Shown: positions 1 through 64,000 of the stretch, piece by piece | Layout: each line of letters opens with the position of its first letter | Numbering within the stretch: position 1 is the stretch's first letter | Assembly (NCBI RefSeq): GCF_004151485.1 | Contig: NZ_SBFF01000004.1 | Span: forward strand, 1 to 64,000 | Direction of reading: 5' to 3' | Origin: Sphingosinicella sp. CPCC 101087 | GTDB taxonomy: Bacteria > Pseudomonadota > Alphaproteobacteria > Sphingomonadales > Sphingomonadaceae | Length of the DNA stretch: 64,000 bases | Position numbers and translations under genes: made by a program | Notes under the pieces: generated by a model | Databases searched by the model: none | Told to the model about the DNA's origin: nothing | Seen by the model: the letters and a program-made list of their open reading frames with translations, nothing else

Positions 1-2123
1 TCGTCGGCATTGCCGCCGTCGAGCGTATCGGCGAAGTTGCTGCCTTCCAGCTTCTCGATGCCGATATATTTGTCGCCGGCCGCATCGCCGACCGTTCCCT
101 TCCTGCTGGCCAGCGAGGCATGGACCCCGGCGTCGGCGTCCATGTAGCTCGCCGTATCGAAGCCGGCGCCGCCGTTCAGCGTGTCGCCGCCTTCCCGGCC
201 CATCAGCACGTCGTCGCCGCCATTGCCCGTGAGGACGTTGACGGTGCTGTTGCCGATGATGACGTCGTCGCCGCCGCCGCCGGTGGCATTCTCGATCACC
301 ACGTGCCGGGCGATCGTGTAGCCGCCGAAAACGTCTTCGACATAGGACATGACACCGCCGCCGGTCGGGCTGTAGTCGATGGTTGCGGCCAGCAGGTCGA
401 TCCGCGCGTTGCGGTTGCCCGAATAGCGAATCTCGTCGGTACCGCCGGTATCCCAGATCGTTTCGTAATAGACACCGGGATCGTTGGCATCGCCGAGCTC
501 GTAGACGTCATTGCCCGTGGCGTGGGCATTGATGATCCCGTAGCGCTCCTGGAGCGCGGCGATGTCGAACGCGCTGAGCGTGCCCGACCAGCCGCTGTCG
601 ACGTTCGCCGCCGTGAGCGGCGTGGCGCCGTTGGGGCCCGTCGGCCAGGAGTCGTTGTAGGACATCACGGTGTAGACGCCCTGGTTGAGGTCGTAGACGC
701 CGAAACTGGCCGAGCCGGTCACGCCCGCCAGAATCTCCGAGCCGCCACCCGTATCGTGCGGATGCGCCAGGCCGTGAGCATGGCCGAACTCGTGCAGGAC
801 GACTCCGAAATCGAAGCCGCCCTGGGTCAGGCCCTGCTGCTGGTCGAACAGCCATCCGCCATTGTCGACGTTGAACGCGCCGATGCCCTGCGCGTCGCCG
901 TAGGTCGGATCCTGCGGATAGAAGTAGGCACCATATTGCTCGGACGTCGTGGTGATGAGACGGAAGTCGGCCTCGCTGGAGTCGGTCGTCTCTTCATAGG
1001 TGAAGCCGAGAATCTTGCTGTACTCGCTGAGCACGACCATGACCTGCTGCTTCTCCCAGGCATTCCAGCCGAAGGAAGGCAGTGGATCGACGCCATTGTC
1101 GGCGAGCTCGCCGAAGCTTTCTCCCTCGACGGCGAAATAGACATGAACGATTCCGTCGTCGCCCGGATCGATGTTCGCGGCATCGTCCCAGATGAGCGAT
1201 TCCAGCGGGTCAAGCGTCGACAGGTCCATTTCCTGGGACGTGATCGAATAGCCGCCCGTATAAGGATAGTAAGACTGCACATCGAGATAATAGGTGCCGC
1301 TTTCTTCGGCGAAGAACGAGATGCGCGAGTTGATATCGGTCGGGAAGCCGATATCGTCATTCTGGGTGATCAGGCTGCCGTCGGAATTGTAGAGGAAGAC
1401 CCAGGGGTCCAGCTCGCCCGGCGGAAGATCGGCATAATCCGACATATGGTCCGCGCCGCCCGCGACCTCGATCGTGTAGAACTTCCCGGCCTCGACCTCG
1501 AGCTTGTAGGTGTCGGTCTCGCCCGCGAAGAAGTAGACGAAGGGATCGGTGCCGTCGATGAAGCCGTAGGTGACACCGTTCAGGTTCAGGTCCACGGCCC
1601 CTTCGAACGTGTCGGGGACGATATCCTCTTCGGGCTGCGCCAGCAGATCGAGCGTATATTCCCCGGTGACGCCCAGGCCCGGAAAGGCCATGACCGCGGC
1701 ATAATAGGTGCCGGTATATTCCGCCGTGAAGGTGAGGAGGGACATTCTGCCCGCGCCGCCGTCATCGTCTTCGGCAATCACCGAGAGCGTGTCGTCGGCG
1801 AGAAGGAGGAGCGTATCCTCGAGCGGCTCGCCGCCGCTGCCATAAGCCGACAGCATGTAGGTCTGCCCCTCGACCACCTCGAACGAATAGACGTCCTGCT
1901 CCTCGTCCGAACCGATATTCCCGGTGACGAGGATCTCCGGCGGGACGGAGACCGGCGACTGCGTCAGGCCGGCAAATTCCGCGCCGGCAAGAGAGCTGTC
2001 CAGATAACTTACCGGGGCGGCGAGCTTGGAACTGCTGCCCGAATGCATGTAAGCACAGTCGAAAATATCAAACTCTACCGCGACGATATTCTTTTCGGCG
2101 TTGATCAGATGAGCCGGTCTCAT
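1..2123 (-). CDS. Secreted M10 (serralysin-type) zinc metalloprotease, 3' end outside the window
   Basis: Extracellular zinc endopeptidase; the first 707 codons are visible. The ATG at 2123 (MRPAHLINAEKN) has an AGGGGAG ribosome site 11 bases upstream. There is no N-terminal signal peptide, which fits export by a type I system. Two pre-peptidase C-terminal (PPC)-like beta domains lie at about residues 55-165 and 175-290. The zinc site HEFGHAHGLAH is at 444-454 and the Met-turn VMSYND has its Met at 487. Glycine/aspartate RTX calcium repeats (GGGGDD, GNGGDD, GGAGFD) begin near residue 608 and run to the window edge. Domain order PPC-PPC-protease-RTX differs from classical serralysins, where the catalytic domain is near the N terminus. 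Family call is firm; substrate is unknown and no secretion genes are in view. Confidence 0.92.
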   Translation of the reverse strand, partial: MRPAHLINAEKNIVAVEFDIFDCAYMHSGSSSKLAAPVSYLDSSLAGAEFAGLTQSPVSVPPEILVTGNIGSDEEQDVYSFEVVEGQTYMLSAYGSGGEPLEDTLLLLADDTLSVIAEDDDGGAGRMSLLTFTAEYTGTYYAAVMAFPGLGVTGEYTLDLLAQPEEDIVPDTFEGAVDLNLNGVTYGFIDGTDPFVYFFAGETDTYKLEVEAGKFYTIEVAGGADHMSDYADLPPGELDPWVFLYNSDGSLITQNDDIGFPTDINSRISFFAEESGTYYLDVQSYYPYTGGYSITSQEMDLSTLDPLESLIWDDAANIDPGDDGIVHVYFAVEGESFGELADNGVDPLPSFGWNAWEKQQVMVVLSEYSKILGFTYEETTDSSEADFRLITTTSEQYGAYFYPQDPTYGDAQGIGAFNVDNGGWLFDQQQGLTQGGFDFGVVLHEFGHAHGLAHPHDTGGGSEILAGVTGSASFGVYDLNQGVYTVMSYNDSWPTGPNGATPLTAANVDSGWSGTLSAFDIAALQERYGIINAHATGNDVYELGDANDPGVYYETIWDTGGTDEIRYSGNRNARIDLLAATIDYSPTGGGVMSYVEDVFGGYTIARHVVIENATGGGGDDVIIGNSTVNVLTGNGGDDVLMGREGGDTLNGGAGFDTASYMDADAGVHASLASRKGTVGDAAGDKYIGIEKLEGSNFADTLDGGNAD

Positions 2124-2196
2124 GATGATTGGAACTCCCCTGTTTGTATTGCCAGTGCCGGCAACAGATCATAGTTTGGGACGTTGGACAACTGCT

Positions 2197-2586
2197 TTGA
2201 AACCATCTTTCTTAACTCGTCGAAGTGCCGGACGGCCTGCACTTGCTGCGGCAGCGACGCTTGCCACACTTGCGGTTTCGGCTTGCTCCGCGGCCCCCGC
2301 GCAGCCCCAGCTTTCCAACCCTGCACAGGAGGCGCCGGTGGCCGGAGAACCAGGCGCAGACGGCGGCGAGACGGGAGTCGCCAACCTCCCTTATGCTCGC
2401 GGGCGCGTCTTTCATTCTCTCGACGAATATCTTGGGCATCTGGAGGCGAACGGCGCGATCGACCTTCCTTATTGGCGAGAGGTTCGGCCCGGCGTCTACG
2501 AATGGGTCGTCCGCATGACCGGAGCCGGCGAGCGCGAGACGGCCACGCGCCAGGAGCTGATGCGGCGCTACGGCTTCGGCCGCTGA
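2197..2586 (+). CDS. Small lipoprotein of unknown function
   Basis: I do not recognise the family. From a TTG at 2197 the protein is 129 residues: a basic start (KPSFLTRR), a hydrophobic run and a lipobox ending in Cys30 (LAVSAC), so a lipoprotein signal is likely. An in-frame ATG at 2122 would put the Cys at residue 55, too far for such a signal, so I prefer the TTG although its ribosome site is poor. The mature part is Ala/Pro/Gly-rich, then a compact C-terminal segment (about residues 70-129) with LDEYLGHLE and PGVYEWVVR that looks folded. It is divergent from the metalloprotease. A weak promoter-like pair TTGCCA (2149-2154) and TAGTTT (2172-2177) with 17-base spacing lies just upstream. 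Confidence 0.55.
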   Translation: MKPSFLTRRSAGRPALAAAATLATLAVSACSAAPAQPQLSNPAQEAPVAGEPGADGGETGVANLPYARGRVFHSLDEYLGHLEANGAIDLPYWREVRPGVYEWVVRMTGAGERETATRQELMRRYGFGR

Positions 2587-2646
2587 CGGCCCAAGCGCGG
2601 GCGGACCCCGTCAGTCTTGCGGCGGGAAGGCTGGCGCAGGCTTGCG

Positions 2647-3462
2647 TCAGGTGGCGAAAAGCCCGTGCGGATCGCTCATCGCCAGCAGCGAGTCGCTGCG
2701 CGCCAAGGCGGCCAGGGTAAGACCCGATTCGGCCGCGCGGGCGACCGCTAGGCTCGTTGGCGCGGAGATCGTGACCAGCATAGGGATCCCGGCAAGCGCC
2801 GCTTTCTCGACCAGTTCGTAGGAGCAGCGCGCGGTGAGCAGGGCGAAGCCAGCCGAGAGATCGCGCCCCTCACGCAGGCAATGCCCGATCAGCTTGTCGA
2901 AGGCATTGTGACGGCCGACATCCTCCCGCGCCGCAAGCACCGCACCGCCGGCATCGCACAAGGCGGCCGCGTGGACGGCGCCGGTGGCCTCGTTGAGCGG
3001 CTGATGCGCCCGAATGGCCTCCAGCGCGCGGAAGATGGCGGACGGCGCTACCCCGCGGTCGGGCGCAGGCACTTGCGGGAGCGGCCGGAGCGCCTGCTCG
3101 AGATTCTCGATCCCGCACAGTCCGCAGCTCGACTCGCCGACCCGGTGGCGGACCCGCTGCAGCACGCGCCCATGCCGTTCCGGCGCGAGCTCGATGCCGA
3201 GCAGCATTCCGTCGTCAGCCTCGCGCACATCGACTCCGACGACGTCCGCGGCGCTTTCGATCAGCCGCTCCGAACGGGCGAAACCATAAGCGAAATCCTC
3301 CAGATCGTGCGGTGTCGCCATCATCACCGCATAGCCGATGCCGAGAAAGCTCACCGCCACCGGAACCTCGGCGGGGACCTTGCGCTCCCCCACCGAGCGA
3401 CTGCCGTCCGCACCGACCCGGCAGGCGCGGAGGGTGGTGACAAATTGTATGCGTTGCTGCAT
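2647..3462 (-). CDS. fdhD: Formate dehydrogenase accessory sulfurtransferase FdhD
   Basis: FdhD passes sulfur from a cysteine desulfurase to the molybdenum cofactor and is needed for active formate dehydrogenase. The 271-residue protein has the family CxxC motif (C113-G-L-C116) and the conserved GRHNAFDK segment near residue 183. I start at the ATG at 3462 because AAGGA lies four bases upstream; in-frame ATGs at 3474 and 3480 are alternatives. It is divergent from metF with only 38 bases between starts. Its place beside metF, ligM and purU fits: formate released from the demethylation methyl group must be oxidised to CO2. No formate dehydrogenase structural gene lies in the window. Confidence 0.92.
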   Translation of the reverse strand: MQQRIQFVTTLRACRVGADGSRSVGERKVPAEVPVAVSFLGIGYAVMMATPHDLEDFAYGFARSERLIESAADVVGVDVREADDGMLLGIELAPERHGRVLQRVRHRVGESSCGLCGIENLEQALRPLPQVPAPDRGVAPSAIFRALEAIRAHQPLNEATGAVHAAALCDAGGAVLAAREDVGRHNAFDKLIGHCLREGRDLSAGFALLTARCSYELVEKAALAGIPMLVTISAPTSLAVARAAESGLTLAALARSDSLLAMSDPHGLFAT

Positions 3463-3500
3463 ATTGTCCTTCATGATCATGAACGCATCGGCAGGATGAA

Positions 3501-4370
3501 ATGGCGACAATAGCTCAGGATAGCGATGCCAAGGCGGCCTTGGCGAGGCTGCTCGACAATTATTCGGCGGAGATCACCACGCGGGATCACAAATCGCTCG
3601 ACGCCGCCGGCGAGCTGCTCCGGCCGCAGACGCGAGTGTTCATCGCCTCCTTCCCGAAGGACACGGTCGAGGATTTCATCCGCGGCGCGGTGAAACTGCA
3701 CCGCGCCGGCATGGTCGCCATTCCGCATATCGTCGCGCGCAACATTCCGAGCCGTGCCGTCCTCGACGACATGCTGGCCCGCCTCTCGGGGGAAGCCGGT
3801 GTCGACCGTGCCCATGTCGTCGGCGGCGACCGCGACAAGCCGGTGGGCGAATATGATGCGGCGCTTCAGCTGCTCGAGACCGGCTTGTTCGAGAAATACG
3901 GCATCAACCGCATTGCGCTCGCTTGCTATCCCGAAGGCCATCCGCGCATCCCCGACGACGTGCTCGAGAAGGCGCGCGCCGAGAAGATGGAGGTGGCCGC
4001 GCGAGCGGGGCTGTCGGTCTGGCTGGTCAGCCAGTTCGCCTTCGAGTCCGCGCCCATCGTCGCGCTGGCGCGCCGGATGCGCGGCCAGGGGATCGACGTC
4101 CCCTACCGGGTCGGGGTCGCAGGACCGGCCGATCGCTCGACCCTGCTCAAATATGCGATGCTGTGCGGCGTCGGCACGTCGCTTCGAGCGCTCAAGGAGC
4201 GTTCCGGCCTGGCCCGATCGATGGCGGCGGGAGAGACTCCCGAAGCCTTGCTCACCGACATCGCTTTGGCTCGCGAGGCAGAGCCCGCGCTCGGCATCGA
4301 CGGCGTCCATTTCTTCACCTTCGGCTCGCTGATGAAGACGGCGAAATGGGTGGAGAGCATCCGCGGCTGA
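3501..4370 (+). CDS. metF: Methylenetetrahydrofolate reductase family protein (MetF)
   Basis: FAD-dependent TIM-barrel enzyme of 289 residues interconverting 5,10-methylene-THF and 5-methyl-THF. Family features visible are ASFPKD near residue 50, the HVVGGDRDKP segment near residue 107 and LACYPEGHPR near 140. The start ATG at 3501 follows AGGA. In Sphingobium SYK-6 metF is linked to ligM, where the enzyme runs oxidatively, turning the 5-methyl-THF made by LigM into methylene-THF; the same role is inferred here because ligM is the convergent neighbour. It could also serve methionine synthesis. The protein resembles the divergent sphingomonad MetF linked to lignin genes more than the typical biosynthetic enzyme, judged by eye only. 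Confidence 0.88.
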   Translation: MATIAQDSDAKAALARLLDNYSAEITTRDHKSLDAAGELLRPQTRVFIASFPKDTVEDFIRGAVKLHRAGMVAIPHIVARNIPSRAVLDDMLARLSGEAGVDRAHVVGGDRDKPVGEYDAALQLLETGLFEKYGINRIALACYPEGHPRIPDDVLEKARAEKMEVAARAGLSVWLVSQFAFESAPIVALARRMRGQGIDVPYRVGVAGPADRSTLLKYAMLCGVGTSLRALKERSGLARSMAAGETPEALLTDIALAREAEPALGIDGVHFFTFGSLMKTAKWVESIRG

Positions 4371-4525
4371 ATCGCGCGAGCGGTCCGGGCGATCCGCTCT
4401 TCCGTGTCGCGCCGAAACGCCGACACGCAGAGGTGACCGGCGCGAGCAGAGCCATCGTCCAGGCCGGTCGGCTCACCCGGCACAAGGGGCCCGCTTTGCC
4501 CGCGCTGCGCCGCTTTGCGCCTTTG

Positions 4526-4566
4526 CAGGAAAGTCCCGCGCGCGTGATGCGCGCGGGACTTTCCTG
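4526..4566. terminator. Perfect 18-bp hairpin between convergent metF and ligM
   Basis: Arms 4526-4543 and 4549-4566 are exact reverse complements over 18 bp with a 5-base loop (GTGAT). The core is AAGTCCCGCGCGC. There is no long T-run on either side, but the stem is very stable and sits between two convergent genes, so a bidirectional terminator is the simplest reading. The rest of the 253-base gap shows no gene. Confidence 0.8.
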
Positions 4567-4623
4567 GCCTTCGGCTCTGAGCGAATGGACGGCGGCGGGG
4601 GAGATCCCCGCCGCCTGCTCCGT

Positions 4624-6045
<1,422 letters not shown>

Positions 6046-6181
6046 TCACTTTCGAAATCGGTTGGCGATGAAGGGTTCCGGCGCCCCGCACCAGCCCTTC
6101 CAGGCCGATCGGCGGAATCGCGGAATCCCTTCGTAAAAAGCCTTCTGGCCCTCTTCGAAATAATATGCAACACAAACGAAT

Positions 6182-7036
6182 ATGACGACGAAAGCCTATA
6201 TCCTCACCCTCTCGTGCGGCGACCGTTCCGGCCTGGTGGCGGCCGTCGCTGGCCTGCTGTTCGAAATGGGCGGCAACATCCTCGAAGCGCAGCAGTTCGA
6301 CGATGTCGAAACGGGGCGATTCTTCATGCGCGTGCTGTTCGATCTGGACGGCGACGCGAGCGCCTTGCGCGACCGATTCGCGCCGCTGGCGGCCGAGCAC
6401 GGAATGGAATGGCGGCTACGGCCGACGGACGAGCGCAAGAAGGTCATGATGCTCGTGTCGAAGTTCGATCACTGCCTCGGCGACCTGCTCTACCGGACCC
6501 GCATCGGGGAGATGAACATGGAGGTGGTCGGGATCATCTCGAACCACCCGCGCGAGGTGCTGCAGACCTCCATGATCGGCGACATCCCTTATCATCACCT
6601 GCCGATCACCAAGGAGACGAAGCCGCAGCAGGAAGCGCAGATCAAGGCGCTGATCGACGAAAGCGGCGCGGAGCTGGTCGTGCTCGCCCGCTACATGCAG
6701 ATCCTGTCCGACGACCTTTCGGCCTTCCTGCACGGCCGCTGCGTGAACATCCATCACAGCTTCCTGCCGGGCTTCAAGGGCGCCAAGCCCTACCACCAGG
6801 CCCATGCGCGCGGCGTGAAGATGATCGGAGCGACCGCGCATTTCGTCACCGCCGACCTCGACGAGGGGCCGATCATCGCCCAGGACGTCGAGCATATCAC
6901 CCATGCCGACACGCCCGACGACCTGGTCCGCAAGGGCCGCGACATCGAGCGCCGCGTCCTGGCGCGCGCGGTCCACTATCTTCTCGAGGACCGCGTGCTC
7001 CTCAACGGCGTGAAGACGGTGGTGTTCGCGGGCTGA
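6182..7036 (+). CDS. purU: Formyltetrahydrofolate deformylase
   Basis: PurU hydrolyses 10-formyl-THF to formate and THF. The 284-residue protein has an N-terminal ACT regulatory domain (about residues 5-85, beginning [20 protein letters not shown]) and a C-terminal formyltransferase-fold domain with [17 protein letters not shown] and the downstream Asp in [11 protein letters not shown]. Divergent from ligM across 151 bases. The start has no clear ribosome site; a TAATAT box at 6161-6166 would give a very short leader. In the context of LigM and MetF it would empty the one-carbon pool as formate, regenerate THF for further demethylation, and supply formate dehydrogenase, which needs FdhD. Confidence 0.93.
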
Positions 7037-7092
7037 TCCTGCCCGGACGGCGCGAGTCGGAAGCCCAGCGTCTCCCGGGATGACGGCGGAAG

Positions 7093-9029
<1,937 letters not shown>

Positions 9030-9053
9030 GCCAGACCCCGGACATATTTGGCC

Positions 9054-9728
9054 TCACACATATTTGAGGCCGAGCGACTCCAGCTTGCCGCGCATGTCGT
9101 AAAGATCGAGCCCAAGCTCGCCCGCAGCGAGACGTCGGCGCTTCTCTTCCTCATTGGCCTCGCGGGCGCGAGCCTTCTCGAGCACGGCCTCGGCGTCGGC
9201 GCGGGGCACGATGCACACACCGTCATCGTCGGCGACGACCACATCGCCCGGATTGACGATCGCGCCGGCGCAGACGATCGGCACGTTGACCGATCCCAGG
9301 GTCGCCTTGATCGTGCCCTGGGCGGAGATCGCCTTCGACCAGACCGGGAAGCCCATCGCCTCGAGGTCGCGAACGTCGCGCACGCCGGCCTCGATCACCA
9401 GCCCGCGGCAGCCGCGCGCCATCGCCGAGGTCGCCAGCAGGTCTCCGAAATAGCCGTCGTCGCAGGGGCTGGTCGGTGCGAGCACCAGGACGTCGCCTTC
9501 CCGGAGCTGCTCGACGGCGACGTGGACCATCCAATTGTCGCCGGGAGGCGCCGAAATGGTGACCGCCGATCCGGCGATGCGGGCGCCGCCATATATGGGG
9601 CGCATATAGCTGCGCATGAGCCCGGTACGCCCCTGCGCTTCGTGCACCGTCGCGACGCCGCTGGCGCCCAGGCCGTCCACGACGTCGATGGGCGCACGCT
9701 CGATATTCTGGACTACGATCCCGGACAT
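9054..9728 (-). CDS. ligK: 4-carboxy-4-hydroxy-2-oxoadipate aldolase
   Basis: LigK cleaves 4-carboxy-4-hydroxy-2-oxoadipate to pyruvate and oxaloacetate, the last step of the pathway. A 224-residue class II HMG/CHA aldolase of the RraA-like fold. The family metal/substrate motif D-X20-R-D is intact: Asp96, then Arg117 and Asp118 in IEAGVRD. The ATG at 9728 ([13 protein letters not shown]) follows GGAGGG at ideal spacing, so I prefer it to the ATG four codons upstream. First gene of ligK-ligU-ligI and divergent from the aldehyde dehydrogenase at 9893; the 164-base gap contains a 21-bp palindrome likely used for control. Confidence 0.94.
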
Positions 9729-9842
9729 GCGTCCCTCCAATCCTTCGAGCCCCGCGCGGGCAAATTCGATCTGACCAGCGGCTATAAGGAGACGCTATTC
9801 GAGGTCGGCAGGTCTGGACTCGCAATGGCATCGCTTCCAGAT

Positions 9843-9863
9843 GATGTTAGAGTCACTGACATC
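9843..9863. promoter_or_regulatory. 21-bp palindrome, candidate LysR-type operator
   Basis: GATGTTAG (9843-9850), five bases, CTGACATC (9856-9863). The arms match 7 of 8. It lies 30 bases upstream of the aldehyde dehydrogenase start and 115 bases from the ligK start, between the divergent operons. Size and position suit a LysR-type activator such as the one encoded at 11532; the link is inference. Confidence 0.5.
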
Positions 9864-9892
9864 CTGGACCTCGGCTGGAGAGGAAGATCGGC

Positions 9893-11347
9893 ATGAACGA
9901 GTATCTGAAGCATTATATCGACGGCCAGTGGACCGACAGCGAAGGCGACAGGCGACACGAAGTGATCAATCCGGCCACCGAGGAAGTCGCTTCGGTGGTC
10001 ATGCTCGGCAGCCAGGCCGACGTCGACAAGGCCGTCGCGGCCGCGCGGCGCGCCTTCGAGACCTTCTCCCTGACCGGCAAGGCGGAACGGGCCGCCCTGC
10101 TCGCCCGGGTGATCGAGGAATATAAGAAGCGCATTCCGGACATCGCCCGGTCGATCTCCGAGGAGATGGGTGCGCCGATCTCGCTGTCGATGACCGCCCA
10201 GGCCGGATCTGGGCTGGGCCACCTGGCTTCGACCCTGGAGGCGCTCAACGTCTTCGCGTTCGAGGAATCGACGGGCAAGAACAAGGTCATCTACGAACCG
10301 ATCGGCGTGGTCGCCCTGATCACGCCGTGGAACTGGCCGATGAACCAGATCGTGGCCAAGGTCGCCCCGGCGATCGCCGCCGGCAATACGGTGATCCTGA
10401 AGCCGTCCGAGCAGACGCCGGGTTCGGCGAAGGTCTTCGCCGAGGTGATGGACGCCGCCGGCGTTCCGCCGGGCGTGTTCAACCTCGTCCAGGGCGACGG
10501 CCCCGGCGTGGGCGAAGCGCTGGCCCGGCATCCCGAAATCGACATGATCAGCTTCACCGGCTCGACCCGCGCCGGTATCCTCGTCGCCAGGAACGCCGCG
10601 GAAACGGTGAAGCGAGTCCATCAGGAACTTGGCGGCAAGTCGCCCAACATCATCCTGCCGGGCACCCCGCTCGACGCGGCGCTCCCCGGCGGCGCCGGAG
10701 GCGTCCTCCTGAACTCCGGCCAGAGCTGCGTGGCCCCGACGCGCCTGCTCGTCCATCGCTCGCAATATGACGAGGCGCTGGAAAGGCTCGCCGAGATCTT
10801 CGGGTCCAAGGCGGTCGACGATCCAATGAAGGAAGGCAGCCATATCGGCCCGGTCGTCAACCAGAGCCAGTATGACAAGATCCAGGGGCTGATTCAGAAG
10901 GGCATCGACGAAGGCGCCCGGATCGTCGTCGGCGGCCTCGGCCGTCCCGAAGGCAAGGAGAAGGGCTATTATGTGAAGCCCACCGTGTTCGGCGACGTCT
11001 CCAACGACATGACCATCGCGCGCGAGGAGATTTTCGGTCCCGTGCTCGTCGTCATCCCCTACGACACGCTCGACGAGGCGGTGGAGATCGCCAACGACAC
11101 GCCCTACGGGCTCGGCGCCTATATCGCCGGCGATCCCGCCATCGCGAAACAGATCGTTCGGAGAATCCGCGCAGGCAGCGTGTTCGTGAATTCCGGGGGG
11201 CTCGACTTCAACTCGCCGTTCGGCGGCTACAAGCAATCGGGCAATGGCCGCGAGTTCGGGAAGTTCGGGCTCGAGGAATTCTGCGAGATCAAGTCGGTCA
11301 TCGGCGACGTCCCCGCCGACGCCCCTCCGGCAGAGGCTGCGGCCTAG
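9893..11347 (+). CDS. NAD(P)+-dependent aldehyde dehydrogenase
   Basis: A 484-residue ALDH-superfamily enzyme oxidising an aldehyde to its acid. Catalytic features are intact: the cofactor segment PWNWPMNQ near residue 145, the general-base Glu in ELGGKSPN and the nucleophile Cys in NSGQSCVAPTR, then EEIFGPVL. The start has GAGAGGAAG upstream. It is divergent from ligK and lies ahead of the LysR-type regulator, so it is probably co-regulated with ring cleavage. An aromatic aldehyde such as vanillin or protocatechualdehyde is a reasonable guess, but sequence does not show it. It is not LigC, which is encoded separately at 15987. Confidence 0.85.
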   Translation: MNEYLKHYIDGQWTDSEGDRRHEVINPATEEVASVVMLGSQADVDKAVAAARRAFETFSLTGKAERAALLARVIEEYKKRIPDIARSISEEMGAPISLSMTAQAGSGLGHLASTLEALNVFAFEESTGKNKVIYEPIGVVALITPWNWPMNQIVAKVAPAIAAGNTVILKPSEQTPGSAKVFAEVMDAAGVPPGVFNLVQGDGPGVGEALARHPEIDMISFTGSTRAGILVARNAAETVKRVHQELGGKSPNIILPGTPLDAALPGGAGGVLLNSGQSCVAPTRLLVHRSQYDEALERLAEIFGSKAVDDPMKEGSHIGPVVNQSQYDKIQGLIQKGIDEGARIVVGGLGRPEGKEKGYYVKPTVFGDVSNDMTIAREEIFGPVLVVIPYDTLDEAVEIANDTPYGLGAYIAGDPAIAKQIVRRIRAGSVFVNSGGLDFNSPFGGYKQSGNGREFGKFGLEEFCEIKSVIGDVPADAPPAEAAA

Positions 11348-11531
11348 GGCAGGCCAGGCCGGCCCCGCGCCGTTTCCCTGGGGCGTTTGCCGCGGTCCGC
11401 GGCATGGCGCCCCCAGCGTCCGTCATGTGCCGCGTCTCGGCGCCGGCTTCATTCGGCCGCGGCCGGCGGGTGGGACAGCGCCGCTCGGTCGCCGGCCGCG
11501 CGCCGGCATAAGTTTCTGCTATGGACGGGCC

Positions 11532-12758
11532 GTGACCCTGAGCCCCTACGACCTCAACCTGCGCCATCTTCGCGCCGCGGCGGCCATTCGCCGCTGCGGC
11601 AGCATCAGCAGAGCCGCGAACCAGGTGGCGCTGTCCCAGCCGGCATTGACTCAGGGCATTGCCAAGCTGGAGGCGCAGCTCGGCCTGAAGCTGTTCGACC
11701 GGGGTTCGGCCGGAATGATGCCGACCCCCGCCGGCACCCAGCTGGCCGACCGGATAGACATGACCGCAGCAGCGCTGAGCGCCGCCTTCGAGGCGATTCG
11801 GAGCGTCTCGCGAAGCGGATTTCGCGGCACGGAGAATCTGGTCACGATGAGCCAGGTGAGGGCTCTGCTCGCCCTCGCCGCCGCTGGCAGCTTCGTCGCG
11901 GCGGCGCAGGAAAGCGGGCTTACCCAGCCGTCGCTCCACCGGGCGGTTCGCGACGTCGAGAGGCTGAGCGGAGTCGTTCTCGTCGAACGCCGCGGCCGCG
12001 GGGTCCGGCTCACCGCCGCCGGGCAGCGCCTCGCCCGCGGCTTCAGCCTGGCCGTGAACGAGATACAGTCGGCGCTGGACGAGCTTCAGGCGCTCGCCGG
12101 CTTCGACACGGGCCGAGTCCGGATCGGCGCCATGCCGCTCGCTCGCGCGCGCACCGTTCCGCTCGCCATCGCCCGTTTCCTCCAGCGGCGCCCGTCGGTG
12201 CAGATCGAGGTGGTCGAAGGTCCGCATTCGGAGCTGATCGAGCGACTTCGCGACGGCAGGCTCGATTTCCTGATCGGCGCGCTTCGCCAGCCGGCGCCGG
12301 GGCCCGACGTCGAGCAGGAGCCATTGTTCGACGACCGGCTGGTGATCGTCGCCGGCCCCGATCACCCGCTGGCCACGACCGGCAAGCCGCCGATCGAGCG
12401 GATGATCGAATATCCCTGGGTGATTGCGCGGACCGGGACTCCCTTGCGGCTGCTCTGGCGCCGGCTGTTCGAGAGTCGCGGTCTTCCGCTGCCGCGGGCC
12501 CCGGTGGTGTGCGGCTCCGTGATCACGATCCGGGCGCTGCTCGGCGCGGGCGATTTCCTTACCTTGCTGTCGCCGCAGCAGATTCGCGAGGACCTCGCCG
12601 CCGGAACGCTCGTCGCGATGAGCGATTCGATCGAGGAGACGTGTCGGCCGATCGGCCTCACCACCCGTGCGGGATGGCGGCCCGCACCGGCCCAGGCGGA
12701 GTTCCTCGCCTTGCTGCGGGACATGACGGCCGAGTCGACACTTCGAGGAATCGAATAG
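11532..12758 (+). CDS. LysR-family transcriptional regulator with two N-terminal helix-turn-helix domains
   Basis: From the GTG at 11532 the protein has 408 residues, about 100 more than normal LysR-type regulators. The excess is a second DNA-binding domain: HTH 1 at about residues 10-68 (SISRAANQVALSQPALTQGI) and HTH 2 at about 106-164 (SFVAAAQESGLTQPSLHRAV), followed by the usual substrate-binding domain from about 190 (TGRVRIGAMPL). The reading frame is continuous. No ribosome site is obvious at the GTG and the ORF is open upstream to 11244, so the start is not certain. Its place between the leftward ligKUI and rightward ligJABC operons matches LigR of SYK-6, which activates both; by context it is the LigR counterpart. 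Confidence 0.85.
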   Translation: MTLSPYDLNLRHLRAAAAIRRCGSISRAANQVALSQPALTQGIAKLEAQLGLKLFDRGSAGMMPTPAGTQLADRIDMTAAALSAAFEAIRSVSRSGFRGTENLVTMSQVRALLALAAAGSFVAAAQESGLTQPSLHRAVRDVERLSGVVLVERRGRGVRLTAAGQRLARGFSLAVNEIQSALDELQALAGFDTGRVRIGAMPLARARTVPLAIARFLQRRPSVQIEVVEGPHSELIERLRDGRLDFLIGALRQPAPGPDVEQEPLFDDRLVIVAGPDHPLATTGKPPIERMIEYPWVIARTGTPLRLLWRRLFESRGLPLPRAPVVCGSVITIRALLGAGDFLTLLSPQQIREDLAAGTLVAMSDSIEETCRPIGLTTRAGWRPAPAQAEFLALLRDMTAESTLRGIE

Positions 12759-12814
12759 CGGCTCTGCCATTCGGATTTGCCGCTCGGGCCGAGGGCCCTC
12801 TAGCCGTTCCGCTT

Positions 12815-13702
12815 ATGCCGGACGGAGCCAAGAACCTCGCGCTGATCGGCTTCGGCGAGGCGGGAACGGCCTTCGCCGAAGCGCTCGACCGCGCGCTTCG
12901 CATCCGAGCCTTCGACATCAAGACGCTCGACCCGGCAGCGGCCGCGTCCAAGCGCGAGGCCTATCGGCGCCACGGCATCCTCGGCGCGGAAAGCCTCGCC
13001 GAAGCGCTGGCGGACGCGGAGATCGTCATCTCCGTCGTCACCGCCGATCAAGCGCTTGCGGCCGCCGCCGAGGCCGCGCGCACGATTCGGCCGGACGCCC
13101 TCTATTGCGATTTCAACAGCGTCGCGCCGGCCACCAAGCGCCGCGCTTCGGAGCTGATCGAGGCCGCGGGTGCGGTCTATGTGGATGTGGCGGTAATGGC
13201 TCCCGTCCTGCCCCGGCGCCTGGCCGTGCCCTTGCTCGTGAGCGCAACCGACGTGGAATCGGCGTGCGCCCGCCTCGCTAGCCTCGGCTTCGTGCCGCGC
13301 GGGGCGGGGGCCGAGATCGGCCGCGCCTCGACGATCAAGATGCTGAGGTCGGTGATGGTCAAGGGCCTGGAAGCTCTGACGGCCGAATGCTTCCTAGCCT
13401 GCGCCCGCGCCGGAGTCGTCAAGGAGGTCGCGGCCTCGCTCGACGGCAGCTGGAAGGAAGAGAGCTGGCTCGAGCGGGCCGACTATAATCTCGACCGGAT
13501 GATGCTGCACGGCCTGCGCCGTGCCGCGGAGATGGAGGAGGTCGCGATCACCCTCGGCGATCTCGGACTTCCCGGCGAGATGGCCAAGGCGACCGCCGCG
13601 AGCCAGCGGCGCCTGGGCGCCGCGAATCTCGGCAGCGCTCCGGGATTCGATGCCAAGGCCGAGCGGATCCTCGGCGCGCTCGATCGCCAGGAGGCGGCAT
13701 GA
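12815..13702 (+). CDS. NAD(P)-binding oxidoreductase, 6-phosphogluconate-dehydrogenase-like with DUF1932 C-terminus
   Basis: A 295-residue protein with an N-terminal Rossmann domain (LALIGFGEAGTAFA, residues 7-20) and a C-terminal all-helical domain of the DUF1932 type (about residues 190-260, KMLRSVMVKGLEALTAECF). It belongs to the beta-hydroxyacid dehydrogenase fold group. The substrate is unknown. It is the first gene of the ligJABC operon and its stop overlaps the ligJ start (ATGA), so expression with ring cleavage is near certain. No recognised step of the protocatechuate pathway needs it. The ATG at 12815 has no good ribosome site; translation may be coupled to the regulator gene. Confidence 0.8.
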   Translation: MPDGAKNLALIGFGEAGTAFAEALDRALRIRAFDIKTLDPAAAASKREAYRRHGILGAESLAEALADAEIVISVVTADQALAAAAEAARTIRPDALYCDFNSVAPATKRRASELIEAAGAVYVDVAVMAPVLPRRLAVPLLVSATDVESACARLASLGFVPRGAGAEIGRASTIKMLRSVMVKGLEALTAECFLACARAGVVKEVAASLDGSWKEESWLERADYNLDRMMLHGLRRAAEMEEVAITLGDLGLPGEMAKATAASQRRLGAANLGSAPGFDAKAERILGALDRQEAA

Positions 13703-14717
13703 TCATCGACTGTCACGGCCACTACACGACGGCGCCTAGCGCCCACAGCGACTGGCGCGAGGCACAGAAGGCGGCCTTCAAGGCCGGCGAAAGCCCGCCG
13801 CCTTATCCCGCTCTGTCCGACGACGAGATCAGGGAGACGCTGGAGAAGAACCAGATTCGGCTGCTGCGCGAGCGCGGCGCCGACATGACCATCTTCAGCC
13901 CGCGCGCTTCGGCGATGGCGCATCATGTCGGCGACGAGAAGGTTTCGGCCGCCTGGGCGCGGCACAATAACGACCTGATCAAGCGCTGCGTCGACCTCTA
14001 TCCCGAGACGTTCATTGGGGTGTGCATGCTGCCCCAATCACCAGGCGTGCCGATCGAAAACAGCGTGGCCGAGCTCGAGCGCTGCGTCACCGAGCTGGGC
14101 TTCGTCGGCTGCAACCTCAATCCGGACCCGTCGGGCGGCCATTTCAGTGCTCCACCGCTGATCGACCGGTTCTGGTATCCCTTCTACGAGAAGATGGTCG
14201 AGCTGGACGTTCCGGCGATGATCCACGTTTCGGGCAGCTGCAATCCGGTCTTCCACGCCACCGGCGCCTATTACATCGCCGCCGACACGACCGCCTTCAT
14301 GCAGTTCATCCAGGGGGATCTGTTCCGCGACTTTCCGGACCTCAGGTTCATCATCCCGCACGGCGGCGGCGCCGTCCCTTATCATTGGGGCCGCTATCGC
14401 GGGCTTGCCGACATGCTGAAGCAGCCGCCGCTGGACGGGCATGTCATGAAGAACGTCTATTTCGATACCTGCGTCTACCACCAGCCCGGCATCGACCTCC
14501 TCTTCGAAGTGATCGACCTCGACAATATACTGTTCGGGTCGGAGATGGTCGGCGCCGTCCGCGGCGTGGATCCGCAGACCGGGCACTATTTCGACGACAC
14601 CAAGCGTTATGTCGACGCGCTCGACCTGACGCCGGAGCAACGCCATCAGGTGTACGAGGGCAACGCTCGACGCGTTTTCCCGCGCCTCGACGCCCAACTG
14701 AAGGAGAGGGGCCTGTG

Positions 14718-14718
<1 letters not shown>
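13699..14718 (+). CDS. ligJ: 4-oxalomesaconate hydratase
   Basis: LigJ hydrates the LigU product 2-keto-4-carboxy-3-hexenedioate to 4-carboxy-4-hydroxy-2-oxoadipate. A 339-residue amidohydrolase-superfamily (amidohydrolase 2) protein, the same length class as SYK-6 LigJ. The N-terminal HxH metal pair is at His6 and His8 (DCHGHYT); HGGGAVPYHWGRYRGL near residue 218 and FGSEMVGAVRG near 278 are typical of this subgroup. Start overlaps the upstream oxidoreductase gene; stop overlaps ligA by one base (TGATG). The similar amidohydrolase at 27336 is a different branch. Confidence 0.94.
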
Positions 14719-15966
<1,248 letters not shown>

Positions 15967-15986
15967 CCAACTGCAAGGAGGATGGA

Positions 15987-16940
15987 TTGAAGATCGCCCT
16001 AGCCGGCGCCGGAGCCTTCGGCGAAAAGCATCTCGACGGCCTGAAGAATATCGAGGGGGTCGAGGTCGTGTCCCTCGTCGGCCGAACGCTCGAGGCCACG
16101 CAGAAGGTCGCGGACAAGCACGGCATCGGCCACGCCACGACCGAGCTGGCCGACAGCCTCGCGCGCGACGACGTCGACGCCGTGATCCTGTGCACGCCGA
16201 CCCAGATCCATGCCGAGCAGGCGATCCAGTGCCTCGAGGCCGGAAAGCATGTGCAGGTCGAGATCCCGCTGGCGGACAGCCTGGCCGACGCCGAGAAGGT
16301 GGTCGCCAAGCAGAAGGAGACCGGGCTGGTCGCGATGTGCGGCCACACGCGGAGATTCAATCCGTCGCACCAGTGGGTGCACAAGAAGATCCGCGCCGGC
16401 GAGCTCGCCATCCAGCAGATGGACGTGCAGACCTATTTCTTCCGGCGGAAGAACATTAACGCCAAGGGTGAGCCGCGCTCATGGACCGATCATCTGCTGT
16501 GGCACCATGCGGCGCATACCGTCGACCTGTTCCAGTACCAGGCCGGGGCGCCGATCGTGCAGGCCAATGCGATCGAGGGCCCGCACCATCCCGAGCTCGG
16601 AATCGCGATGGACATGTCGATCCAGCTCAAGGCCGCGAATGGCGCCATCTGCACCCTGTCGCTGAGCTTCAACAATGACGGGCCGCTCGGCACCTTCTTC
16701 CGCTATATCTGCGACAACGGCACCTATATCGCCCGCTACGACGATCTCGTCACGGGCAAGGAAGAACCGATCGACGTCAGCCAGGTCGACGTCTCGATGA
16801 ACGGCATCGAGCTTCAGGACCGCGAGTTCATCGCCGCCATCCGGGAGGGGCGCGAGCCCAATGCGAGCGTCTCCCAGGTCCTGCCCTGCTACCAGGTGCT
16901 CGGGCGGCTCGAGGCGCAGCTGGAGGCGCAGCGCCGCTAG
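15987..16940 (+). CDS. ligC: 4-carboxy-2-hydroxymuconate-6-semialdehyde dehydrogenase
   Basis: LigC oxidises the hemiacetal of the ring-opening product to 2-pyrone-4,6-dicarboxylate with NAD(P)+. A 317-residue GFO/IDH/MocA-type Rossmann enzyme: GAGAFGEKH near residue 7, then VEIPLADS, GHTRRFNPSHQ and the highly conserved SWTDHLLWHHAAHTVDLF. The start is TTG at 15987: AAGGAGG sits five bases before it and LKIALAGAGAFG aligns with the start of known LigC, while the ATG at 15982 is out of frame. Last of the tightly packed ligJ-ligA-ligB-ligC run. Confidence 0.95.
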   Translation: MKIALAGAGAFGEKHLDGLKNIEGVEVVSLVGRTLEATQKVADKHGIGHATTELADSLARDDVDAVILCTPTQIHAEQAIQCLEAGKHVQVEIPLADSLADAEKVVAKQKETGLVAMCGHTRRFNPSHQWVHKKIRAGELAIQQMDVQTYFFRRKNINAKGEPRSWTDHLLWHHAAHTVDLFQYQAGAPIVQANAIEGPHHPELGIAMDMSIQLKAANGAICTLSLSFNNDGPLGTFFRYICDNGTYIARYDDLVTGKEEPIDVSQVDVSMNGIELQDREFIAAIREGREPNASVSQVLPCYQVLGRLEAQLEAQRR

Positions 16941-17033
16941 ATCGCCACCCCGGCCTCGCGCGAGATTGCGGACAGACGGAGAAGCTCTATTGTCCGACGC
17001 GAACAGCACAGAACCGACCGGAGAACCCGCCTG

Positions 17034-18341
17034 ATGGATCCGCGCGAAACGATCCTCGAACGGCCCATGGGCAGGTTGCAGATCGCCGCTGTCGGCGTGT
17101 GCATCGCCCTGAACGCGCTCGACGGCTTCGACGTCCTGTCGATCAGCTTCGCATCGCCGGGTATCGCGTCGGAATGGGGCATCGAGCGCGACGCGCTCGG
17201 CATCGTCCTGTCGATGGAGCTGATCGGAATGGCGGTCGGTTCCATCCTGCTCGGCAACGTCGCGGACCGGATCGGCCGGCGGCCGATGATCCTCGGCTGC
17301 CTGGTCGTGATGGCGGCGGGCATGGCGCTCGCCGCGACCGCCCAGAACGTCGTCATCCTGTCGGTTTACCGTCTCCTGACAGGGCTGGGCATCGGCGGCA
17401 TGCTGGCCGCGATCAACGCGATGACGGCGGAATTTTCCAACCGCCGGCGACGCGCTCTGGCCGTGGCGATCATGGCGAGCGGCTATCCCATCGGGGCGGT
17501 GATCGGCGGATCGATCGCGTCGATGCTGCTCGCCTCCTTCGACTGGCGGTCGGTGTTCGTGTTCGGTGCGCTCGTCACCGCCTCCTTCATCCCGATCGTC
17601 TGGTTCCTGCTTCCGGAATCGATCGAGTTCCTGATCCACAAGCGGCCGGCCAACGCGCTCGCCACCGTCAACCGGACGATGGCCCGGATGGGGCATCCGC
17701 CGGTCGACCGCCTTCCGGATCCGGAGCCGCGCTCGACCAAGGCGTCGATGGCCAGGCTGTTCGCGCCCGGCCTCGCGCGACTGACCGTCCTGGTGTCGGT
17801 GGCTTACTTCCTGCACATCATGACCTTCTATTTCGTCCTGAAATGGATTCCGAAGATCGTCGTCGACATGGGCTTCGCACCGTCGGCGGCCGGCGGGGTC
17901 CTCGTCTGGGCGAATGTCGGCGGAGCTACGGGCGCCCTGCTTTTCGGCCTCCTCACCCAAAGGGTGGCGCTGCAGCCGCTGATCATCGCCTTCATGCTGA
18001 TGTCGGCAGTCATGGTCACGATATTCGGGCATGTCGGCGCCGACCTCGGGCAGCTGGCGCTGGTCACCGGAATTGCCGGATTCTTCACCAATGCCGTCAT
18101 CGTCGGCCTCTACGCCCTCTTCGCCCAGTCCTTCCCGACCGAACTGCGCGCCGGCGGCACCGGTTTCGCGGTTGGAACGGGCCGAGGCGGTTCGGTCGTG
18201 GGGCCGATCGTCGCCGGTTTCCTGTTCACCGCCAATTACGGCCTCCCGACCGTTGCAATGATCATGGCGCTCGGTTCGCTGTTTGCCGCGGTGGCGATTT
18301 TCGCCCTCCGGACGCCCCGACCGCAGCCCGCCGGATCGTAA
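17034..18341 (+). CDS. pcaK: MFS aromatic acid:proton symporter, PcaK-like
   Basis: Inner-membrane importer of 435 residues with 12 predicted helices in two bundles. The family signature DGFDVLSISFASPGI (helix 1, Asp near residue 27) and the loop GNVADRIGRRPMI after helix 2 are those of aromatic acid:H+ symporters of the major facilitator superfamily. A second bundle starts near residue 240 with LVSVAYFLHIMTFYF. It lies 93 bases after ligC on the same strand, so uptake of protocatechuate, vanillate or a related acid is the likely role. GGAGA at 17020 can serve as ribosome site. Exact substrate cannot be read from sequence. Confidence 0.86.
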   Translation: MDPRETILERPMGRLQIAAVGVCIALNALDGFDVLSISFASPGIASEWGIERDALGIVLSMELIGMAVGSILLGNVADRIGRRPMILGCLVVMAAGMALAATAQNVVILSVYRLLTGLGIGGMLAAINAMTAEFSNRRRRALAVAIMASGYPIGAVIGGSIASMLLASFDWRSVFVFGALVTASFIPIVWFLLPESIEFLIHKRPANALATVNRTMARMGHPPVDRLPDPEPRSTKASMARLFAPGLARLTVLVSVAYFLHIMTFYFVLKWIPKIVVDMGFAPSAAGGVLVWANVGGATGALLFGLLTQRVALQPLIIAFMLMSAVMVTIFGHVGADLGQLALVTGIAGFFTNAVIVGLYALFAQSFPTELRAGGTGFAVGTGRGGSVVGPIVAGFLFTANYGLPTVAMIMALGSLFAAVAIFALRTPRPQPAGS

Positions 18342-18441
18342 GCGACGCATCGGAAAATTCTTGCCTCGCGCCGCCGGCAGGCTACCGGGTGGCGCAGCGC
18401 GCGGCCGCGCGCCAACCATCGCAGAACGGCAGGATTTACGA

Positions 18442-19551
18442 ATGACCACGACACTCCCCTCGCGCGCCGATCATGTCGGCAGCTTCCTGCGTCCCGAGGC
18501 GCTTCTCGAGGCGCGCCGGCGCCGCAAGGCGGGAGAGATTGACGACGCCGCACTGCGCACGGTGGAAGACGAGGCGATTGCCGAAATCGTCCGCTTTCAG
18601 GAGGAGCTCGGCCTGAAGACGATCACCGACGGCGAATTTCGCCGGACCTACTTCCACACCGACTTCCTGCTCCAGCTCGACGGAATCGAGGAGAAAGGCG
18701 GCACCCAGGTCAAATTCCACCAACATGGCGGCAAGGAGCTGGATTATGCGCCCCCCGTCATGGCCGTGACCGGAAAGGTACGGCACGCCAGACCGATCCA
18801 GCTGGCGGACTTCGAGTATCTGAAATCCGTGGTGACGGAGACGCCCAAGGTCACCATCCCCTCGCCCACCATGCTCCATTTCCGCGCCGGTCGCGAAGGA
18901 ATCAGCGAAGCAGTCTATCCCGACATGGCCGAATTCTTCGCCGATGTCGGCGCGGCCTATCGCGAGGAGGTCCGTCAGCTGGCCGATGCGGGCCTGCGCT
19001 ACCTCCAGCTCGACGACACCAATCTCGCTTATCTGTGCGACGAGACGCAGCGGGAGAATGCCCGCAAGCGCGGCATGGATCCTGACGAGGCGCCCCGTCT
19101 CTATGCAGCCCTGATCAACAGCGCGATCGCCGACGCCCCCGAGGACATGATTACAGCGGTCCACCTGTGCCGCGGCAATTTCCGATCGAGCTGGGCCGCC
19201 GAAGGTGGGTACGAGCCCGTCGCCGAGGTGATGTTCAACGCGCTCGACGTCGATGCCTATCTGCTCGAATATGACGACCCCCGGTCAGGGGACTTCGCGC
19301 CGCTGCGCTTCGTCCCGAAGGGCAAGACGGTGGTGCTCGGCCTGGTCACCACGAAACTCGGGGAGCTCGAGTCCAAGGACGAAATCAAGCGGCGGATAGA
19401 CGAGGCCGCACGGTTCATGCCCGTCGAGCAGATGGCGCTGAGCCCGCAATGCGGCTTCTCTTCGACCGTTCACGGCAACGACATCGCCGTCGAGCAGCAG
19501 GCGGCCAAGATGCGGCTGGTGATCGAGGTCGCGGAGGAAATCTGGGGCTGA
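18442..19551 (+). CDS. MetE C-terminal-like cobalamin-independent methyltransferase
   Basis: A 369-residue protein resembling the catalytic half of methionine synthase MetE (YxjG-like family). Zinc-ligand positions are plausible: the His-x-Cys of VHLCRGNF near residue 237 and a later Cys in SPQCGFSS near residue 336; the entry RADHVGSFLRPEALLEAR and LQLDDTNLAYL are typical. Stand-alone versions lack the N-terminal folate-binding half of MetE and their methyl donor is often unknown. Here it follows the lignin genes, so it may take methyl groups from 5-methyl-THF or directly from a methoxylated aromatic to homocysteine; this is inference. Start ATG 18442 follows AGGA. Confidence 0.8.
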   Translation: MTTTLPSRADHVGSFLRPEALLEARRRRKAGEIDDAALRTVEDEAIAEIVRFQEELGLKTITDGEFRRTYFHTDFLLQLDGIEEKGGTQVKFHQHGGKELDYAPPVMAVTGKVRHARPIQLADFEYLKSVVTETPKVTIPSPTMLHFRAGREGISEAVYPDMAEFFADVGAAYREEVRQLADAGLRYLQLDDTNLAYLCDETQRENARKRGMDPDEAPRLYAALINSAIADAPEDMITAVHLCRGNFRSSWAAEGGYEPVAEVMFNALDVDAYLLEYDDPRSGDFAPLRFVPKGKTVVLGLVTTKLGELESKDEIKRRIDEAARFMPVEQMALSPQCGFSSTVHGNDIAVEQQAAKMRLVIEVAEEIWG

Positions 19552-19562
19552 CCAACCGAGCG

Positions 19563-19590
19563 GCCGGCGGTGCGACGCCGCACCGCCGGC
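19563..19590. terminator. Perfect 12-bp hairpin between convergent genes
   Basis: GCCGGCGGTGCG (19563-19574) and its exact complement (19579-19590) enclose a 4-base loop. It lies 12 bases after the MetE-like stop and 28 bases from the MarR stop. No T-run; acts as a candidate bidirectional terminator. Confidence 0.65.
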
Positions 19591-19617
19591 GGCGCAGCGG
19601 CGAGAGGCGCCTTCGAC

Positions 19618-20082
19618 TCAGGTGTGGATGCGATCAAGCAGGGACATCAGCGTCTCCACTTCCTTCTTGGTGAAGCGGCTCTTCAACCAGCGCTCATGCT
19701 CCCAGATGCATCCGCGCGCGCGCAATAGCATCTTGTCTCCTTCGTCGGTCAGATAGAGCGTCTTGCGGCGCCGGTCCGGCGGCGACGGCCCGCGGCGCAG
19801 ATAACCCCGCGCTTCCAGGCGGTTCACGATTCCCATCGTCGTCGCGCGATCCATGTGCAGGCGCTGTGCGAGGTCGGTCTGGGCAATGCCGGGATTGTCG
19901 CTCACCAGCCACAGGACGGACACCTGCTTCTGCGTCAGGTCGAGATCGGTGAAGGTCTCCATGAAGTGCCGGTACACGGCAACGTAGGCGAGGCGGATGT
20001 GGAACCCCAATATGTCCTTGATCTCGCCGACGTCGCTCAGGTCGACCGGTTCCACAGCGGGCTTCGCGCCGGATTGGATCAA
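19618..20082 (-). CDS. MarR-family transcriptional regulator
   Basis: A 154-residue winged-helix repressor-type protein. The recognition region is TDLAQRLHMDRATTMGIVNRLEARGYL and the wing carries PPDRRRKTLYLT, both standard MarR features. I start at TTG 20082 because GGGGGAGG lies eight bases upstream; an ATG at 20109 is in frame but has its ribosome site adjacent to the codon. MarR proteins in lignin loci usually sense aromatic CoA esters or phenolics (FerC-type in SYK-6). It stands at the edge of the accessory block, and an operator-like sequence similar to those before the block's operons lies 42 bases upstream of its start, which suggests self-control and a regulon. Confidence 0.85.
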   Translation of the reverse strand: MIQSGAKPAVEPVDLSDVGEIKDILGFHIRLAYVAVYRHFMETFTDLDLTQKQVSVLWLVSDNPGIAQTDLAQRLHMDRATTMGIVNRLEARGYLRRGPSPPDRRRKTLYLTDEGDKMLLRARGCIWEHERWLKSRFTKKEVETLMSLLDRIHT

Positions 20083-20123
20083 CGCAGTACCTCCCCCATT
20101 GTGACGCATCTCCCAGGTTCGAA

Positions 20124-20147
20124 TTGTGCGTGTAGCGTAGCTTTCGC
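20124..20147 (+). promoter_or_regulatory. Operator-like site upstream of the MarR gene
   Basis: Begins TTGTGCGTGTAGC and ends TTTCGC; matches the site at 26484 at 15 of 26 aligned positions counted by eye. It lies 42 bases ahead of the MarR start. The weaker members of the set, so tentative. Confidence 0.35.
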
Positions 20148-20356
20148 CGAAAGGAGAGATGCCTTCGCAGATTCCCCGAGGACGCGCGCTTTCGCCGGCC
20201 TGGATTGGCCGCCCCTGGTGGAGGCTGACCCCTTCGGCCTGGAAGTGGAAGGGAAATCCCGCCACATCTCGACGGCGCCTTTTACAGCGTGCCGCCCGAT
20301 CCGCAATTCCCGCGACATGGCAAGGCGAGCGGGATCGCCCCGACGAGAGCGATGCT

Positions 20357-20671
20357 CTACGTGCCTTTGTTGCGGGCGACACTTTCCTCCATGAGCGCCA
20401 GCTGTTCGGGCGTCGCCGGCGGCTGGTTCGCCTTCCAGTCGGAATAGGGCATGCCGTAGACCATCTCGCGCGCCGTCTCGCGGTCGATCGGCTTGCCTTG
20501 TTCGGCGCTCGCCTCCGCAACCCAATCCGCGAGGCAGTTGCGACAAAAACCGGCGAGGCCCATCAGGTCGACATTCTGCGCATCCTTGCGGTGACGCAGG
20601 TGGGCGACAAGGCGGCGAAACGCCGCCGCTGCGACGCCATCGTCCATCTCGGGCAAGTCGTTGTTGGTCAT
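20357..20671 (-). CDS. DUF1244 family protein
   Basis: A 104-residue soluble protein with the conserved cysteine/tryptophan core GFCRNCLADWV and the downstream MVYGMPYSDWKANQ that mark DUF1244. Function of the family is not known to me. Last of a leftward aldehyde dehydrogenase-transporter-DUF1244 run; its ATG overlaps the transporter stop (ATGA). DUF1244 genes occur widely in alphaproteobacteria without lignin genes, so its presence here may be incidental. Confidence 0.82.
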   Translation of the reverse strand: MTNNDLPEMDDGVAAAAFRRLVAHLRHRKDAQNVDLMGLAGFCRNCLADWVAEASAEQGKPIDRETAREMVYGMPYSDWKANQPPATPEQLALMEESVARNKGT

Positions 20672-22293
20672 AAAGGTTCTCCGGCGGCACGGGCCCGATC
20701 GATCAGGCGCGCCTCGTCTAGCGGCAGACGGCGAATCAGACCGATCAGCAGCACGATCAGGACCGGGCCCAGCCAATAAAGGCTGAGCATCGCCCAGGCC
20801 AGGTCGCCGCCGTTGAGGTCGCTCATCAGGCCGACCGCATAGGGGCCCAGACCGAGGCCGATAATGGTCACGGACAGGATGTAGAAGCTGATCACGATGC
20901 CGCGCATCCTCGGCAGCACCAGGTCCAGCAATGTGGCATAGATGGACGGCAGCCACATGGTGAGCGCGATCGCATAAGCGGCAAACCACAGATAGAAGCG
21001 GGTCAGATCGGGCGCGGTGAAGGTGAGGAAGGCGAAAACCGGCGAGACGACCAGCGACGCGAGAGTGACATAGATCCGTCCACCACGGATCCGCTTGTGG
21101 GCCCAGTCGGCCACAGGCCCGGCGATAAGCGGGCCGATGATTCCGATGACGGCGCTCATGACGCCGAAGACGAGGCCGACGCGGGTCGGGCTCTCGCCGA
21201 AATGCTGGATGAGATAGGCCGGAGTCCAGCCCATCACGCCATAATTGATGACCGTCTGCAGCGCGGCAATCGTGAGGGTGAGGAACGTCGCGGGCGATCG
21301 GGCGATCAGGACGAAGGCCGGGCGGTCGCCGAGCCGAAGCGACTGAAGCCAGTTCAGCATCACATAGGCGCCGAAGCCGACAATGAGCCATTGCAGCGCA
21401 TTGCCGCCGATCGCGAAGCCGCCGAGCTGAAGCGGCTGGACCCCTGGCCGCAGGGAGTCGGTCCAGCGCGTCAGGCCGTACATGGCGGCGACGATGACGG
21501 CGAGGCCGCCGACGTTGAACGCATATTCCGCCGCGCTCGCGCGGCGCCGGGCGAAGGCCAGCCAGTTGGAGACGGGAAGGATGGCGGAGAGCGTGTTCCA
21601 GCTCGCGCGGAAGGGGTGCGGATCGACATGGGGCGCGAGGCCGTCGGCGGCGCCGCGGGGCGGCTCAGGAAGCCGCCACAAAAAGAAGCCGATCACCAAC
21701 CCCGGCAGCGAGGCGGCGAGGAAGGCGGCCTGCCACCCCTTGATACCGAGCGGCGCGCCCTCTCCCTGCGGCCAGACCGCGTCCCAGGCATCGGCCGTCG
21801 TCCCGCCCAACACCAGCGCGCCGCCCAGGCCCAAAGCCACCGCAGCCGCGATCCACGAGGTGACCATGCCGCGCTTTTCCTTGGGGAAGGAATCGGCAAG
21901 GAGCGACATGCCGGCAGGTTGGACGCTCGCTTCGCCGACGCCGACGCCGAGGCGGGAAAGCGCAAGCACACCGAAGCTGTTGGCGAAACCGGCAAGCGCC
22001 GTCGCCGCCGACCAGCCGATGATCGAAAGGCTGAGCAACCGCGTGCGTATCCAGCCGTCGGCAAGGCGGCCCAGCGGCATCGAGAAGAGCGCATAGAAGA
22101 GGGCGAAAACGGTGCCGTAGAGCAGCCCCATCTCGGCATCGGCGATGCCGAGGTCGGCCTTGATGCGCGGCACCAGAATGGCGAGGATCTGGCGGTCGAC
22201 CATGCTCATCGCCTGGGTGAGGGCGACCAGGATCAGGGCCGTCCAGGCAAGGCGACCACCCAACCTTGGCGCCCCGGCTTCCGGAATCGTCAT
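20668..22293 (-). CDS. MFS transporter, likely aromatic or organic anion uptake
   Basis: A 541-residue inner-membrane protein. Helix 1-2 region TQAMSMVDRQILAILVPRIKADLG and the loop GRLADGWIRTR place it in the major facilitator superfamily group common in sphingomonads (spinster/hexuronate-like). It is longer than the usual 420-450 residues because of an extended central loop (about residues 230-300) with extra hydrophobic segments, so 12-14 helices are possible. Start ATG 22293 follows AAGGATAAGGG; four bases separate it from the upstream dehydrogenase stop. Context suggests import of a lignin-derived compound. Confidence 0.8.
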   Translation of the reverse strand: MTIPEAGAPRLGGRLAWTALILVALTQAMSMVDRQILAILVPRIKADLGIADAEMGLLYGTVFALFYALFSMPLGRLADGWIRTRLLSLSIIGWSAATALAGFANSFGVLALSRLGVGVGEASVQPAGMSLLADSFPKEKRGMVTSWIAAAVALGLGGALVLGGTTADAWDAVWPQGEGAPLGIKGWQAAFLAASLPGLVIGFFLWRLPEPPRGAADGLAPHVDPHPFRASWNTLSAILPVSNWLAFARRRASAAEYAFNVGGLAVIVAAMYGLTRWTDSLRPGVQPLQLGGFAIGGNALQWLIVGFGAYVMLNWLQSLRLGDRPAFVLIARSPATFLTLTIAALQTVINYGVMGWTPAYLIQHFGESPTRVGLVFGVMSAVIGIIGPLIAGPVADWAHKRIRGGRIYVTLASLVVSPVFAFLTFTAPDLTRFYLWFAAYAIALTMWLPSIYATLLDLVLPRMRGIVISFYILSVTIIGLGLGPYAVGLMSDLNGGDLAWAMLSLYWLGPVLIVLLIGLIRRLPLDEARLIDRARAAGEPL

Positions 22294-22297
22294 TCCC

Positions 22298-23743
22298 TTA
22301 TCCTTCGTGCACGGCCTTGAGCACGAGGCAGGCCATGAGACCCTCCGGCCCGTCCTCGTGCCCGTGGCCGGACCATTTGACACCGCCGAACGGCGAATCG
22401 GCACCGCCGATCATCACCGAATTGATCCCGACCATGCCCGATTCGATCTCGCGCGCGACGACCTTCTGGCGACGCGAATCCTTCGTCCAGGCATAAGCGG
22501 CGAGGCCGTAAGGAAGCCGGTTGGCTTCGGCGATCATCTCCTCCTCACTCCGAAAAGGATTCAGGATCGCGACCGGGCCGAACGGCTCTTCGTTCATGAT
22601 CTCGGCGTCGGCCGGGACTTCGGAGAGGACCGAGGGGGCGTAGAAATAGCCCTGATTGCCGATCCGTTCGCCGCCTGCGTGGAGCTTGCCGCCTCTGGTC
22701 CTCGCATCTCCGATCAGCCGCTCCATCGCGTCGGGCCGGCGCGAATTGGCCATCGGGCCCATCTTCGTCTCGGGGTCCAGACCGTCGCCGACCTTCACCT
22801 TCTTCGCCCGCTCGGCGAAGCCGGAGACGAAGGCGTCGAAAACGTCCTCCTGCACGATGAAGCGTGTCGGCGAGACGCAGACCTGACCGGCATTGCGATA
22901 TTTGGCCGCCACCATCACGTCGAGCACCCGGTCGACGTCCACGTCGTCGAACACCAGCACCGGGCCGTGGCCGCCCAGCTCCATCGTGGTGCGCTTCATG
23001 TCCTCGGATGCCAGCTTCATGAGATGCTTGCCGACGACCGTCGAGCCGGTGAAGCTCAGCTTGCGGATCACCGGCGAGCCGAGCAGATGGCGCGACACTT
23101 CGTCCGGCACGCCGAACACGGCCTGCGCCACCTCCTTGGGAAGGCCCGCATCGAGCAGCGCCTGGAGGACTCCGAGCGCGGAGGCCGGCGTCTCCTCGGC
23201 GGACTTGAGGATCACCGAACAGCCCGCGGCGATCGGAGCGCCGAGCTTGCGTCCGGGATTGCCGATCGGAAAATTCCACGGTGCGAAAGCGGCGACCGGC
23301 CCGACCGGCTCGTAGCTTACCGTCGAGCGCTGCCCGGCGGGTCGGACGAGCTGCCGCCCGTAGAGGCGCTGGCATTCGGCGGCGTAGAAATTGAACAGGC
23401 CGACATTCATCATCACCTCGACCCGCGCCTCGGCGAAGGTCTTGCCTTCCTCCATCGTGGCGATCCGAGCGAGATCGTCGGCGCGCTCGGCCATCAGGCG
23501 CGCCGCCCCCTGCAGCACGGCAGCGCGCTGCTGCGGCGTCGAATCCCGCCAGATCCTGAAACCCCGCGCGGCGGCATCGAGGGCCCGATCGAGATCCTCG
23601 GGCCCGGCGAGAGGAAGCTCGCCCAGCGAATCGCCGGTCGCCGGGTTGCGGACCGTGAAAGTGCGTCGGTCGCCGGCGGCGACGCGCTCGCCGTCGATGA
23701 TCATGTACAGATTCGGATATTGGGTCGTCCCGGCCCCGGCCAT
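22298..23743 (-). CDS. NAD(P)+-dependent aldehyde dehydrogenase (succinate-semialdehyde dehydrogenase-like)
   Basis: A 481-residue ALDH. The general-base Glu (ELGGHGPVLVF), nucleophile Cys (NAGQVCVSPTR) and EEPFGPVAI are intact; the overall look (IDGERVAAGDRRTFTVRNPATG, FGVPDEVSRHLL) is that of the succinate-semialdehyde dehydrogenase branch. GAGAGGAGTAGAGT precedes the ATG at 23743. First gene of a leftward three-gene operon, divergent from the LigD-like dehydrogenase with an operator-like site between them. In this block an aromatic aldehyde from side-chain breakdown is a plausible substrate; genuine succinate semialdehyde is the alternative. Confidence 0.83.
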   Translation of the reverse strand: MAGAGTTQYPNLYMIIDGERVAAGDRRTFTVRNPATGDSLGELPLAGPEDLDRALDAAARGFRIWRDSTPQQRAAVLQGAARLMAERADDLARIATMEEGKTFAEARVEVMMNVGLFNFYAAECQRLYGRQLVRPAGQRSTVSYEPVGPVAAFAPWNFPIGNPGRKLGAPIAAGCSVILKSAEETPASALGVLQALLDAGLPKEVAQAVFGVPDEVSRHLLGSPVIRKLSFTGSTVVGKHLMKLASEDMKRTTMELGGHGPVLVFDDVDVDRVLDVMVAAKYRNAGQVCVSPTRFIVQEDVFDAFVSGFAERAKKVKVGDGLDPETKMGPMANSRRPDAMERLIGDARTRGGKLHAGGERIGNQGYFYAPSVLSEVPADAEIMNEEPFGPVAILNPFRSEEEMIAEANRLPYGLAAYAWTKDSRRQKVVAREIESGMVGINSVMIGGADSPFGGVKWSGHGHEDGPEGLMACLVLKAVHEG

Positions 23744-23792
23744 ACTCTACTCCTCTCACGCCGTTCGACACGGCCCTTGCTTCATGAAGCCA

Positions 23793-23820
23793 ATTGTATT
23801 GAACGCTTACGAATAACAAT
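23793..23820. promoter_or_regulatory. Operator-like near-palindrome between divergent ALDH and C-alpha dehydrogenase
   Basis: ATTGTATT on the left and AATAACAAT on the right flank GAACGCTTACG; the arms form an imperfect palindrome. The core TTGTAT...CTTACG...CAA matches the site at 26484 at 17 of 26 positions. It is 50 bases from the ALDH start and 83 bases from the SDR start. Confidence 0.55.
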
Positions 23821-23903
23821 GAGGGTTCGGCAACCGTCTTGGCGATTGCCGGCGTTTCCCGCCCCGTGAACCGGGAAACGGGCTGCTACAGGAGGGCGAG
23901 CGG

Positions 23904-24821
23904 ATGCAGAATCTTCCCGGAAAGACGGCCTTCGTCACCGGCGGCGCCTCGGGCATCGGCCTGGGCATCGCCAAGGCGCTGAAGAAGGCCGGCATGAACG
24001 TCGTCATCGCCGACATACGCCAGGATCATCTCGACGGGGCCGTCGCCGAACTCGGCACGGACGCGGTGCTGGCGCTCCGGCTCGACGTCACCGACCGGGC
24101 GGCCTTCGCCGCGGCCGCCGACGCGGCCGAAGCGCGTTTCGGCAGGCTCCATCTGCTCGTCAACAACGCCGGCGTGGCGGTGGTGGGGCCGGTCGACCTG
24201 GCGAGCTTCGGCGACTGGGACTGGACGATGAGCGTCAATCTCGGCGGCGTCATCAACGGGATCGTGACGATCCTTCCGCGCATCCTCAGTCACCGCGACG
24301 GCGGGCATATCGTCAACACGGCGTCCATGTCCGGCCTGATGCCGCATCCCGGCGCCGTCATCTACACGACCAGCAAAGCGGCGGTGATCGGCCTGTCCGA
24401 ATCGATGCGCGGGGAGCTGGAGCCCAGGGGCGTCATCGTCTCGGCCTTCTGTCCGGGGGCCGTCCAATCCAACATCGCCGAATCGGGCAAGACGAGGCCG
24501 CCCGAATATGCCGACACCGGCTATGCCGAGACGGACAGGAGGCGCCAGCAAGGCGGCGACTGGCTGCACCTGTTCATGACCAAGGAGGAAGTCGGCGAGC
24601 GGGTGCGCGAGGGCATCGAGAATGACGAGCTCTATATCCTCACCCATCACGAATTTTACGACGGCGTGAAGGACCGCGCCGAAGCGATGGTCGCCGCCGT
24701 GCCGGAGCGCGAAGAGAATCCGGAATATAAGGCGATGTTCGCCATGCTGTTCCGCAACCCGATCCACGCCCAGGAGCGGGACCGGCAGACCCTCAAGAAG
24801 GGGAAGAATGCCGAGCCGTGA
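23904..24821 (+). CDS. SDR-family dehydrogenase, LigD/LigL-like aryl-glycerol C-alpha dehydrogenase
   Basis: A 305-residue short-chain dehydrogenase, longer than the usual 250. Cofactor motif TGGASGIGLGIA at residues 12-23, NNAGV near 92, and the catalytic Tyr-x-x-x-Lys in YTTSKAA. Beyond the core it has NIAESGKTRPPEY..TGYAE and a long C-terminal tail with NDELYILTHHEFYDGV, features shared with LigD, LigL, LigN and LigO of SYK-6, which oxidise the benzylic alcohol of beta-aryl ether dimers. It converges on a LigF-like glutathione transferase 31 bases away, the enzyme needed next. The stereochemical preference cannot be told. Confidence 0.8.
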   Translation: MQNLPGKTAFVTGGASGIGLGIAKALKKAGMNVVIADIRQDHLDGAVAELGTDAVLALRLDVTDRAAFAAAADAAEARFGRLHLLVNNAGVAVVGPVDLASFGDWDWTMSVNLGGVINGIVTILPRILSHRDGGHIVNTASMSGLMPHPGAVIYTTSKAAVIGLSESMRGELEPRGVIVSAFCPGAVQSNIAESGKTRPPEYADTGYAETDRRRQQGGDWLHLFMTKEEVGERVREGIENDELYILTHHEFYDGVKDRAEAMVAAVPEREENPEYKAMFAMLFRNPIHAQERDRQTLKKGKNAEP

Positions 24822-24832
24822 AGGAGCTCGGC
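24810..24832. terminator. Short hairpin between convergent SDR and GST genes
   Basis: GCCGAGC (24810-24816) and GCTCGGC (24826-24832) with a 9-base loop, overlapping the SDR stop. Weak, no T-run. Confidence 0.35.
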
Positions 24833-24852
24833 GGAAGGATGAACCCGTCCGT

Positions 24853-25617
24853 TCAGCGGGCGTGCCCCGACCAGGTGCGCAGCCCAGGCTCCGTATGGTC
24901 GGGCATGTTCAGCGCCTCCTGGACCGCCGGCCGCGCCGTGAGGCGTTCGCGCCAGTCGACCAGGCGGGGGCAGCGGCTGGCGATCTCCATCTCGGGGAAC
25001 ATCCGCTCCACCATCATCCCGCAATGGCTGTAGAAGTTGACGTCGGCGAGGGTGAACATGTCGCCGGCCAGCCACGCCGTCTCCCCGAGCTGCGCCTCGA
25101 CCTTGTCGACAGCGACCTCGATCTTGCGGGTCGCGTTGGCGAGATCGGCCTCGCTGAAGCCGGAGCGGGCAGTCCGCCATTTCTCCCGCTGCTCGTGCAG
25201 CGGGATGCGCTCGAGCAACTTCTCGAACTCGCCCGATTCGATCTTGCGCGCGATGATTCCGATCAGGCGGTGCCAGCCATGCATCGAGACGAAGTTCATC
25301 ACATGCTCGTCGACGAACTTGTTCCAGTAGCGCATCCGCGCGTTGCCGGCCGGCGTATTCGGCCGCAAGGGCGGCCGGTCGGGAAAGGCGTCTTCGAGAT
25401 ATTCGTTGATGACCGTCGTGTGGGTGACGATCGCCCCGTCATGATCGAGCACCGGCACCTGGCCCTCGGGATTGATCGCCAGGAACCAGGACTCGTGCTG
25501 CTCGAACTTGTGCAGGTTCACATAGACGCTCTCGAACTCGAGCCCTTTCTCGAACAGAGGGATCATCGACTTCAGCGAATTGGCGAGCGGCTCCGCGTGA
25601 TAATATTTGAGGGCCAT
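24853..25617 (-). CDS. Glutathione S-transferase, LigF-like candidate beta-etherase
   Basis: A 254-residue GST: thioredoxin-fold N domain (1-80) and helical C domain. Position 13-14 is Asn-Ser (EPLANSLKS), as in LigF, and the next segments (FEKGLEFESVYVNLHKFEQHESWFLAINP, GQVPVLDHDG, TVINEYLEDAFPD) follow LigF closely. LigF-type enzymes use glutathione to cut the beta-O-4 ether of C-alpha-oxidised lignin dimers. Immediately downstream of the CmcJ-like gene (7 bases, same operon) and convergent with the C-alpha dehydrogenase, which makes this role likely. Start ATG 25617; an in-frame upstream extension is possible but lacks a ribosome site. Confidence 0.82.
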   Translation of the reverse strand: MALKYYHAEPLANSLKSMIPLFEKGLEFESVYVNLHKFEQHESWFLAINPEGQVPVLDHDGAIVTHTTVINEYLEDAFPDRPPLRPNTPAGNARMRYWNKFVDEHVMNFVSMHGWHRLIGIIARKIESGEFEKLLERIPLHEQREKWRTARSGFSEADLANATRKIEVAVDKVEAQLGETAWLAGDMFTLADVNFYSHCGMMVERMFPEMEIASRCPRLVDWRERLTARPAVQEALNMPDHTEPGLRTWSGHAR

Positions 25618-25624
25618 CGTGGGT

Positions 25625-26458
25625 CTATCTCCAGTAAGCGAAGGCGCGGATCTCGACAGAGGCACGCGGCACCGCGTCCTTGGGCGCGCCCGGATCGGCG
25701 AAGGCGACGTGCGGACAGCCGACGATTTCCGGATCGGCGGTATCGAATTGCTTGAAGATCAGCGCCTCGCCGGGCGTCATGTCGCGATAATAATACCAAC
25801 GGTGGCGAGGGCTGGCGCGGAAGAGCGAGGATCCGAAGCGAAATTCCTCGATTCCCACTCCGTCGACCCGAGCCTCGCCGGTCACCCGCTCGGCTTCGGT
25901 GACCGACGGCGCCGCGCAGACGGCAAGCGGCATGTCCTGCGGTGGCGGCGTCAGCACGCGCCAGATATTGAGGCCGACATAGCGGCCGGCCAGCAAGGCA
26001 CCGCGATCCGGATGGTCCGCCACGCTCCGGGCGGCGAAATCGTCGAAGCTCTCCCGCGACACGTCGACATGGACGAAGCCGGCGGGGAGCGAGTTGACGA
26101 AGGCCTCGCGCCGATCGTTCCTGACGAAGCGAAGGACGGTGCCGCGGGCGACGACATGGTCGGCGCCCGTGAGCTCACGGATCAGCACCTCGATCTCGCG
26201 CGGATAGATCGACTCCACCGTCGGGGTATCGGTGAAATCGCCGACCTCGCTACGGTGCGGCACGAGCGTGAAGCCCTCGCGCTCCAGGCTCGGCGCCGGA
26301 TCGGCCTGGCGCGCATCCTCGATGCCGACGCAATGCTTCTCGAGCATGAGATTGTCTCGCGCGTGATCCTTCGCATAGAAATAGGGCATCGAATCCATCG
26401 GCCCGAGATAGTTGATCTCGGCCTCGACGGTTCGCGGCGGCCGCGCGATGTTCGCCAT
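25625..26458 (-). CDS. CmcJ/NvfI-family putative oxygenase
   Basis: A 277-residue soluble protein of the CmcJ/NvfI (AsaB-like) group, whose characterised fungal member NvfI is an Fe(II)/2-oxoglutarate-dependent oxygenase. Candidate metal ligands are His130 and Asp132 in GFVHVDVS and His250 in GCPHVAF, with Arg271 in VEIRAF as a possible 2-oxoglutarate anchor; these assignments are mine from spacing, not from alignment. Also typical are VLRFVRNDRR and the aromatic cluster RWYYYRDM. Start ATG 26458 follows GAGAGGAA. First gene of an operon with the LigF-like GST; a TTGTAT operator-like site lies 25 bases upstream. Substrate unknown; a lignin-derived aromatic or aliphatic acid is a guess. Confidence 0.75.
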   Translation of the reverse strand: MANIARPPRTVEAEINYLGPMDSMPYFYAKDHARDNLMLEKHCVGIEDARQADPAPSLEREGFTLVPHRSEVGDFTDTPTVESIYPREIEVLIRELTGADHVVARGTVLRFVRNDRREAFVNSLPAGFVHVDVSRESFDDFAARSVADHPDRGALLAGRYVGLNIWRVLTPPPQDMPLAVCAAPSVTEAERVTGEARVDGVGIEEFRFGSSLFRASPRHRWYYYRDMTPGEALIFKQFDTADPEIVGCPHVAFADPGAPKDAVPRASVEIRAFAYWR

Positions 26459-26483
26459 GATTCCTCTCCGAATCCGCCATAAC

Positions 26484-26509
26484 TTGTATGTGGCACTTAC
26501 GTGTCGCAA
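26484..26509 (+). promoter_or_regulatory. Operator-like site upstream of the oxygenase-GST operon
   Basis: Begins TTGTATGTGGCACTTACG and ends CGCAA. Shares TTGTAT, CTTACG and terminal CAA with the site at 23794 at the same spacing. It ends 51 bases and begins 25 bases before the start codon at 26458, where a repressor would cover the promoter. Confidence 0.55.
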
Positions 26510-26586
26510 CCTATCAGAATGGCAAGATCGGGCAAGACTTCGCTCGGGAGCGGCTAGCGGAGCCTGCCGTTCACCGGGGCCGGAAT

Positions 26587-27339
26587 TCAGTCCAGCCGCA
26601 GTGTCCCGAGCATGCCGCCGTCCACCGCCCAGCTCTGCCCGGTGACGTGGCTCGCCGCATCCGAGAGGAGGAAGGCGGCGACTTCGGCGACCTCCTCGGC
26701 CGTGCCGACCCGCGCCTGCGGGACCCGTCCGGCAAGATGGCCCAGGGCGCCCGCCGCAAGCCCATCCAGCATGGGCGTTGCGATGAAGCCGGGGATGAGG
26801 CAGTTCACGCGGACATTGTAGGGCGCCGCCTCGATGGCTGCGGCACGGGCCAGGCCGAGCACCGCATGCTTGGACGCGACGTAAGCGGCGTTGTTGGCCA
26901 TGCCGCGCTCGCTCGCCAGGCTGCCGGTGACGAGGATCGCGCCGCGGCGCCGCTCGATCATTCCGGGCAGGACTCGCTTGATCGCTCGAAACGGTCCGGT
27001 GAGGTTGACCGCGACCACCGACTCGAAATCCTCATCGGCATAATCGGCGATCGGTGAGAAGCGGCCGCCGTTGCCGGCATTGGCGAACAGCCCGTCGACC
27101 GGCCCGAAATCGGCCGCCGCCGAATCGAGCGCCGAAAGCAGGGCACCCTTGTCGGCCATGTCGGCCACCGCGAAGGCGGCGTGGCTTCCGATTTCCGCAA
27201 CCGCCCGCCTCAGCTTTTCCTCGCTCCGGGGGATCAGGGTCACGCGCGCGCCGCGAGCGGCGAGCAGACCGGCCGTTGCGCGCCCGATCCCGGTCGAGCC
27301 GCCGGTGACGACGACGTGCCGACCGGAGAAGTCGGTCAC
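26587..27339 (-). CDS. SDR-family oxidoreductase
   Basis: A 250-residue classical short-chain dehydrogenase: TGGSTGIGRATA cofactor motif near residue 11, NAGNGG, catalytic Tyr in YVASKHAVLG and the terminal GQSWAVDGGM. The start is GTG at 27339, sharing four bases with the stop of the upstream amidohydrolase gene (GTGA), so the two are coupled. Likely oxidises or reduces an alcohol/ketone in the same route. Unlike the SDR at 23904 it has no LigD-like C-terminal tail, so I do not assign a C-alpha dehydrogenase role. Confidence 0.8.
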   Translation of the reverse strand: MTDFSGRHVVVTGGSTGIGRATAGLLAARGARVTLIPRSEEKLRRAVAEIGSHAAFAVADMADKGALLSALDSAAADFGPVDGLFANAGNGGRFSPIADYADEDFESVVAVNLTGPFRAIKRVLPGMIERRRGAILVTGSLASERGMANNAAYVASKHAVLGLARAAAIEAAPYNVRVNCLIPGFIATPMLDGLAAGALGHLAGRVPQARVGTAEEVAEVAAFLLSDAASHVTGQSWAVDGGMLGTLRLD

Positions 27340-28205
27340 ACCCCGAGCTTCAGCAGCTTCGCCGCATTCTCCTTGAGGATCAGCGGCATCACCTCCTCGC
27401 GAAATCCGGCCTCGGCGGCATCGGCCAGCCATTTGTCCGGCGGGATCAACGGATAGTCCGACCCGAACAGCATCTTCTTGCGAAGCTGGGTGTTGGCATA
27501 TTGCACCACCTGTTTCGGGAAATAGCGCGGCGACCAGCCCGACAGGTCGATGAAGACATTCTCCTTGTGGAGCGCCATCGACAGGCTCTCGTCGGTCCAC
27601 GGCCAGCTTGGATGCGCCAGGATGATCTTCATGTCGGGGAAATCGACGGCGACATCGTCGACGAGCATCGGCTGGCCGTATTTGAGCCTTATCCCGCCCC
27701 CGCCCTTCATGCCGGTGCCCATGCCACTATGGCCGGTGTGGAAGATGGCCGGCAGACCATATTCCGCGATCACTTCGTAAAGCGGCCAGGCCATACGGTC
27801 GTAGGGGTGGAAATTCTGCATCGGCGGATGGAACTTGAAACCCTTGACGCCATGCTCTTCGACCAACCGCCGGGCCTCGAGCGCGCCCATCTTGCCCTTG
27901 TGCGGGTCGATGGATGCGAAGGCGATCATGATATCTTCATTCTCGCGCGCAGCCTCGGCAATCTCCTCGTTGGAGATGCGCTTGATGCCCGTGCCCGCTT
28001 CCATGTCGACGGTGAACATGACGAAGCCGATCTGGCGCTCGCGATAATGCGCGATCGTCTCGGCTATGGTGGGCCGCCGTCGCTCCGCCTTGAAATAGGT
28101 GCTCGCGGCGTCGAGGAACTTGCCCATGATAGGGTCCTCGGGATGATGGCAGGACACCTCGGCGTGGACGTGCACGTCGATCGCCTTGAGCTTCGATAGA
28201 TCCAT
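27336..28205 (-). CDS. Amidohydrolase-superfamily (amidohydrolase 2) protein
   Basis: A 289-residue TIM-barrel hydrolase or decarboxylase. Metal or active-site motifs: IDVHVHAEV (HxH near residue 12), KGFKFHPPMQNF, IFHTGHSG, ILAHPSWPW and the Asp in FGSDYPL. The superfamily includes LigJ, LigI, LigW and LigY, which hydrate, hydrolyse or decarboxylate aromatic ring-cleavage products, but this protein is not clearly any of them. Coupled by GTGA overlap to the SDR at 26587 and downstream of an aldehyde dehydrogenase on the same strand. A role on a carboxylated or ring-opened lignin product is inferred from context. Confidence 0.78.
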   Translation of the reverse strand: MDLSKLKAIDVHVHAEVSCHHPEDPIMGKFLDAASTYFKAERRRPTIAETIAHYRERQIGFVMFTVDMEAGTGIKRISNEEIAEAARENEDIMIAFASIDPHKGKMGALEARRLVEEHGVKGFKFHPPMQNFHPYDRMAWPLYEVIAEYGLPAIFHTGHSGMGTGMKGGGGIRLKYGQPMLVDDVAVDFPDMKIILAHPSWPWTDESLSMALHKENVFIDLSGWSPRYFPKQVVQYANTQLRKKMLFGSDYPLIPPDKWLADAAEAGFREEVMPLILKENAAKLLKLGV

Positions 28206-28343
28206 GAGGTCTCCCTATCAGTTCTCTCCCCAGAGAGAGAATGGGAAGAGGGGAGCGGCGTCCGCCGATCAGGCGATGCCCACTCCCCTTCTCCTTCGCC
28301 GCTTCGCGGCCCTTGCCTCGCCCCGAGGAGAGAGGAATTCCGC
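28206..28343. other. Intergenic stretch with imperfect inverted repeat, no gene
   Basis: Between the aldehyde dehydrogenase stop and the amidohydrolase start. Contains GGGAAGAGGGGAG near 28249 and the near-complement CTCCCCTTCTCC near 28282, plus an inner CGCCGCTTCGCGG hairpin-like word near 28297. Resembles a REP-like or processing element inside an operon. No ORF. Confidence 0.4.
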
Positions 28344-29852
28344 TTACAGCGCGATGATGACGCTCTTCAGCTCGGTATAGGCTTCGACGCCCTGCCGCGC
28401 CTGCTCACGGCCCAGGCCGGACTGCTTGAAGCCGCCGAACGGAAGCGCCGGATCGATCATCATGTGGCAATTGCCCCAGACGGTGCCAGCCTTCAGTTTG
28501 GCGCACAGGCGGTGCATCGCCGAGATGTCGCGGGTCCAGACGCTGGCGGCGAGACCGTAGCAGGTGTCGTTCGCCTCACGCGCCACCTCGTCCAGGTCGT
28601 CGAACCTCTGCGCGACCACGACGGGGCCGAAAATCTCCTCGCGCACGACGCTCATGTCCGGCTTCACGTCCACCATGATCGTCGGGTTGACGTAATAGCC
28701 CTGGTCGAACGGAACGTCGCCGCCGGTGACGATCGACGCGCCGGCCTGCTTGCCCTGGTCGATATAGTCGAGCACGCGGCGATGCTGTTCGTCCGAGACG
28801 AGCGGGCCCATCCGGCTTTCCGGGCTGAGCGAGGGGCCGACCGTCCAGCCCTTCGCCGCCTCGGCGACGCCTTCGATCAGCTTATCGAAGATGTCGCGAT
28901 GGGCGTAGATGCGGGAGCCAGCCACGCAAACCTGGCCGGCGTTGAAGAAGATTGCGCCGGCGGCGCCGCCCGCGGTCGCCGCAACGTCGACGTCGGGGAG
29001 GACCACGACGGGCGATTTTCCGCCGAGCTCCAGCGTCACCCGCTTGAGCGAGTCGGTCGCATTCTTGTTGATGAGCTTGCCGATCTCCGTCGATCCCGTG
29101 AAGGCGACCTTGTCGACGTCGGGGTGGCGGACCAGCCGATCGCCGGCGGTATGGCCGTTGCCGGTAATGATGTTGACGACCCCGGCCGGGAAACCCGCTT
29201 CGTTGATCAAATCGGCGAGCCGCAGCGCCGTTACCGACGTCTGCTCGGCCGGCTTGAGGACCAGGGTGCAGCCTGCTGCGAGTGCGGGCGAGATCTTCAG
29301 CACCGCCATGAGCAACGGGAAGTTCCACGGCACGATCTGCGCGGCCACGCCGGCGGGCTCCCGCCGGACATAGGCATGGAAGGCACCGTTGGGCGCCGAC
29401 ATCGGCGCCATCGTCTCGCCGCCGAGCTTGGTGGTCCAGCCGGCCATGTAGCGCAGCATTCCGATGGCGGCCGGAATGTCGGCCTTCGCGGCGATGCTCT
29501 TCGGCTTGCCGTTGTCGATCGCCTCGAGTTCGGCGAATTCGTCGGCATGGCGCTCGATCAGGTCGGCAAGCTTGTGAATCATTCTCTCGCGGACGATCGG
29601 CGGCAGGTCCGTCCAGCGACCATCGTCGAACGCCTGGCGGGCGGCCGCCACGGCCCGGTCGACGTCGGCGTCGGACGCATCGACGAACCGGCCGACCTCC
29701 CGGCCCGTCGACGGATCGATGACGGGCAAGGTGGCGCCATGGGTCGATTCCACCCATTCACCGCCGATGAACAACCGGGGCTCGCGCGACAGCGCCTTGC
29801 GGGCCTCTTCGGAATAATTCTGATCGGAGCCGACGCGGGTCATCTCGTTCAT
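28344..29852 (-). CDS. NAD(P)+-dependent aldehyde dehydrogenase (phenylacetaldehyde/betaine aldehyde-like)
   Basis: A 502-residue ALDH with intact PWNFPLLMA, general-base Glu (ELGGKSPVV), nucleophile Cys (NAGQVCVAGSR), EEIFGPVV and the terminal PFGGFKQSGLGRE. The ATG at 29852 (MNEMTRVGSDQNYSEEARK) follows GGAGAGG; the frame is open far upstream but without a start context. Divergent from the acyl-CoA synthetase/MDR pair with an operator-like site between. In SYK-6 the beta-ketoaldehyde vanilloyl acetaldehyde is oxidised by an ALDH, so that is one candidate substrate among several. Confidence 0.84.
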   Translation of the reverse strand: MNEMTRVGSDQNYSEEARKALSREPRLFIGGEWVESTHGATLPVIDPSTGREVGRFVDASDADVDRAVAAARQAFDDGRWTDLPPIVRERMIHKLADLIERHADEFAELEAIDNGKPKSIAAKADIPAAIGMLRYMAGWTTKLGGETMAPMSAPNGAFHAYVRREPAGVAAQIVPWNFPLLMAVLKISPALAAGCTLVLKPAEQTSVTALRLADLINEAGFPAGVVNIITGNGHTAGDRLVRHPDVDKVAFTGSTEIGKLINKNATDSLKRVTLELGGKSPVVVLPDVDVAATAGGAAGAIFFNAGQVCVAGSRIYAHRDIFDKLIEGVAEAAKGWTVGPSLSPESRMGPLVSDEQHRRVLDYIDQGKQAGASIVTGGDVPFDQGYYVNPTIMVDVKPDMSVVREEIFGPVVVAQRFDDLDEVAREANDTCYGLAASVWTRDISAMHRLCAKLKAGTVWGNCHMMIDPALPFGGFKQSGLGREQARQGVEAYTELKSVIIAL

Positions 29853-29903
29853 ATCACCTCTCCGGGAAGCTTGTCTGGATGCCGAATCCCTGTAGCACGG
29901 GCT

Positions 29904-29930
29904 TTGCGCAATACGAAGTGTTGCGTACAA
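29904..29930 (-). promoter_or_regulatory. Operator-like site between divergent ALDH and acyl-CoA synthetase
   Basis: On the minus strand it reads TTGTACGCAACACTT then CGTATTGCGCAA. The first 15 bases match the site at 26484 at 11 positions. It is 51 bases from the ALDH start and 42 bases from the synthetase start. Confidence 0.5.
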
Positions 29931-29972
29931 ATTCCGGCAGCGAATCGAACGGGTTCGCGCAAGGGGACGAGG

Positions 29973-31487
29973 ATGATCGCGGCGACCATCGATCCGGTTT
30001 CGACCCACGCCCGCACGCAACCGGGCGCGCCGGCCTGCACCGACCTGGAGACCGGGCGATGCTGGACCTATAGCGAGCTCGACCGCGACGTCGGCCAGAC
30101 CGCCGCCTGGCTCGCGCAGCGGCTCGGCCCGGCCAGCGGCGAGCGGGTCGCGACGATCGCGCGCAATTGCGCCGAGATGCTCATCCTGCAGCTCGCCTGC
30201 CTGCGTGCCGGCGCCATATTCGTACCGCTCAACTGGCGCCTGAGTCCTGCCGAACTCGGCCGGCTGGCCACCGATGCCGCCCCGGCCATGCTTTTCCACG
30301 ATGCGGAGTTCGACCCGGTCGGGGCCGGAGAGCGCCACCCGATCTGCGCCCTTTCCGAACTGGTGCGCAGCGCCCCGCCGGCCCCGCCGCCGGACTCACG
30401 CCGCCCCTGGGAGGAGACGGCTACCCTGCTCTACACTTCGGGCACGAGCGGCCGGCCCAAGGGCGTGATCCTGACCGCGGCCAACGCCTTCTTCGGCTGC
30501 ACGAACTTCATCCTGGGCAACGATGTCGGGCGGGGCAGCGTCTTCCTGTGCGACATGCCGCTCTTCCACGTCGCGGGCCTTTTCGCCGCCACCCTCACCC
30601 CGATCATGGCGGGCGGAAGCGTCCTCATCTCGCGCGGCTTCGATTCGTCGCGGACGCTCGCCCGCCTCGCGGACCGGACGCTCGGCGTGTCCCACTATTT
30701 CTGCGTGCCGCAAATGGCGCAGCGCCTCTGGCAGGAGCCGGGATTCGAGCCCGACATGCTGCGCGGCCTCTCACGCTTGGCCACTGGCGGCGCGCCCAAC
30801 CCAGCGGCCCTGGTCGAGCGCTTCATCCTTTCGGGAATCGCCATGTCCAACGGCTTCGGCATGTCGGAGACCGGATCGAACTTCGGAGTCCCGGTCGACG
30901 ATCCGGAGCTGCAAGTCGCCAAGGCGGGGACCTGCGGCCTGCCCTACATATCGGTCGAAGCACGGATCGTCGACGAGAAGGGCGACGACCTGACGCGAGG
31001 TGAGACCGGCGAGCTGTGGATTGCCGGCCCCAGCGTCACGCCCGGCTACTGGAACCGCCCCGAGGAGAATGAAAAGGCCTTTTGCGGGCGCTGGTTCCGG
31101 ACCGGCGACGCCGCTTATCTCGACAAGGACGGTTATCTCTTCATTGTCGACCGGCGGAAGGACATGTTCATCTCCGGCGGCGAGAACGTCTATCCGGCCG
31201 AGATCGAGGCGGCGCTGGCGGAGATGGAGGCGATTGCCGAAGCGGCCGTCATCGGCGTACCGGACGAGCGCTGGGGCGAGGTCGGGCGCGCCTACGTCAT
31301 TCCGCGCAACGGAGAGGCGCTCGAACCGGGCGCCGTCGCCGCTTACTGCCGCTCGCGGCTCGCGAAATACAAGGTGCCTGCCTCGATCGTCGTCACCGAC
31401 AGCCTTCCGCGGACCGCCTCGGGCAAGGTGCAGAAGCACGTTCTGCGCGAGCGCGCGCTGGGCGAGATGGAAGGCCGACATGCGTAG
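29973..31487 (+). CDS. AMP-forming acyl-CoA synthetase
   Basis: A 504-residue ANL-superfamily ligase that activates a carboxylic acid to its CoA ester through an acyl-adenylate. The ATP-binding P-loop is TLLYTSGTSGRPKGV near residue 153; later motifs are GMSETGS, WFRTGDAAYLDKDGYL and the catalytic Lys in PRTASGKVQKH. The ATG at 29973 follows AAGGGGACGAGG. It overlaps the downstream alcohol dehydrogenase gene by eight bases. An aromatic or side-chain acid (hydroxycinnamate, or an aryl beta-keto acid) is the probable substrate. The second synthetase at 33401 is a different subfamily, so the two likely handle different acids. Confidence 0.85.
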   Translation: MIAATIDPVSTHARTQPGAPACTDLETGRCWTYSELDRDVGQTAAWLAQRLGPASGERVATIARNCAEMLILQLACLRAGAIFVPLNWRLSPAELGRLATDAAPAMLFHDAEFDPVGAGERHPICALSELVRSAPPAPPPDSRRPWEETATLLYTSGTSGRPKGVILTAANAFFGCTNFILGNDVGRGSVFLCDMPLFHVAGLFAATLTPIMAGGSVLISRGFDSSRTLARLADRTLGVSHYFCVPQMAQRLWQEPGFEPDMLRGLSRLATGGAPNPAALVERFILSGIAMSNGFGMSETGSNFGVPVDDPELQVAKAGTCGLPYISVEARIVDEKGDDLTRGETGELWIAGPSVTPGYWNRPEENEKAFCGRWFRTGDAAYLDKDGYLFIVDRRKDMFISGGENVYPAEIEAALAEMEAIAEAAVIGVPDERWGEVGRAYVIPRNGEALEPGAVAAYCRSRLAKYKVPASIVVTDSLPRTASGKVQKHVLRERALGEMEGRHA

Positions 31488-32496
31488 CTACGTGCTTCGC
31501 GAAGGCAGCACCTCCCTCGAGGACCTGGCGATGGTCGAGCGCGACGTGCCGCGGCCCGCTCCGGCCGAGGTGCTGGTCCGAGTCCGCGCCTGCTCGCTGA
31601 ACTTCCGCGACCAGTCGATCCTGGCCGGCAAATATTTCGGCGGTAAGGTCCCGCAGGATCAGGTGCCCCTGTCGGACGGGGCGGGCGAGGTGGTCGAGGT
31701 CGGCGAGGGAGTGACCCGCTTCGCTGCGGGCGACCGGGTCGCCTCGTCCTTCTTCCTCAACTGGACCGAAGGTCCGCCGCGGCCCGACGCCGGCCCGGCC
31801 CTCGGCGCACCGCCGGCGCCGGGAATGCTCGCCGAATATGTCGCCTTGCCCGAGCGCGCCGTCGTTCCGATCGCCGACAATCTGAGCTTCGAGGAGGCCG
31901 CCACCCTGCCCTGTGCCGGCGTGACGGCCTGGAATGGTCTCGTCCTCGGCGCGGCGCCGCTGCATCCCGGCCAGGACGTGCTGCTGCTCGGCACGGGCGG
32001 CGTGTCGATCCTGGCGCTGCAGATCGCCGTGGCGGGCGGCGCCAACATCGTCATCACCTCCTCCTCCGACGACAAGCTGGCGCGGGCCGAGCAACTCGGC
32101 GCGAAGCAGCTCGTCAACTATCGCCAGATCGAGGAATGGGGGAGGGAAGCCTATGGCCGGTTCGGCCGAGCCGGCGTCGGCAAGGTGATCGAGGTGGGCG
32201 GCTTCGGTACGCTGCCGCAATCGATGCAGGCGGTCGGCTGGGGCGGAGAGATCGCGATGATCGGCGTCATGACCCGCGGCGGCGACACCGCACCCCATCC
32301 GCTGATGGTCAAGGGCGCGAGCTTGCGCGGGATCATGGTCGGCAGTCGGGCGATGGCGATCGACCTCAATCGCGCGATCGAGGCGGCCGACATCCACCCT
32401 GTTATCGACAAGGTCTTCCCTTTCGAGGAAGCGGCCGAAGCCTATCGGTACCAGGCGTCGCCCCATCTGTTCGCCAAGGTGGTCATCGCGGTTTGA
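31480..32496 (+). CDS. MDR-family NAD(P)-dependent alcohol dehydrogenase/quinone reductase-like protein
   Basis: A 338-residue medium-chain dehydrogenase/reductase. N-terminal GroES-like fold (LNFRDQSILAGKYFG, LSDGAGEVVEVGEGV) and a Rossmann domain with VLLLGTGGVSILALQ near residue 165. The usual catalytic-zinc Cys/His pair and the four-Cys structural zinc cluster are absent, so it is a zinc-independent member closer to quinone oxidoreductases. It overlaps the acyl-CoA synthetase stop by eight bases and is the last gene before a convergent repeat region. It may reduce an enone or oxidise a side-chain alcohol; not decidable here. Confidence 0.8.
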   Translation: MRSYVLREGSTSLEDLAMVERDVPRPAPAEVLVRVRACSLNFRDQSILAGKYFGGKVPQDQVPLSDGAGEVVEVGEGVTRFAAGDRVASSFFLNWTEGPPRPDAGPALGAPPAPGMLAEYVALPERAVVPIADNLSFEEAATLPCAGVTAWNGLVLGAAPLHPGQDVLLLGTGGVSILALQIAVAGGANIVITSSSDDKLARAEQLGAKQLVNYRQIEEWGREAYGRFGRAGVGKVIEVGGFGTLPQSMQAVGWGGEIAMIGVMTRGGDTAPHPLMVKGASLRGIMVGSRAMAIDLNRAIEAADIHPVIDKVFPFEEAAEAYRYQASPHLFAKVVIAV

Positions 32497-32531
32497 GGTG
32501 CTTCGATACGGCATTTCGCCAGGCTCAATGC

Positions 32532-32573
32532 CTACTCAGCATGAGCGGTTTACTCTCCGCTCATCCTGAGTAG
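32532..32573. terminator. 17-bp hairpin downstream of the MDR gene
   Basis: Arms 32532-32548 and 32557-32573 (CTACTCAGCATGAGCGG and its complement with one mismatch) around an 8-base loop. It lies between convergent genes and directly abuts a second inverted repeat, forming a compound element. Confidence 0.6.
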
Positions 32574-32582
32574 CGCTGAGCC

Positions 32583-32618
32583 CTTCGACGCCGCCTGCGG
32601 CGACGCTCAGGGTCGAAG
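32583..32618. repeat. REP-like nested inverted repeat
   Basis: Outer arms CTTCGAC (32583-32589) and GTCGAAG (32612-32618); inner hairpin CGCCGC-CT-GCGGCG (32589-32602). The CCTTCGAC...CTCAGGGT words are typical of short palindromic repeats scattered through sphingomonad genomes. Only one copy is in the window, so repeat status is from general knowledge. Confidence 0.45.
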
Positions 32619-32634
32619 CCGCGTGTCGAGAGAC

Positions 32635-33300
32635 CTACTCCACCACCGCGAACGCGAAGCCGTCCCAGCCCTTGGCGCCGACGGTCTGGATCGCGGTGGC
32701 GCTGAGCCGCGGCTCGCTCGCCAGCAGGTCGACGAAGCGGCGTATGCCCTGGACGCCGGGATTGACGCTGTCGCCGTCCACCACCTCGCCGTCGCGAACG
32801 ACATTGTCGCCGATAATGGCCGTGCCGGGACGCGAAAGCCTCAGCGCCCAGGCGAGATAGACGTCCTGATTGGCCTTGTCGGCGTCGATGAAGACGAGGT
32901 CGAACGGCCCGTGGCCGCGGGCCTCCACCTTCGGCAGAAGGTCGAGCGCCGCGCCGGTCCGGACGTCCACCCGATCGTTCATTCCGAAGCGAACGAGATT
33001 GGATCGGGCGACCGCGGCATGGCGCGGCTCATATTCGAGCGTGACGACCCGCCCCTCGGGTCCCACCGCGCGCGCCAGCCATAGGGTCGAATAGCCGCCC
33101 AACGTGCCGATCTCGAGCACGCGGCGCGCCCCCATCGCCCGGGCGAGGAGATGGAGGAACTTGCCCTGGAGCGGCGACACGTCGATCTCGGGCAGGCCCG
33201 CCCGGGCATTGGCTTCGAGCAGCCGGTCATGATCGCCATCGCCGGCGAGCAGGCGCTCGGCGAACCAGGCGTCGACGCGGCTCCACTCTTCCGAATCCAT
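32635..33300 (-). CDS. Class I SAM-dependent O-methyltransferase (caffeoyl-CoA/catechol OMT family)
   Basis: A 221-residue cation-dependent O-methyltransferase. The SAM-binding segment VLEIGTLGGYSTLWLARA is near residue 60, the acidic VTLEYEP at about 85, the metal-binding Asp of DLVFIDADKANQ near 135, and GDNVVRDGEV near 162. Such enzymes methylate vicinal phenols (caffeoyl-CoA, catechols). It is the 3' gene of a leftward group with an acyl-CoA synthetase and two GSTs, 100 bases after the synthetase. A methylating enzyme inside a demethylation locus is unexpected; it might protect catechols or act on a CoA ester. Confidence 0.85.
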   Translation of the reverse strand: MDSEEWSRVDAWFAERLLAGDGDHDRLLEANARAGLPEIDVSPLQGKFLHLLARAMGARRVLEIGTLGGYSTLWLARAVGPEGRVVTLEYEPRHAAVARSNLVRFGMNDRVDVRTGAALDLLPKVEARGHGPFDLVFIDADKANQDVYLAWALRLSRPGTAIIGDNVVRDGEVVDGDSVNPGVQGIRRFVDLLASEPRLSATAIQTVGAKGWDGFAFAVVE

Positions 33301-33400
33301 GTATTGTCTCCTCCCGGCGAGTCCGCTTGAAATAGACGATCCTGTTGTCCTGCCGCCCCCAGTCGCGGGACCATCGTCGCCCGTTTAACGCTGCCGCCGA

Positions 33401-34960
33401 TCAGTGCACCATCCGCTGCTGGTTGCCCCAATATTCCCTGCGCAGCGCCTTCTTGTCCATTTTCCCGGCGGCGGTGCGTGGAATCGAATCGGCGAACGAG
33501 ACCGACTTGGGCGCCTTGACGCCGCCGAGCCGGGCCTTTGCATGGGCGATGATCGCCGGTTCGTCGATCCCATCGGCGACGACGACGGCATGGACCGCCT
33601 CGCCCCAATGCTCGTGCGGGACGCCGATCACCGCGCATTCGCGGACCGCGTCCAGCTCCATGATCGCCGCCTCGACCTCGGCCGAATAGACGTTGAAGCC
33701 GCCGGTCACGACCATGTCCTTCTTTCGGTCGACGATGAACAGATAGCCGTCCGCGCTGAAGCGGCCGACGTCGCCAGTATGGTGCCAGCCGAAGGTGCGG
33801 AACTCGGCGGTCGCCTCGGGAAGCTCGAAATAGCCCTTGCTGACCAGCGCGCCGCGGACGCAGATCTCGCCCGCCTCCCCCGGCGGCAGGATGTTGCCCT
33901 CGTCGTCCATCACGGCGACCCGGACCGAATAGCTCGGCTTGCCGCAGCTCGCGAGCAGCTCGGGCCGATCGCCCGCCGCGGCCTTCGCCACCGTCTCCGG
34001 CGGCAGCCAGCAGGTGATCATCGGCGATTCGACCTGACCATAGGCCTGGCACATGCACGGACCGAACGCCTCGACCGCCTGACGAAGCTTGTCCGGCGAC
34101 ACCGCCGATCCGACCAGGACGAAGATTTTCAGCGACGAAAGATCGAAGCGTTCGCGTCGGTCGTGGCCCAACAGGGCGTACAAGGCGGTCGGCGGCAGAT
34201 ACAGGTGGGTGACGCGGTGCCGCTCGATCGCCTCGAACACCGCCTGCGGATCGAAGCCGGGCAGGATGATCTGCGTGGCGCCGAACTGCATCGTGGCAAG
34301 CGCGACCGGTCCGGCGGCGTGGGTGAGCGGCGCGACGACGAGATTGACCGGGCGATCGGTACGACCGCCAATGGCGTTGCCGACCGTCTCGATCATCGTC
34401 CCCCAGCCGAGATTGGTGACCTCGACCCCCTTGGAAGGGCCGGTCGTGCCGCCGGTCGGGAAGATGCCGACGATCTCGTCCGGATTGCCGAAAGGATCGC
34501 TCGGGTCCTTCCAGCGCCCGCCGTCCACGCCGCCGATGAACGCTTCCATCGACGGATCGCCGTCATGCGCCTTGTCGAGGCAGACGAAGTGGCGAAGCGT
34601 CGGCACGCGCCGCTTCAGTTCGGCGACGTCGCCGGCAAGGCTGCTATGGTAGAACAGCCACTCGCAGCGGACGTAGGCGAGATAGGCGGCATTGGCATCG
34701 ATGGCGTTGCGGGTGTTGAGCGGGATCCACTTGGCGTTGGCGCGCCACAGGCCGAGCAGGGCGAGCAGCACGTCGACATTGTTGGCCGAATAGAGCGCGA
34801 CCGGCGCCTGGCCCGGAAAGCCGGCATCCTCCATCGCGACGGCGATCCGCTTCGTCAGCGCCTGCGCCTCTGCAAAGGTAAAAGCGCGAGCCGAATCCTG
34901 CATCGCGATCCGGGTCGGATCGACCGCGGCGCCGCGGTCGAAATAGTCGATGGCCCTCAC
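33401..34960 (-). CDS. AMP-forming acyl-CoA synthetase (candidate feruloyl/coumaroyl-CoA ligase)
   Basis: A 519-residue ANL ligase. P-loop PTGGTTGPSKGVEVT near residue 170, then PPTALYALLG, AYGQVESPMITC, WHHTGDVGRFSADGYL and the catalytic Lys in PRTAAGKMDKK. Start is GTG at 34960 with GGGAG upstream. Twelve bases from the GST stop, so in one leftward operon GST-GST-synthetase (and probably OMT). A FerB-type hydratase-lyase, which needs feruloyl-CoA, is encoded on the far side of the GST pair, which makes this the better candidate for hydroxycinnamate activation, though the synthetase at 29973 is possible. Confidence 0.84.
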   Translation of the reverse strand: MRAIDYFDRGAAVDPTRIAMQDSARAFTFAEAQALTKRIAVAMEDAGFPGQAPVALYSANNVDVLLALLGLWRANAKWIPLNTRNAIDANAAYLAYVRCEWLFYHSSLAGDVAELKRRVPTLRHFVCLDKAHDGDPSMEAFIGGVDGGRWKDPSDPFGNPDEIVGIFPTGGTTGPSKGVEVTNLGWGTMIETVGNAIGGRTDRPVNLVVAPLTHAAGPVALATMQFGATQIILPGFDPQAVFEAIERHRVTHLYLPPTALYALLGHDRRERFDLSSLKIFVLVGSAVSPDKLRQAVEAFGPCMCQAYGQVESPMITCWLPPETVAKAAAGDRPELLASCGKPSYSVRVAVMDDEGNILPPGEAGEICVRGALVSKGYFELPEATAEFRTFGWHHTGDVGRFSADGYLFIVDRKKDMVVTGGFNVYSAEVEAAIMELDAVRECAVIGVPHEHWGEAVHAVVVADGIDEPAIIAHAKARLGGVKAPKSVSFADSIPRTAAGKMDKKALRREYWGNQQRMVH

Positions 34961-34972
34961 TCCGGCACTCCC

Positions 34973-35743
34973 TCACCCCCAGCGGTTGATCTCCGGACCG
35001 GGCGCCCAGCTTTTCATCGGAACGCCGGTCGGTGACAAGGCCAGGGCCTGCCGCACCGAATCCCTGGCGGCGACTCGGCCTAGCCAGGCGCGGGTAATCG
35101 GCGCATCCGCGAACGCCTCGGGCACGAGATCGACCATGCCCGCCAGCCAGGCATAGGTTTCGAGATCCGCGATGGTGAAGGCGCCGAGGATCCAGTCGCC
35201 CTCGATCCTCTTCTCGAGCCGCTCGACCGCCAGCCGGATCTTGGCCCGGGAATCCTCGAGCTGCGCCTCGGGATATCGGCCTTCGCGCACGGCGCGCCAG
35301 CGTTCGGCCAGGTCGGCACTGGCGATGCGGCCGACCAGAGCCTCGAAGGCCTCGTCGCTCATCGCGCGAAGCTTTGGTGTCAGGTGCGCGCGGTTGCCGA
35401 GAAAGGCGGCCGCCGGCGCCACCCGCTCGATGATGAAGCGGCACCACATCTCCATTTCCCATCGGGCATGGGGGTCGGCAGGCTGGAGGCCGCCACCGCG
35501 CGATTCATCGAGATATTGGGCGAGGAAGACGGAATCGGCCATCGCCTCGCCCTCGACGACGAGGACCGGCCCCTCACCCTCGATGCTCATTTCGACCTCG
35601 CGGCCGACGACGGCGCGGCAATGCCGCTCTCCCTGCGTCAGATCCAGCGCAATGAGATCGGCCTCGGCGCCCGTCTCGAAAAGCGCGGCCAGCACGGTCA
35701 ACGAAGGGCCGTTCGGTTCGCCGTGATACAATGCGGCGGTCAT
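34973..35743 (-). CDS. Glutathione S-transferase family protein, second member of an overlapping GST pair
   Basis: A 256-residue GST-fold protein. The N-terminal LYHGEPNGPSLTVLAALFETG resembles LigF-type proteins (Ser14) but the central FQHE-type segment is diverged and the proline before the third strand is replaced (VEGEGPVLVVEG), so catalytic competence is uncertain. The C domain is recognisable by AFTIADLETYAWLAGM. Its start overlaps the stop of the GST at 35740 (ATGA). It may be a partner subunit: heterodimeric GST beta-etherases (BaeA/BaeB) have been described in Novosphingobium. Confidence 0.78.
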   Translation of the reverse strand: MTAALYHGEPNGPSLTVLAALFETGAEADLIALDLTQGERHCRAVVGREVEMSIEGEGPVLVVEGEAMADSVFLAQYLDESRGGGLQPADPHARWEMEMWCRFIIERVAPAAAFLGNRAHLTPKLRAMSDEAFEALVGRIASADLAERWRAVREGRYPEAQLEDSRAKIRLAVERLEKRIEGDWILGAFTIADLETYAWLAGMVDLVPEAFADAPITRAWLGRVAARDSVRQALALSPTGVPMKSWAPGPEINRWG

Positions 35744-36513
35744 GGTTGTACCTCCCGCTCGAATATTTTCACCCGCTTCACCATCTCAGTGCGGCCGAGC
35801 GCCCAGGTCGCCTTCGTCGCCGGCCGTTCGTAGATCCGGCGCAGCCAGTCGATGATGCACGGCGTCGTCTCCTCGTTCGACAAATGCGGTTGCGACAAGG
35901 GCAGGGCGTAGGCGAGGTTGAAGCCGTTCACGTCGGCCAGCGAATATTGGTCGCTCGCCAGCCACTCGCGCCTGGACAAGGCTTCCTCGAGCATCGAGAT
36001 TCCAACGCCGACGCGGCGCTGCGATTCGGCGATCTCCTCCTCGCAGAAGAGGTTGTAGATCGCCTTCCTCCATGCCGTCCGCCGCTCAGGCAGAGGGATC
36101 CGTTCGATCGCCGCCTCCAGCTCCTTCGGATCCCGATGGCGCACCGCGGGCCCGACGAAGACGCTCCACCCGATCATGCTGAAGGAAGGCGCGAGCCACT
36201 GGTCCATGAACTTCATCCACCAGCGCACCCGCCAGCGGTCGCGCGGGTCCGGCGGCATCAAGGCGGGCCCGTCGAACGCCGCGTCGACATATTCCATGAT
36301 GGCCGTCGACTCGGTCAGCACCCTGTCGCCGTGCAGCATCGCCGGGATCGTGCCTTGCGGGTTGATCGCCAGATATTCCGGCTTGTGCTGATCGAAGTTC
36401 AGCATGTCGATGTAGCGGCTCTCAAAGGGCACGCCTTTCTCGGCGAGCGCCAGCATCGGCTTGCCGCTATTGGCATTGGGTTCCCAGTGGAACAGGGTGA
36501 CTTTGTCGCTCAT
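35740..36513 (-). CDS. Glutathione S-transferase, LigF-like candidate beta-etherase, first of the pair
   Basis: A 257-residue GST with the Asn15-Ser16 pair in LFHWEPNANSGKPML, followed by FESRYIDMLNFDQHKPEYLAINP, GTIPAMLHGD and TESTAIMEYVD, the LigF layout. C domain has YSLADVNGFNLAYAL. The ATG at 36513 (MSDKVTLFHW) has GGGAGAGG 14 bases upstream, somewhat far. Translationally coupled to the next GST. Divergent from the FerB gene with an operator-like site in the gap. Likely cleaves ether or thioether bonds of lignin dimers; stereospecificity not predictable. Confidence 0.82.
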   Translation of the reverse strand: MSDKVTLFHWEPNANSGKPMLALAEKGVPFESRYIDMLNFDQHKPEYLAINPQGTIPAMLHGDRVLTESTAIMEYVDAAFDGPALMPPDPRDRWRVRWWMKFMDQWLAPSFSMIGWSVFVGPAVRHRDPKELEAAIERIPLPERRTAWRKAIYNLFCEEEIAESQRRVGVGISMLEEALSRREWLASDQYSLADVNGFNLAYALPLSQPHLSNEETTPCIIDWLRRIYERPATKATWALGRTEMVKRVKIFEREVQP

Positions 36514-36586
36514 ACCGGTGGCTGCGCCTCTCCCGATTTGCCGGGGTTCGATGCCGCGGCTTGTTATTCCCTTCGGCCGAACTAGG

Positions 36587-36601
36587 ATGTAATACATACA
36601 A
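36587..36601 (-). promoter_or_regulatory. Operator-like site between divergent GST and FerB genes
   Basis: On the minus strand reads TTGTATGTATTACAT; the inner GTATGTATTAC is nearly palindromic. Shares TTGTATGT with the site at 26484, then diverges. 73 bases from the GST start and 93 from the FerB start. Confidence 0.4.
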
Positions 36602-36694
36602 GTTTCGAGCTTGGGTCAATGCCGCGGCGGACCCGCCCGGAACGTGCGCAGGGCCCGTCCGAAATGGGCGGCCCGGACGGAGAGGGCCGGTGGC

Positions 36695-37537
36695 ATGAGC
36701 GAAGGCGCGGACGTCGTCACCTGTCGGGTCGCGGAGCGGATCGCCTGGGTCAGCTTCAATCGGCCCGAGAAGCGCAACGCGATGAGCCCACAGCTCAACC
36801 GGCGAATGATGGACGCGCTCGAGGCGCTCGAATTTCGCGACGATGTCGGCGTGCTCGTGCTCAAGGGCGAAGGCGAGGCCTGGTCGGCGGGCATGGATCT
36901 CAAGGAATATTTCCGCGAGACCGAAGCCGAAGGCCTGGGGGCCATCCGCCGCTCGCAACGCGAATCCTACGGCTGGTTCCGGCGGCTTCGCTGGTACGAG
37001 AAGCCGACCATAGCGATGGTCAACGGCTGGTGTTTCGGCGGCGGGTTCGGGCCGCTCTTCGCCTGCGACCTCGCCATCGCCGCCGACGAGGCGAAATTCG
37101 GCCTGTCCGAGATCAATTGGGGCATTCTCCCGGGCGGCGGCGTCACCAAGGCGGTGGTCGATCTCCTGTCGATGCGGGACGCCATGTATCTCGCGCTCAC
37201 CGGCACTCTGATCGACGGCAGGACTGCGGCGGCCTGGAAACTGGTCAACGAGAGCGTGCCGCTCCACCGGCTCGAATCGCGGGTGACCGAGCTCGCCCGG
37301 GTGCTGCTCGAGAAGAATCCGGTCACGGTCAAAACCGCCAAGGACGCCGTCCGGCGGGTCAAGGACATGACCTACGACAATGCCGAGGATTATCTGGTGC
37401 GCGCGCAGGAAGCGGCCAATTTCCTCGACGGAACCGAGGGCCGGAAGGAAGGCGTCCGCCAGTTCATCGACGAGAAGAGCTACAAGCCGGGACTGGCGGC
37501 CTACGACCCTGGAAAGCGAAATGGGGAGAAGAACTGA
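36695..37537 (+). CDS. ferB: Feruloyl/p-hydroxycinnamoyl-CoA hydratase-lyase
   Basis: A 280-residue crotonase-fold enzyme that hydrates feruloyl- or coumaroyl-CoA and splits the product to vanillin or 4-hydroxybenzaldehyde plus acetyl-CoA. Near-diagnostic segments: RPEKRNAMSPQLNR, GEAWSAGMDLKEYFRE (oxyanion hole), TIAMVNGWCFGGGFGPL, FGLSEINWGI (catalytic Glu) and the terminal KSYKPGLAAYDPGK, all shared with the Pseudomonas hydroxycinnamoyl-CoA hydratase-lyase. ATG at 36695 follows GGAGAGGG. It is followed by the GMC oxidoreductase 23 bases downstream in an operon. Vanillin would then need one of the aldehyde dehydrogenases. Confidence 0.93.
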   Translation: MSEGADVVTCRVAERIAWVSFNRPEKRNAMSPQLNRRMMDALEALEFRDDVGVLVLKGEGEAWSAGMDLKEYFRETEAEGLGAIRRSQRESYGWFRRLRWYEKPTIAMVNGWCFGGGFGPLFACDLAIAADEAKFGLSEINWGILPGGGVTKAVVDLLSMRDAMYLALTGTLIDGRTAAAWKLVNESVPLHRLESRVTELARVLLEKNPVTVKTAKDAVRRVKDMTYDNAEDYLVRAQEAANFLDGTEGRKEGVRQFIDEKSYKPGLAAYDPGKRNGEKN

Positions 37538-37560
37538 TCCCCAGGGGACGGAGAGGATGA

Positions 37561-39222
37561 ATGAGCCAGGAGATTGAAGCCGACTATATTGTCGTGGGCG
37601 CCGGCAGCGCGGGCTGCGTCCTCGCCAACCGGCTCTCGGCCGATCCGGCCAACCATGTGCTGCTGCTCGAAGCCGGCGGCGACGACCGGCCGCTGCACAA
37701 TCTCAAGCAATTCTGGTCGAACCTGCTGATCCACACGCCGATCGGCTTCGGCAGGACGCTGAACGATCCCAAGGTCAACTGGATCTACGAGACCGAGCCC
37801 GATCCGGGCACCGGCGGGCGTCCGCACAAATGGCCGAAGGGCAAGGTGCTCGGCGGCTCCTCCTCGATCAACGGCATGCTCTACGTGCGGGGGCAGGCGG
37901 CGGACTATGACGGCTGGGCGCAGATGGGCTGCACCGGCTGGTCCTATGACGACGTGCTCCCCTATTTCCGGCGCGCGCAGAATCAGGAGCGCGGCGAGTG
38001 CGGCATCCACGGCGTCGGCGGCCCGCTCAACACCTGCGATTTCCCCGAGCAGAACGAGGTCAGCCAGGCGCTGCTCGACGCCTGCGTCGAGGCGGGCATC
38101 CCCTATGTGCCGGACGTCAATTCCGGCGACCAGGAAGGGGTGACCTGGTTCCAGCTCACCCAGCGCGGCGGCAAGCGCTGCTCGACCGCGGTCGGCTATC
38201 TCCACCCGGTCGAGGGGCGGGCGAATCTGCGCGTCGAGACCGAGGCGCAAACGACCCGGATCCTGTTCGAGGGCAAACGCGCGATCGGGATCGAATATGT
38301 CCAGGGCGGCGAGACCAGGGTCGCACGCGCCAATGCCGAGGTGATCCTCGCCGCCGGCGCGGTCGCCTCGCCGCAGCTCCTAGAAGTGTCGGGAATCGGC
38401 GGCGGGCCGGTCCTCCAGGCGATCGGCATCCCGGTCCTGCACGAGGTGCCGGGCGTCGGGGAGAATCTGCAGGACCATTATATGATCGGCTGCCAGTGGC
38501 AGGTGAAGCCCGAATATAAGACGGTCAACGAGCTGTCCCACGGACTCAACCTGGCGCGCGAGATCGTCAAATATGCGTTCGGCAGGAAAGGACTGCTCAC
38601 CTATGCGGTCGCCCATGTCGTCGCGTTCACCCGGACCCGCGAAGGGCTCGAGCATCCCGACGTGCAGTTTCACCTGATGGCGGCCAGCATGGACCTGGAG
38701 GCGCTGGCGCGGACCCAGTCGCTGGTGCTCGAGAGAAGTCCGGGCGTCACCTGCACGCCCTGCCAGCTCAGGCCCGAATCCCGGGGCTCGATCCACGCGA
38801 AATCGGCCGATGCGCGCGTTTATCCGACGATCGTTCCCAACTATCTCGCCGACCCGCTCGACCAGGAATGCGCGATCGCACAGCTGAAGCTCGCGCGGCG
38901 GATCATCAACCAGCCGGCCATCGCGAAATATCTGGCCAGCACGGCCGACCATTTCGGCGACACGGACGAGTCGATGCTGGCTTATGCGCGCATGGCCGGC
39001 GGAACGCTCTACCACGCCGTCGGCACGTGCCGGATGGGCAGCGATCCGGCCGCGGTGGTGGATCCGGAACTGCGGGTGAAGGGGGTCGACGGGCTGCGCG
39101 TCGTCGACGCCTCGATCATGCCGAAGATCAGCTCGGGCAACACCAACGCGCCGACGATCATGATCGCCGAGAAGGCTTCGGACATGATCCTGGGCCGATC
39201 GTCGCTCAGGCAGGCGGCCTGA
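37561..39222 (+). CDS. GMC-family FAD oxidoreductase
   Basis: A 553-residue flavoprotein of the choline dehydrogenase/alcohol dehydrogenase type. FAD motif [16 protein letters not shown] near residue 11, GMC signature 1 [17 protein letters not shown] near 97, signature 2 [17 protein letters not shown] near 262, and active-site His in [13 protein letters not shown] near 485 with a second in SSGNTNAPT. Ribosome site GGAGAGG. Co-directional with ferB. In SYK-6 a GMC enzyme (HpvZ) is reported to oxidise beta-hydroxypropiovanillone, the product of ether cleavage; given the GSTs nearby, a similar role is plausible. Confidence 0.85.
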
Positions 39223-39234
39223 GCGCCGGGCGGG

Positions 39235-40506
39235 CTAGCCGCTTCCCGTCAAGCCGAGATGATCGTCGTCGACCGGTCGGCCGGCATAGGCCATCCGGAC
39301 GGCGGCGAAGGCGAGGAGGAGGCAGAAGGTCATGACGGCGATGAGCGGCCGATCGCTGCCGTCGGCGAGCGCGCTGACGGCCGCGCTCGCAAGACCGCCC
39401 GCGGCATAGGCGGCCGTTCCCATCAGCGCGGACGCCGTTCCGGCGAGGCTGCCGTGCCGGTGGAGCGCAGTCACGGTCGCTGCGGGCATCATGATGCCGG
39501 TACCGACGAACATCAGGATCACCGCCGCAAGGAGCGGCACCGGTCCGCCCTGGCCGGCCGTGGTCGCCGTGAGCAATGCGAGTAGAGCAGCGGCATTGGC
39601 GGCCGCACCCCAGATGAGCAGGCGCCGCGCCCCGAACCGGTTCATCGCCATGGGCGCGAATTGGGCGGCGCCGGCCCAGAAGGCGGCGCTGGCCCCGAAC
39701 AGCAGGCCATATTGCCAGCCTTCGAGCCCATAGAGACTCATGAACACGAAAGGCGAGCCGCCCAGATAGGCGAAGAAGGCGGCCTGGGAGAGAGCCAGCA
39801 TCAGGACGAGGCCGAGAAAATGGCGGTCGCCCAGCAGCAGGCCGTAACCGAGCAGGATTCCGCGCGCGCCGCCTTGGCCCCGCCGGTGGGGCGGCCGCGT
39901 CTCCGGGAGGAGGGTGGCAAGCATCAGGATGCCGAGGGCGCCGGTCGTTGCCATGAACCAGAAGATGTAGCGCCACGAGAAGGCCGCGGTGAGGGCGCTG
40001 CCGGCCAGCGGCGCCAGCAACGGCGCGATCGACGTGACCAGCAGCATGAGCGCCATGATCCGCGCTGCCTCCGGACCGGTATGGAGATCGCGCACAATGG
40101 CGCGCGGGATGGCCATGGCGGCGCAGGCGCCCAGCCCCTGGACGAACCGCCAGGCGACAAGCGCCTCGAGCGTCGGAGCGAAGGCGACCGCGATCGAGGA
40201 GAGCACGAACAGCCCGAGTCCGAAATAGAGCGGCGGCTTGCGGCCGTAGCGGTCGGACAGCGGGCCGTAGATATTCTGCCCGACAGCCAGGGCGGCGAGC
40301 AGGCTCGTGAGGCTGAGCTGGATCGCGGCGGGATCGGTGCCGAGGTCGGCTGCCATTTCGGGAAATGCCGGCACGTACATGTTGAGCGCCAGCGGGCTCG
40401 ACAGCGAGACCAGCCCGAGCACGAGCACCTGCCGCCCGAGCACGCGCCGCGACGCCGCGGCGGAAATGGCGTCCGCCGCCTCCTTCATGCCGTCCGTCTG
40501 CGCCAT
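39235..40506 (-). CDS. Bcr/CflA-family multidrug MFS exporter
   Basis: A 423-residue, 12-helix inner-membrane drug:proton antiporter. Bcr/CflA hallmarks are [16 protein letters not shown] in helix 1, the loop [16 protein letters not shown], and RAIVRDLH after helix 4. It ends 12 bases from the convergent GMC gene. Start uncertain: ATG 40506 ([10 protein letters not shown]), a TTG at 40542 and an ATG at 40488 are all in frame and none has a strong ribosome site. May export toxic aromatics or be unrelated to the lignin block. Confidence 0.84.
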
Positions 40507-40561
40507 CGGCGCCGCTTTGGGTGATGGGCAACACCGAGGCAAGACCTGCTAACCGGATCCG

Positions 40562-41452
40562 CTAGGCGAGTGCCTCCTCCGCCTTCAGCCGGGCATTGAA
40601 CCAGCGGATCAGGATCGTGCCGTTGATCAGCATGACGACGCCGTAGATGTTCTGCGACACGGCGAGCGGCAGGCTGCCGAGCACGGTCAGGGTGAGGAAG
40701 ATCGCCAGCGAGGCATTCTGGACGCCCACCTCGATGGCGATGGTCATAGAATCCCGCCGGCTGGCGCCGATCGCGCGTCCGAGCAGCAGTCCGGCAATCG
40801 TCGCGACCACGTTGAGGGTCCAGAGGGCAGGGCCGGCGCCGACCAGTTGCGCGAGCACCAGATCGAGGCTGATCGCGACCGAGAAAGCGATCACGCCGAC
40901 CATCACGATGAAGGAGGTCGGCCGAAGCCAGCGCTCCATCCGCGCCGCGAAGCCCGATGCGTAGCGTCGGACCACCATCCCGATCGAGACCGGAAGCACG
41001 GTGAGCAGGAAGAGCTGCGCGATGGTCTGGGGGACCGAGATGGTGGGAACGTCTCCGCCGCGCCCAAGAAAGAAAGGCAGCGCCCAGCTGAGCAGAAAGG
41101 GAATGCTGAACACGGTGACCAGGCTCGAAATGGCGGTGAGCACGACCGCCAAGGCGACATTTCCCCGGCCGACGAAGGTGAGCGCATTCGAGGTGGTTCC
41201 GGCCGGACAGATGGAGATGATGAACAGCCCGAGCGCGAGCTCCGGCGGGAGCTGGAAGAGGAAACCGATGGCGAGGCCGAGGACGGGGAGGAGCAGCAGC
41301 TGCCCGCCGAGGCCGGCGAAGACCTGCCGACCGCCGCGCAGGACCAATGCGAAATCCTGCAGCGCGAGGGTCAGGCCCATGCTGAACATGATCAGCATCA
41401 GCCCGCCCGGCACGAACTTCGTCTGCACGAAGGCAATTATTTCCGGCGACAT
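40562..41452 (-). CDS. Bile acid:sodium symporter (BASS) family protein
   Basis: A 296-residue membrane protein with about nine to ten hydrophobic segments. Family features: MLIMFSMGLTLALQDF in helix 1, SICPAGTTSNALTFVGRGNVAL in the crossover region of the first repeat and EVGVQNASLAIFLTL in the second. Despite the name, bacterial members move varied organic anions. The reading frame is open upstream to 42181 but the ATG at 41452 matches the family start. No link to neighbours other than adjacency (56 bases) to the MFS exporter on the same strand. Confidence 0.86.
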   Translation of the reverse strand: MSPEIIAFVQTKFVPGGLMLIMFSMGLTLALQDFALVLRGGRQVFAGLGGQLLLLPVLGLAIGFLFQLPPELALGLFIISICPAGTTSNALTFVGRGNVALAVVLTAISSLVTVFSIPFLLSWALPFFLGRGGDVPTISVPQTIAQLFLLTVLPVSIGMVVRRYASGFAARMERWLRPTSFIVMVGVIAFSVAISLDLVLAQLVGAGPALWTLNVVATIAGLLLGRAIGASRRDSMTIAIEVGVQNASLAIFLTLTVLGSLPLAVSQNIYGVVMLINGTILIRWFNARLKAEEALA

Positions 41453-41616
41453 GCAACTCCCCTCGACTCGGCGAACCCGGCCATGGACCCGGATCTCGCG
41501 TGCTGATCGGATGGCCCCGCCAAGCTGCCCGCCATCGCCCCCGCGGCGGTAGCATCCGGGGCGCCGGCGACAAACCGGGTTTCGCGCGCCCCGCCAAGGC
41601 CGTAGCGATCCAGACC

Positions 41617-42372
41617 ATGCCCGACCTTCCCGAACCCATGCCGGCCGCCACGCTCGTGCTGATGCGCGAGGCAAGCGTCGGCCCTCCCGAGCTGCTGATG
41701 ATGGAGCGGACCGGCCACATGGCGTTTGCCGCGGGCGCGCTGGTCTTTCCCGGCGGGCGCATCGATCCGGAGGACCATGACGCGGCGGGGCGGCTGCCCG
41801 GCTTCCCCGACGCCGCCGCGCGAATCGCCGCCGTGCGCGAAACGATCGAGGAGACCGGGATCGCCCCGGCGATCGTACCGGAGCCCGATCCCGCGCGCGT
41901 CCGGGCGCTTCGCGAAGGAATAAGGCGCGATCTTCCCCTCGATCGTCTCCTCGAGCAGCACGGACTGGCGCTGGAGCTCGGCGCACTGACGCCATTCGCG
42001 CGCTGGTGCCCGAATTTTCGCGAGACGCGCCGGTTCGACACCTATTTCTACCTGGCCGCGGCGCCGGCCGGCGCGCCCGAACCGAGCGCGAGCGCGCAGG
42101 AGGCGGTTCGGGTCTTCTGGGCAAGCGCGGCCGACATATTGCGGGAAATCGAAGCCGGGGCGGCGCATGCCATTTTCCCAACCCGGCGCAACCTCGAGCG
42201 GCTCGCCCGCTTCGGCTCGATCGACGAGGCGCGGGCCGACGCGGTGCGCCACCCCGTTCGTACGATCATCCCCTGGGTCGAGGAGCGGCACGGCCGGCCG
42301 CACGTCTGCATCCCCGAGGATGCGGGCTATCCCATCACCGCCGAGCCATTGGAGACGGCGAGGCGGAGCTAG
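41617..42372 (+). CDS. NUDIX hydrolase, NUDT19-like
   Basis: A 251-residue NUDIX-fold hydrolase. The NUDIX box is interrupted: FPGGRIDPEDHD near residue 44 is separated by an insert from AVRETIEETGI near 70, the arrangement of the NUDT19/RP2 group, some of which hydrolyse CoA derivatives. The ATG at 41617 (MPDLPEPMPAATLVLMRE) has no strong ribosome site; an ATG six codons further is possible. CoA-diphosphatase activity would fit a genome region rich in CoA esters but this is speculation. Convergent/divergent neighbours are unrelated. Confidence 0.82.
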   Translation: MPDLPEPMPAATLVLMREASVGPPELLMMERTGHMAFAAGALVFPGGRIDPEDHDAAGRLPGFPDAAARIAAVRETIEETGIAPAIVPEPDPARVRALREGIRRDLPLDRLLEQHGLALELGALTPFARWCPNFRETRRFDTYFYLAAAPAGAPEPSASAQEAVRVFWASAADILREIEAGAAHAIFPTRRNLERLARFGSIDEARADAVRHPVRTIIPWVEERHGRPHVCIPEDAGYPITAEPLETARRS

Positions 42373-42405
42373 GAGCCGTTTCGCCGCAATCAGCGTTGCG
42401 GCACC

Positions 42406-43137
42406 ATGCGGCGATTCCGGCGGACCCTTTTCTATCTCCTCCTGACCGGCTTCCTCCTGCTCGGCGGCCTGCTCCTCTACGGCTATGCCCGCTCTCATCC
42501 CGAGGACCTGCCATGGACTCCGCTCGACCTGAGCCAGCCGGTCGGTAGCTTCACCGGCCGCAAGCTCGTCGGTCTCGTCGACGAGGGCGAACGCTGCCAA
42601 GCCTTGCTCGATCGCGCCGGAATCAACTTCCTCGCGCTGCCCGAGCGGCGCGGCGGCGCGCAATGCGGCTACAGCCACGCGGTTCGCTTCACCGGGGGCG
42701 GCGCGCAGCAGATCGACTATCATCCGGTCGGCCTGGGGACCAACTGCGCCGTCGCCGCCGCGCTCGCTTTGTGGGAATGGCACGTCGTCCAGCCCGCGGC
42801 GGCTGAGCATTTCGGACGCCCGGTCGAGACGATCGAGCATTTCGGAAGCTATAGCTGCCGCCGGCTCTACGGCCGCGACGAAGGGGACTGGAGCGAGCAT
42901 GCGACCGCCAATGCGATCGACGTCGCCGGATTCACCCTGACGGACGGCACCCGGATCAGGGTCGCTGCGCACTGGGACGAAGGCGGGGCGCGCGGCGCGT
43001 TCCTGCGCGAAGTTCGCGGCGGCGCCTGCGACCTGTTCGCCACCGTCCTGTCGCCCGACTATAACCAGGCCCATCACGATCATCTGCATCTCGACCAGGC
43101 CGATCGCGGCCGGCTCGGCTGGCGGGCGTGCCGGTAA
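42406..43137 (+). CDS. Extensin-family protein, membrane-anchored
   Basis: A 243-residue protein of the bacterial extensin-like (Extensin_2) family. Residues 7-27 form a membrane anchor (LFYLLLTGFLLLGGLLLYGY), the rest is periplasmic. Conserved core: CGYSHAVRF, paired Cys in GTNCAVAAAL and YSCRRLYGR, HATANAIDVAGF and the C-terminal HHDHLHLD. Histidine and aspartate in the last motifs recall LAS/DD-peptidase-type metal sites, so cell-wall work has been proposed for such proteins. Starts 33 bases after the NUDIX gene on the same strand. Confidence 0.87.
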   Translation: MRRFRRTLFYLLLTGFLLLGGLLLYGYARSHPEDLPWTPLDLSQPVGSFTGRKLVGLVDEGERCQALLDRAGINFLALPERRGGAQCGYSHAVRFTGGGAQQIDYHPVGLGTNCAVAAALALWEWHVVQPAAAEHFGRPVETIEHFGSYSCRRLYGRDEGDWSEHATANAIDVAGFTLTDGTRIRVAAHWDEGGARGAFLREVRGGACDLFATVLSPDYNQAHHDHLHLDQADRGRLGWRACR

Positions 43138-43401
43138 TTGCCTCGCCGTTTCCCCTCGAGATCCGTGCGCGGGATCTGAACGAACCCGCGAGCCTGGCGC
43201 CGCGCTTCTCCGGCCCCTGTAAATCCGCGGCTTTCTTCCCTATGTGCAGCGCGAAGTTTCGAACTCGGCGCAGCATTGGCGGGCCGACGGTTCTCCCGAA
43301 ATTCCCACGTCGTCGGCATCGCCTGGCGCTGCGGAATCCGGGCGTGCCACGGGACGAGACGAGCGACCGCGGCACAAGGGTGTCGGGCATTGGGAGGCAG
43401 C

Positions 43402-45051
43402 GTGACCGAAGCATTTCTTGGCGAACCGGCGGCCGCCGGCGGCGAAGCCGGCCCGTCGGGGCGGGACAGCGCCCTGCAGGACCTCGCGGCGCTCGAACGG
43501 CGCACCTTCGCCATCATCTCCCACCCCGACGCCGGCAAGACGACGCTCACCGAAAAATTGCTCTATTCGGCGGGCGCTATCCGCGAAGCCGGCGAGGTGC
43601 GGGCGCGCGGCGATCGCCGCCGGGCGCGCTCGGACTGGATGGCGATCGAGCAGCAGCGCGGAATTTCGGTGACCAGCTCCGTGATGACCTTCGAGCGCGG
43701 CGGCATCTTGTTCAACCTGCTCGACACGCCGGGCCACCAGGATTTCTCGGAGGACACCTATCGGACGCTGACCGCTGTCGATTCGGCCATCATGGTGATC
43801 GACGCCGCGAAGGGCATCGAGGCGCAGACCCGCAAGCTGTTCGAGGTCTGCCGCCTCAGGAACATTCCCATCCTCACCTTCGTCAACAAGGTGGACCGCG
43901 AGGGCCTGAGCCCCTTCGCCCTGCTCGACGAAATCGCCGAGACGCTGCAGCTCGACGTCAGTCCGCAGAACTGGCCGACCGGAATGGGCGGACTGTTCCA
44001 CGGCCTCTATGATTTCGCCGCCGACCGGCTGCTCGCGCCGAACGGCGGCGAAGACGGAGCCGGCGAATGGATCGACTGCGACGGCCTCGACGATGCCAAG
44101 CTCGACGAATATCTTCCGGCCGACGCTGCGCAGTCGCTGCGGGACGAAGCGGGCCTGGCCCAGGCGGCTTATCCGGCGTTCGACCTTCAGGCCTTCCGCA
44201 ACGGCGACCTGACGCCGGTCTATTTCGGCAGCGCGTTGCGCCGCTTCGGTGTCGAGCAGCTTCTCGACGGCCTCGCCGATCATGCGCCGCCACCGCAAGC
44301 CCAGCCGGCCCGGCCGGAGCCGGTGCGTCCCGACGAGCCGCGGGTCACCGGCTTCATCTTCAAGGTCCAGGCCAATATGGACCCTAACCACCGCGATCGC
44401 GTCGCCTTCATGCGACTCTGCTCGGGAACGCTCAAGCGGGGCATGAAGCTCAACGTGCCGCGGCTCGGCAAGCCGATCGCCATCCACAATCCGATCAGCT
44501 TCTTCGCCCGCGACCGCGAGCTCGCCACCCTCGCCCGCCCCGGCGACATTATCGGCATCCCGAACCATGGCACGCTGCGGGTCGGCGACACGCTCACCGA
44601 GAAAGGTGACGTCGCCTTCACCGGCCTTCCCGATTTCGCGCCGGAGATTTTACGCCGCGTGCGGCTCGACGACCCGCTCAAGGTCAAGCAGATGCGGCGC
44701 GGCCTGGCTGACCTGGCCGAGGAAGGCGTGATCCGGCTGTTCAAGCCGGCGATCGGATCGCAATGGATCGTCGGCGTCGTCGGCGCGCTCCAGCTCGACG
44801 TGCTCGCCACCCGGATCGAGCAGGAATATGGCGTGAAGCTCGGCTTCGAGGCGAGCCCGTTCGAGGTCGCGCGCTGGCCGGTCGCCAGCGACGCGGCCGA
44901 TCTCAAGCGCCTGTCCGAGACCCATCGCGACCGGATGGCCGAGGATCAGGACCGCGCGCTCGTCCTCCTCATGCGCAATGACTGGGAACATGGCCGCTTC
45001 ACGAAGGAGTGGCCGGGCATCACCTTCGCGGCGATCCGCGAGCGGCACTGA
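43402..45051 (+). CDS. prfC: Peptide chain release factor 3
   Basis: RF3 is the GTPase that recycles RF1/RF2 from the ribosome after termination. The 549-residue protein has the P-loop SHPDAGKTTLTEKLL, switch I region RGISVTSSVM, DTPGHQDFSEDTYRTL and NKVDREG, then the RF3-specific C-terminal domains (FKVQANMDP, QWIVGVVGALQLDVLATRIEQEYG). Start is GTG at 43402: GGGAGG lies five bases upstream. The frame is open to an ATG at 43276 but that part is not RF3-like. The stop is four bases from the convergent MFS gene. Confidence 0.95.
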   Translation: MTEAFLGEPAAAGGEAGPSGRDSALQDLAALERRTFAIISHPDAGKTTLTEKLLYSAGAIREAGEVRARGDRRRARSDWMAIEQQRGISVTSSVMTFERGGILFNLLDTPGHQDFSEDTYRTLTAVDSAIMVIDAAKGIEAQTRKLFEVCRLRNIPILTFVNKVDREGLSPFALLDEIAETLQLDVSPQNWPTGMGGLFHGLYDFAADRLLAPNGGEDGAGEWIDCDGLDDAKLDEYLPADAAQSLRDEAGLAQAAYPAFDLQAFRNGDLTPVYFGSALRRFGVEQLLDGLADHAPPPQAQPARPEPVRPDEPRVTGFIFKVQANMDPNHRDRVAFMRLCSGTLKRGMKLNVPRLGKPIAIHNPISFFARDRELATLARPGDIIGIPNHGTLRVGDTLTEKGDVAFTGLPDFAPEILRRVRLDDPLKVKQMRRGLADLAEEGVIRLFKPAIGSQWIVGVVGALQLDVLATRIEQEYGVKLGFEASPFEVARWPVASDAADLKRLSETHRDRMAEDQDRALVLLMRNDWEHGRFTKEWPGITFAAIRERH

Positions 45052-45055
45052 TCGA

Positions 45056-46273
45056 TCATTCCGCCTCGGGCCGTCCCGGCATCGGCATGAGCAGGCCGAA
45101 CCCGGCGACGAGAAGCATCGCAGCGCCCGAGCCCGCCACGGCCGCCGCGATTCCGGCCGGCTCGGCGACATGTCCCCACAGCCAGCTCCCGAGCCCGATC
45201 CCGCCGAAGGTCACCGTGCTCACCGTCGCCGTGACCCGGCCGACGAGCGGCCGAGGCGCCCAGAGCTGGGCGGCGACGCTGAAGCCGGAAAGGGCCTGAA
45301 CCCAGCCGGCGCCGCCGATCACCAGGACCACGAAGCTGACCGCCAGGCCCGGCGCCGCGGCGACGATCAAGCATGCCGCGCCGTAGACGAGCGCCGCGAC
45401 GCGCACGAGCGTCTCGCCATTGAAACGGCGGCGCATCTCGTGGCTCACCGCGGCGCCGAGGACGGCGCCGAGGCCGAGCGCGCCGAGCAGCAGGCCGAAC
45501 TGCTCCGGTCCGCCGCCGGCAAGGTCTCGAGCGATCAGCGGCATCAACGCCCAGGCGGCGCTTCCGGCGACGGTGAAGGTCAGCGCCCTGGCGACGATCG
45601 CCCGAAGCGGCGCGCTGTCCCGGACGCAGCGCAGACCCTCGGCAAGCGCGGCCGACAACGAAGCGCGCACCGGCGGATCGGGGCGGGGCGGACGCCAGCC
45701 GAGCAGGACCCCGACCGAGACGAGGCAGGCGGCGAGATTGCACAGGAAGGCAGCGGGAGCTCCGGCGGCGGCGACGATCGCGCCGCCGGCCGCGGGACCA
45801 AGCGTCCGCGCGACGTTGAAGCCCAGGATGCTGAGGCTTGCCGCCCCGGCCAATTCGGCGCGCGGGACCACAGTGCCGATGCTCGCCTGCGAAGCCGGTG
45901 TCGCGAAGGCCGTCGCGACGCCGAGCGCGAAGGTCCCGCCGATCAGGATCCAGGGCGTCGCCAACCCTTCGAAGGCGAGCCAGGCGAGCAAGGCCGAGAC
46001 GGCCGCGGCGCTGCCATAGGCACCGAGCAGGAGGCGGCGGCGATCGATCAGATCAGCGAAGGCGCCGCCGACGAGCGACAGCAGCATCATCGGCAGCGCC
46101 ATGGCGGTCCAGATCAGGGCCACCCGGTCGGCGCGGCCGTCGATGGCCGTCATCAGCCATTGCGTCCCGACCGCCAGCACCATGTTGCCGAAATTGGCGG
46201 CGAGACTCGCAATCCAGAGGGCTCGGAACAGCCCATGGGTGAGCGGGGAGAGGGTCGAGCCGGGGGAGCGCAT
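45056..46273 (-). CDS. MFS transporter (MFS_3, enterobactin-exporter-like)
   Basis: A 405-residue membrane protein, 12 helices predicted. The family look is ALWIASLAANFGNMVLAVGTQWLMT in helix 1, ADLIDRRRLLLGAYG between helices 2 and 3, and ATPASQASIGTVVPRAEL after helix 4, as in EntS-like and proton-antiport exporters. The start is assigned at ATG 46273 (MRSPGSTLSPLTHGLFR); several upstream in-frame ATGs exist to 46402 but their translation is low-complexity. Substrate unknown. Confidence 0.82.
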   Translation of the reverse strand: MRSPGSTLSPLTHGLFRALWIASLAANFGNMVLAVGTQWLMTAIDGRADRVALIWTAMALPMMLLSLVGGAFADLIDRRRLLLGAYGSAAAVSALLAWLAFEGLATPWILIGGTFALGVATAFATPASQASIGTVVPRAELAGAASLSILGFNVARTLGPAAGGAIVAAAGAPAAFLCNLAACLVSVGVLLGWRPPRPDPPVRASLSAALAEGLRCVRDSAPLRAIVARALTFTVAGSAAWALMPLIARDLAGGGPEQFGLLLGALGLGAVLGAAVSHEMRRRFNGETLVRVAALVYGAACLIVAAAPGLAVSFVVLVIGGAGWVQALSGFSVAAQLWAPRPLVGRVTATVSTVTFGGIGLGSWLWGHVAEPAGIAAAVAGSGAAMLLVAGFGLLMPMPGRPEAE

Positions 46274-46626
46274 CGGTGAGCGGCTAGGCCTGCGCCGCGG
46301 CGCAGATTGGCCGATTGCCGCGCCGGCCGAACCGCTCATCCCGCAGGCCCGCACCCCCAACGGCGGAACGCGGCTCGCCGACATGGCGGCCGGATCGGCC
46401 ATTCAGCCGCCCGGCAACAGTCCCACCAAGATCCTTCGCCTGACGGCGTTCGACGCGATTCATGCGGCAGCTATAGAGACAAAGGCAGGGCGCGGCAGCG
46501 TGTCGTGGCCGGAAGCCTCGCGTCCGCCGGGCCGGAAGCGCTCCCGCATGAGTCCATCGCCTTCACACCTTTCGGGAACGCGCCTCCTCGTTCGCCGTTC
46601 GGAATCGCGGAACACAGGAGGAAGAG
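46274..46626. other. 353-base intergenic region, no gene seen
   Basis: Between divergent MFS and lipoprotein genes. A weak promoter-like TATAGA at 46472-46477 lies upstream of the lipoprotein; its -35 region (TTCGAC, 17 bases before) is poor. No convincing coding sequence or repeat. Confidence 0.35.
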
Positions 46627-46815
46627 ATGCGCATCACGTTCGTGGCGGCCCTCGCGGCCGGGCTTCTGGTCGGGGCCTGCGGCGGCGGCGGGCAGACGGA
46701 AGCGACCGAGGTGGAAGAGGCACTTGGCAATGAATTCCAGCCGGCGGCGCCCTCGCCCGGCGGCAACGCCGTGAACGGCGCGACTTCCGCGCCGGAGGGC
46801 GAGAACATTCTGTAA
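46627..46815 (+). CDS. Small lipoprotein, 62 residues
   Basis: Starts at ATG 46627 with a strong AGGAGGAAGAG ribosome site. Short signal MRITFVAALAAGLL and lipobox LLVGAC with Cys18 as lipidation site, followed by Gly-rich GGGGQ and an acidic, Pro/Asn-rich tail without fold signatures. Similar entericidin-like or short antitoxin-like lipoproteins are common in sphingomonads, but I do not recognise this one. Confidence 0.7.
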   Translation: MRITFVAALAAGLLVGACGGGGQTEATEVEEALGNEFQPAAPSPGGNAVNGATSAPEGENIL

Positions 46816-47146
46816 CTCGCCTCGTCGGCGCGGCGCCGTCGCAGGACCATCGGGGCGTGGTAGTATATCCGCGCCGAGCACCCATATGAAAGTCATCACC
46901 TGGTCCTGACGCAAGCATCCTGTGACAGAGAGACGCTCGTCGTGCTCCCGCTTGCCAGACAGGTGATAGTCCATGATCCGTCGAACCGACTCCCACCCGC
47001 CGCGCGCCAGACGGCTCGTGCAGCGCAAGGACAGCGTTTCGGCGACGCGCGAATCGAAGCCTCCCGAGGCCGCCCGCCGGGCCGTCGTTGCCCCGCGAGC
47101 GCCCGGCCGCGCCACGCCGGAGCGGCCAATTTCGCCGCACTCCGAC
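46816..47146. other. 331-base region without a supported gene
   Basis: An ORF runs through from 46973 on the + strand, but its first 58 residues are Arg/Pro-rich and unlike its own C-terminal part. I place the gene start at 47147. No promoter or repeat stands out. Confidence 0.35.
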
Positions 47147-47398
47147 ATGGCGGCTGAAGTTAGTGTTGCGGGCTGCAATGCCCGGGCCGCTGCCGATCGT
47201 TCCCGCGCGGCGACGATGGATACGGCCAACGGGCGACGGCGGCTCGAAGGCAGCGCCACCAGCTGGGCCGCGAGGGCAGGCCTTCTGCAGCGGGATGCGG
47301 ACGGCTTCGAAGCCGTGAGGGCGATCGCCCGGGCCGAGTGGAAAGAGGGAGAGGAAGCCGCCCGACATGTCCGGCCGGACGACGATCTCGATCCCTGA
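47147..47398 (+). CDS. Small protein, paralogous to the gene at 51103
   Basis: An 83-residue reading from ATG 47147 (MAAEVSVAGCNARAAAD). The segment with DTANGRRRLEGSATSWAARA aligns without gaps to DTEQGRRKFEHSAATWTQRG in the protein encoded at 51103-51486, with 16 of 41 residues identical, so both are likely real. The pattern Cys-x-x-x-Ala...Asp-Thr-x-x-Gly-Arg...Glu-x-Ser-Ala...Trp...Arg occurs, to my recollection, in small sphingomonad proteins of unknown function. Ribosome site not evident. It precedes the glycosyltransferase gene by 61 bases on the same strand. Confidence 0.45.
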   Translation: MAAEVSVAGCNARAAADRSRAATMDTANGRRRLEGSATSWAARAGLLQRDADGFEAVRAIARAEWKEGEEAARHVRPDDDLDP

Positions 47399-47459
47399 GG
47401 TCCGATCCCGCCCGCAATCACCGACCTCAAGCTCAACGCCGCTCGAAGGAAACACATCC

Positions 47460-48521
47460 ATGCGCATCGCCCAGATCGCCCCGCTCGCCGAAGCGGTGCC
47501 GCCGAAGCTCTACGGGGGGACCGAACGGGTCGTATGGTGGCTCACCGAGGCGCTGGTCGAGATGGGCCACGAGGTCACCCTTTTCGCGAGCGGCGACTCC
47601 GTCACGTCGGCGGATCTGGTCACCTGCTCGCCGGTCGGACTGCGGCTCTGCGGAGTGAACGACCACACTGCGTCAACCCTGGCCATGCTGGACAGGATAT
47701 TCCGCGCAGCGGATCAGTTCGACATCATCCACTTCCACGTGGACCTGCTTCACTATCCGCTTTTCCGCGGGTTGGCCGGGAAGTGCCTGACGACGCTTCA
47801 CGGCCGCCAGGACCTGCCCGACAATCTGCCTATCTTCGGTGCGTTTCCGGAAATGAAGCTGGTCTCCATTTCCGCCAACCAGCGCCTGCCCATCCCCCAT
47901 GCGAATTTCGTCGGAACAGTCCATCACGGCCTTCCGCTTGACCTCATTCCCCAGTCCGACGGCGGCGACTATCTCGCGTTCATCGGGCGCATCTCACCGG
48001 AGAAGCGACCCGACCGGGCGATCGAGATAGCCCGTCGAGCCGGAATGAAGCTCAGGATCGCAGCGAAGATCGATCGAGTGGACGCGGCCTATTTCGCCGA
48101 GGTGATCGAGCCGCTCCTCGAAGATCCCCTCATCGAATTCATCGGCGAAGTGGGAGATGCGGACAAGGCCGAATTCCTCGGCGGCGCCCGCGCCTTGCTT
48201 TTTCCGATCGACTGGCCCGAGCCGTTCGGACTGGTAATGGTCGAGGCGATGGCGGCGGGAACGCCGGTCATCGCATGGCGGAACGGATCAACCACCGAAG
48301 TGGTCGAGCACGGGCGCAGCGGCTATCTGGTCGACAGCATCGAGGGGGCCGTGGCCGCCGTCCATGCCTCCGCGTCGCTGTCGCGCAGCGGGGTTCGAAA
48401 GGTCTTCGAGGAGCGGTTCACCGCCGCCCGCATGGCGGAGGATTATATGGAAATCTATCGTGGCCTCCAGTCCATGAAGGCGACACGCGCGTCGCCGCCG
48501 TTCGTGCTCGCAGCGGCCTGA
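47460..48521 (+). CDS. GT4-family glycosyltransferase
   Basis: A 353-residue GT-B fold enzyme. N-terminal MRIAQIAPLAEAVPPKLYGGTERVV is the acceptor-side loop typical of GT4 enzymes; the donor domain has FIGRISPEKRPDRAIEIA and the E-x7-E motif in PEPFGLVMVEAMAAGTPVIAW. ATG 47460 follows AAGGAAAC. It is followed by a glycogen-debranching-type enzyme, a pairing often seen in bacteria. Possible roles are polysaccharide, trehalose-like or glycolipid synthesis; the sugar is unknown. Confidence 0.88.
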   Translation: MRIAQIAPLAEAVPPKLYGGTERVVWWLTEALVEMGHEVTLFASGDSVTSADLVTCSPVGLRLCGVNDHTASTLAMLDRIFRAADQFDIIHFHVDLLHYPLFRGLAGKCLTTLHGRQDLPDNLPIFGAFPEMKLVSISANQRLPIPHANFVGTVHHGLPLDLIPQSDGGDYLAFIGRISPEKRPDRAIEIARRAGMKLRIAAKIDRVDAAYFAEVIEPLLEDPLIEFIGEVGDADKAEFLGGARALLFPIDWPEPFGLVMVEAMAAGTPVIAWRNGSTTEVVEHGRSGYLVDSIEGAVAAVHASASLSRSGVRKVFEERFTAARMAEDYMEIYRGLQSMKATRASPPFVLAAA

Positions 48522-48670
48522 CCGTCATCGCCAGGATCACACCCGCCAAGCCCGAGGATCATCTTGCGCAGCTTCGAGTCCTTGAAGCCGACGCACGTCT
48601 CGCCGGCGTCCGTGCCTCCGGCGACCCGGACATCGGGAGCATCGCAGTCGCGAAGCCGGGCGATCACCAC

Positions 48671-50806
48671 GTGGAAGCGACCAAGTCGCTGGTCGACCGA
48701 ACGCTGCGGACGCTGAAGCATGGCGACCTTTTCGGGATCTTCGCCAAAGACGGCGATTGCCGAGGCGGAGAGGACGGTCCGGACGGCCTGTTCTTCAAGG
48801 ATACGCGCTACCTCTCCAACCTCGAGCTGCGCATCGGTGGAAGCCCGCCGCTCCTGCTGAGCTCGGTCGTTCTCGATGACAATGCCGCACTGATCGTCGA
48901 CCAGACCAATGCCGATCTCCATGACGCCGGAGGCGACCGATGGCTGGCGCGCGACAGTCTCTTCATCGGCCGGACGAAGTTCCTTCGTTCGACCACCGCC
49001 TACGAGCGGATCGTCGTCCGCCGGTTCGTTCCGTTGCCCCGGCCGGTACCGATCGAGATCATCTTCGCCGCCGACTTCGCCGACCTGTTCGAAGTCAGAG
49101 GTGAACCGCGCCCCCTCCGCGGCACGATGGAGGCAACGAAGATCGATGAGCGCAGCGTGCGCTTCGCCTATCGCGGGCTCGACGACGTTGCCCGCAGCAC
49201 GACCCTTTATCTGGACCCCGCCCCGACCTTTCTGTCGGCCGAAATGGCCCGGTGGGAGGTGGACTTCGGCAACGCCGAGCGATGCACCATACTCATGAAG
49301 GCGGATTGCACGCTCGGCGAGGAGGGCGCGCCCGAACCGCCGCACCTGGTGACGGCGTACCGCCTGCTGCTCAAGGCAAACCGCAACCGCCCCGTTCGCC
49401 TGGACAGCGTGTCGACGTCGAACGAGCGCTTCAACGCCGTGCTCGACCGGTCGGCTTCGGATCTCCAGATGCTGCTGACCGACACCGCGACGGGCCTTTA
49501 CCCCTATGCGGGCGTTCCCTGGTACAGCACGATCTTCGGACGTGACGGAATTATCACCGCGATGATGCTGCTCTGGATCGCGCCGGGCATCGCCAAAGGG
49601 GTCCTGCAGACGCTCGCATCAACTCAGGCCGCTTCGACCGACGAGGCCGCCGATGCGGAGCCCGGCAAGATCCTGCACGAGATGCGGAGCGGCGAGATGG
49701 CTCAGCTCGGGGAGGTGCCGTTCCTGCGCTACTATGGCACGATCGATGCCACACCCCTCTTCGTCATGCTGGCGGGTATGTATCTGCGCCAAACCGGGGA
49801 TCTGGAAACGGTGCGCGCCATCTGGCCGAATATCGTCGCAGCGCTGGACTGGATCGACAGGCATGGCGATGGCGACGGCGACGGGTTCGTCGAATATCAC
49901 CGGATGACCGAGCAGGGCCTGGCCAACCAGGGATGGAAGGACAGCTACGATTCGATTTTCCACGCCGACGGACGGTTGGCCGAAGGGCCCATCGCTTTGT
50001 GCGAGGTGCAGGCCTATGTCTTCGCGGCCAAGGTCGGCGCCGCCACCATGGCGCGCGCGATGGACGAACCGGAACATGCCTTGCGCCTCGAGCAGCAGGC
50101 GGAGGAACTGCGCCGCAAGTTTGAGGAGAGCTTCTGGGACGAGGCGCTGGGCAGCTACGTGCTGGCCCTGGACGGTGCGAAGCAGCCGTGCCGCGTTCTC
50201 GCTTCCAATGCCGGCCATGCCTTGTTCGGCGGCATCGCCGCCCCGGACCGCGCGGAGCGGGTGGCGAAGCTGCTGATGAGCCGCAGCTTCTACAATGGCT
50301 GGGGCATTCGCACGCTTGCCTCCGGCGAGGCGCGCTACAACCCGATGTCCTATCATAACGGCTCGGTCTGGCCGCACGACAATGCGCTGATCGCCATCGG
50401 CCTCGGCCGCTACGGGCACAAGGCAGCGGTCGCCCGGATATTCGAGGGCCTGACGAGCGCTGCCTTTTACGACGAGCTGCATCGTCTTCCCGAGCTCTTT
50501 TGCGGATTTTCGCGCCGGCCCAAGCGGGGCCCGACATCCTATCCCGTCGCCTGCTCTCCGCAAGCCTGGGCGGCGGCGGCGCCTTACGCGCTGGTGGCGG
50601 CGACGACCGGACTGCAGATCGATTTCGAGAGCGACCAGATCGCCGTGAGCGAGCCGATGCTGCCGGCCCTTCTCGACTCGCTTCATCTCAAGGACGTGGC
50701 CATGGCCGGCTTCACCGCCGACCTCCGCTTCACTCGGAAGGGCAACGGCGTCGCGACGAGCATCAAGCGGCGAGCCCGCCCGGCTGGGTTGGTTCGGGCA
50801 CGCTAG
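48671..50806 (+). CDS. Amylo-alpha-1,6-glucosidase / glycogen debranching-type enzyme
   Basis: From GTG 48671 the protein has 711 residues. The N-terminal bacterial GDE domain begins LKHGDLFGIFAKDGD and includes GLFFKDTRYLSNLELRIGG; the C-terminal (alpha/alpha)6 barrel has YSTIFGRDGIITA, GWKDSYDSIFHADG, YHNGSVWPHDNALIAIGLG and FSRRPKRGPTSYPVACSPQAW. Such enzymes hydrolyse branch points of glycogen-like glucans. The true start is unclear: the frame is open across the end of the glycosyltransferase gene and has no ATG between 48522 and 48671, so GTG 48671 or a coupled non-standard start near 48518 are options. Same operon as the glycosyltransferase. Confidence 0.85.
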   Translation: MEATKSLVDRTLRTLKHGDLFGIFAKDGDCRGGEDGPDGLFFKDTRYLSNLELRIGGSPPLLLSSVVLDDNAALIVDQTNADLHDAGGDRWLARDSLFIGRTKFLRSTTAYERIVVRRFVPLPRPVPIEIIFAADFADLFEVRGEPRPLRGTMEATKIDERSVRFAYRGLDDVARSTTLYLDPAPTFLSAEMARWEVDFGNAERCTILMKADCTLGEEGAPEPPHLVTAYRLLLKANRNRPVRLDSVSTSNERFNAVLDRSASDLQMLLTDTATGLYPYAGVPWYSTIFGRDGIITAMMLLWIAPGIAKGVLQTLASTQAASTDEAADAEPGKILHEMRSGEMAQLGEVPFLRYYGTIDATPLFVMLAGMYLRQTGDLETVRAIWPNIVAALDWIDRHGDGDGDGFVEYHRMTEQGLANQGWKDSYDSIFHADGRLAEGPIALCEVQAYVFAAKVGAATMARAMDEPEHALRLEQQAEELRRKFEESFWDEALGSYVLALDGAKQPCRVLASNAGHALFGGIAAPDRAERVAKLLMSRSFYNGWGIRTLASGEARYNPMSYHNGSVWPHDNALIAIGLGRYGHKAAVARIFEGLTSAAFYDELHRLPELFCGFSRRPKRGPTSYPVACSPQAWAAAAPYALVAATTGLQIDFESDQIAVSEPMLPALLDSLHLKDVAMAGFTADLRFTRKGNGVATSIKRRARPAGLVRAR

Positions 50807-50860
50807 AGCATCGAAAGCGAACTGGTCGAACCTGCCGCGGGTCCGACAGTTCGGCGATCG

Positions 50861-51106
50861 CTAGCGGCGGGCGTCCGCCGCTCGCCGCTGCTCCGAGTCC
50901 GCCATTCGCCGCATCGCCTCGTCCGCCCTGCCCGTGGCGCGCGCGTCAGCGGCCTCTACGGCGCGACTCTTCTCTTCGGCGTTCCTGAGTTCGATCCCGT
51001 TCGTGAAGCGCTCCACGGTGGCGGGCGACGGGTCCGGCTGCTCAGCCGGAGAGCAGGCGGCGAGCCCCAGTCCGCCGACGAGGACGATCTTCGAGGGCAT
51101 CCTCAT
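50861..51106 (-). CDS. Small lipoprotein with charged helical tail
   Basis: An 81-residue protein: signal MRMPSKIVLVGGLG, lipobox GLAAC with Cys18, then Pro-rich linker and a highly charged Arg/Glu/Ala helix (RNAEEKSRAVEAADARATGR) likely to form a coiled coil in the periplasm. Its ATG overlaps the stop of the upstream small gene (ATGA), so the two are coupled. Function unknown. Confidence 0.62.
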   Translation of the reverse strand: MRMPSKIVLVGGLGLAACSPAEQPDPSPATVERFTNGIELRNAEEKSRAVEAADARATGRADEAMRRMADSEQRRAADARR

Positions 51107-51486
51107 GAGGAAGTTGGCGCCGAGCCGCTCTTGAGGCGCCGGCCCGCCAAATTCTCGAGCATGTCGCCCCTCTGCGTCCAGGTGGCGGCACTATGCTCGA
51201 ACTTGCGGCGGCCCTGCTCGGTATCGGTGCGGAGCGCTCGGGCAAGATCGCCTTCCGCCAGGAGCCGGCATCCGGCCACGGTGTTCTGCGTCTGCTTGTG
51301 CCCTGGCAGCGGCACCAGGCTAAGCTCGGACTTCGGCGGACCGGATCTCGGCCGAGCCGCTCCTCCCTCATTCTCCCACCGGTCTTCGGGCGAACGGCGA
51401 AGGGCGGGGGACGCGGTGGAGCCGGAACCCGGCAGGCGGACGCCCAGTCCGGGCGCCAGATCATGGATGGGAGGCTTTGTGGTCAT
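51103..51486 (-). CDS. Small hypothetical protein, paralogous to the gene at 47147
   Basis: A 127-residue protein whose C-terminal 50 residues (CRLLAEGDLARAL and DTEQGRRKFEHSAATWTQRG) match the short protein at 47147. The N-terminal half (MTTKPPIHDLAPGLGVRLPG) is Pro/Gly-rich and probably disordered. ATG 51486 has AAAGG ten bases upstream. Coupled to the lipoprotein gene at 50861. Function unknown. It may carry an added N-terminal part compared with its paralogue. Confidence 0.55.
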   Translation of the reverse strand: MTTKPPIHDLAPGLGVRLPGSGSTASPALRRSPEDRWENEGGAARPRSGPPKSELSLVPLPGHKQTQNTVAGCRLLAEGDLARALRTDTEQGRRKFEHSAATWTQRGDMLENLAGRRLKSGSAPTSS

Positions 51487-51760
51487 GGGGTCGGCCTTTC
51501 CGGCAAGCAGGAGCGCTAGGCTCCCATCACGGGGGCGCTTGCGGAAACGAGCCGGGTGACCCTTTCCATATGGGGTGCCGGCGGGGATTTACGATGGGAG
51601 GGAGAGCGCAGTCCCCCCGACGCGGATGGGCGGTCCTCCCGGACAGCCCAGCACACCGTTTGCGGAGGAAGGATCGGGTCCGACAGGCCGCCCGAGGCGT
51701 TTTGTCTTGCAGGACTCGCCCGCAACGGTTGCGGGCCGGGGAAGAGGAGAGAAGTTCGAA

Positions 51761-51943
51761 ATGGCTGAGAATCGTCGCAAGATCAGCACCGGCCCGAATG
51801 AGAGCCCGATCAACGAATCCATTGCGGGCACGGCGCCGGGCATCCCCGACGATGCACTGGCTCCCGGGGAGGAACTTCCCGAGCCGCCGAGTGACGAAGA
51901 AGTCGAACGGGCGAAAAAGGCGCTTGAGCGGAAGCGCGGCTGA
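51761..51943 (+). CDS. Small acidic protein, 60 residues
   Basis: Starts at ATG 51761 with AGGAGA ten bases before. Sequence is polar and acidic with a Pro-rich middle (GIPDDALAPGEELPEPPSDE) and a short basic/acidic helix at the end (EEVERAKKALERKRG). No known domain. It ends directly against the convergent esterase stop. The 274 bases upstream show no other gene. Confidence 0.5.
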   Translation: MAENRRKISTGPNESPINESIAGTAPGIPDDALAPGEELPEPPSDEEVERAKKALERKRG

Positions 51944-53050
51944 TCAGGCATAAAGAAGGCGCGCCGCGGCTCGCCCCATACCGACATGGTCGTGGGCGAC
52001 GCCCGGGACCACTTCGAGCTCCCAGTTGAGCGCGTGTCCCAGGCGCTCCGCCTGCCGCCGCGCGACCTCGAAGAAGAACCGTCCGCGCGACAGGCGGTCG
52101 AGCCCCTGACTGTCGGCGAGCGGCGTGTGCAGGTGGATTCCGCCTCGCTCCGGATGATTGTCGAGCTCCCCGAGAAGGAGGGTGAGCTTGCGGGAGAAGG
52201 CGGCAGCGAGGGATGATTCGGTGAGGCCGGTGCCGGCGAGTCCGAACGGCTGCGGCACGCTGAAATCGGGCAGCGTGTAGAAGCCCGAATTGGCGGCGAC
52301 GATCCGGTCGGCCCGCGAACTGGGCTGGAAGAGAGCGAAGCGATGGAGAATCTGGCCGCCGGCGGAATGGCCGAACAGATCGTAAAGCTGCCGGGATGAG
52401 CCCACCGCGCCGGCAAGGATGGCGAAGATCCGATCGAAGTCGTTGAACAGCCAGGTTTCGGGGCGGTCGTTGATGTCGAAACGGAAATCCTCGTCGCGCA
52501 GATGGATGTTCGTCGGCTGGCGACCGTCGGGACCGGTCGGCATGTTGCTGATCCGAAGGTTCTTGATGACGCCGCCCATATGGTAGGCCGCGAAATCATA
52601 GTCCGATTCCGAATAAGCCAAAGCGGCGACGAGGATGTTGTGCGCCTCGGCGGCCGCAATCCAGCTGTCCCGGTAATCGTCGCCGTTTCGCCCGGCGCCG
52701 GGGAGAACCAGCAATATCGGGGAATCGGGCGTAAGGGCGGCGGGCCGGTAATGATGGACGATGATGGCCTTGTCCTCACGTCCTCGCCCGCCCCGCACGC
52801 GAAAGGCGCCCGCGCCGGGGGCCAGGCTTTGCGGCTCGAACGGCAGGTCGTCCGGGTGCACGACGAGACGCATTCCGCAGGCCGGACAGGTTCCGGGGCC
52901 ATCGAAGATCCGGCCGTCGGCGGCGCATCCGCAGGGCGGACAGACATATCGCGTCGAGGCGGGCGCCGCCAAGGCCCGGCCGCTTCCGGCGCAGGCGAAG
53001 ACGGCGCCGCAGAGGCCGGCGTGGACGAAAGTCCGGCGGCTGATGCTCAT
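51944..53050 (-). CDS. Tat-exported alpha/beta-hydrolase with N-terminal metal-binding-like domain
   Basis: A 368-residue protein. The start MSISRRTFVHAGLCGAVFACAGSG is a twin-arginine signal. Next comes a small four-Cys module (about residues 35-65: VCPPCGC, TCPACGMRLVVHPDD) like the heavy-metal-binding domain at the N terminus of some copper proteins. The remaining part is a serine hydrolase of the PHB-depolymerase/esterase type: nucleophile Ser in FGHSAGGQ, oxyanion segment LVLPGAGRNGDDY, and catalytic His in GVAHDHVGMG. Its start overlaps the stop of the GlxA-type regulator gene (ATGA). Periplasmic or extracellular; substrate unknown. Confidence 0.78.
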   Translation of the reverse strand: MSISRRTFVHAGLCGAVFACAGSGRALAAPASTRYVCPPCGCAADGRIFDGPGTCPACGMRLVVHPDDLPFEPQSLAPGAGAFRVRGGRGREDKAIIVHHYRPAALTPDSPILLVLPGAGRNGDDYRDSWIAAAEAHNILVAALAYSESDYDFAAYHMGGVIKNLRISNMPTGPDGRQPTNIHLRDEDFRFDINDRPETWLFNDFDRIFAILAGAVGSSRQLYDLFGHSAGGQILHRFALFQPSSRADRIVAANSGFYTLPDFSVPQPFGLAGTGLTESSLAAAFSRKLTLLLGELDNHPERGGIHLHTPLADSQGLDRLSRGRFFFEVARRQAERLGHALNWELEVVPGVAHDHVGMGRAAARLLYA

Positions 53051-54021
53051 GGTCTGTCTCCCGTGTAGCGGAATCGTTGCTGGTAATCGGTCGGGCACAG
53101 GCCGAAGCGCCGCTCGAACGCTCTTCGGAAGCCGTCGACGCTGCGAAACCCGTTGGCATGAGCGATCCGTTCCAACGCGCCGCCATGCTCGACAAGGGCC
53201 GCTCGCGCGGCATCGAGGCGGAGATTGCGGATGAACGTCGCCGGCGGGGTGCCGAACTCGCGCGAGAAGCGGCGGGTGAACTGGCGGACGCTGAGATTCG
53301 CACGTCCGGCCAGCGCCTCGACGGAAAGCCCCGCGCCGAGATTGCCCGCGGCCCAATGACACGCCTCGGCCAGGGCGCCGACGGCAGACGCCTGGAACTT
53401 CAGGGGATCGGAAAATTGAGCCTGCGAGCCGGTGCGCCTGAGGAAGACGACCAGCTGGCGCGCGGCTTCCATGGCGGCCCGAGCGCCGTGGTCGGCATGG
53501 ATCAGGTCCAGCGCGAGATCGATCCCGGCAGTGACGCCCCCTGACGAATAGAAGCGCCCGTCCTTGAGGAAGAGGGACTCCGCGCTGATCGCGACATTGG
53601 GGTAGCGCCGCCTCAGGTCGGCGGCGTGCGCCCAATGGGTGGTCAGGCCACGCCCGTCGACCAGGCCCGATTGCGCGAGGACATAGGCCCCCGTGCAGAC
53701 CGAGGCGATGCGTCCGAACCTCTGGTGATGCGCGCGGAGCCATTCGCCAAGCCGCGGTAGCGTGTCAGGATCGCGGACACCGGCACCGCCGGGAATGATG
53801 AGCAGGTCGGCGCCGTCGCATTCCGTCACATCGAGATCGACACCGAGCCGAAGGCCAGATTCGGCCCTGACCGCCTCCGTTCCGAGCGCGATGGTCGTAG
53901 GTCGGTAAAGCGACGCGCCATCCTCTCGGCGCACGGTCGAAAAAGCCTCGACCGGTCCTGCGACGTCGAGGGCGTTCACCCCTGGAAAGAGCAAGATGGC
54001 GATGGTCCTGATGCGGGTCAT
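53047..54021 (-). CDS. GlxA-family transcriptional regulator (DJ-1/PfpI domain plus AraC HTH)
   Basis: A 324-residue regulator. Residues 4-165 form a DJ-1/PfpI-like ligand domain (LFPGVNALDVAGPVEAFSTV, nucleophile-elbow Cys in ASVCTGAYVLAQSG), residues about 225-320 an AraC-type double HTH (LAGRANLSVRQFTRRFSREFG, ANGFRSVDGFRRAFERRFG). ATG 54021 has GGAGG nine bases before. The overlapping esterase gene downstream is the obvious co-regulated partner. Confidence 0.88.
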   Translation of the reverse strand: MTRIRTIAILLFPGVNALDVAGPVEAFSTVRREDGASLYRPTTIALGTEAVRAESGLRLGVDLDVTECDGADLLIIPGGAGVRDPDTLPRLGEWLRAHHQRFGRIASVCTGAYVLAQSGLVDGRGLTTHWAHAADLRRRYPNVAISAESLFLKDGRFYSSGGVTAGIDLALDLIHADHGARAAMEAARQLVVFLRRTGSQAQFSDPLKFQASAVGALAEACHWAAGNLGAGLSVEALAGRANLSVRQFTRRFSREFGTPPATFIRNLRLDAARAALVEHGGALERIAHANGFRSVDGFRRAFERRFGLCPTDYQQRFRYTGDRP

Positions 54022-54192
54022 CTGCCTTACCTCCGGGCCGGAGCATAAAGGCATGCATCCATGACCTAAAGGACACGGAAACGACCGTTCAGGACATTGA
54101 ACTCAACCGCCTTGCCAGCATCGAGACGATGCACAGCGGCTACCGCCCTCCCAATATGCCGCGTCGTTCGACTCGGTCGGATCGGCGCTGCC

Positions 54193-54987
54193 TCACAGGT
54201 TGGTGCTCGGTTGCCGGTTTCGGAAAGCCGCCTCTCCGGCGTCCGAGACTTCGACCCATTTCTCGTCGGGCGCCGCATCCGCCGCGTAGCTGTCGTGCCA
54301 GTTCCACCATTTGTAGGTCGGGGTCTGCGGATAGCCTTCGGGCGAGTCCTCCCAGACCTCCTGCCGGCCGAGCGGGGTGATATCGAGATAGTTCCAGGTG
54401 CCGCCCATCTGCTCGTCGCCCCTATTGTTGACGAAATAGGTGCGGAACACGCGGTCGCCGTCACGGTAGAATACGTTCGTGCCGTGCCATTCGCCCACGC
54501 CAAAGTCGGCGTCGAAGCGGTCGGTGAGCGTGAACCACGGAATTTTCCAGCCCATCCGCCTCTTGAGGCGCGCGATATCCTCCTGGGGCGCGCGTGAAAC
54601 GAAGGCGAGACTGGTGTCGCGGGCATTCAGGTGCGCGACGTGAGCGACCTGATCGGCCACGATGGAGCAGCCGCGACAGGCATGGTCCGGCCAGCCGAAC
54701 ACGCCCGGCTCGAAGAAGGCGCGGTAGACGATGAGCTGGCGCCGCCCTTCGAAAAGGTCGAGCAGGCTGACCTTTCCCGCCGGACCTTCGAAGGCGTAGC
54801 CTGTGTCCACGGCCATCCACGGCATGCGCCGGCGCTCGGCGGCCAGAGCGTCGCGGGCGCGGGTCAGGGCCTTTTCCTTGACGAGCAACTGGGCGCGCGC
54901 CGCTTCCCATTCCTGAAGCGTCACCACCGGCGGCGTGCGCATCGCCGGCCGCTCGCCCATCCGCATGTTGTCCATTGATGTCGTCAT
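54193..54987 (-). CDS. DUF899 thioredoxin-like protein
   Basis: A 264-residue DUF899 member. Thioredoxin-like fold features: LIVYRAFFEPG followed by GWPDHACRGCSIVADQ (CxxC), then FVSRAPQEDIARLKRRMGW and a DxFxADFGVGEWHGTNVF segment. These proteins are of unknown role, possibly peroxiredoxin-like. The ATG at 54987 (MTTSMDNMRMGERPAM) lies 12 bases after AAGGAGG; a closer ATG is a possibility. Not linked to neighbours. Confidence 0.83.
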   Translation of the reverse strand: MTTSMDNMRMGERPAMRTPPVVTLQEWEAARAQLLVKEKALTRARDALAAERRRMPWMAVDTGYAFEGPAGKVSLLDLFEGRRQLIVYRAFFEPGVFGWPDHACRGCSIVADQVAHVAHLNARDTSLAFVSRAPQEDIARLKRRMGWKIPWFTLTDRFDADFGVGEWHGTNVFYRDGDRVFRTYFVNNRGDEQMGGTWNYLDITPLGRQEVWEDSPEGYPQTPTYKWWNWHDSYAADAAPDEKWVEVSDAGEAAFRNRQPSTNL

Positions 54988-55257
54988 AGCCTTGAATCCT
55001 CCTTGTCTGGACAAGATCCGGCGCCTCGAGGCCGAAGCGCGGGCTCGTCGCGGCTCATCCGTGTCGGCGACACGACCTTTGGCGCGGGAGATCGAAGGCC
55101 GAGAGTAACAAGTGTGGCGGGATTCGAATCGGACCGGGCGACCGCAGCCGCCCGCGGGTCCGGAGCCGGCGCGTCGCCACAGGCAGTGCGCTTGGGTGGA
55201 TTGAGGTCGCTAGGCCACGGCCAAAGTCTCAACCTTGGATCGGGCGGCGCTCGACGA

Positions 55258-55333
55258 TGGTGACCCCAACGGGACTCGAACCCGTGTTTTCGCCGTGAAA
55301 GGGCGACGTCCTAGACCGCTAGACGATGGGGCC
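55258..55333 (-). tRNA. tRNA-Glu (anticodon TTC), CCA encoded
   Basis: On the minus strand the sequence begins GGCCCCATCGTCTAGCGG and ends GGGGTCACCA. Acceptor stem pairs 7 bp (one G-T). Anticodon loop CTTTCAC between TCGCC and GGCGA stems gives TTC. T-arm has GGTTCGAGTCC. The CCA end is encoded. Confidence 0.96.
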
Positions 55334-55380
55334 GTGAAGCGAGGCCGCGACTTAAGGGCGAGGACCGGCGGGGTCAAGGA

Positions 55381-56391
55381 TCACCAGCCGAACCCCCGGG
55401 TCCGGGTCGCCACCCGCGCGAGCATGTTGTCCGAGGCGAGAAACAGCGTACGGCCGTCCGCGTCACCGAACGTGCAATTGGCGACTGCCGTACCCGTGTC
55501 GATCCGTCCGAGCCGAGTGCCGTCCGGGGCGAAGACGATGACTCCGCCGGGGCCGGTGGCGAACAGATTGCCGTCGGCGTCGATCGCCATTCCGTCGGGA
55601 AGGCCGGGCCGCGCGTCGCCCACCTCCGCGGTCGCATCGGCGAAGATTCGGCGGCTCGCCGCATTACCCTGCGCGTCCAGCGTATAGGCGACCCAGATCG
55701 CCCGCTGCGGATCGGAATTGGCGACATAGAGGGTGTGCCCGTCGGGCGAAAGGAGAATACCGTTCGGGAAGGACAGGCTGTCGTCGATCAGCGTCACTCG
55801 GCCGTCGGGATCGAGGCGATAGACGCCGTTGTGCGGCTGCTCCTTCAGCGGCGACTGGTTCAGGCCTTCGAGACCGTAGGGCGGGTCGGTGAAGTAGACG
55901 GTGCCGTCTGCGGCGCGAACGAGGTCGTTGGGCGAGTTGAACCGCCGGCCCTGAAATCGCGTGGCGAGCATCCTTTTCTCGCGCGTCGCGAGATCAAGGC
56001 TGGCAATCGCCCTGTTGCCGTGATCGGCGAGCAGGATCGTGTCGCCCGGCCCGCGGATCAGGCCGTTGGCCCCGGGCTCGCGAAAGCCGCTCGTATCTCC
56101 GGCGAGGCCGGACGGCTCGAGGAAGATCGACACCCCATCTGCCGGAGACCAGCGGTGCATCCGGTTGCCGGGCACGTCGGTGAACAGCAGATAACCGCCA
56201 GCCTCCCCGATCCAGACCGGGCCCTCCGCCCAGATGAAACCTTCGGCGAGCTTCTCGATCGGCGCGTCGGGCGCGATCAGATCGTCGAGACGGGGCGACT
56301 CGCGGTGGACCGATCCGATCCGATCGGGCCCGGGCACGGCGCTCGCGCAGGACGCCAGCGTCATGGCCAGCATGAAGAGCATCGACCTCAT
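55381..56391 (-). CDS. SMP-30/gluconolactonase family lipoprotein-like protein
   Basis: A 336-residue six-bladed beta-propeller lactonase. N-terminal hydrophobic signal ends with LASC, giving a lipoprotein or secreted enzyme. Family residues: EGPVWIGEAGGYLLFTDVP, FNSPNDLVRAADGTVYFTDPPYGLEG (metal-binding Asn/Asp), SFPNGILLSPDGHTLYVANS and PDGMAIDADGNLFATG. Hydrolyses sugar lactones. Its ATG overlaps the stop of the GH3 gene (ATGA); glucosidase and lactonase may act in sequence on sugars from plant polymers. Confidence 0.88.
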   Translation of the reverse strand: MRSMLFMLAMTLASCASAVPGPDRIGSVHRESPRLDDLIAPDAPIEKLAEGFIWAEGPVWIGEAGGYLLFTDVPGNRMHRWSPADGVSIFLEPSGLAGDTSGFREPGANGLIRGPGDTILLADHGNRAIASLDLATREKRMLATRFQGRRFNSPNDLVRAADGTVYFTDPPYGLEGLNQSPLKEQPHNGVYRLDPDGRVTLIDDSLSFPNGILLSPDGHTLYVANSDPQRAIWVAYTLDAQGNAASRRIFADATAEVGDARPGLPDGMAIDADGNLFATGPGGVIVFAPDGTRLGRIDTGTAVANCTFGDADGRTLFLASDNMLARVATRTRGFGW

Positions 56392-58679
56392 CTTACCGTC
56401 TCCTCCCGAGTGACCGTCGCGAGGGCCGCAGCCGGGGCGTGCCCCTCGCCTTCCGCGGCGATCCGGAACGCACCGCGGGAACGTATGTCGGCGGACGACG
56501 AGCCCACCATCAGCTGAATCTCGCCGGGCTCGATCCGCCAGCGGCCGTCATCCCAGATCGCGAACTGTGCCGGCGTCAGGGTGAAGCTCACACGCTTTGC
56601 CTTGCCCGGCGCCAGCGCGATGCGGCGAAAGCCGCGCAGCTCCTGGACCGGCCGGGAAACGCTCGCGACGGGGTCGCGCGCGTAGAGCTGGACGACCTCG
56701 TCGCCCGCCACGCGTCCGGCGTTGCGTACCGTCACGCTTATCGTGACGCTCTCTCCCGGAGCGACGCTGGCGCGGTCGACGGCGAGCGAGCCATAGTCGA
56801 AACTTGTGTAGGAGAGGCCGTGTCCGAAGGGGAAGAGCGGCGTGACCGGCAGATCGTGGTACCGGACCGTATCGCGCGTGATGTCCGGATCGGCCGGGCG
56901 GCCGCTCGGCAGCCGGTTGTAGGTAAAGGGCAATGCGCCGCTGGCTCGGGGAAAGCTGACCGGCAGTCGCCCGCCGGGAGCGGCACGGCCGATCAGGACG
57001 TCCGCAATGGCGGGACCGGCCTCGACGCCGAGGAACCAGGTCTCGAGGATAGCCGGCGCCCGCGCCGCTAGCCGGTCGATGACCAGCGGCCGCCCGTTCA
57101 TCAGCACGACCGCGACCGGCTTGCCGGTATCCAGCACCGCATCGGCCAGCGCCTGTTGCGCGCCGGGAAGCGACAGGTCGGAACGGCTGCGCGCCTCACC
57201 GCTCATGTCGAAATCCTCGCCCACGACGAGCAGGACGAGGTCGGCGCGGCGCGCCGCCTCTACCGCACGCGGGATGCCGGACCTGTCGTCGCTGTGCGGC
57301 GAGGCGCCGGGTTCATGGACCAGCTCGGCGCCCTCCGGCAGCCGCTCGCGAAGCGCCGCGAGCAGGGGCCGGACGTCCTCCTCGCGGCCGAGCGCCCGCC
57401 AGGAGCCGAGCTGCGAATCGGAATCGTCGGCGAGCGCCCCGATGACGGCGACGCGGCGCACCGTGCGGGCGATCGGCAGCACGCCGCCTTCATTCTTGAG
57501 CAGCACGATCGAGCGCAAGGCTGCCTCCCGCGCGGCGGCGCGATGTTCGGCGGACAGGGTCACGGCCGCCTCGCGAGCCGGATCAGCGCCGCGATAGGGA
57601 TCATCGAACAAGCCGAGCCTTTCCTTGGCGGCGAGGACCCGGCGCACAGCGTGGTCGAGCAAGGGCAGCAGCGTCGGGTCTCGCTCGACCGCGGCGCGCA
57701 ATTGCGTGAAGTAGAGCTCGCTGGACATGTCGATGTCGACGCCGGCAGCAAGCGCCAGCGCGGCCGCTTCTGCGCCATTGCCGGCGACCCCGTGGGGGAT
57801 GAGCTCGGCAACGCCCATCCAGTCGCTGACGACGGGCCCCTGCCAGGTCCATTGGCCACGCAGGAGGCCGGTGAGCAACGGCCGGTTGGCATGCATCGGC
57901 AAGCCCGACACGGTATTGAAGGCAGCCATGAACGATCCCGCGCCGGCCGCGGCCGCTGCGTGGAAAGGCGGCAGATGGATTTCGTTCAACGTCCGCTCGC
58001 TGATTTCGGCACTGTCATAGTCGCGGCCACCGAGCGCCGCTCCATAAGCGGCGAAGTGCTTGGCGGTGGCCATGATAGTGCCCGGCATCGCCAGGTCGTC
58101 TCCCTGGTAGCCGCGCACCTGCGCGACGGCCATCGCGGAGCCGAGGTACGGATCCTCGCCCGAGCCCTCGACGATCCGGCCCCAGCGCGGATCGGGCGCT
58201 ACGTCGACCATCGGCGAGAAGGTCCAGTGGACGCCGGCCGCCGAAGCCTCGACCGCGGCGACCCGGGCAGCGCGTTCGCTCACCGTCGGGTCGAAGGCCG
58301 CCGCCATGGCAAGCGGCACGGGGAAGATGGTGCGATAGCCGTGGATGATGTCGAGAGCGTAGAGCAGGGGAATGCCCAGCCGCGATTCCTCGACGGCGAC
58401 ACGCTGCAGCGCCCGTGTCGCATCGGCCCCGGCGACGTTGAGCAGCGAGCCGACCTGCCCGCGCCGGACGCGCTCGCGCAGCGCGTCGTCGATGCGCGAA
58501 TTGACGGCTTTCTGCCGGCCGCCCGGAAGCTGGGTGAGCTGGCCGAGCTTTTCCTCGATCGTCATTCGCGCGAGGAGGCTTTCGATCCTGTGGGAGGCTG
58601 GGGGGTGCGGCTCCGCGGCAATCGAGGCCGCGGTGAGGCACAAGGCGATAGACAGCGCTGTCATCAGCTTGCCGACCAT
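56388..58679 (-). CDS. Periplasmic GH3 beta-glucosidase (BglX-like)
   Basis: A 763-residue glycoside hydrolase family 3 enzyme with a Sec signal (residues 1-22). Catalytic TIM barrel with KHFAAYGA (207-214) and the nucleophile Asp286 in VVSDWMGV; second alpha/beta domain with LLKNEGGVLPI; C-terminal fibronectin III-like domain (VSITVTVRNAG-type segment, VQLYARDP). Cleaves terminal beta-linked glucose or xylose. Ribosome site GGGGAGG. First gene of a two-gene operon with the lactonase; a promoter-like pair lies about 105 bases upstream. Confidence 0.92.
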   Translation of the reverse strand: MVGKLMTALSIALCLTAASIAAEPHPPASHRIESLLARMTIEEKLGQLTQLPGGRQKAVNSRIDDALRERVRRGQVGSLLNVAGADATRALQRVAVEESRLGIPLLYALDIIHGYRTIFPVPLAMAAAFDPTVSERAARVAAVEASAAGVHWTFSPMVDVAPDPRWGRIVEGSGEDPYLGSAMAVAQVRGYQGDDLAMPGTIMATAKHFAAYGAALGGRDYDSAEISERTLNEIHLPPFHAAAAAGAGSFMAAFNTVSGLPMHANRPLLTGLLRGQWTWQGPVVSDWMGVAELIPHGVAGNGAEAAALALAAGVDIDMSSELYFTQLRAAVERDPTLLPLLDHAVRRVLAAKERLGLFDDPYRGADPAREAAVTLSAEHRAAAREAALRSIVLLKNEGGVLPIARTVRRVAVIGALADDSDSQLGSWRALGREEDVRPLLAALRERLPEGAELVHEPGASPHSDDRSGIPRAVEAARRADLVLLVVGEDFDMSGEARSRSDLSLPGAQQALADAVLDTGKPVAVVLMNGRPLVIDRLAARAPAILETWFLGVEAGPAIADVLIGRAAPGGRLPVSFPRASGALPFTYNRLPSGRPADPDITRDTVRYHDLPVTPLFPFGHGLSYTSFDYGSLAVDRASVAPGESVTISVTVRNAGRVAGDEVVQLYARDPVASVSRPVQELRGFRRIALAPGKAKRVSFTLTPAQFAIWDDGRWRIEPGEIQLMVGSSSADIRSRGAFRIAAEGEGHAPAAALATVTREETVR

Positions 58680-58783
58680 TCGTCCTCCCCTTCGCGATCC
58701 GACAGTCGAGAGATTCCGCCGCTCGGCGGCCGATCGATTCGCCCGCCCCTTGCGGAAGATCCGCCGGAGTTTCGTTTCGGTTC

Positions 58784-58811
58784 AGTATAATCACGCGCGA
58801 GACGCTGTCGA
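58784..58811 (-). promoter_or_regulatory. Sigma-70-like promoter for the GH3-lactonase operon
   Basis: On the minus strand TCGACA (58811-58806), 16 bases, TATACT (58789-58784); each box matches consensus at 5 of 6 positions. Predicted start near 58777 gives a leader of about 98 bases. A rare AT-rich patch here supports it. Confidence 0.55.
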
Positions 58812-58967
58812 CTGGCGGGAGAGTGGCCACGTCGACTGGCAAAAGATCGTCCGGATCACCGTCGAGGCAAGCAAGTCCGGAATGCGATCGGGAGCATTGC
58901 GGCCCTGTGTAGCTGGACCCCTCCGCCTTAGCCGGGAAACGGGGAGATCATCAGGGAAGCCACAATT

Positions 58968-60743
58968 CTAATCGGCCCAGGCGGCATCCTCCAGGTGGAG
59001 CTCGGCCGACGCGCGGCCGCCATATTCGTCGCGCTTCATCCGCCCTGCCAGCCACAGGCGGCGATGAGGCGGGGCGGCAAGCATGGCCTCCCCGAGTGCG
59101 CTTTCGGCCATTCGGAAGGCGATCGCCTTGACCCGCCGGCCGTCGTCGCCGGCGGCGACCAGCCGCAAGTGACCGTTGCCGACAATGTCGGCCTTCATGA
59201 CGGCAAACGGACCCGCGGCGACGCGCGGCGCGGGCCATCCGGCACCATAGGGACCGCCGGCATCGAGCGCGTCGCACAGATCAGGGCAGACCCCGCCGGG
59301 CGCCAGGACCGCATCGAGGACCAAGGCGCGATCCTCGCGGCTGCGGGTCACGTCGGCGGCAAGGCGCTCCTCCAGAAAATCGGCGAGAGCCTCGATACCG
59401 CCTGCCGCGACCGTCAGGCCGGCCGCCATTGCATGGCCGCCGCCGGCAACGAGCAGTCCCCGATCCTTCGCCGCCAGCACGGCTGCGCCCAGATCGACCC
59501 CGCCGATCGAGCGCCCCGATCCCTTGCCGACTCCGTCGCCGTCGATCGCCACGACGATGGCCGGCTTGTGCCACTTCTCCTTCAGGCGGCTGGCGACGAT
59601 GCCGATCACGCCGGGATGCCAGCCCGGAGCCGACACAAGCGTCACGGCGCGGTTAGCCTGTGCAGCGCCCAGGACCTCGGCGGCCTCGCACACCGCCAGC
59701 TCGATCGCCCGCCTTTCCTCGTTGAGCCGGTCGAGCTCCGCAGCGATCGACTCGGCCTGCACGGGATCGTCGGTCGTCAGCAGCCGAACGCCGAGATCGG
59801 ACTTGCCGACCCGGCCGCCGGCATTGATCCGCGGCCCCAGCGCGAAGCCGAGGTCGGTCGCGGTCGGCGCCCGGCCGAGCCGCGCCGCGTCGGCCAGAGC
59901 GGCCAAGCCGGCATTGCCCCGTCGCGCCATCACCTTGAGACCCTGAGTAACGAATGCGCGATTGAGGCCCTTCAACTGCGCAACGTCGGCCACGGTGCCG
60001 AGCGCGACGAGGTCGAGCAGCTCGATGAGGCGCGGCTCCTCGCCCCCTCGGAAGAAGTTTCTGCCGCGAAGGGTGCGCAGCAGCGCGGCCCCGAGCAGGA
60101 AAGCCACGCCGACCGCGGCGAGATGGCCGTGCGCCGCCGCTTGCTCATCCTCGTCGAGGCGGTTCGGGTTGACGATGGCCAGGCCGGAGGGGAGGCGGCT
60201 CGAACATTTATGGTGGTCGACGACGATGACGTCGACGCCGGCGGCGCGCGCCATGTCGAGCGCTTCGAACGCTTGCGCGCCGCAATCGACCGTGACGATG
60301 AGTCGGGCGCCGCCGGCCGCGATCCGGACCAGAGCCTCGCCGGAGGGACCGTAGCCCTCCATCAACCGGTCCGGGATATAGGCCTGCGGAGCGCAGCCCA
60401 AGCCGCGCAGGAGCCGGATGAGCAGGGCGGCAGAGGTCGCACCGTCGACGTCATAATCGCCGAAGATCGTGACCGGCTCGCGCGCCTCCACGGCATCGGC
60501 AAGGCGCTCCGCCGCCTTGTCCATGTCGCGAAACAACGACGGGTCGGGCATGAAGGCGCGGAGGGTCGGCTGACGGTGCCGCTCCAGCTCGTCGCGCGAG
60601 ACGCCGCGGCCGAGGAGCAGCTGGTCCACCAGGTCGTCGGGGGAGAATCCGAAATCGCCGTCCGCGGGCGCGGCCCGCCAGCGCCAGGGCTGGCCGAGGA
60701 TCGAGCGCGACACGCCGCAGACGAAGGAGGGGCTCATCAGCAT
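58968..60743 (-). CDS. recJ: Single-stranded-DNA-specific exonuclease RecJ
   Basis: A 591-residue 5'-3' exonuclease acting in RecF recombination and mismatch repair. DHH motifs: FGDYDVDGATSAALL near residue 93, VDCGAQ, VVDHHKC near 170, then LDLVALGTVADVAQLKG and the DHHA1 portion with GGGHAMAAGLTV. ATG 60743 (MLMSPSFVCGV) after AGGGTGG; an in-frame ATG two codons on and a GTG three codons upstream are alternatives. Essential catalytic residues all present. Confidence 0.94.
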   Translation of the reverse strand: MLMSPSFVCGVSRSILGQPWRWRAAPADGDFGFSPDDLVDQLLLGRGVSRDELERHRQPTLRAFMPDPSLFRDMDKAAERLADAVEAREPVTIFGDYDVDGATSAALLIRLLRGLGCAPQAYIPDRLMEGYGPSGEALVRIAAGGARLIVTVDCGAQAFEALDMARAAGVDVIVVDHHKCSSRLPSGLAIVNPNRLDEDEQAAAHGHLAAVGVAFLLGAALLRTLRGRNFFRGGEEPRLIELLDLVALGTVADVAQLKGLNRAFVTQGLKVMARRGNAGLAALADAARLGRAPTATDLGFALGPRINAGGRVGKSDLGVRLLTTDDPVQAESIAAELDRLNEERRAIELAVCEAAEVLGAAQANRAVTLVSAPGWHPGVIGIVASRLKEKWHKPAIVVAIDGDGVGKGSGRSIGGVDLGAAVLAAKDRGLLVAGGGHAMAAGLTVAAGGIEALADFLEERLAADVTRSREDRALVLDAVLAPGGVCPDLCDALDAGGPYGAGWPAPRVAAGPFAVMKADIVGNGHLRLVAAGDDGRRVKAIAFRMAESALGEAMLAAPPHRRLWLAGRMKRDEYGGRASAELHLEDAAWAD

Positions 60744-60874
60744 CGCGCCCACCCTAGGCGATAGGTGCGGCCGCGTGAATCCCCGACAGATCGGCGTTAA
60801 CCAGCAGGCTTCGTTCTTCCTTCATCATCCTGCGTCAGAGGAAGGCTGCGGCACTTTGCCTCGGGAGATCCCCC

Positions 60875-61255
60875 ATGCGACGGCTTGCCTCCTCGTTCCT
60901 TGCGACCCTCATTCTCGCGGCCGGGCCGCTGGCCGCCCAGCCGGCGCCGGAGCCCGCCCGGACCATCGCCTTCGAGCTTCGCGAAGGCGGCCGGCTGGTG
61001 GCGGCGCCGAGCATCACCGTCCAGATGGGTCGGCCTGCGGCGGTATCCGTGGGAGAATATTCGCTGCGGCTGCGGGTGACTCGCGCCACCGCAGGGCAAG
61101 GGCCCTACCTCGTGCGTTCGAGCCTTTACCGCTCCGACAGCGGCTGGACACTGGTCGCTACGCCTGCGGTCACCGTGCCGGAGGGCGAGCAGGCCCATCT
61201 GCGCTTTGCCGGAACCGACGGCAGCGACCTGTCGCTCGCAGTGCGGGTGCGCTGA
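60875..61255 (+). CDS. Secreted or periplasmic hypothetical protein
   Basis: A 126-residue protein with a Sec signal (MRRLASSFLATLILAAGPLAAQ) and a predicted all-beta mature domain (ITVQMGRPAAVSVGEYSLRLRV, TPAVTVPEGEQAHL). The family resembles small periplasmic sphingomonad proteins but I cannot name it. GGGAGA precedes the ATG. Divergent from recJ and convergent with glpX, whose stop is eight bases away. Confidence 0.7.
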   Translation: MRRLASSFLATLILAAGPLAAQPAPEPARTIAFELREGGRLVAAPSITVQMGRPAAVSVGEYSLRLRVTRATAGQGPYLVRSSLYRSDSGWTLVATPAVTVPEGEQAHLRFAGTDGSDLSLAVRVR

Positions 61256-61262
61256 ACCCCGC

Positions 61263-62264
61263 TCAGTCGTGCAGGCCAGGCTCCCGGCGATGTTCGCCGC
61301 GCACCCAACGGACGGTGCCCGTCGCGGCGCGCATCACCACGCTTTCCGTCGTGATGGTGTTCTTCCTTCGCTTGACGCCTTCCAGCAGGGTGCCGTCGGT
61401 GACCCCCGTGGCGGCAAAGATGACGTCGCCCTGCGCGAGCTCCTCGAGCCGATAGATGCGGCCCAGGTCCGTCACGCCCCATTTCGCGGCCCGGGCGCGC
61501 TCGTCATCGTTGCGGAAGACGAGTCGGCCCTGGAACTGGCCGCCGACGCAGCGCAGGGCCGCCGCCGCCAGCACCCCCTCGGGCGCTCCGCCCTGCCCCA
61601 TATAGACGTCGATCGTCGTGTCCGGATCGGTGACCGCGATCACGCCGGCGACATCGCCGTCGGGGATGAGATTGATGCCGCAGCCAAGGGCGCGCAGCTC
61701 CGAGATCAAGGCGGCGTGGCGCGGCCGATCGAGAACGCAGACGATGATCTCGGCGGGATCGACGCCCTTCGCCCGGGCGATCGCGCGAATATTGTCGGAG
61801 GGCGATCGATCCAGGTCGATGACATCCTCGGGATAGCCGGGGCCGATGGCGAGCTTCTCCATATAGACGTCGGGGGCATTCAACAGGCAGCCCTGCTCGG
61901 CGATGGCGAGAACCGCCATCGCATTGGCGCCGGCCTTGGCGGTGATCGTCGTGCCTTCGAGCGGATCGAGGGCGATGTCGATGCAGGGCGCGTCGGCCTG
62001 GCCACAGCGGGCGCCGACCTTCTCACCGATATAGAGCATCGGAGCCTCGTCCCGCTCGCCTTCGCCGATGACGATGGTGCCGTCGAGGTCGAGCTCATTC
62101 AGCGCGCTGCGCATCGCCTCGACGGCCGCCTGGTCGGCCGCCCGCTCGTCGCCGCGCCCGACCAGCTTGGATGCCGCGACCGCCGCGGCTTCCGTTACCC
62201 GCACCATTTCCAGCACGAGCAGTCGATCGAGGACGTGGCTTCCCTTCATCATGATTTCTGGCAT
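61263..62264 (-). CDS. glpX: Class II fructose-1,6-bisphosphatase
   Basis: A 333-residue GlpX-type phosphatase for gluconeogenesis, dephosphorylating fructose 1,6-bisphosphate (some homologues also sedoheptulose bisphosphate). Metal and catalytic segments: IVIGEGERDEAPMLYIGEKVG near residue 64, ALDPLEGTT near 97, and MGQGGAPEGVLAAAALRCVGG near 214. ATG 62264 (MPEIMMKGSHVL) has AAAGG next to it; ATGs at 62252 and 62249 could be used. Gluconeogenesis from pyruvate and oxaloacetate, the end products of the lig pathway, would need it. Confidence 0.94.
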   Translation of the reverse strand: MPEIMMKGSHVLDRLLVLEMVRVTEAAAVAASKLVGRGDERAADQAAVEAMRSALNELDLDGTIVIGEGERDEAPMLYIGEKVGARCGQADAPCIDIALDPLEGTTITAKAGANAMAVLAIAEQGCLLNAPDVYMEKLAIGPGYPEDVIDLDRSPSDNIRAIARAKGVDPAEIIVCVLDRPRHAALISELRALGCGINLIPDGDVAGVIAVTDPDTTIDVYMGQGGAPEGVLAAAALRCVGGQFQGRLVFRNDDERARAAKWGVTDLGRIYRLEELAQGDVIFAATGVTDGTLLEGVKRRKNTITTESVVMRAATGTVRWVRGEHRREPGLHD

Positions 62265-62306
62265 CCTTTGCTTGGGCCGGTTACCGGGAGCGGATAAGCG
62301 AGCCGC

Positions 62307-62702
62307 ATGACAAAGTCGAGAATGACGCCCTGGCTTGCTCTGCTCGTCCTCGCCTCTCCGGCAGGCGCGCAACCGGTCGACGTCGACGGTCTCGTCGCGG
62401 CCCAGCGGGAGACGCTCCGATCGGCTATGCGGCTCGATTGTCCCCCGGCCGGAGCGGACGAAGAGATTGTCGTGTGCGGTTCGCGTGACCCGGGCCGCGA
62501 ACACCGGCTCCCGCTCCCCGTCGCACGCGAGCCACGCGCCGGCGACCGCGCCGCCGGAGAGCAGCGCGCCGCGCTCGACATCGACTCCAGCCGCTGCACG
62601 CCCGTGGGGCGGGCTCAGCAATGCAGTGGCGGGCTCGACGTCATCGGCATCGCCTTCACGATGGCCCGCGCCCTGGGACAGGCTCTCGCCGACGAGGATT
62701 AG
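62307..62702 (+). CDS. Periplasmic hypothetical protein with Cys-rich mature part
   Basis: A 131-residue protein with a signal peptide ending AQPVD (cleavage after SPAGA). The mature part has DEEIVVCGSRD, a motif I associate with many small sphingomonad periplasmic proteins, and four Cys that could form disulfides. Ends overlapping the convergent HxlR gene by three to four bases. Function unknown. Confidence 0.7.
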   Translation: MTKSRMTPWLALLVLASPAGAQPVDVDGLVAAQRETLRSAMRLDCPPAGADEEIVVCGSRDPGREHRLPLPVAREPRAGDRAAGEQRAALDIDSSRCTPVGRAQQCSGGLDVIGIAFTMARALGQALADED

Positions 62703-63403
62703 CTCGCCGGCACCGGCGCCTTGGGGGGAAGCTCGAACAGATTCGCGAAGGCGGCCGCCACTTCGCGATCGCCGTCGACGGCCAGCGCTCCGTCCGCTTC
62801 GAGCGCTTCGAGAGGCACATCCCCGTAGACGAAGGCGGCGATCGCCGAAGCGGGACCGGTAAGGACCAGGTCCGAACCCTCCGGATCGCCGCGTGCGGTG
62901 TGGACCATTCCGCCGGCCACATCGGCAACGAACGTCTCGGCGCCGATGCGAAAGCCGACCCGCGCCGTCATCCCCTCGGCTTTGCCGGAATCGAACATGG
63001 TGCGGAAAGACAGCATCAGCGACGTCCCACTAAGCGGCAGTGTCGGATCGTGGGCGGGTGAGCGTGCCGCCCATTTTCCAAGCGCCTTGATGATCGGTTC
63101 GGCCTCATAGCCCCACTCGGTAAGTTCGTAGACTTGGGCGGAGGCAGGCGGAGGAAGCCGGCGACGGACGACGAGCCCGGAGGCCTCCAGCCCCTCGAGC
63201 CGCTGAGTGAGCACGTTTGCGCTCAAACCAGGCAGGTCGCTTCGAATGTCACCGAACCTCTTCGGACCAAGCATAAGCTCCCGCATCACCAGCAGGGCCC
63301 AGCGCTCGCCGACCAAATCGAGCGCATGGGCGGTCCCGCATGCGTCATCATACCGCCGGCGGGATGCAGGTCGAGGCGACTCAGTTATTTTTTGTAACTC
63401 CAT
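62699..63403 (-). CDS. HxlR-family regulator with C-terminal SCP2-like domain
   Basis: A 234-residue protein: HxlR winged helix at about residues 18-110 (YDDACGTAHALDLVGERWALLVMREL, FGDIRSDLPGLSANVLTQRL) and a C-terminal domain (about 125-225) like sterol-carrier/SCP2 folds that may bind a hydrophobic effector. Divergent from a glyoxalase-like gene and adjoined by two 15-bp palindromes, one spanning its own first codons, so self-repression is likely. Confidence 0.86.
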   Translation of the reverse strand: MELQKITESPRPASRRRYDDACGTAHALDLVGERWALLVMRELMLGPKRFGDIRSDLPGLSANVLTQRLEGLEASGLVVRRRLPPPASAQVYELTEWGYEAEPIIKALGKWAARSPAHDPTLPLSGTSLMLSFRTMFDSGKAEGMTARVGFRIGAETFVADVAGGMVHTARGDPEGSDLVLTGPASAIAAFVYGDVPLEALEADGALAVDGDREVAAAFANLFELPPKAPVPAS

Positions 63404-63419
63404 AGTTGCATTTTATAAC
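63384..63419. promoter_or_regulatory. Twin 15-bp palindromic operators for HxlR
   Basis: GTTATTTTTTGTAAC (63384-63398) and GTTGCATTTTATAAC (63405-63419) are both near-palindromes with GTTA/TAAC ends, 21 bp centre to centre, i.e. two helical turns. They flank the HxlR start codon and lie 46-81 bases upstream of the VOC gene. AT-rich against a GC-rich background. Confidence 0.65.
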
Positions 63420-63464
63420 CGAACAGCGCATCAACGTCAAACCCCGATTCGCAAGGAGGACGAG

Positions 63465-63902
63465 ATGTCCAAGATGATTTTCGTGAACCTGCCCGTTGCC
63501 GACCTCCCCGCCGCCAAGGCCTTCTACGAGGCAATCGGCGCGACGAACGAGCCGCGCTTCACCGACGAGACGGCGGCCTGCATGGTCTTTTCCGACACCA
63601 TTTTCGTGATGCTTCTGACCCACGAGAAGTTCGCCCAGTTCACGCCCAAGACGATCGTCGACGCCCACCACAGCAGCGAAGTCCTGATCGCCATCTCCGC
63701 CGACAGCCGCGAAGGCGTGGACGAGATCACCGACAAGGCGCTCTCCGCCGGCGGCCGAGAGCCGCGCGACCGGCAAGATTATGGCTTCATGTACAGCCGC
63801 AGCTTCGAGGATCTCGACGGTCACATCTGGGAGCCGATGTGGATGGACGTCGAGGCGGCGATGGCCGAGGCGCCCCAGCCATCCGAGCCGGTCCAGGCCT
63901 GA
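63465..63902 (+). CDS. VOC-family (glyoxalase/bleomycin resistance-like) protein
   Basis: A 145-residue vicinal oxygen chelate protein with the PhnB/YycE-like pattern: MSKMIFVNLPVADLPAAKAFY, FTDETAACMVFSDTIFVMLL, and DYGFMYSRSFEDLDGHIWEP with the metal-ligand-type His and Glu. Strong ribosome site AAGGAGG. Divergent from the HxlR regulator, which probably controls it. Substrate unknown; detoxification of an electrophile is likely. Confidence 0.85.
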   Translation: MSKMIFVNLPVADLPAAKAFYEAIGATNEPRFTDETAACMVFSDTIFVMLLTHEKFAQFTPKTIVDAHHSSEVLIAISADSREGVDEITDKALSAGGREPRDRQDYGFMYSRSFEDLDGHIWEPMWMDVEAAMAEAPQPSEPVQA

Positions 63903-63925
63903 GAACGAGCGGCAGGGAGAGAATC

Positions 63926-64000
63926 ATGCCCGTCGATCCGAATGCGCCGGTGCGCATCAGCGCCTACAACTGGGTCCCGCCCTTCGCCCGCGGCCTCGTC
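63926..64000 (+). CDS. 5' end of a glutathione S-transferase-like gene
   Basis: First 25 codons only (MPVDPNAPVRISAYNWVPPF). The start of strand 1 and the WVPPFARGLV turn look like a bacterial GST; too short to be sure. GGGAGAG ribosome site; 23 bases after the VOC gene, so in the same operon. Confidence 0.45.
   Translation, partial: MPVDPNAPVRISAYNWVPPFARGLV

Follow-up and report, generated by a model that had tools for sequence, protein, structure and literature searches.

The window, that is, the whole 64,000-nt stretch of DNA analysed, contained a block of accessory lignin side-chain and aryl-ether genes at 19618..39222, set in small divergent operons. In this general reading the initial annotation was upheld. 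All of the gene classes that it named were present according to profile and PDB matches: a LigD-like SDR, three GSTs, a CmcJ/NvfI-type protein, an amidohydrolase with an SDR, two AMP-forming acyl-CoA synthetases, an MDR enzyme, an O-methyltransferase (OMT), FerB, a GMC oxidoreductase and two aldehyde dehydrogenases (ALDHs). To these we added a MarR-family regulator (19618..20082, minus strand; PF12802), a DUF1244 gene and an MFS transporter (20668..22293, minus; PF07690) at the start of the block. A scan for promoters and terminators gave no more matches than were seen in shuffles. Protocatechuate 4,5-cleavage genes adjoin the block (7093..16940, both strands), as a complete pathway according to the initial annotation. 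LigM, the H4folate-dependent vanillate/3-O-methylgallate O-demethylase (4624..6030, minus; NF047885, 920.7 bits, cut-off 580), LigU (7974-9008, minus), LigK (9054-9728, minus), LigA (14718-15122, plus) and the LigB-type subunit LigB (15124-15966, plus) scored above their NCBIfam cut-offs. The LigI-like (7093-7977, minus) and LigJ-like (13699-14718, plus) genes were assigned by amidohydrolase fold and position only, and the LigC-like gene (15987-16940, plus) by GFO/IDH/MocA fold and position only. A LysR gene was found at 11532-12758 (plus).

The LigD-type C-alpha dehydrogenase (23904..24821, plus) had its best PDB matches with three sequences named 'C alpha-dehydrogenase' (4ya6, 4yae and 4y98; 240-194 bits). 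The GSTs had been described as three LigF-like enzymes. Their number was correct, but instead of all being LigFs, one resembles BaeA, one BaeB and one NaLigF2/DesD. GST1 (24853..25617, minus) scored 189.6 bits against LigF of SYK-6 (4xt0), compared with 344.5 bits for a second GST of a relative, and was rejected as a LigF orthologue. A search of its own genome at E<=1e-10 found no match to GST1 besides the three GSTs of the window. In relatives, GST1-type genes are near the amidohydrolase and beside DesC-like, LigM and BaeAB-like genes, and we tentatively regard GST1 as NaLigF2/DesD-like. GST2 (34973..35743, minus; LigF match of 72.8 bits) and GST3 (35740..36513, minus; 160.5 bits) are encoded by adjacent, overlapping LigF-related genes. 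Each has an active-site Ser, S14 in GST2 and the pair N15-S16 in GST3, which corresponds to the pattern of the heterodimeric beta-etherase BaeAB (Asn14-Ser15 in BaeA, Ser14 in BaeB). Judged by residues and arrangement, GST2 looks BaeB-like and GST3 BaeA-like. The Asn-Ser pair is also present in GST1 (N13-S14), and therefore it does not single out BaeA.

The amidohydrolase (27336..28205, minus; PF04909) overlaps the gene of the second SDR (SDR2; 26587..27339, minus) by 4 nt. Over its full length of about 290 aa it was 45-67% identical to the amidohydrolases of 12 annotated plasmid neighbourhoods, all 12 of which contain an acyl-CoA synthetase. Ten also have a hydratase, with an SDR in nine of the ten, and resemble the ferulate set of A. 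fabrum. The other two carry the carboxylase, phosphatase, ligase and hydrolase genes typical of the acetovanillone (Hpe) pathway; the substrate proposed for HpeE/HpeF there is hydroxyphenyl-beta-ketopropionate, or vanilloyl acetic acid (VAA) in the case of acetovanillone, as far as the available parts of these papers go (PMC9618137, PMC13101465). In a tree that took in seven of the 12 annotated-locus relatives, a split with 97/97 support separated the amidohydrolase and 24 such proteins from two further groups of amidohydrolases in these clusters as well as from LigI and LigJ, although the tree tool warned of long branches meeting. Identity to LigI/LigJ was 24%, or blastp gave no match at E<=1e-5; together with the tree grouping, this led us to reject a LigI/LigJ duplicate. 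Residues H12, H14, H156, H198 and D250, which we take to be the metal ligands as in the superfamily, were invariant where present in an alignment of 25 sequences. The amidohydrolase is most likely an aroylacetyl-CoA (vanilloylacetyl-CoA) hydrolase of the CouO/HpeF type, predicted from family and context to shorten the lignin side chain by its two terminal carbons. The link to CouO, HpeF and Atu1421 goes through operon relatives and their partner CoA synthetases, not through the tested proteins themselves; unlike those hydrolases, the window gene belongs to a beta-etherase cluster that also holds ALDH and GST genes.

Both the amidohydrolase and GST1 were found in 34 of the 298 family genomes and only one of the two in 15. 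Their distance was at most 2.7 kb in 29 of the 34 genomes, an association that is more than chance. Among 21 BaeA-positive genomes, 20 had the amidohydrolase (within 8.8 kb in 19 of them), and the 21st had a fragment at a contig end. In three sphingomonads the gap between this gene and that of a FerA-type CoA ligase was -3 to 6 nt. Four related loci have the amidohydrolase with FerAB or LigABC but no GST, and a fifth has none of the marker genes; therefore, the branch through beta-hydroxypropiovanillone (HPV) is not its only setting. Among the literature matches listed for the Saro_2866-2871 tags and for CouO/HpeF with sphingomonad names, where subscription papers were mostly out of reach, the amidohydrolase was not assigned in a sphingomonad; the available texts covered only Saro_2869 and Saro_2870 of this range.

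SDR2, a possible 3-hydroxyacyl-CoA dehydrogenase, was only 32-33% identical to SDRs in the CouN position and is broken in S. terrae, so a specific CouN orthologue was not supported. The SSADH-like ALDH (22298..23743, minus; PF00171) reached 448.9 bits with TIGR01780, below the cut-off of 646. In six related loci, too, the MFS transporter has this ALDH and LigD-type SDRs in its vicinity. The other ALDH (28344..29852, minus; PF00171), proposed to convert vanilloyl acetaldehyde (VAL) to VAA, reached 646 bits with the StyD model, below its cut-off of 850. In 8 of 17 loci no more than 0.5 kb separates it from the amidohydrolase, and by inferred order it takes the position of Saro_2869. ACS1 (29973..31487, plus) and ACS2 (33401..34960, minus; PF00501), the two synthetases, were only 21-37% like the partner synthetases, and which of them would serve VAA is a guess. 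ACS2 lies 12 nt after GST2; it is near GST2/GST3 in four related loci and near GST3 in one more. The MDR-family zinc-type oxidoreductase is encoded at 31480..32496 (plus; PF08240/PF00107). The OMT (32635..33300, minus; PF01596) had no match in the other related loci compared, the S. terrae contig stopping short of that point. FerB, the hydroxycinnamoyl-CoA hydratase/lyase (36695..37537, plus), scored 464 bits with NF006588 (cut-off 276). The GMC oxidoreductase gene (37561..39222, plus; PF00732/PF05199) starts 23 nt after FerB. It had matches of 63-69% in 25 other genomes of the 298 and of 71-73% near CmcJ at four loci, and we propose that it is an HpvZ-like HPV oxidase.

The initial annotation did not recognise this gene combination. 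It is largely common to many sphingomonads and, by locus numbering, to N. aromaticivorans F199, whose cluster Saro_2860-2877 comprises, in the parts of the reports available, metF, ligM, desC, desD, an ALDH (2869), a putative PQQ enzyme (2870), baeB, baeA and pinVWX (PMC12997858 Table 1, PMC11323797, PMC6369299, PMC8091115). The likeness covers gene classes and the order of ligM, desCD, ALDH and baeBA, and it was taken from published locus numbers, not from sequence; F199 itself, sought with a 24-base piece of a published primer, was not found among 94 genomes from the genus of one relative. The window differs from F199 in having CmcJ flanked by SDR2 and GST1, as well as ACS1-MDR, the OMT and FerB-GMC, and in lacking DesC-like and PQQ-dehydrogenase genes. 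The corresponding functions had been called scattered in SYK-6, which is only partly true: by the locus tags in the accessible table, SLG_12490-12830 spans ligC to hpvZ and holds ligABC and ligM (PMC12997858 Table 1), whereas ligDFEG and ferAB are outside this region.

From the observed gene content, family grouping, conserved neighbourhoods and co-occurrence, we infer every substrate and reaction of the following route. On balance we favour the view that the block represents, in a local arrangement, a lignin supercluster widespread among sphingomonads. It would convert beta-O-4 and hydroxycinnamoyl side chains to vanillate, and vanillate to protocatechuate, with the amidohydrolase splitting VAA-CoA. 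The LigD-type SDR would oxidise the C-alpha alcohol, and the BaeA/BaeB-like pair, possibly also GST1, would break the beta-ether with glutathione, which would be taken off by a lyase encoded elsewhere. The GMC oxidase would convert HPV to VAL, the ALDH VAL to VAA, and an AMP-forming synthetase VAA to VAA-CoA. The amidohydrolase would then release vanillate and acetyl-CoA, and LigM and LigABC would finish vanillate breakdown. Hydroxycinnamoyl-CoA products might also be substrates of the same hydrolase, with SDR2 where it is intact. This route would replace that of SYK-6, which, according to the available part of the report (PMC9618137), has no homologues of HpeE/HpeF and seems to rely on VceA/VceB. 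Acetovanillone as the source of VAA is weakly argued against, as a search without a positive control found no match in the genome to one subunit, the 492-aa carboxylase subunit of the acetovanillone-type operon of P. putida.

The amidohydrolase, with SDR2, might instead function solely in hydroxycinnamate breakdown by the CoA-dependent, beta-oxidative deacetylation known from Agrobacterium and Rhodococcus, its proximity to the etherases being a regulatory convenience. The hydroxycinnamate-type operons of 10 of the 12 annotated relatives, the FerB gene inside the block and the FerA-amidohydrolase-FerB neighbours at three GST-free loci are in its favour. However, vanillin is already the direct product of FerB, the closest conserved partners of the amidohydrolase in etherase genomes are ALDH and GST genes, and two relatives belong to VAA-forming acetovanillone-type operons. 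S. terrae has lost SDR2, yet it keeps the amidohydrolase at 92.5% identity. We thus think this alternative unlikely, though it is the best of the three. It is still less probable that the ALDH-amidohydrolase-SDR2-CmcJ-GST1 operon serves syringyl/3-methylgallate catabolism, with GST1 as DesD and the others acting on ring-cleavage products. By inferred position the counterpart of GST1 is Saro_2865, which is desD in the part of the source available (PMC12997858 Table 1), and relatives have LigM and DesC-like genes close by, but the window has no DesC-like hydrolase gene (only 34% likeness to one gene elsewhere in the genome) and the grouping of the amidohydrolase points to CoA thioesters. Least credible is the original suggestion that the oxygenase, amidohydrolase and OMT jointly serve an undescribed branch acting on a further lignin unit. 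CmcJ has no pathway place and the OMT was seen only here among the loci compared, but the amidohydrolase family has a known reaction type and, with CmcJ and the OMT set aside, the block occurs widely and agrees with the published locus order of F199.

The favoured pathway accounts for the amidohydrolase, which had been listed with the oxygenase and the OMT as lacking a place in known routes; no new branch is needed for it because its family and context are those of a CouO/HpeF-type hydrolase. The oxygenase is still without a place, and therefore part of the idea of an undescribed step survives. This putative Fe(II)/2-oxoglutarate oxygenase gene (25625..26458, minus), between SDR2 and GST1 and 7 nt from the latter, encodes a protein that scored 252.8 bits with NF041278 (cut-off 80). 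H130, D132 and H250 aligned with positions 135/137/250 of NvfI, the iron triad printed as His135-His137-Asp250 in the part of the source available (PMC8292354); the aligned chain reads H, D, H. Family model, metal-site residues and fold all fit CmcJ/NvfI membership. The structure was predicted from eight sequences (mean pLDDT 82.8; five models, 62.7-82.8), and its best structural match was CTB9. The substrate of CTB9 is a fungal pigment, on which it acts at an aryl methoxy group. Known members of this family work in antibiotic and fungal natural-product synthesis, whereas the present gene is in lignin clusters: CmcJ-type genes in sphingomonads adjoin ligC or the etherase operon, and they also occur in some gammaproteobacterial MAGs with LigD-, LigF-, GMC- and LigM-like genes. 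We tentatively suggest, with the chances somewhat against it, an undescribed Fe(II)/2-oxoglutarate-dependent step of lignin-aromatic catabolism common to sphingomonads and these MAGs. In view of the CTB9 match, the boldest version would have the protein oxidise or demethylate methoxylated lignin intermediates in a 2OG-dependent reaction; alternatively, it may act on a side-chain ketone, for instance HPV or VAA. No such oxygenase is known to us in these lignin pathways, and CmcJ would be the first. Among the CmcJ/NvfI literature matches listed, none concerned lignin by title. The oxygenase is a separate lead, and its link to lignin pathways comes only from gene order and fold.

In 2025, work on F199 identified the HPV oxidase and, in the text available, reported no VceA/VceB homologues and enzymes after VAA still to be discovered (PMC11837543). 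For this missing step, the amidohydrolase is one named candidate, whose gene is conserved in the cluster that carries the BaeAB-like pair. If this is true, the beta-ether, hydroxycinnamate and acetovanillone side-chain routes would be joined at aroylacetyl-CoA by one hydrolase family, and strains designed to use lignin could be built around a single exit enzyme.

The combination of genes in the block at 19618-39222, which the initial annotation did not recognise from characterised loci, is a variant of a cluster type already known. The window is part of one contig of a 4.70-Mb genome in 44 contigs. All the gene classes assigned initially were borne out by ORF scoring and family searches, and the observation that these catabolic genes lie side by side holds. 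Transcription units were inferred from intergenic distances (negative gaps are overlaps, in nt). ALDH-MFS-DUF1244 and MarR were grouped together, and LigD-SDR (a C-alpha dehydrogenase) and OMT each form a unit of their own. The others are ALDH-amidohydrolase-SDR2-CmcJ-GST1 (gaps 138, -4, 128 and 7), ACS1-MDR (-8), GST3-GST2-ACS2 (-4 and 12) and FerB-GMC (23). The block is flanked by LigM and by the genes for 4,5-cleavage of protocatechuate. A MetE-like methyltransferase gene (18442-19551), which recurs near these clusters in L072 and L074, might dispose of methyl groups from H4folate-dependent O-demethylation. A long plus-strand ORF (120-2174) had a weak coding score.

In the gene maps of L080 and L078/L079, the order, with extra genes in places, was GST3-GST2-ACS2-PQQ dehydrogenase-ALDH-amidohydrolase-SDR2-GST1-DesC-like-LigM; other loci had parts of it. 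Parasphingopyxis marina (L003) had GST3-GST2-ACS2-PQQ-ALDH-amidohydrolase-SDR2-CmcJ-GST1-FolD-DesC-like, followed further on by GMC. Sphingosinicella terrae, the closest named relative found with a CmcJ-like protein (78%), had mere pieces of SDR2 (L002, 5350-6030) between an intact amidohydrolase and CmcJ. For Novosphingobium aromaticivorans F199, Table 1 of a review places metF at Saro_2860, ligM at 2861, desD at 2865 and pinVWX at 2875-2877, and the review gives SYK-6 genes from ligC (SLG_12490) to hpvZ (12830) (PMC12997858). Other reports name desC as Saro_2864 (PMC8091115) and baeB/baeA as Saro_2872/2873, clustered with NaLigF2 (2865) (PMC6369299). A further one tested the ALDH Saro_2869 and Saro_2870, a putative PQQ-dependent enzyme (PMC11323797). 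The relatives' order appears to agree with these published numbers. It would put the amidohydrolase and SDR2 among Saro_2866-2868, tags for which our literature search found no publication.

Genes for SnoaL and SnoaL_4 proteins, which have an NTF2-like fold, adjoin LigD-type SDRs in a neighbouring module (L040, L043, L050, L054, L055, L074, L079 and L085); LdpA and PcfL are NTF2-family lyases.

GST3 and GST2 overlap and both have an active-site serine (N15-S16 and S14), a pattern kept in relatives with a complete called start; BaeA is reported to have Asn14-Ser15 and BaeB Ser14 (PMC6369299). The Asn-Ser pair is no proof of BaeA, because GST1 has it too (N13-S14), and the BaeA/BaeB assignment is carried by gene pairing and cluster order. 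GST1 scored 189.6 bits against SYK-6 LigF, versus 344.5 bits for another GST of a relative (G050), whose group is probably the LigF orthologue. A search of its own genome with GST1 (E<=1e-10) returned the three window GSTs only. Therefore, we treat GST1 as being of NaLigF2/DesD type.

In one sample of 298 family genomes taken out of a larger group, the amidohydrolase was found in 48 (E<=1e-60; 22 of 96 genera), the CmcJ family in 47 (E<=1e-20) and GST1 in 36 (E<=1e-60), 35 of them at >=69% identity; G144 (45%) was left out of the GST1 set. GMC was present in 26 at >=63% (250 by E<=1e-100 alone) and GST3 in 21 at >=66% (27 by E<=1e-60 alone). The amidohydrolase was shared with GST1 in 34 genomes, GMC in 25 and GST3 in 20. 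Fisher tests gave p <1e-10 for all ten gene pairs, although the genomes are related and the p-values overstate independence. The amidohydrolase lay <=2.7 kb from GST1 in 29 of 34 genomes (three of the five exceptions were assemblies of ~160 contigs or more) and <=8.8 kb from GST3 in 19 of 20.

Relatives of the amidohydrolase (27336-28205) occurred in 25 plasmid records (E<=1e-60). We examined 15 of these regions and, through a DNA match, Sphingobium V4; 12 had gene annotation and four had none. Across the annotated regions (identity 45-67%), an acyl-CoA synthetase lay within ~6.4 kb in all 12, and an enoyl-CoA hydratase or MaoC was present in ten, nine of which also had an SDR. The Rhodococcus cou set has the same make-up. 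So does the A. fabrum ferulate set, in which Atu1421 is termed a beta-keto-thiolase of HMPKP-CoA (PMC7797058). One plasmid relative was annotated as 4-hydroxyphenyl-beta-ketoacyl-CoA hydrolase. The R. leguminosarum BT01 region was composed like the Hpe operon, with a pair of PEP-type kinase genes, biotin carrier, biotin carboxylase, one more gene, a HAD phosphatase, a ligase of acetoacetate-CoA type and the amidohydrolase. That of P. putida YC-AE1 was the same, except that a Tm-1-like ATP-binding protein replaces the kinase pair. HpeE is the predicted synthetase, and HpeF, which is homologous to CouO, the predicted hydrolase of hydroxyphenyl-beta-ketopropionyl-CoA (PMC9618137; restated in PMC13101465). 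In a tree of 33 proteins, the window amidohydrolase, 17 sphingomonad and seven plasmid relatives were split from LigI, LigJ and two other cluster amidohydrolase groups at 97/97, where long branches meet, as the tool warned. Among 17 loci with the gene, 16 had a lignin-pathway gene within 10 kb (L082 had none) and eight had a CoA synthetase.

In the proposed route, HPV (beta-hydroxypropiovanillone) would be oxidised to vanilloyl acetaldehyde and then to vanilloyl acetic acid (VAA). VceA and VceB act after VAA in SYK-6. In F199-type sphingomonads, the natural candidate for converting VAA to vanillate and acetyl-CoA is the amidohydrolase, acting with one of the cluster's AMP-forming synthetases. 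The weak points are that the link to enzymes of tested activity is indirect, the low similarity (21-37%) of ACS1 and ACS2 to the partner synthetases, and the FerAB-only settings: in L083, L088 and L090, a gap of -3 to 6 nt separates the amidohydrolase from a FerA-type ligase, FerB is close by, and no GST was found.

CmcJ-like oxygenases were also seen elsewhere. Contigs of gammaproteobacterial MAGs had one together with LigM-like, GMC, LigF-like GST and LigD-like SDR genes (L006, 5957-11935; L007, 460-6317; L008, 6217-13596). In many sphingomonads, such an oxygenase and an aldo/keto reductase follow ligC directly or nearly so (L040, L043, L048, L050, L051, L053, L054 and L055).

The analysis offers a named candidate gene for a pathway step reported as missing; a second useful result is a putative oxygenase, without a place in the pathway, that recurs in lignin clusters.
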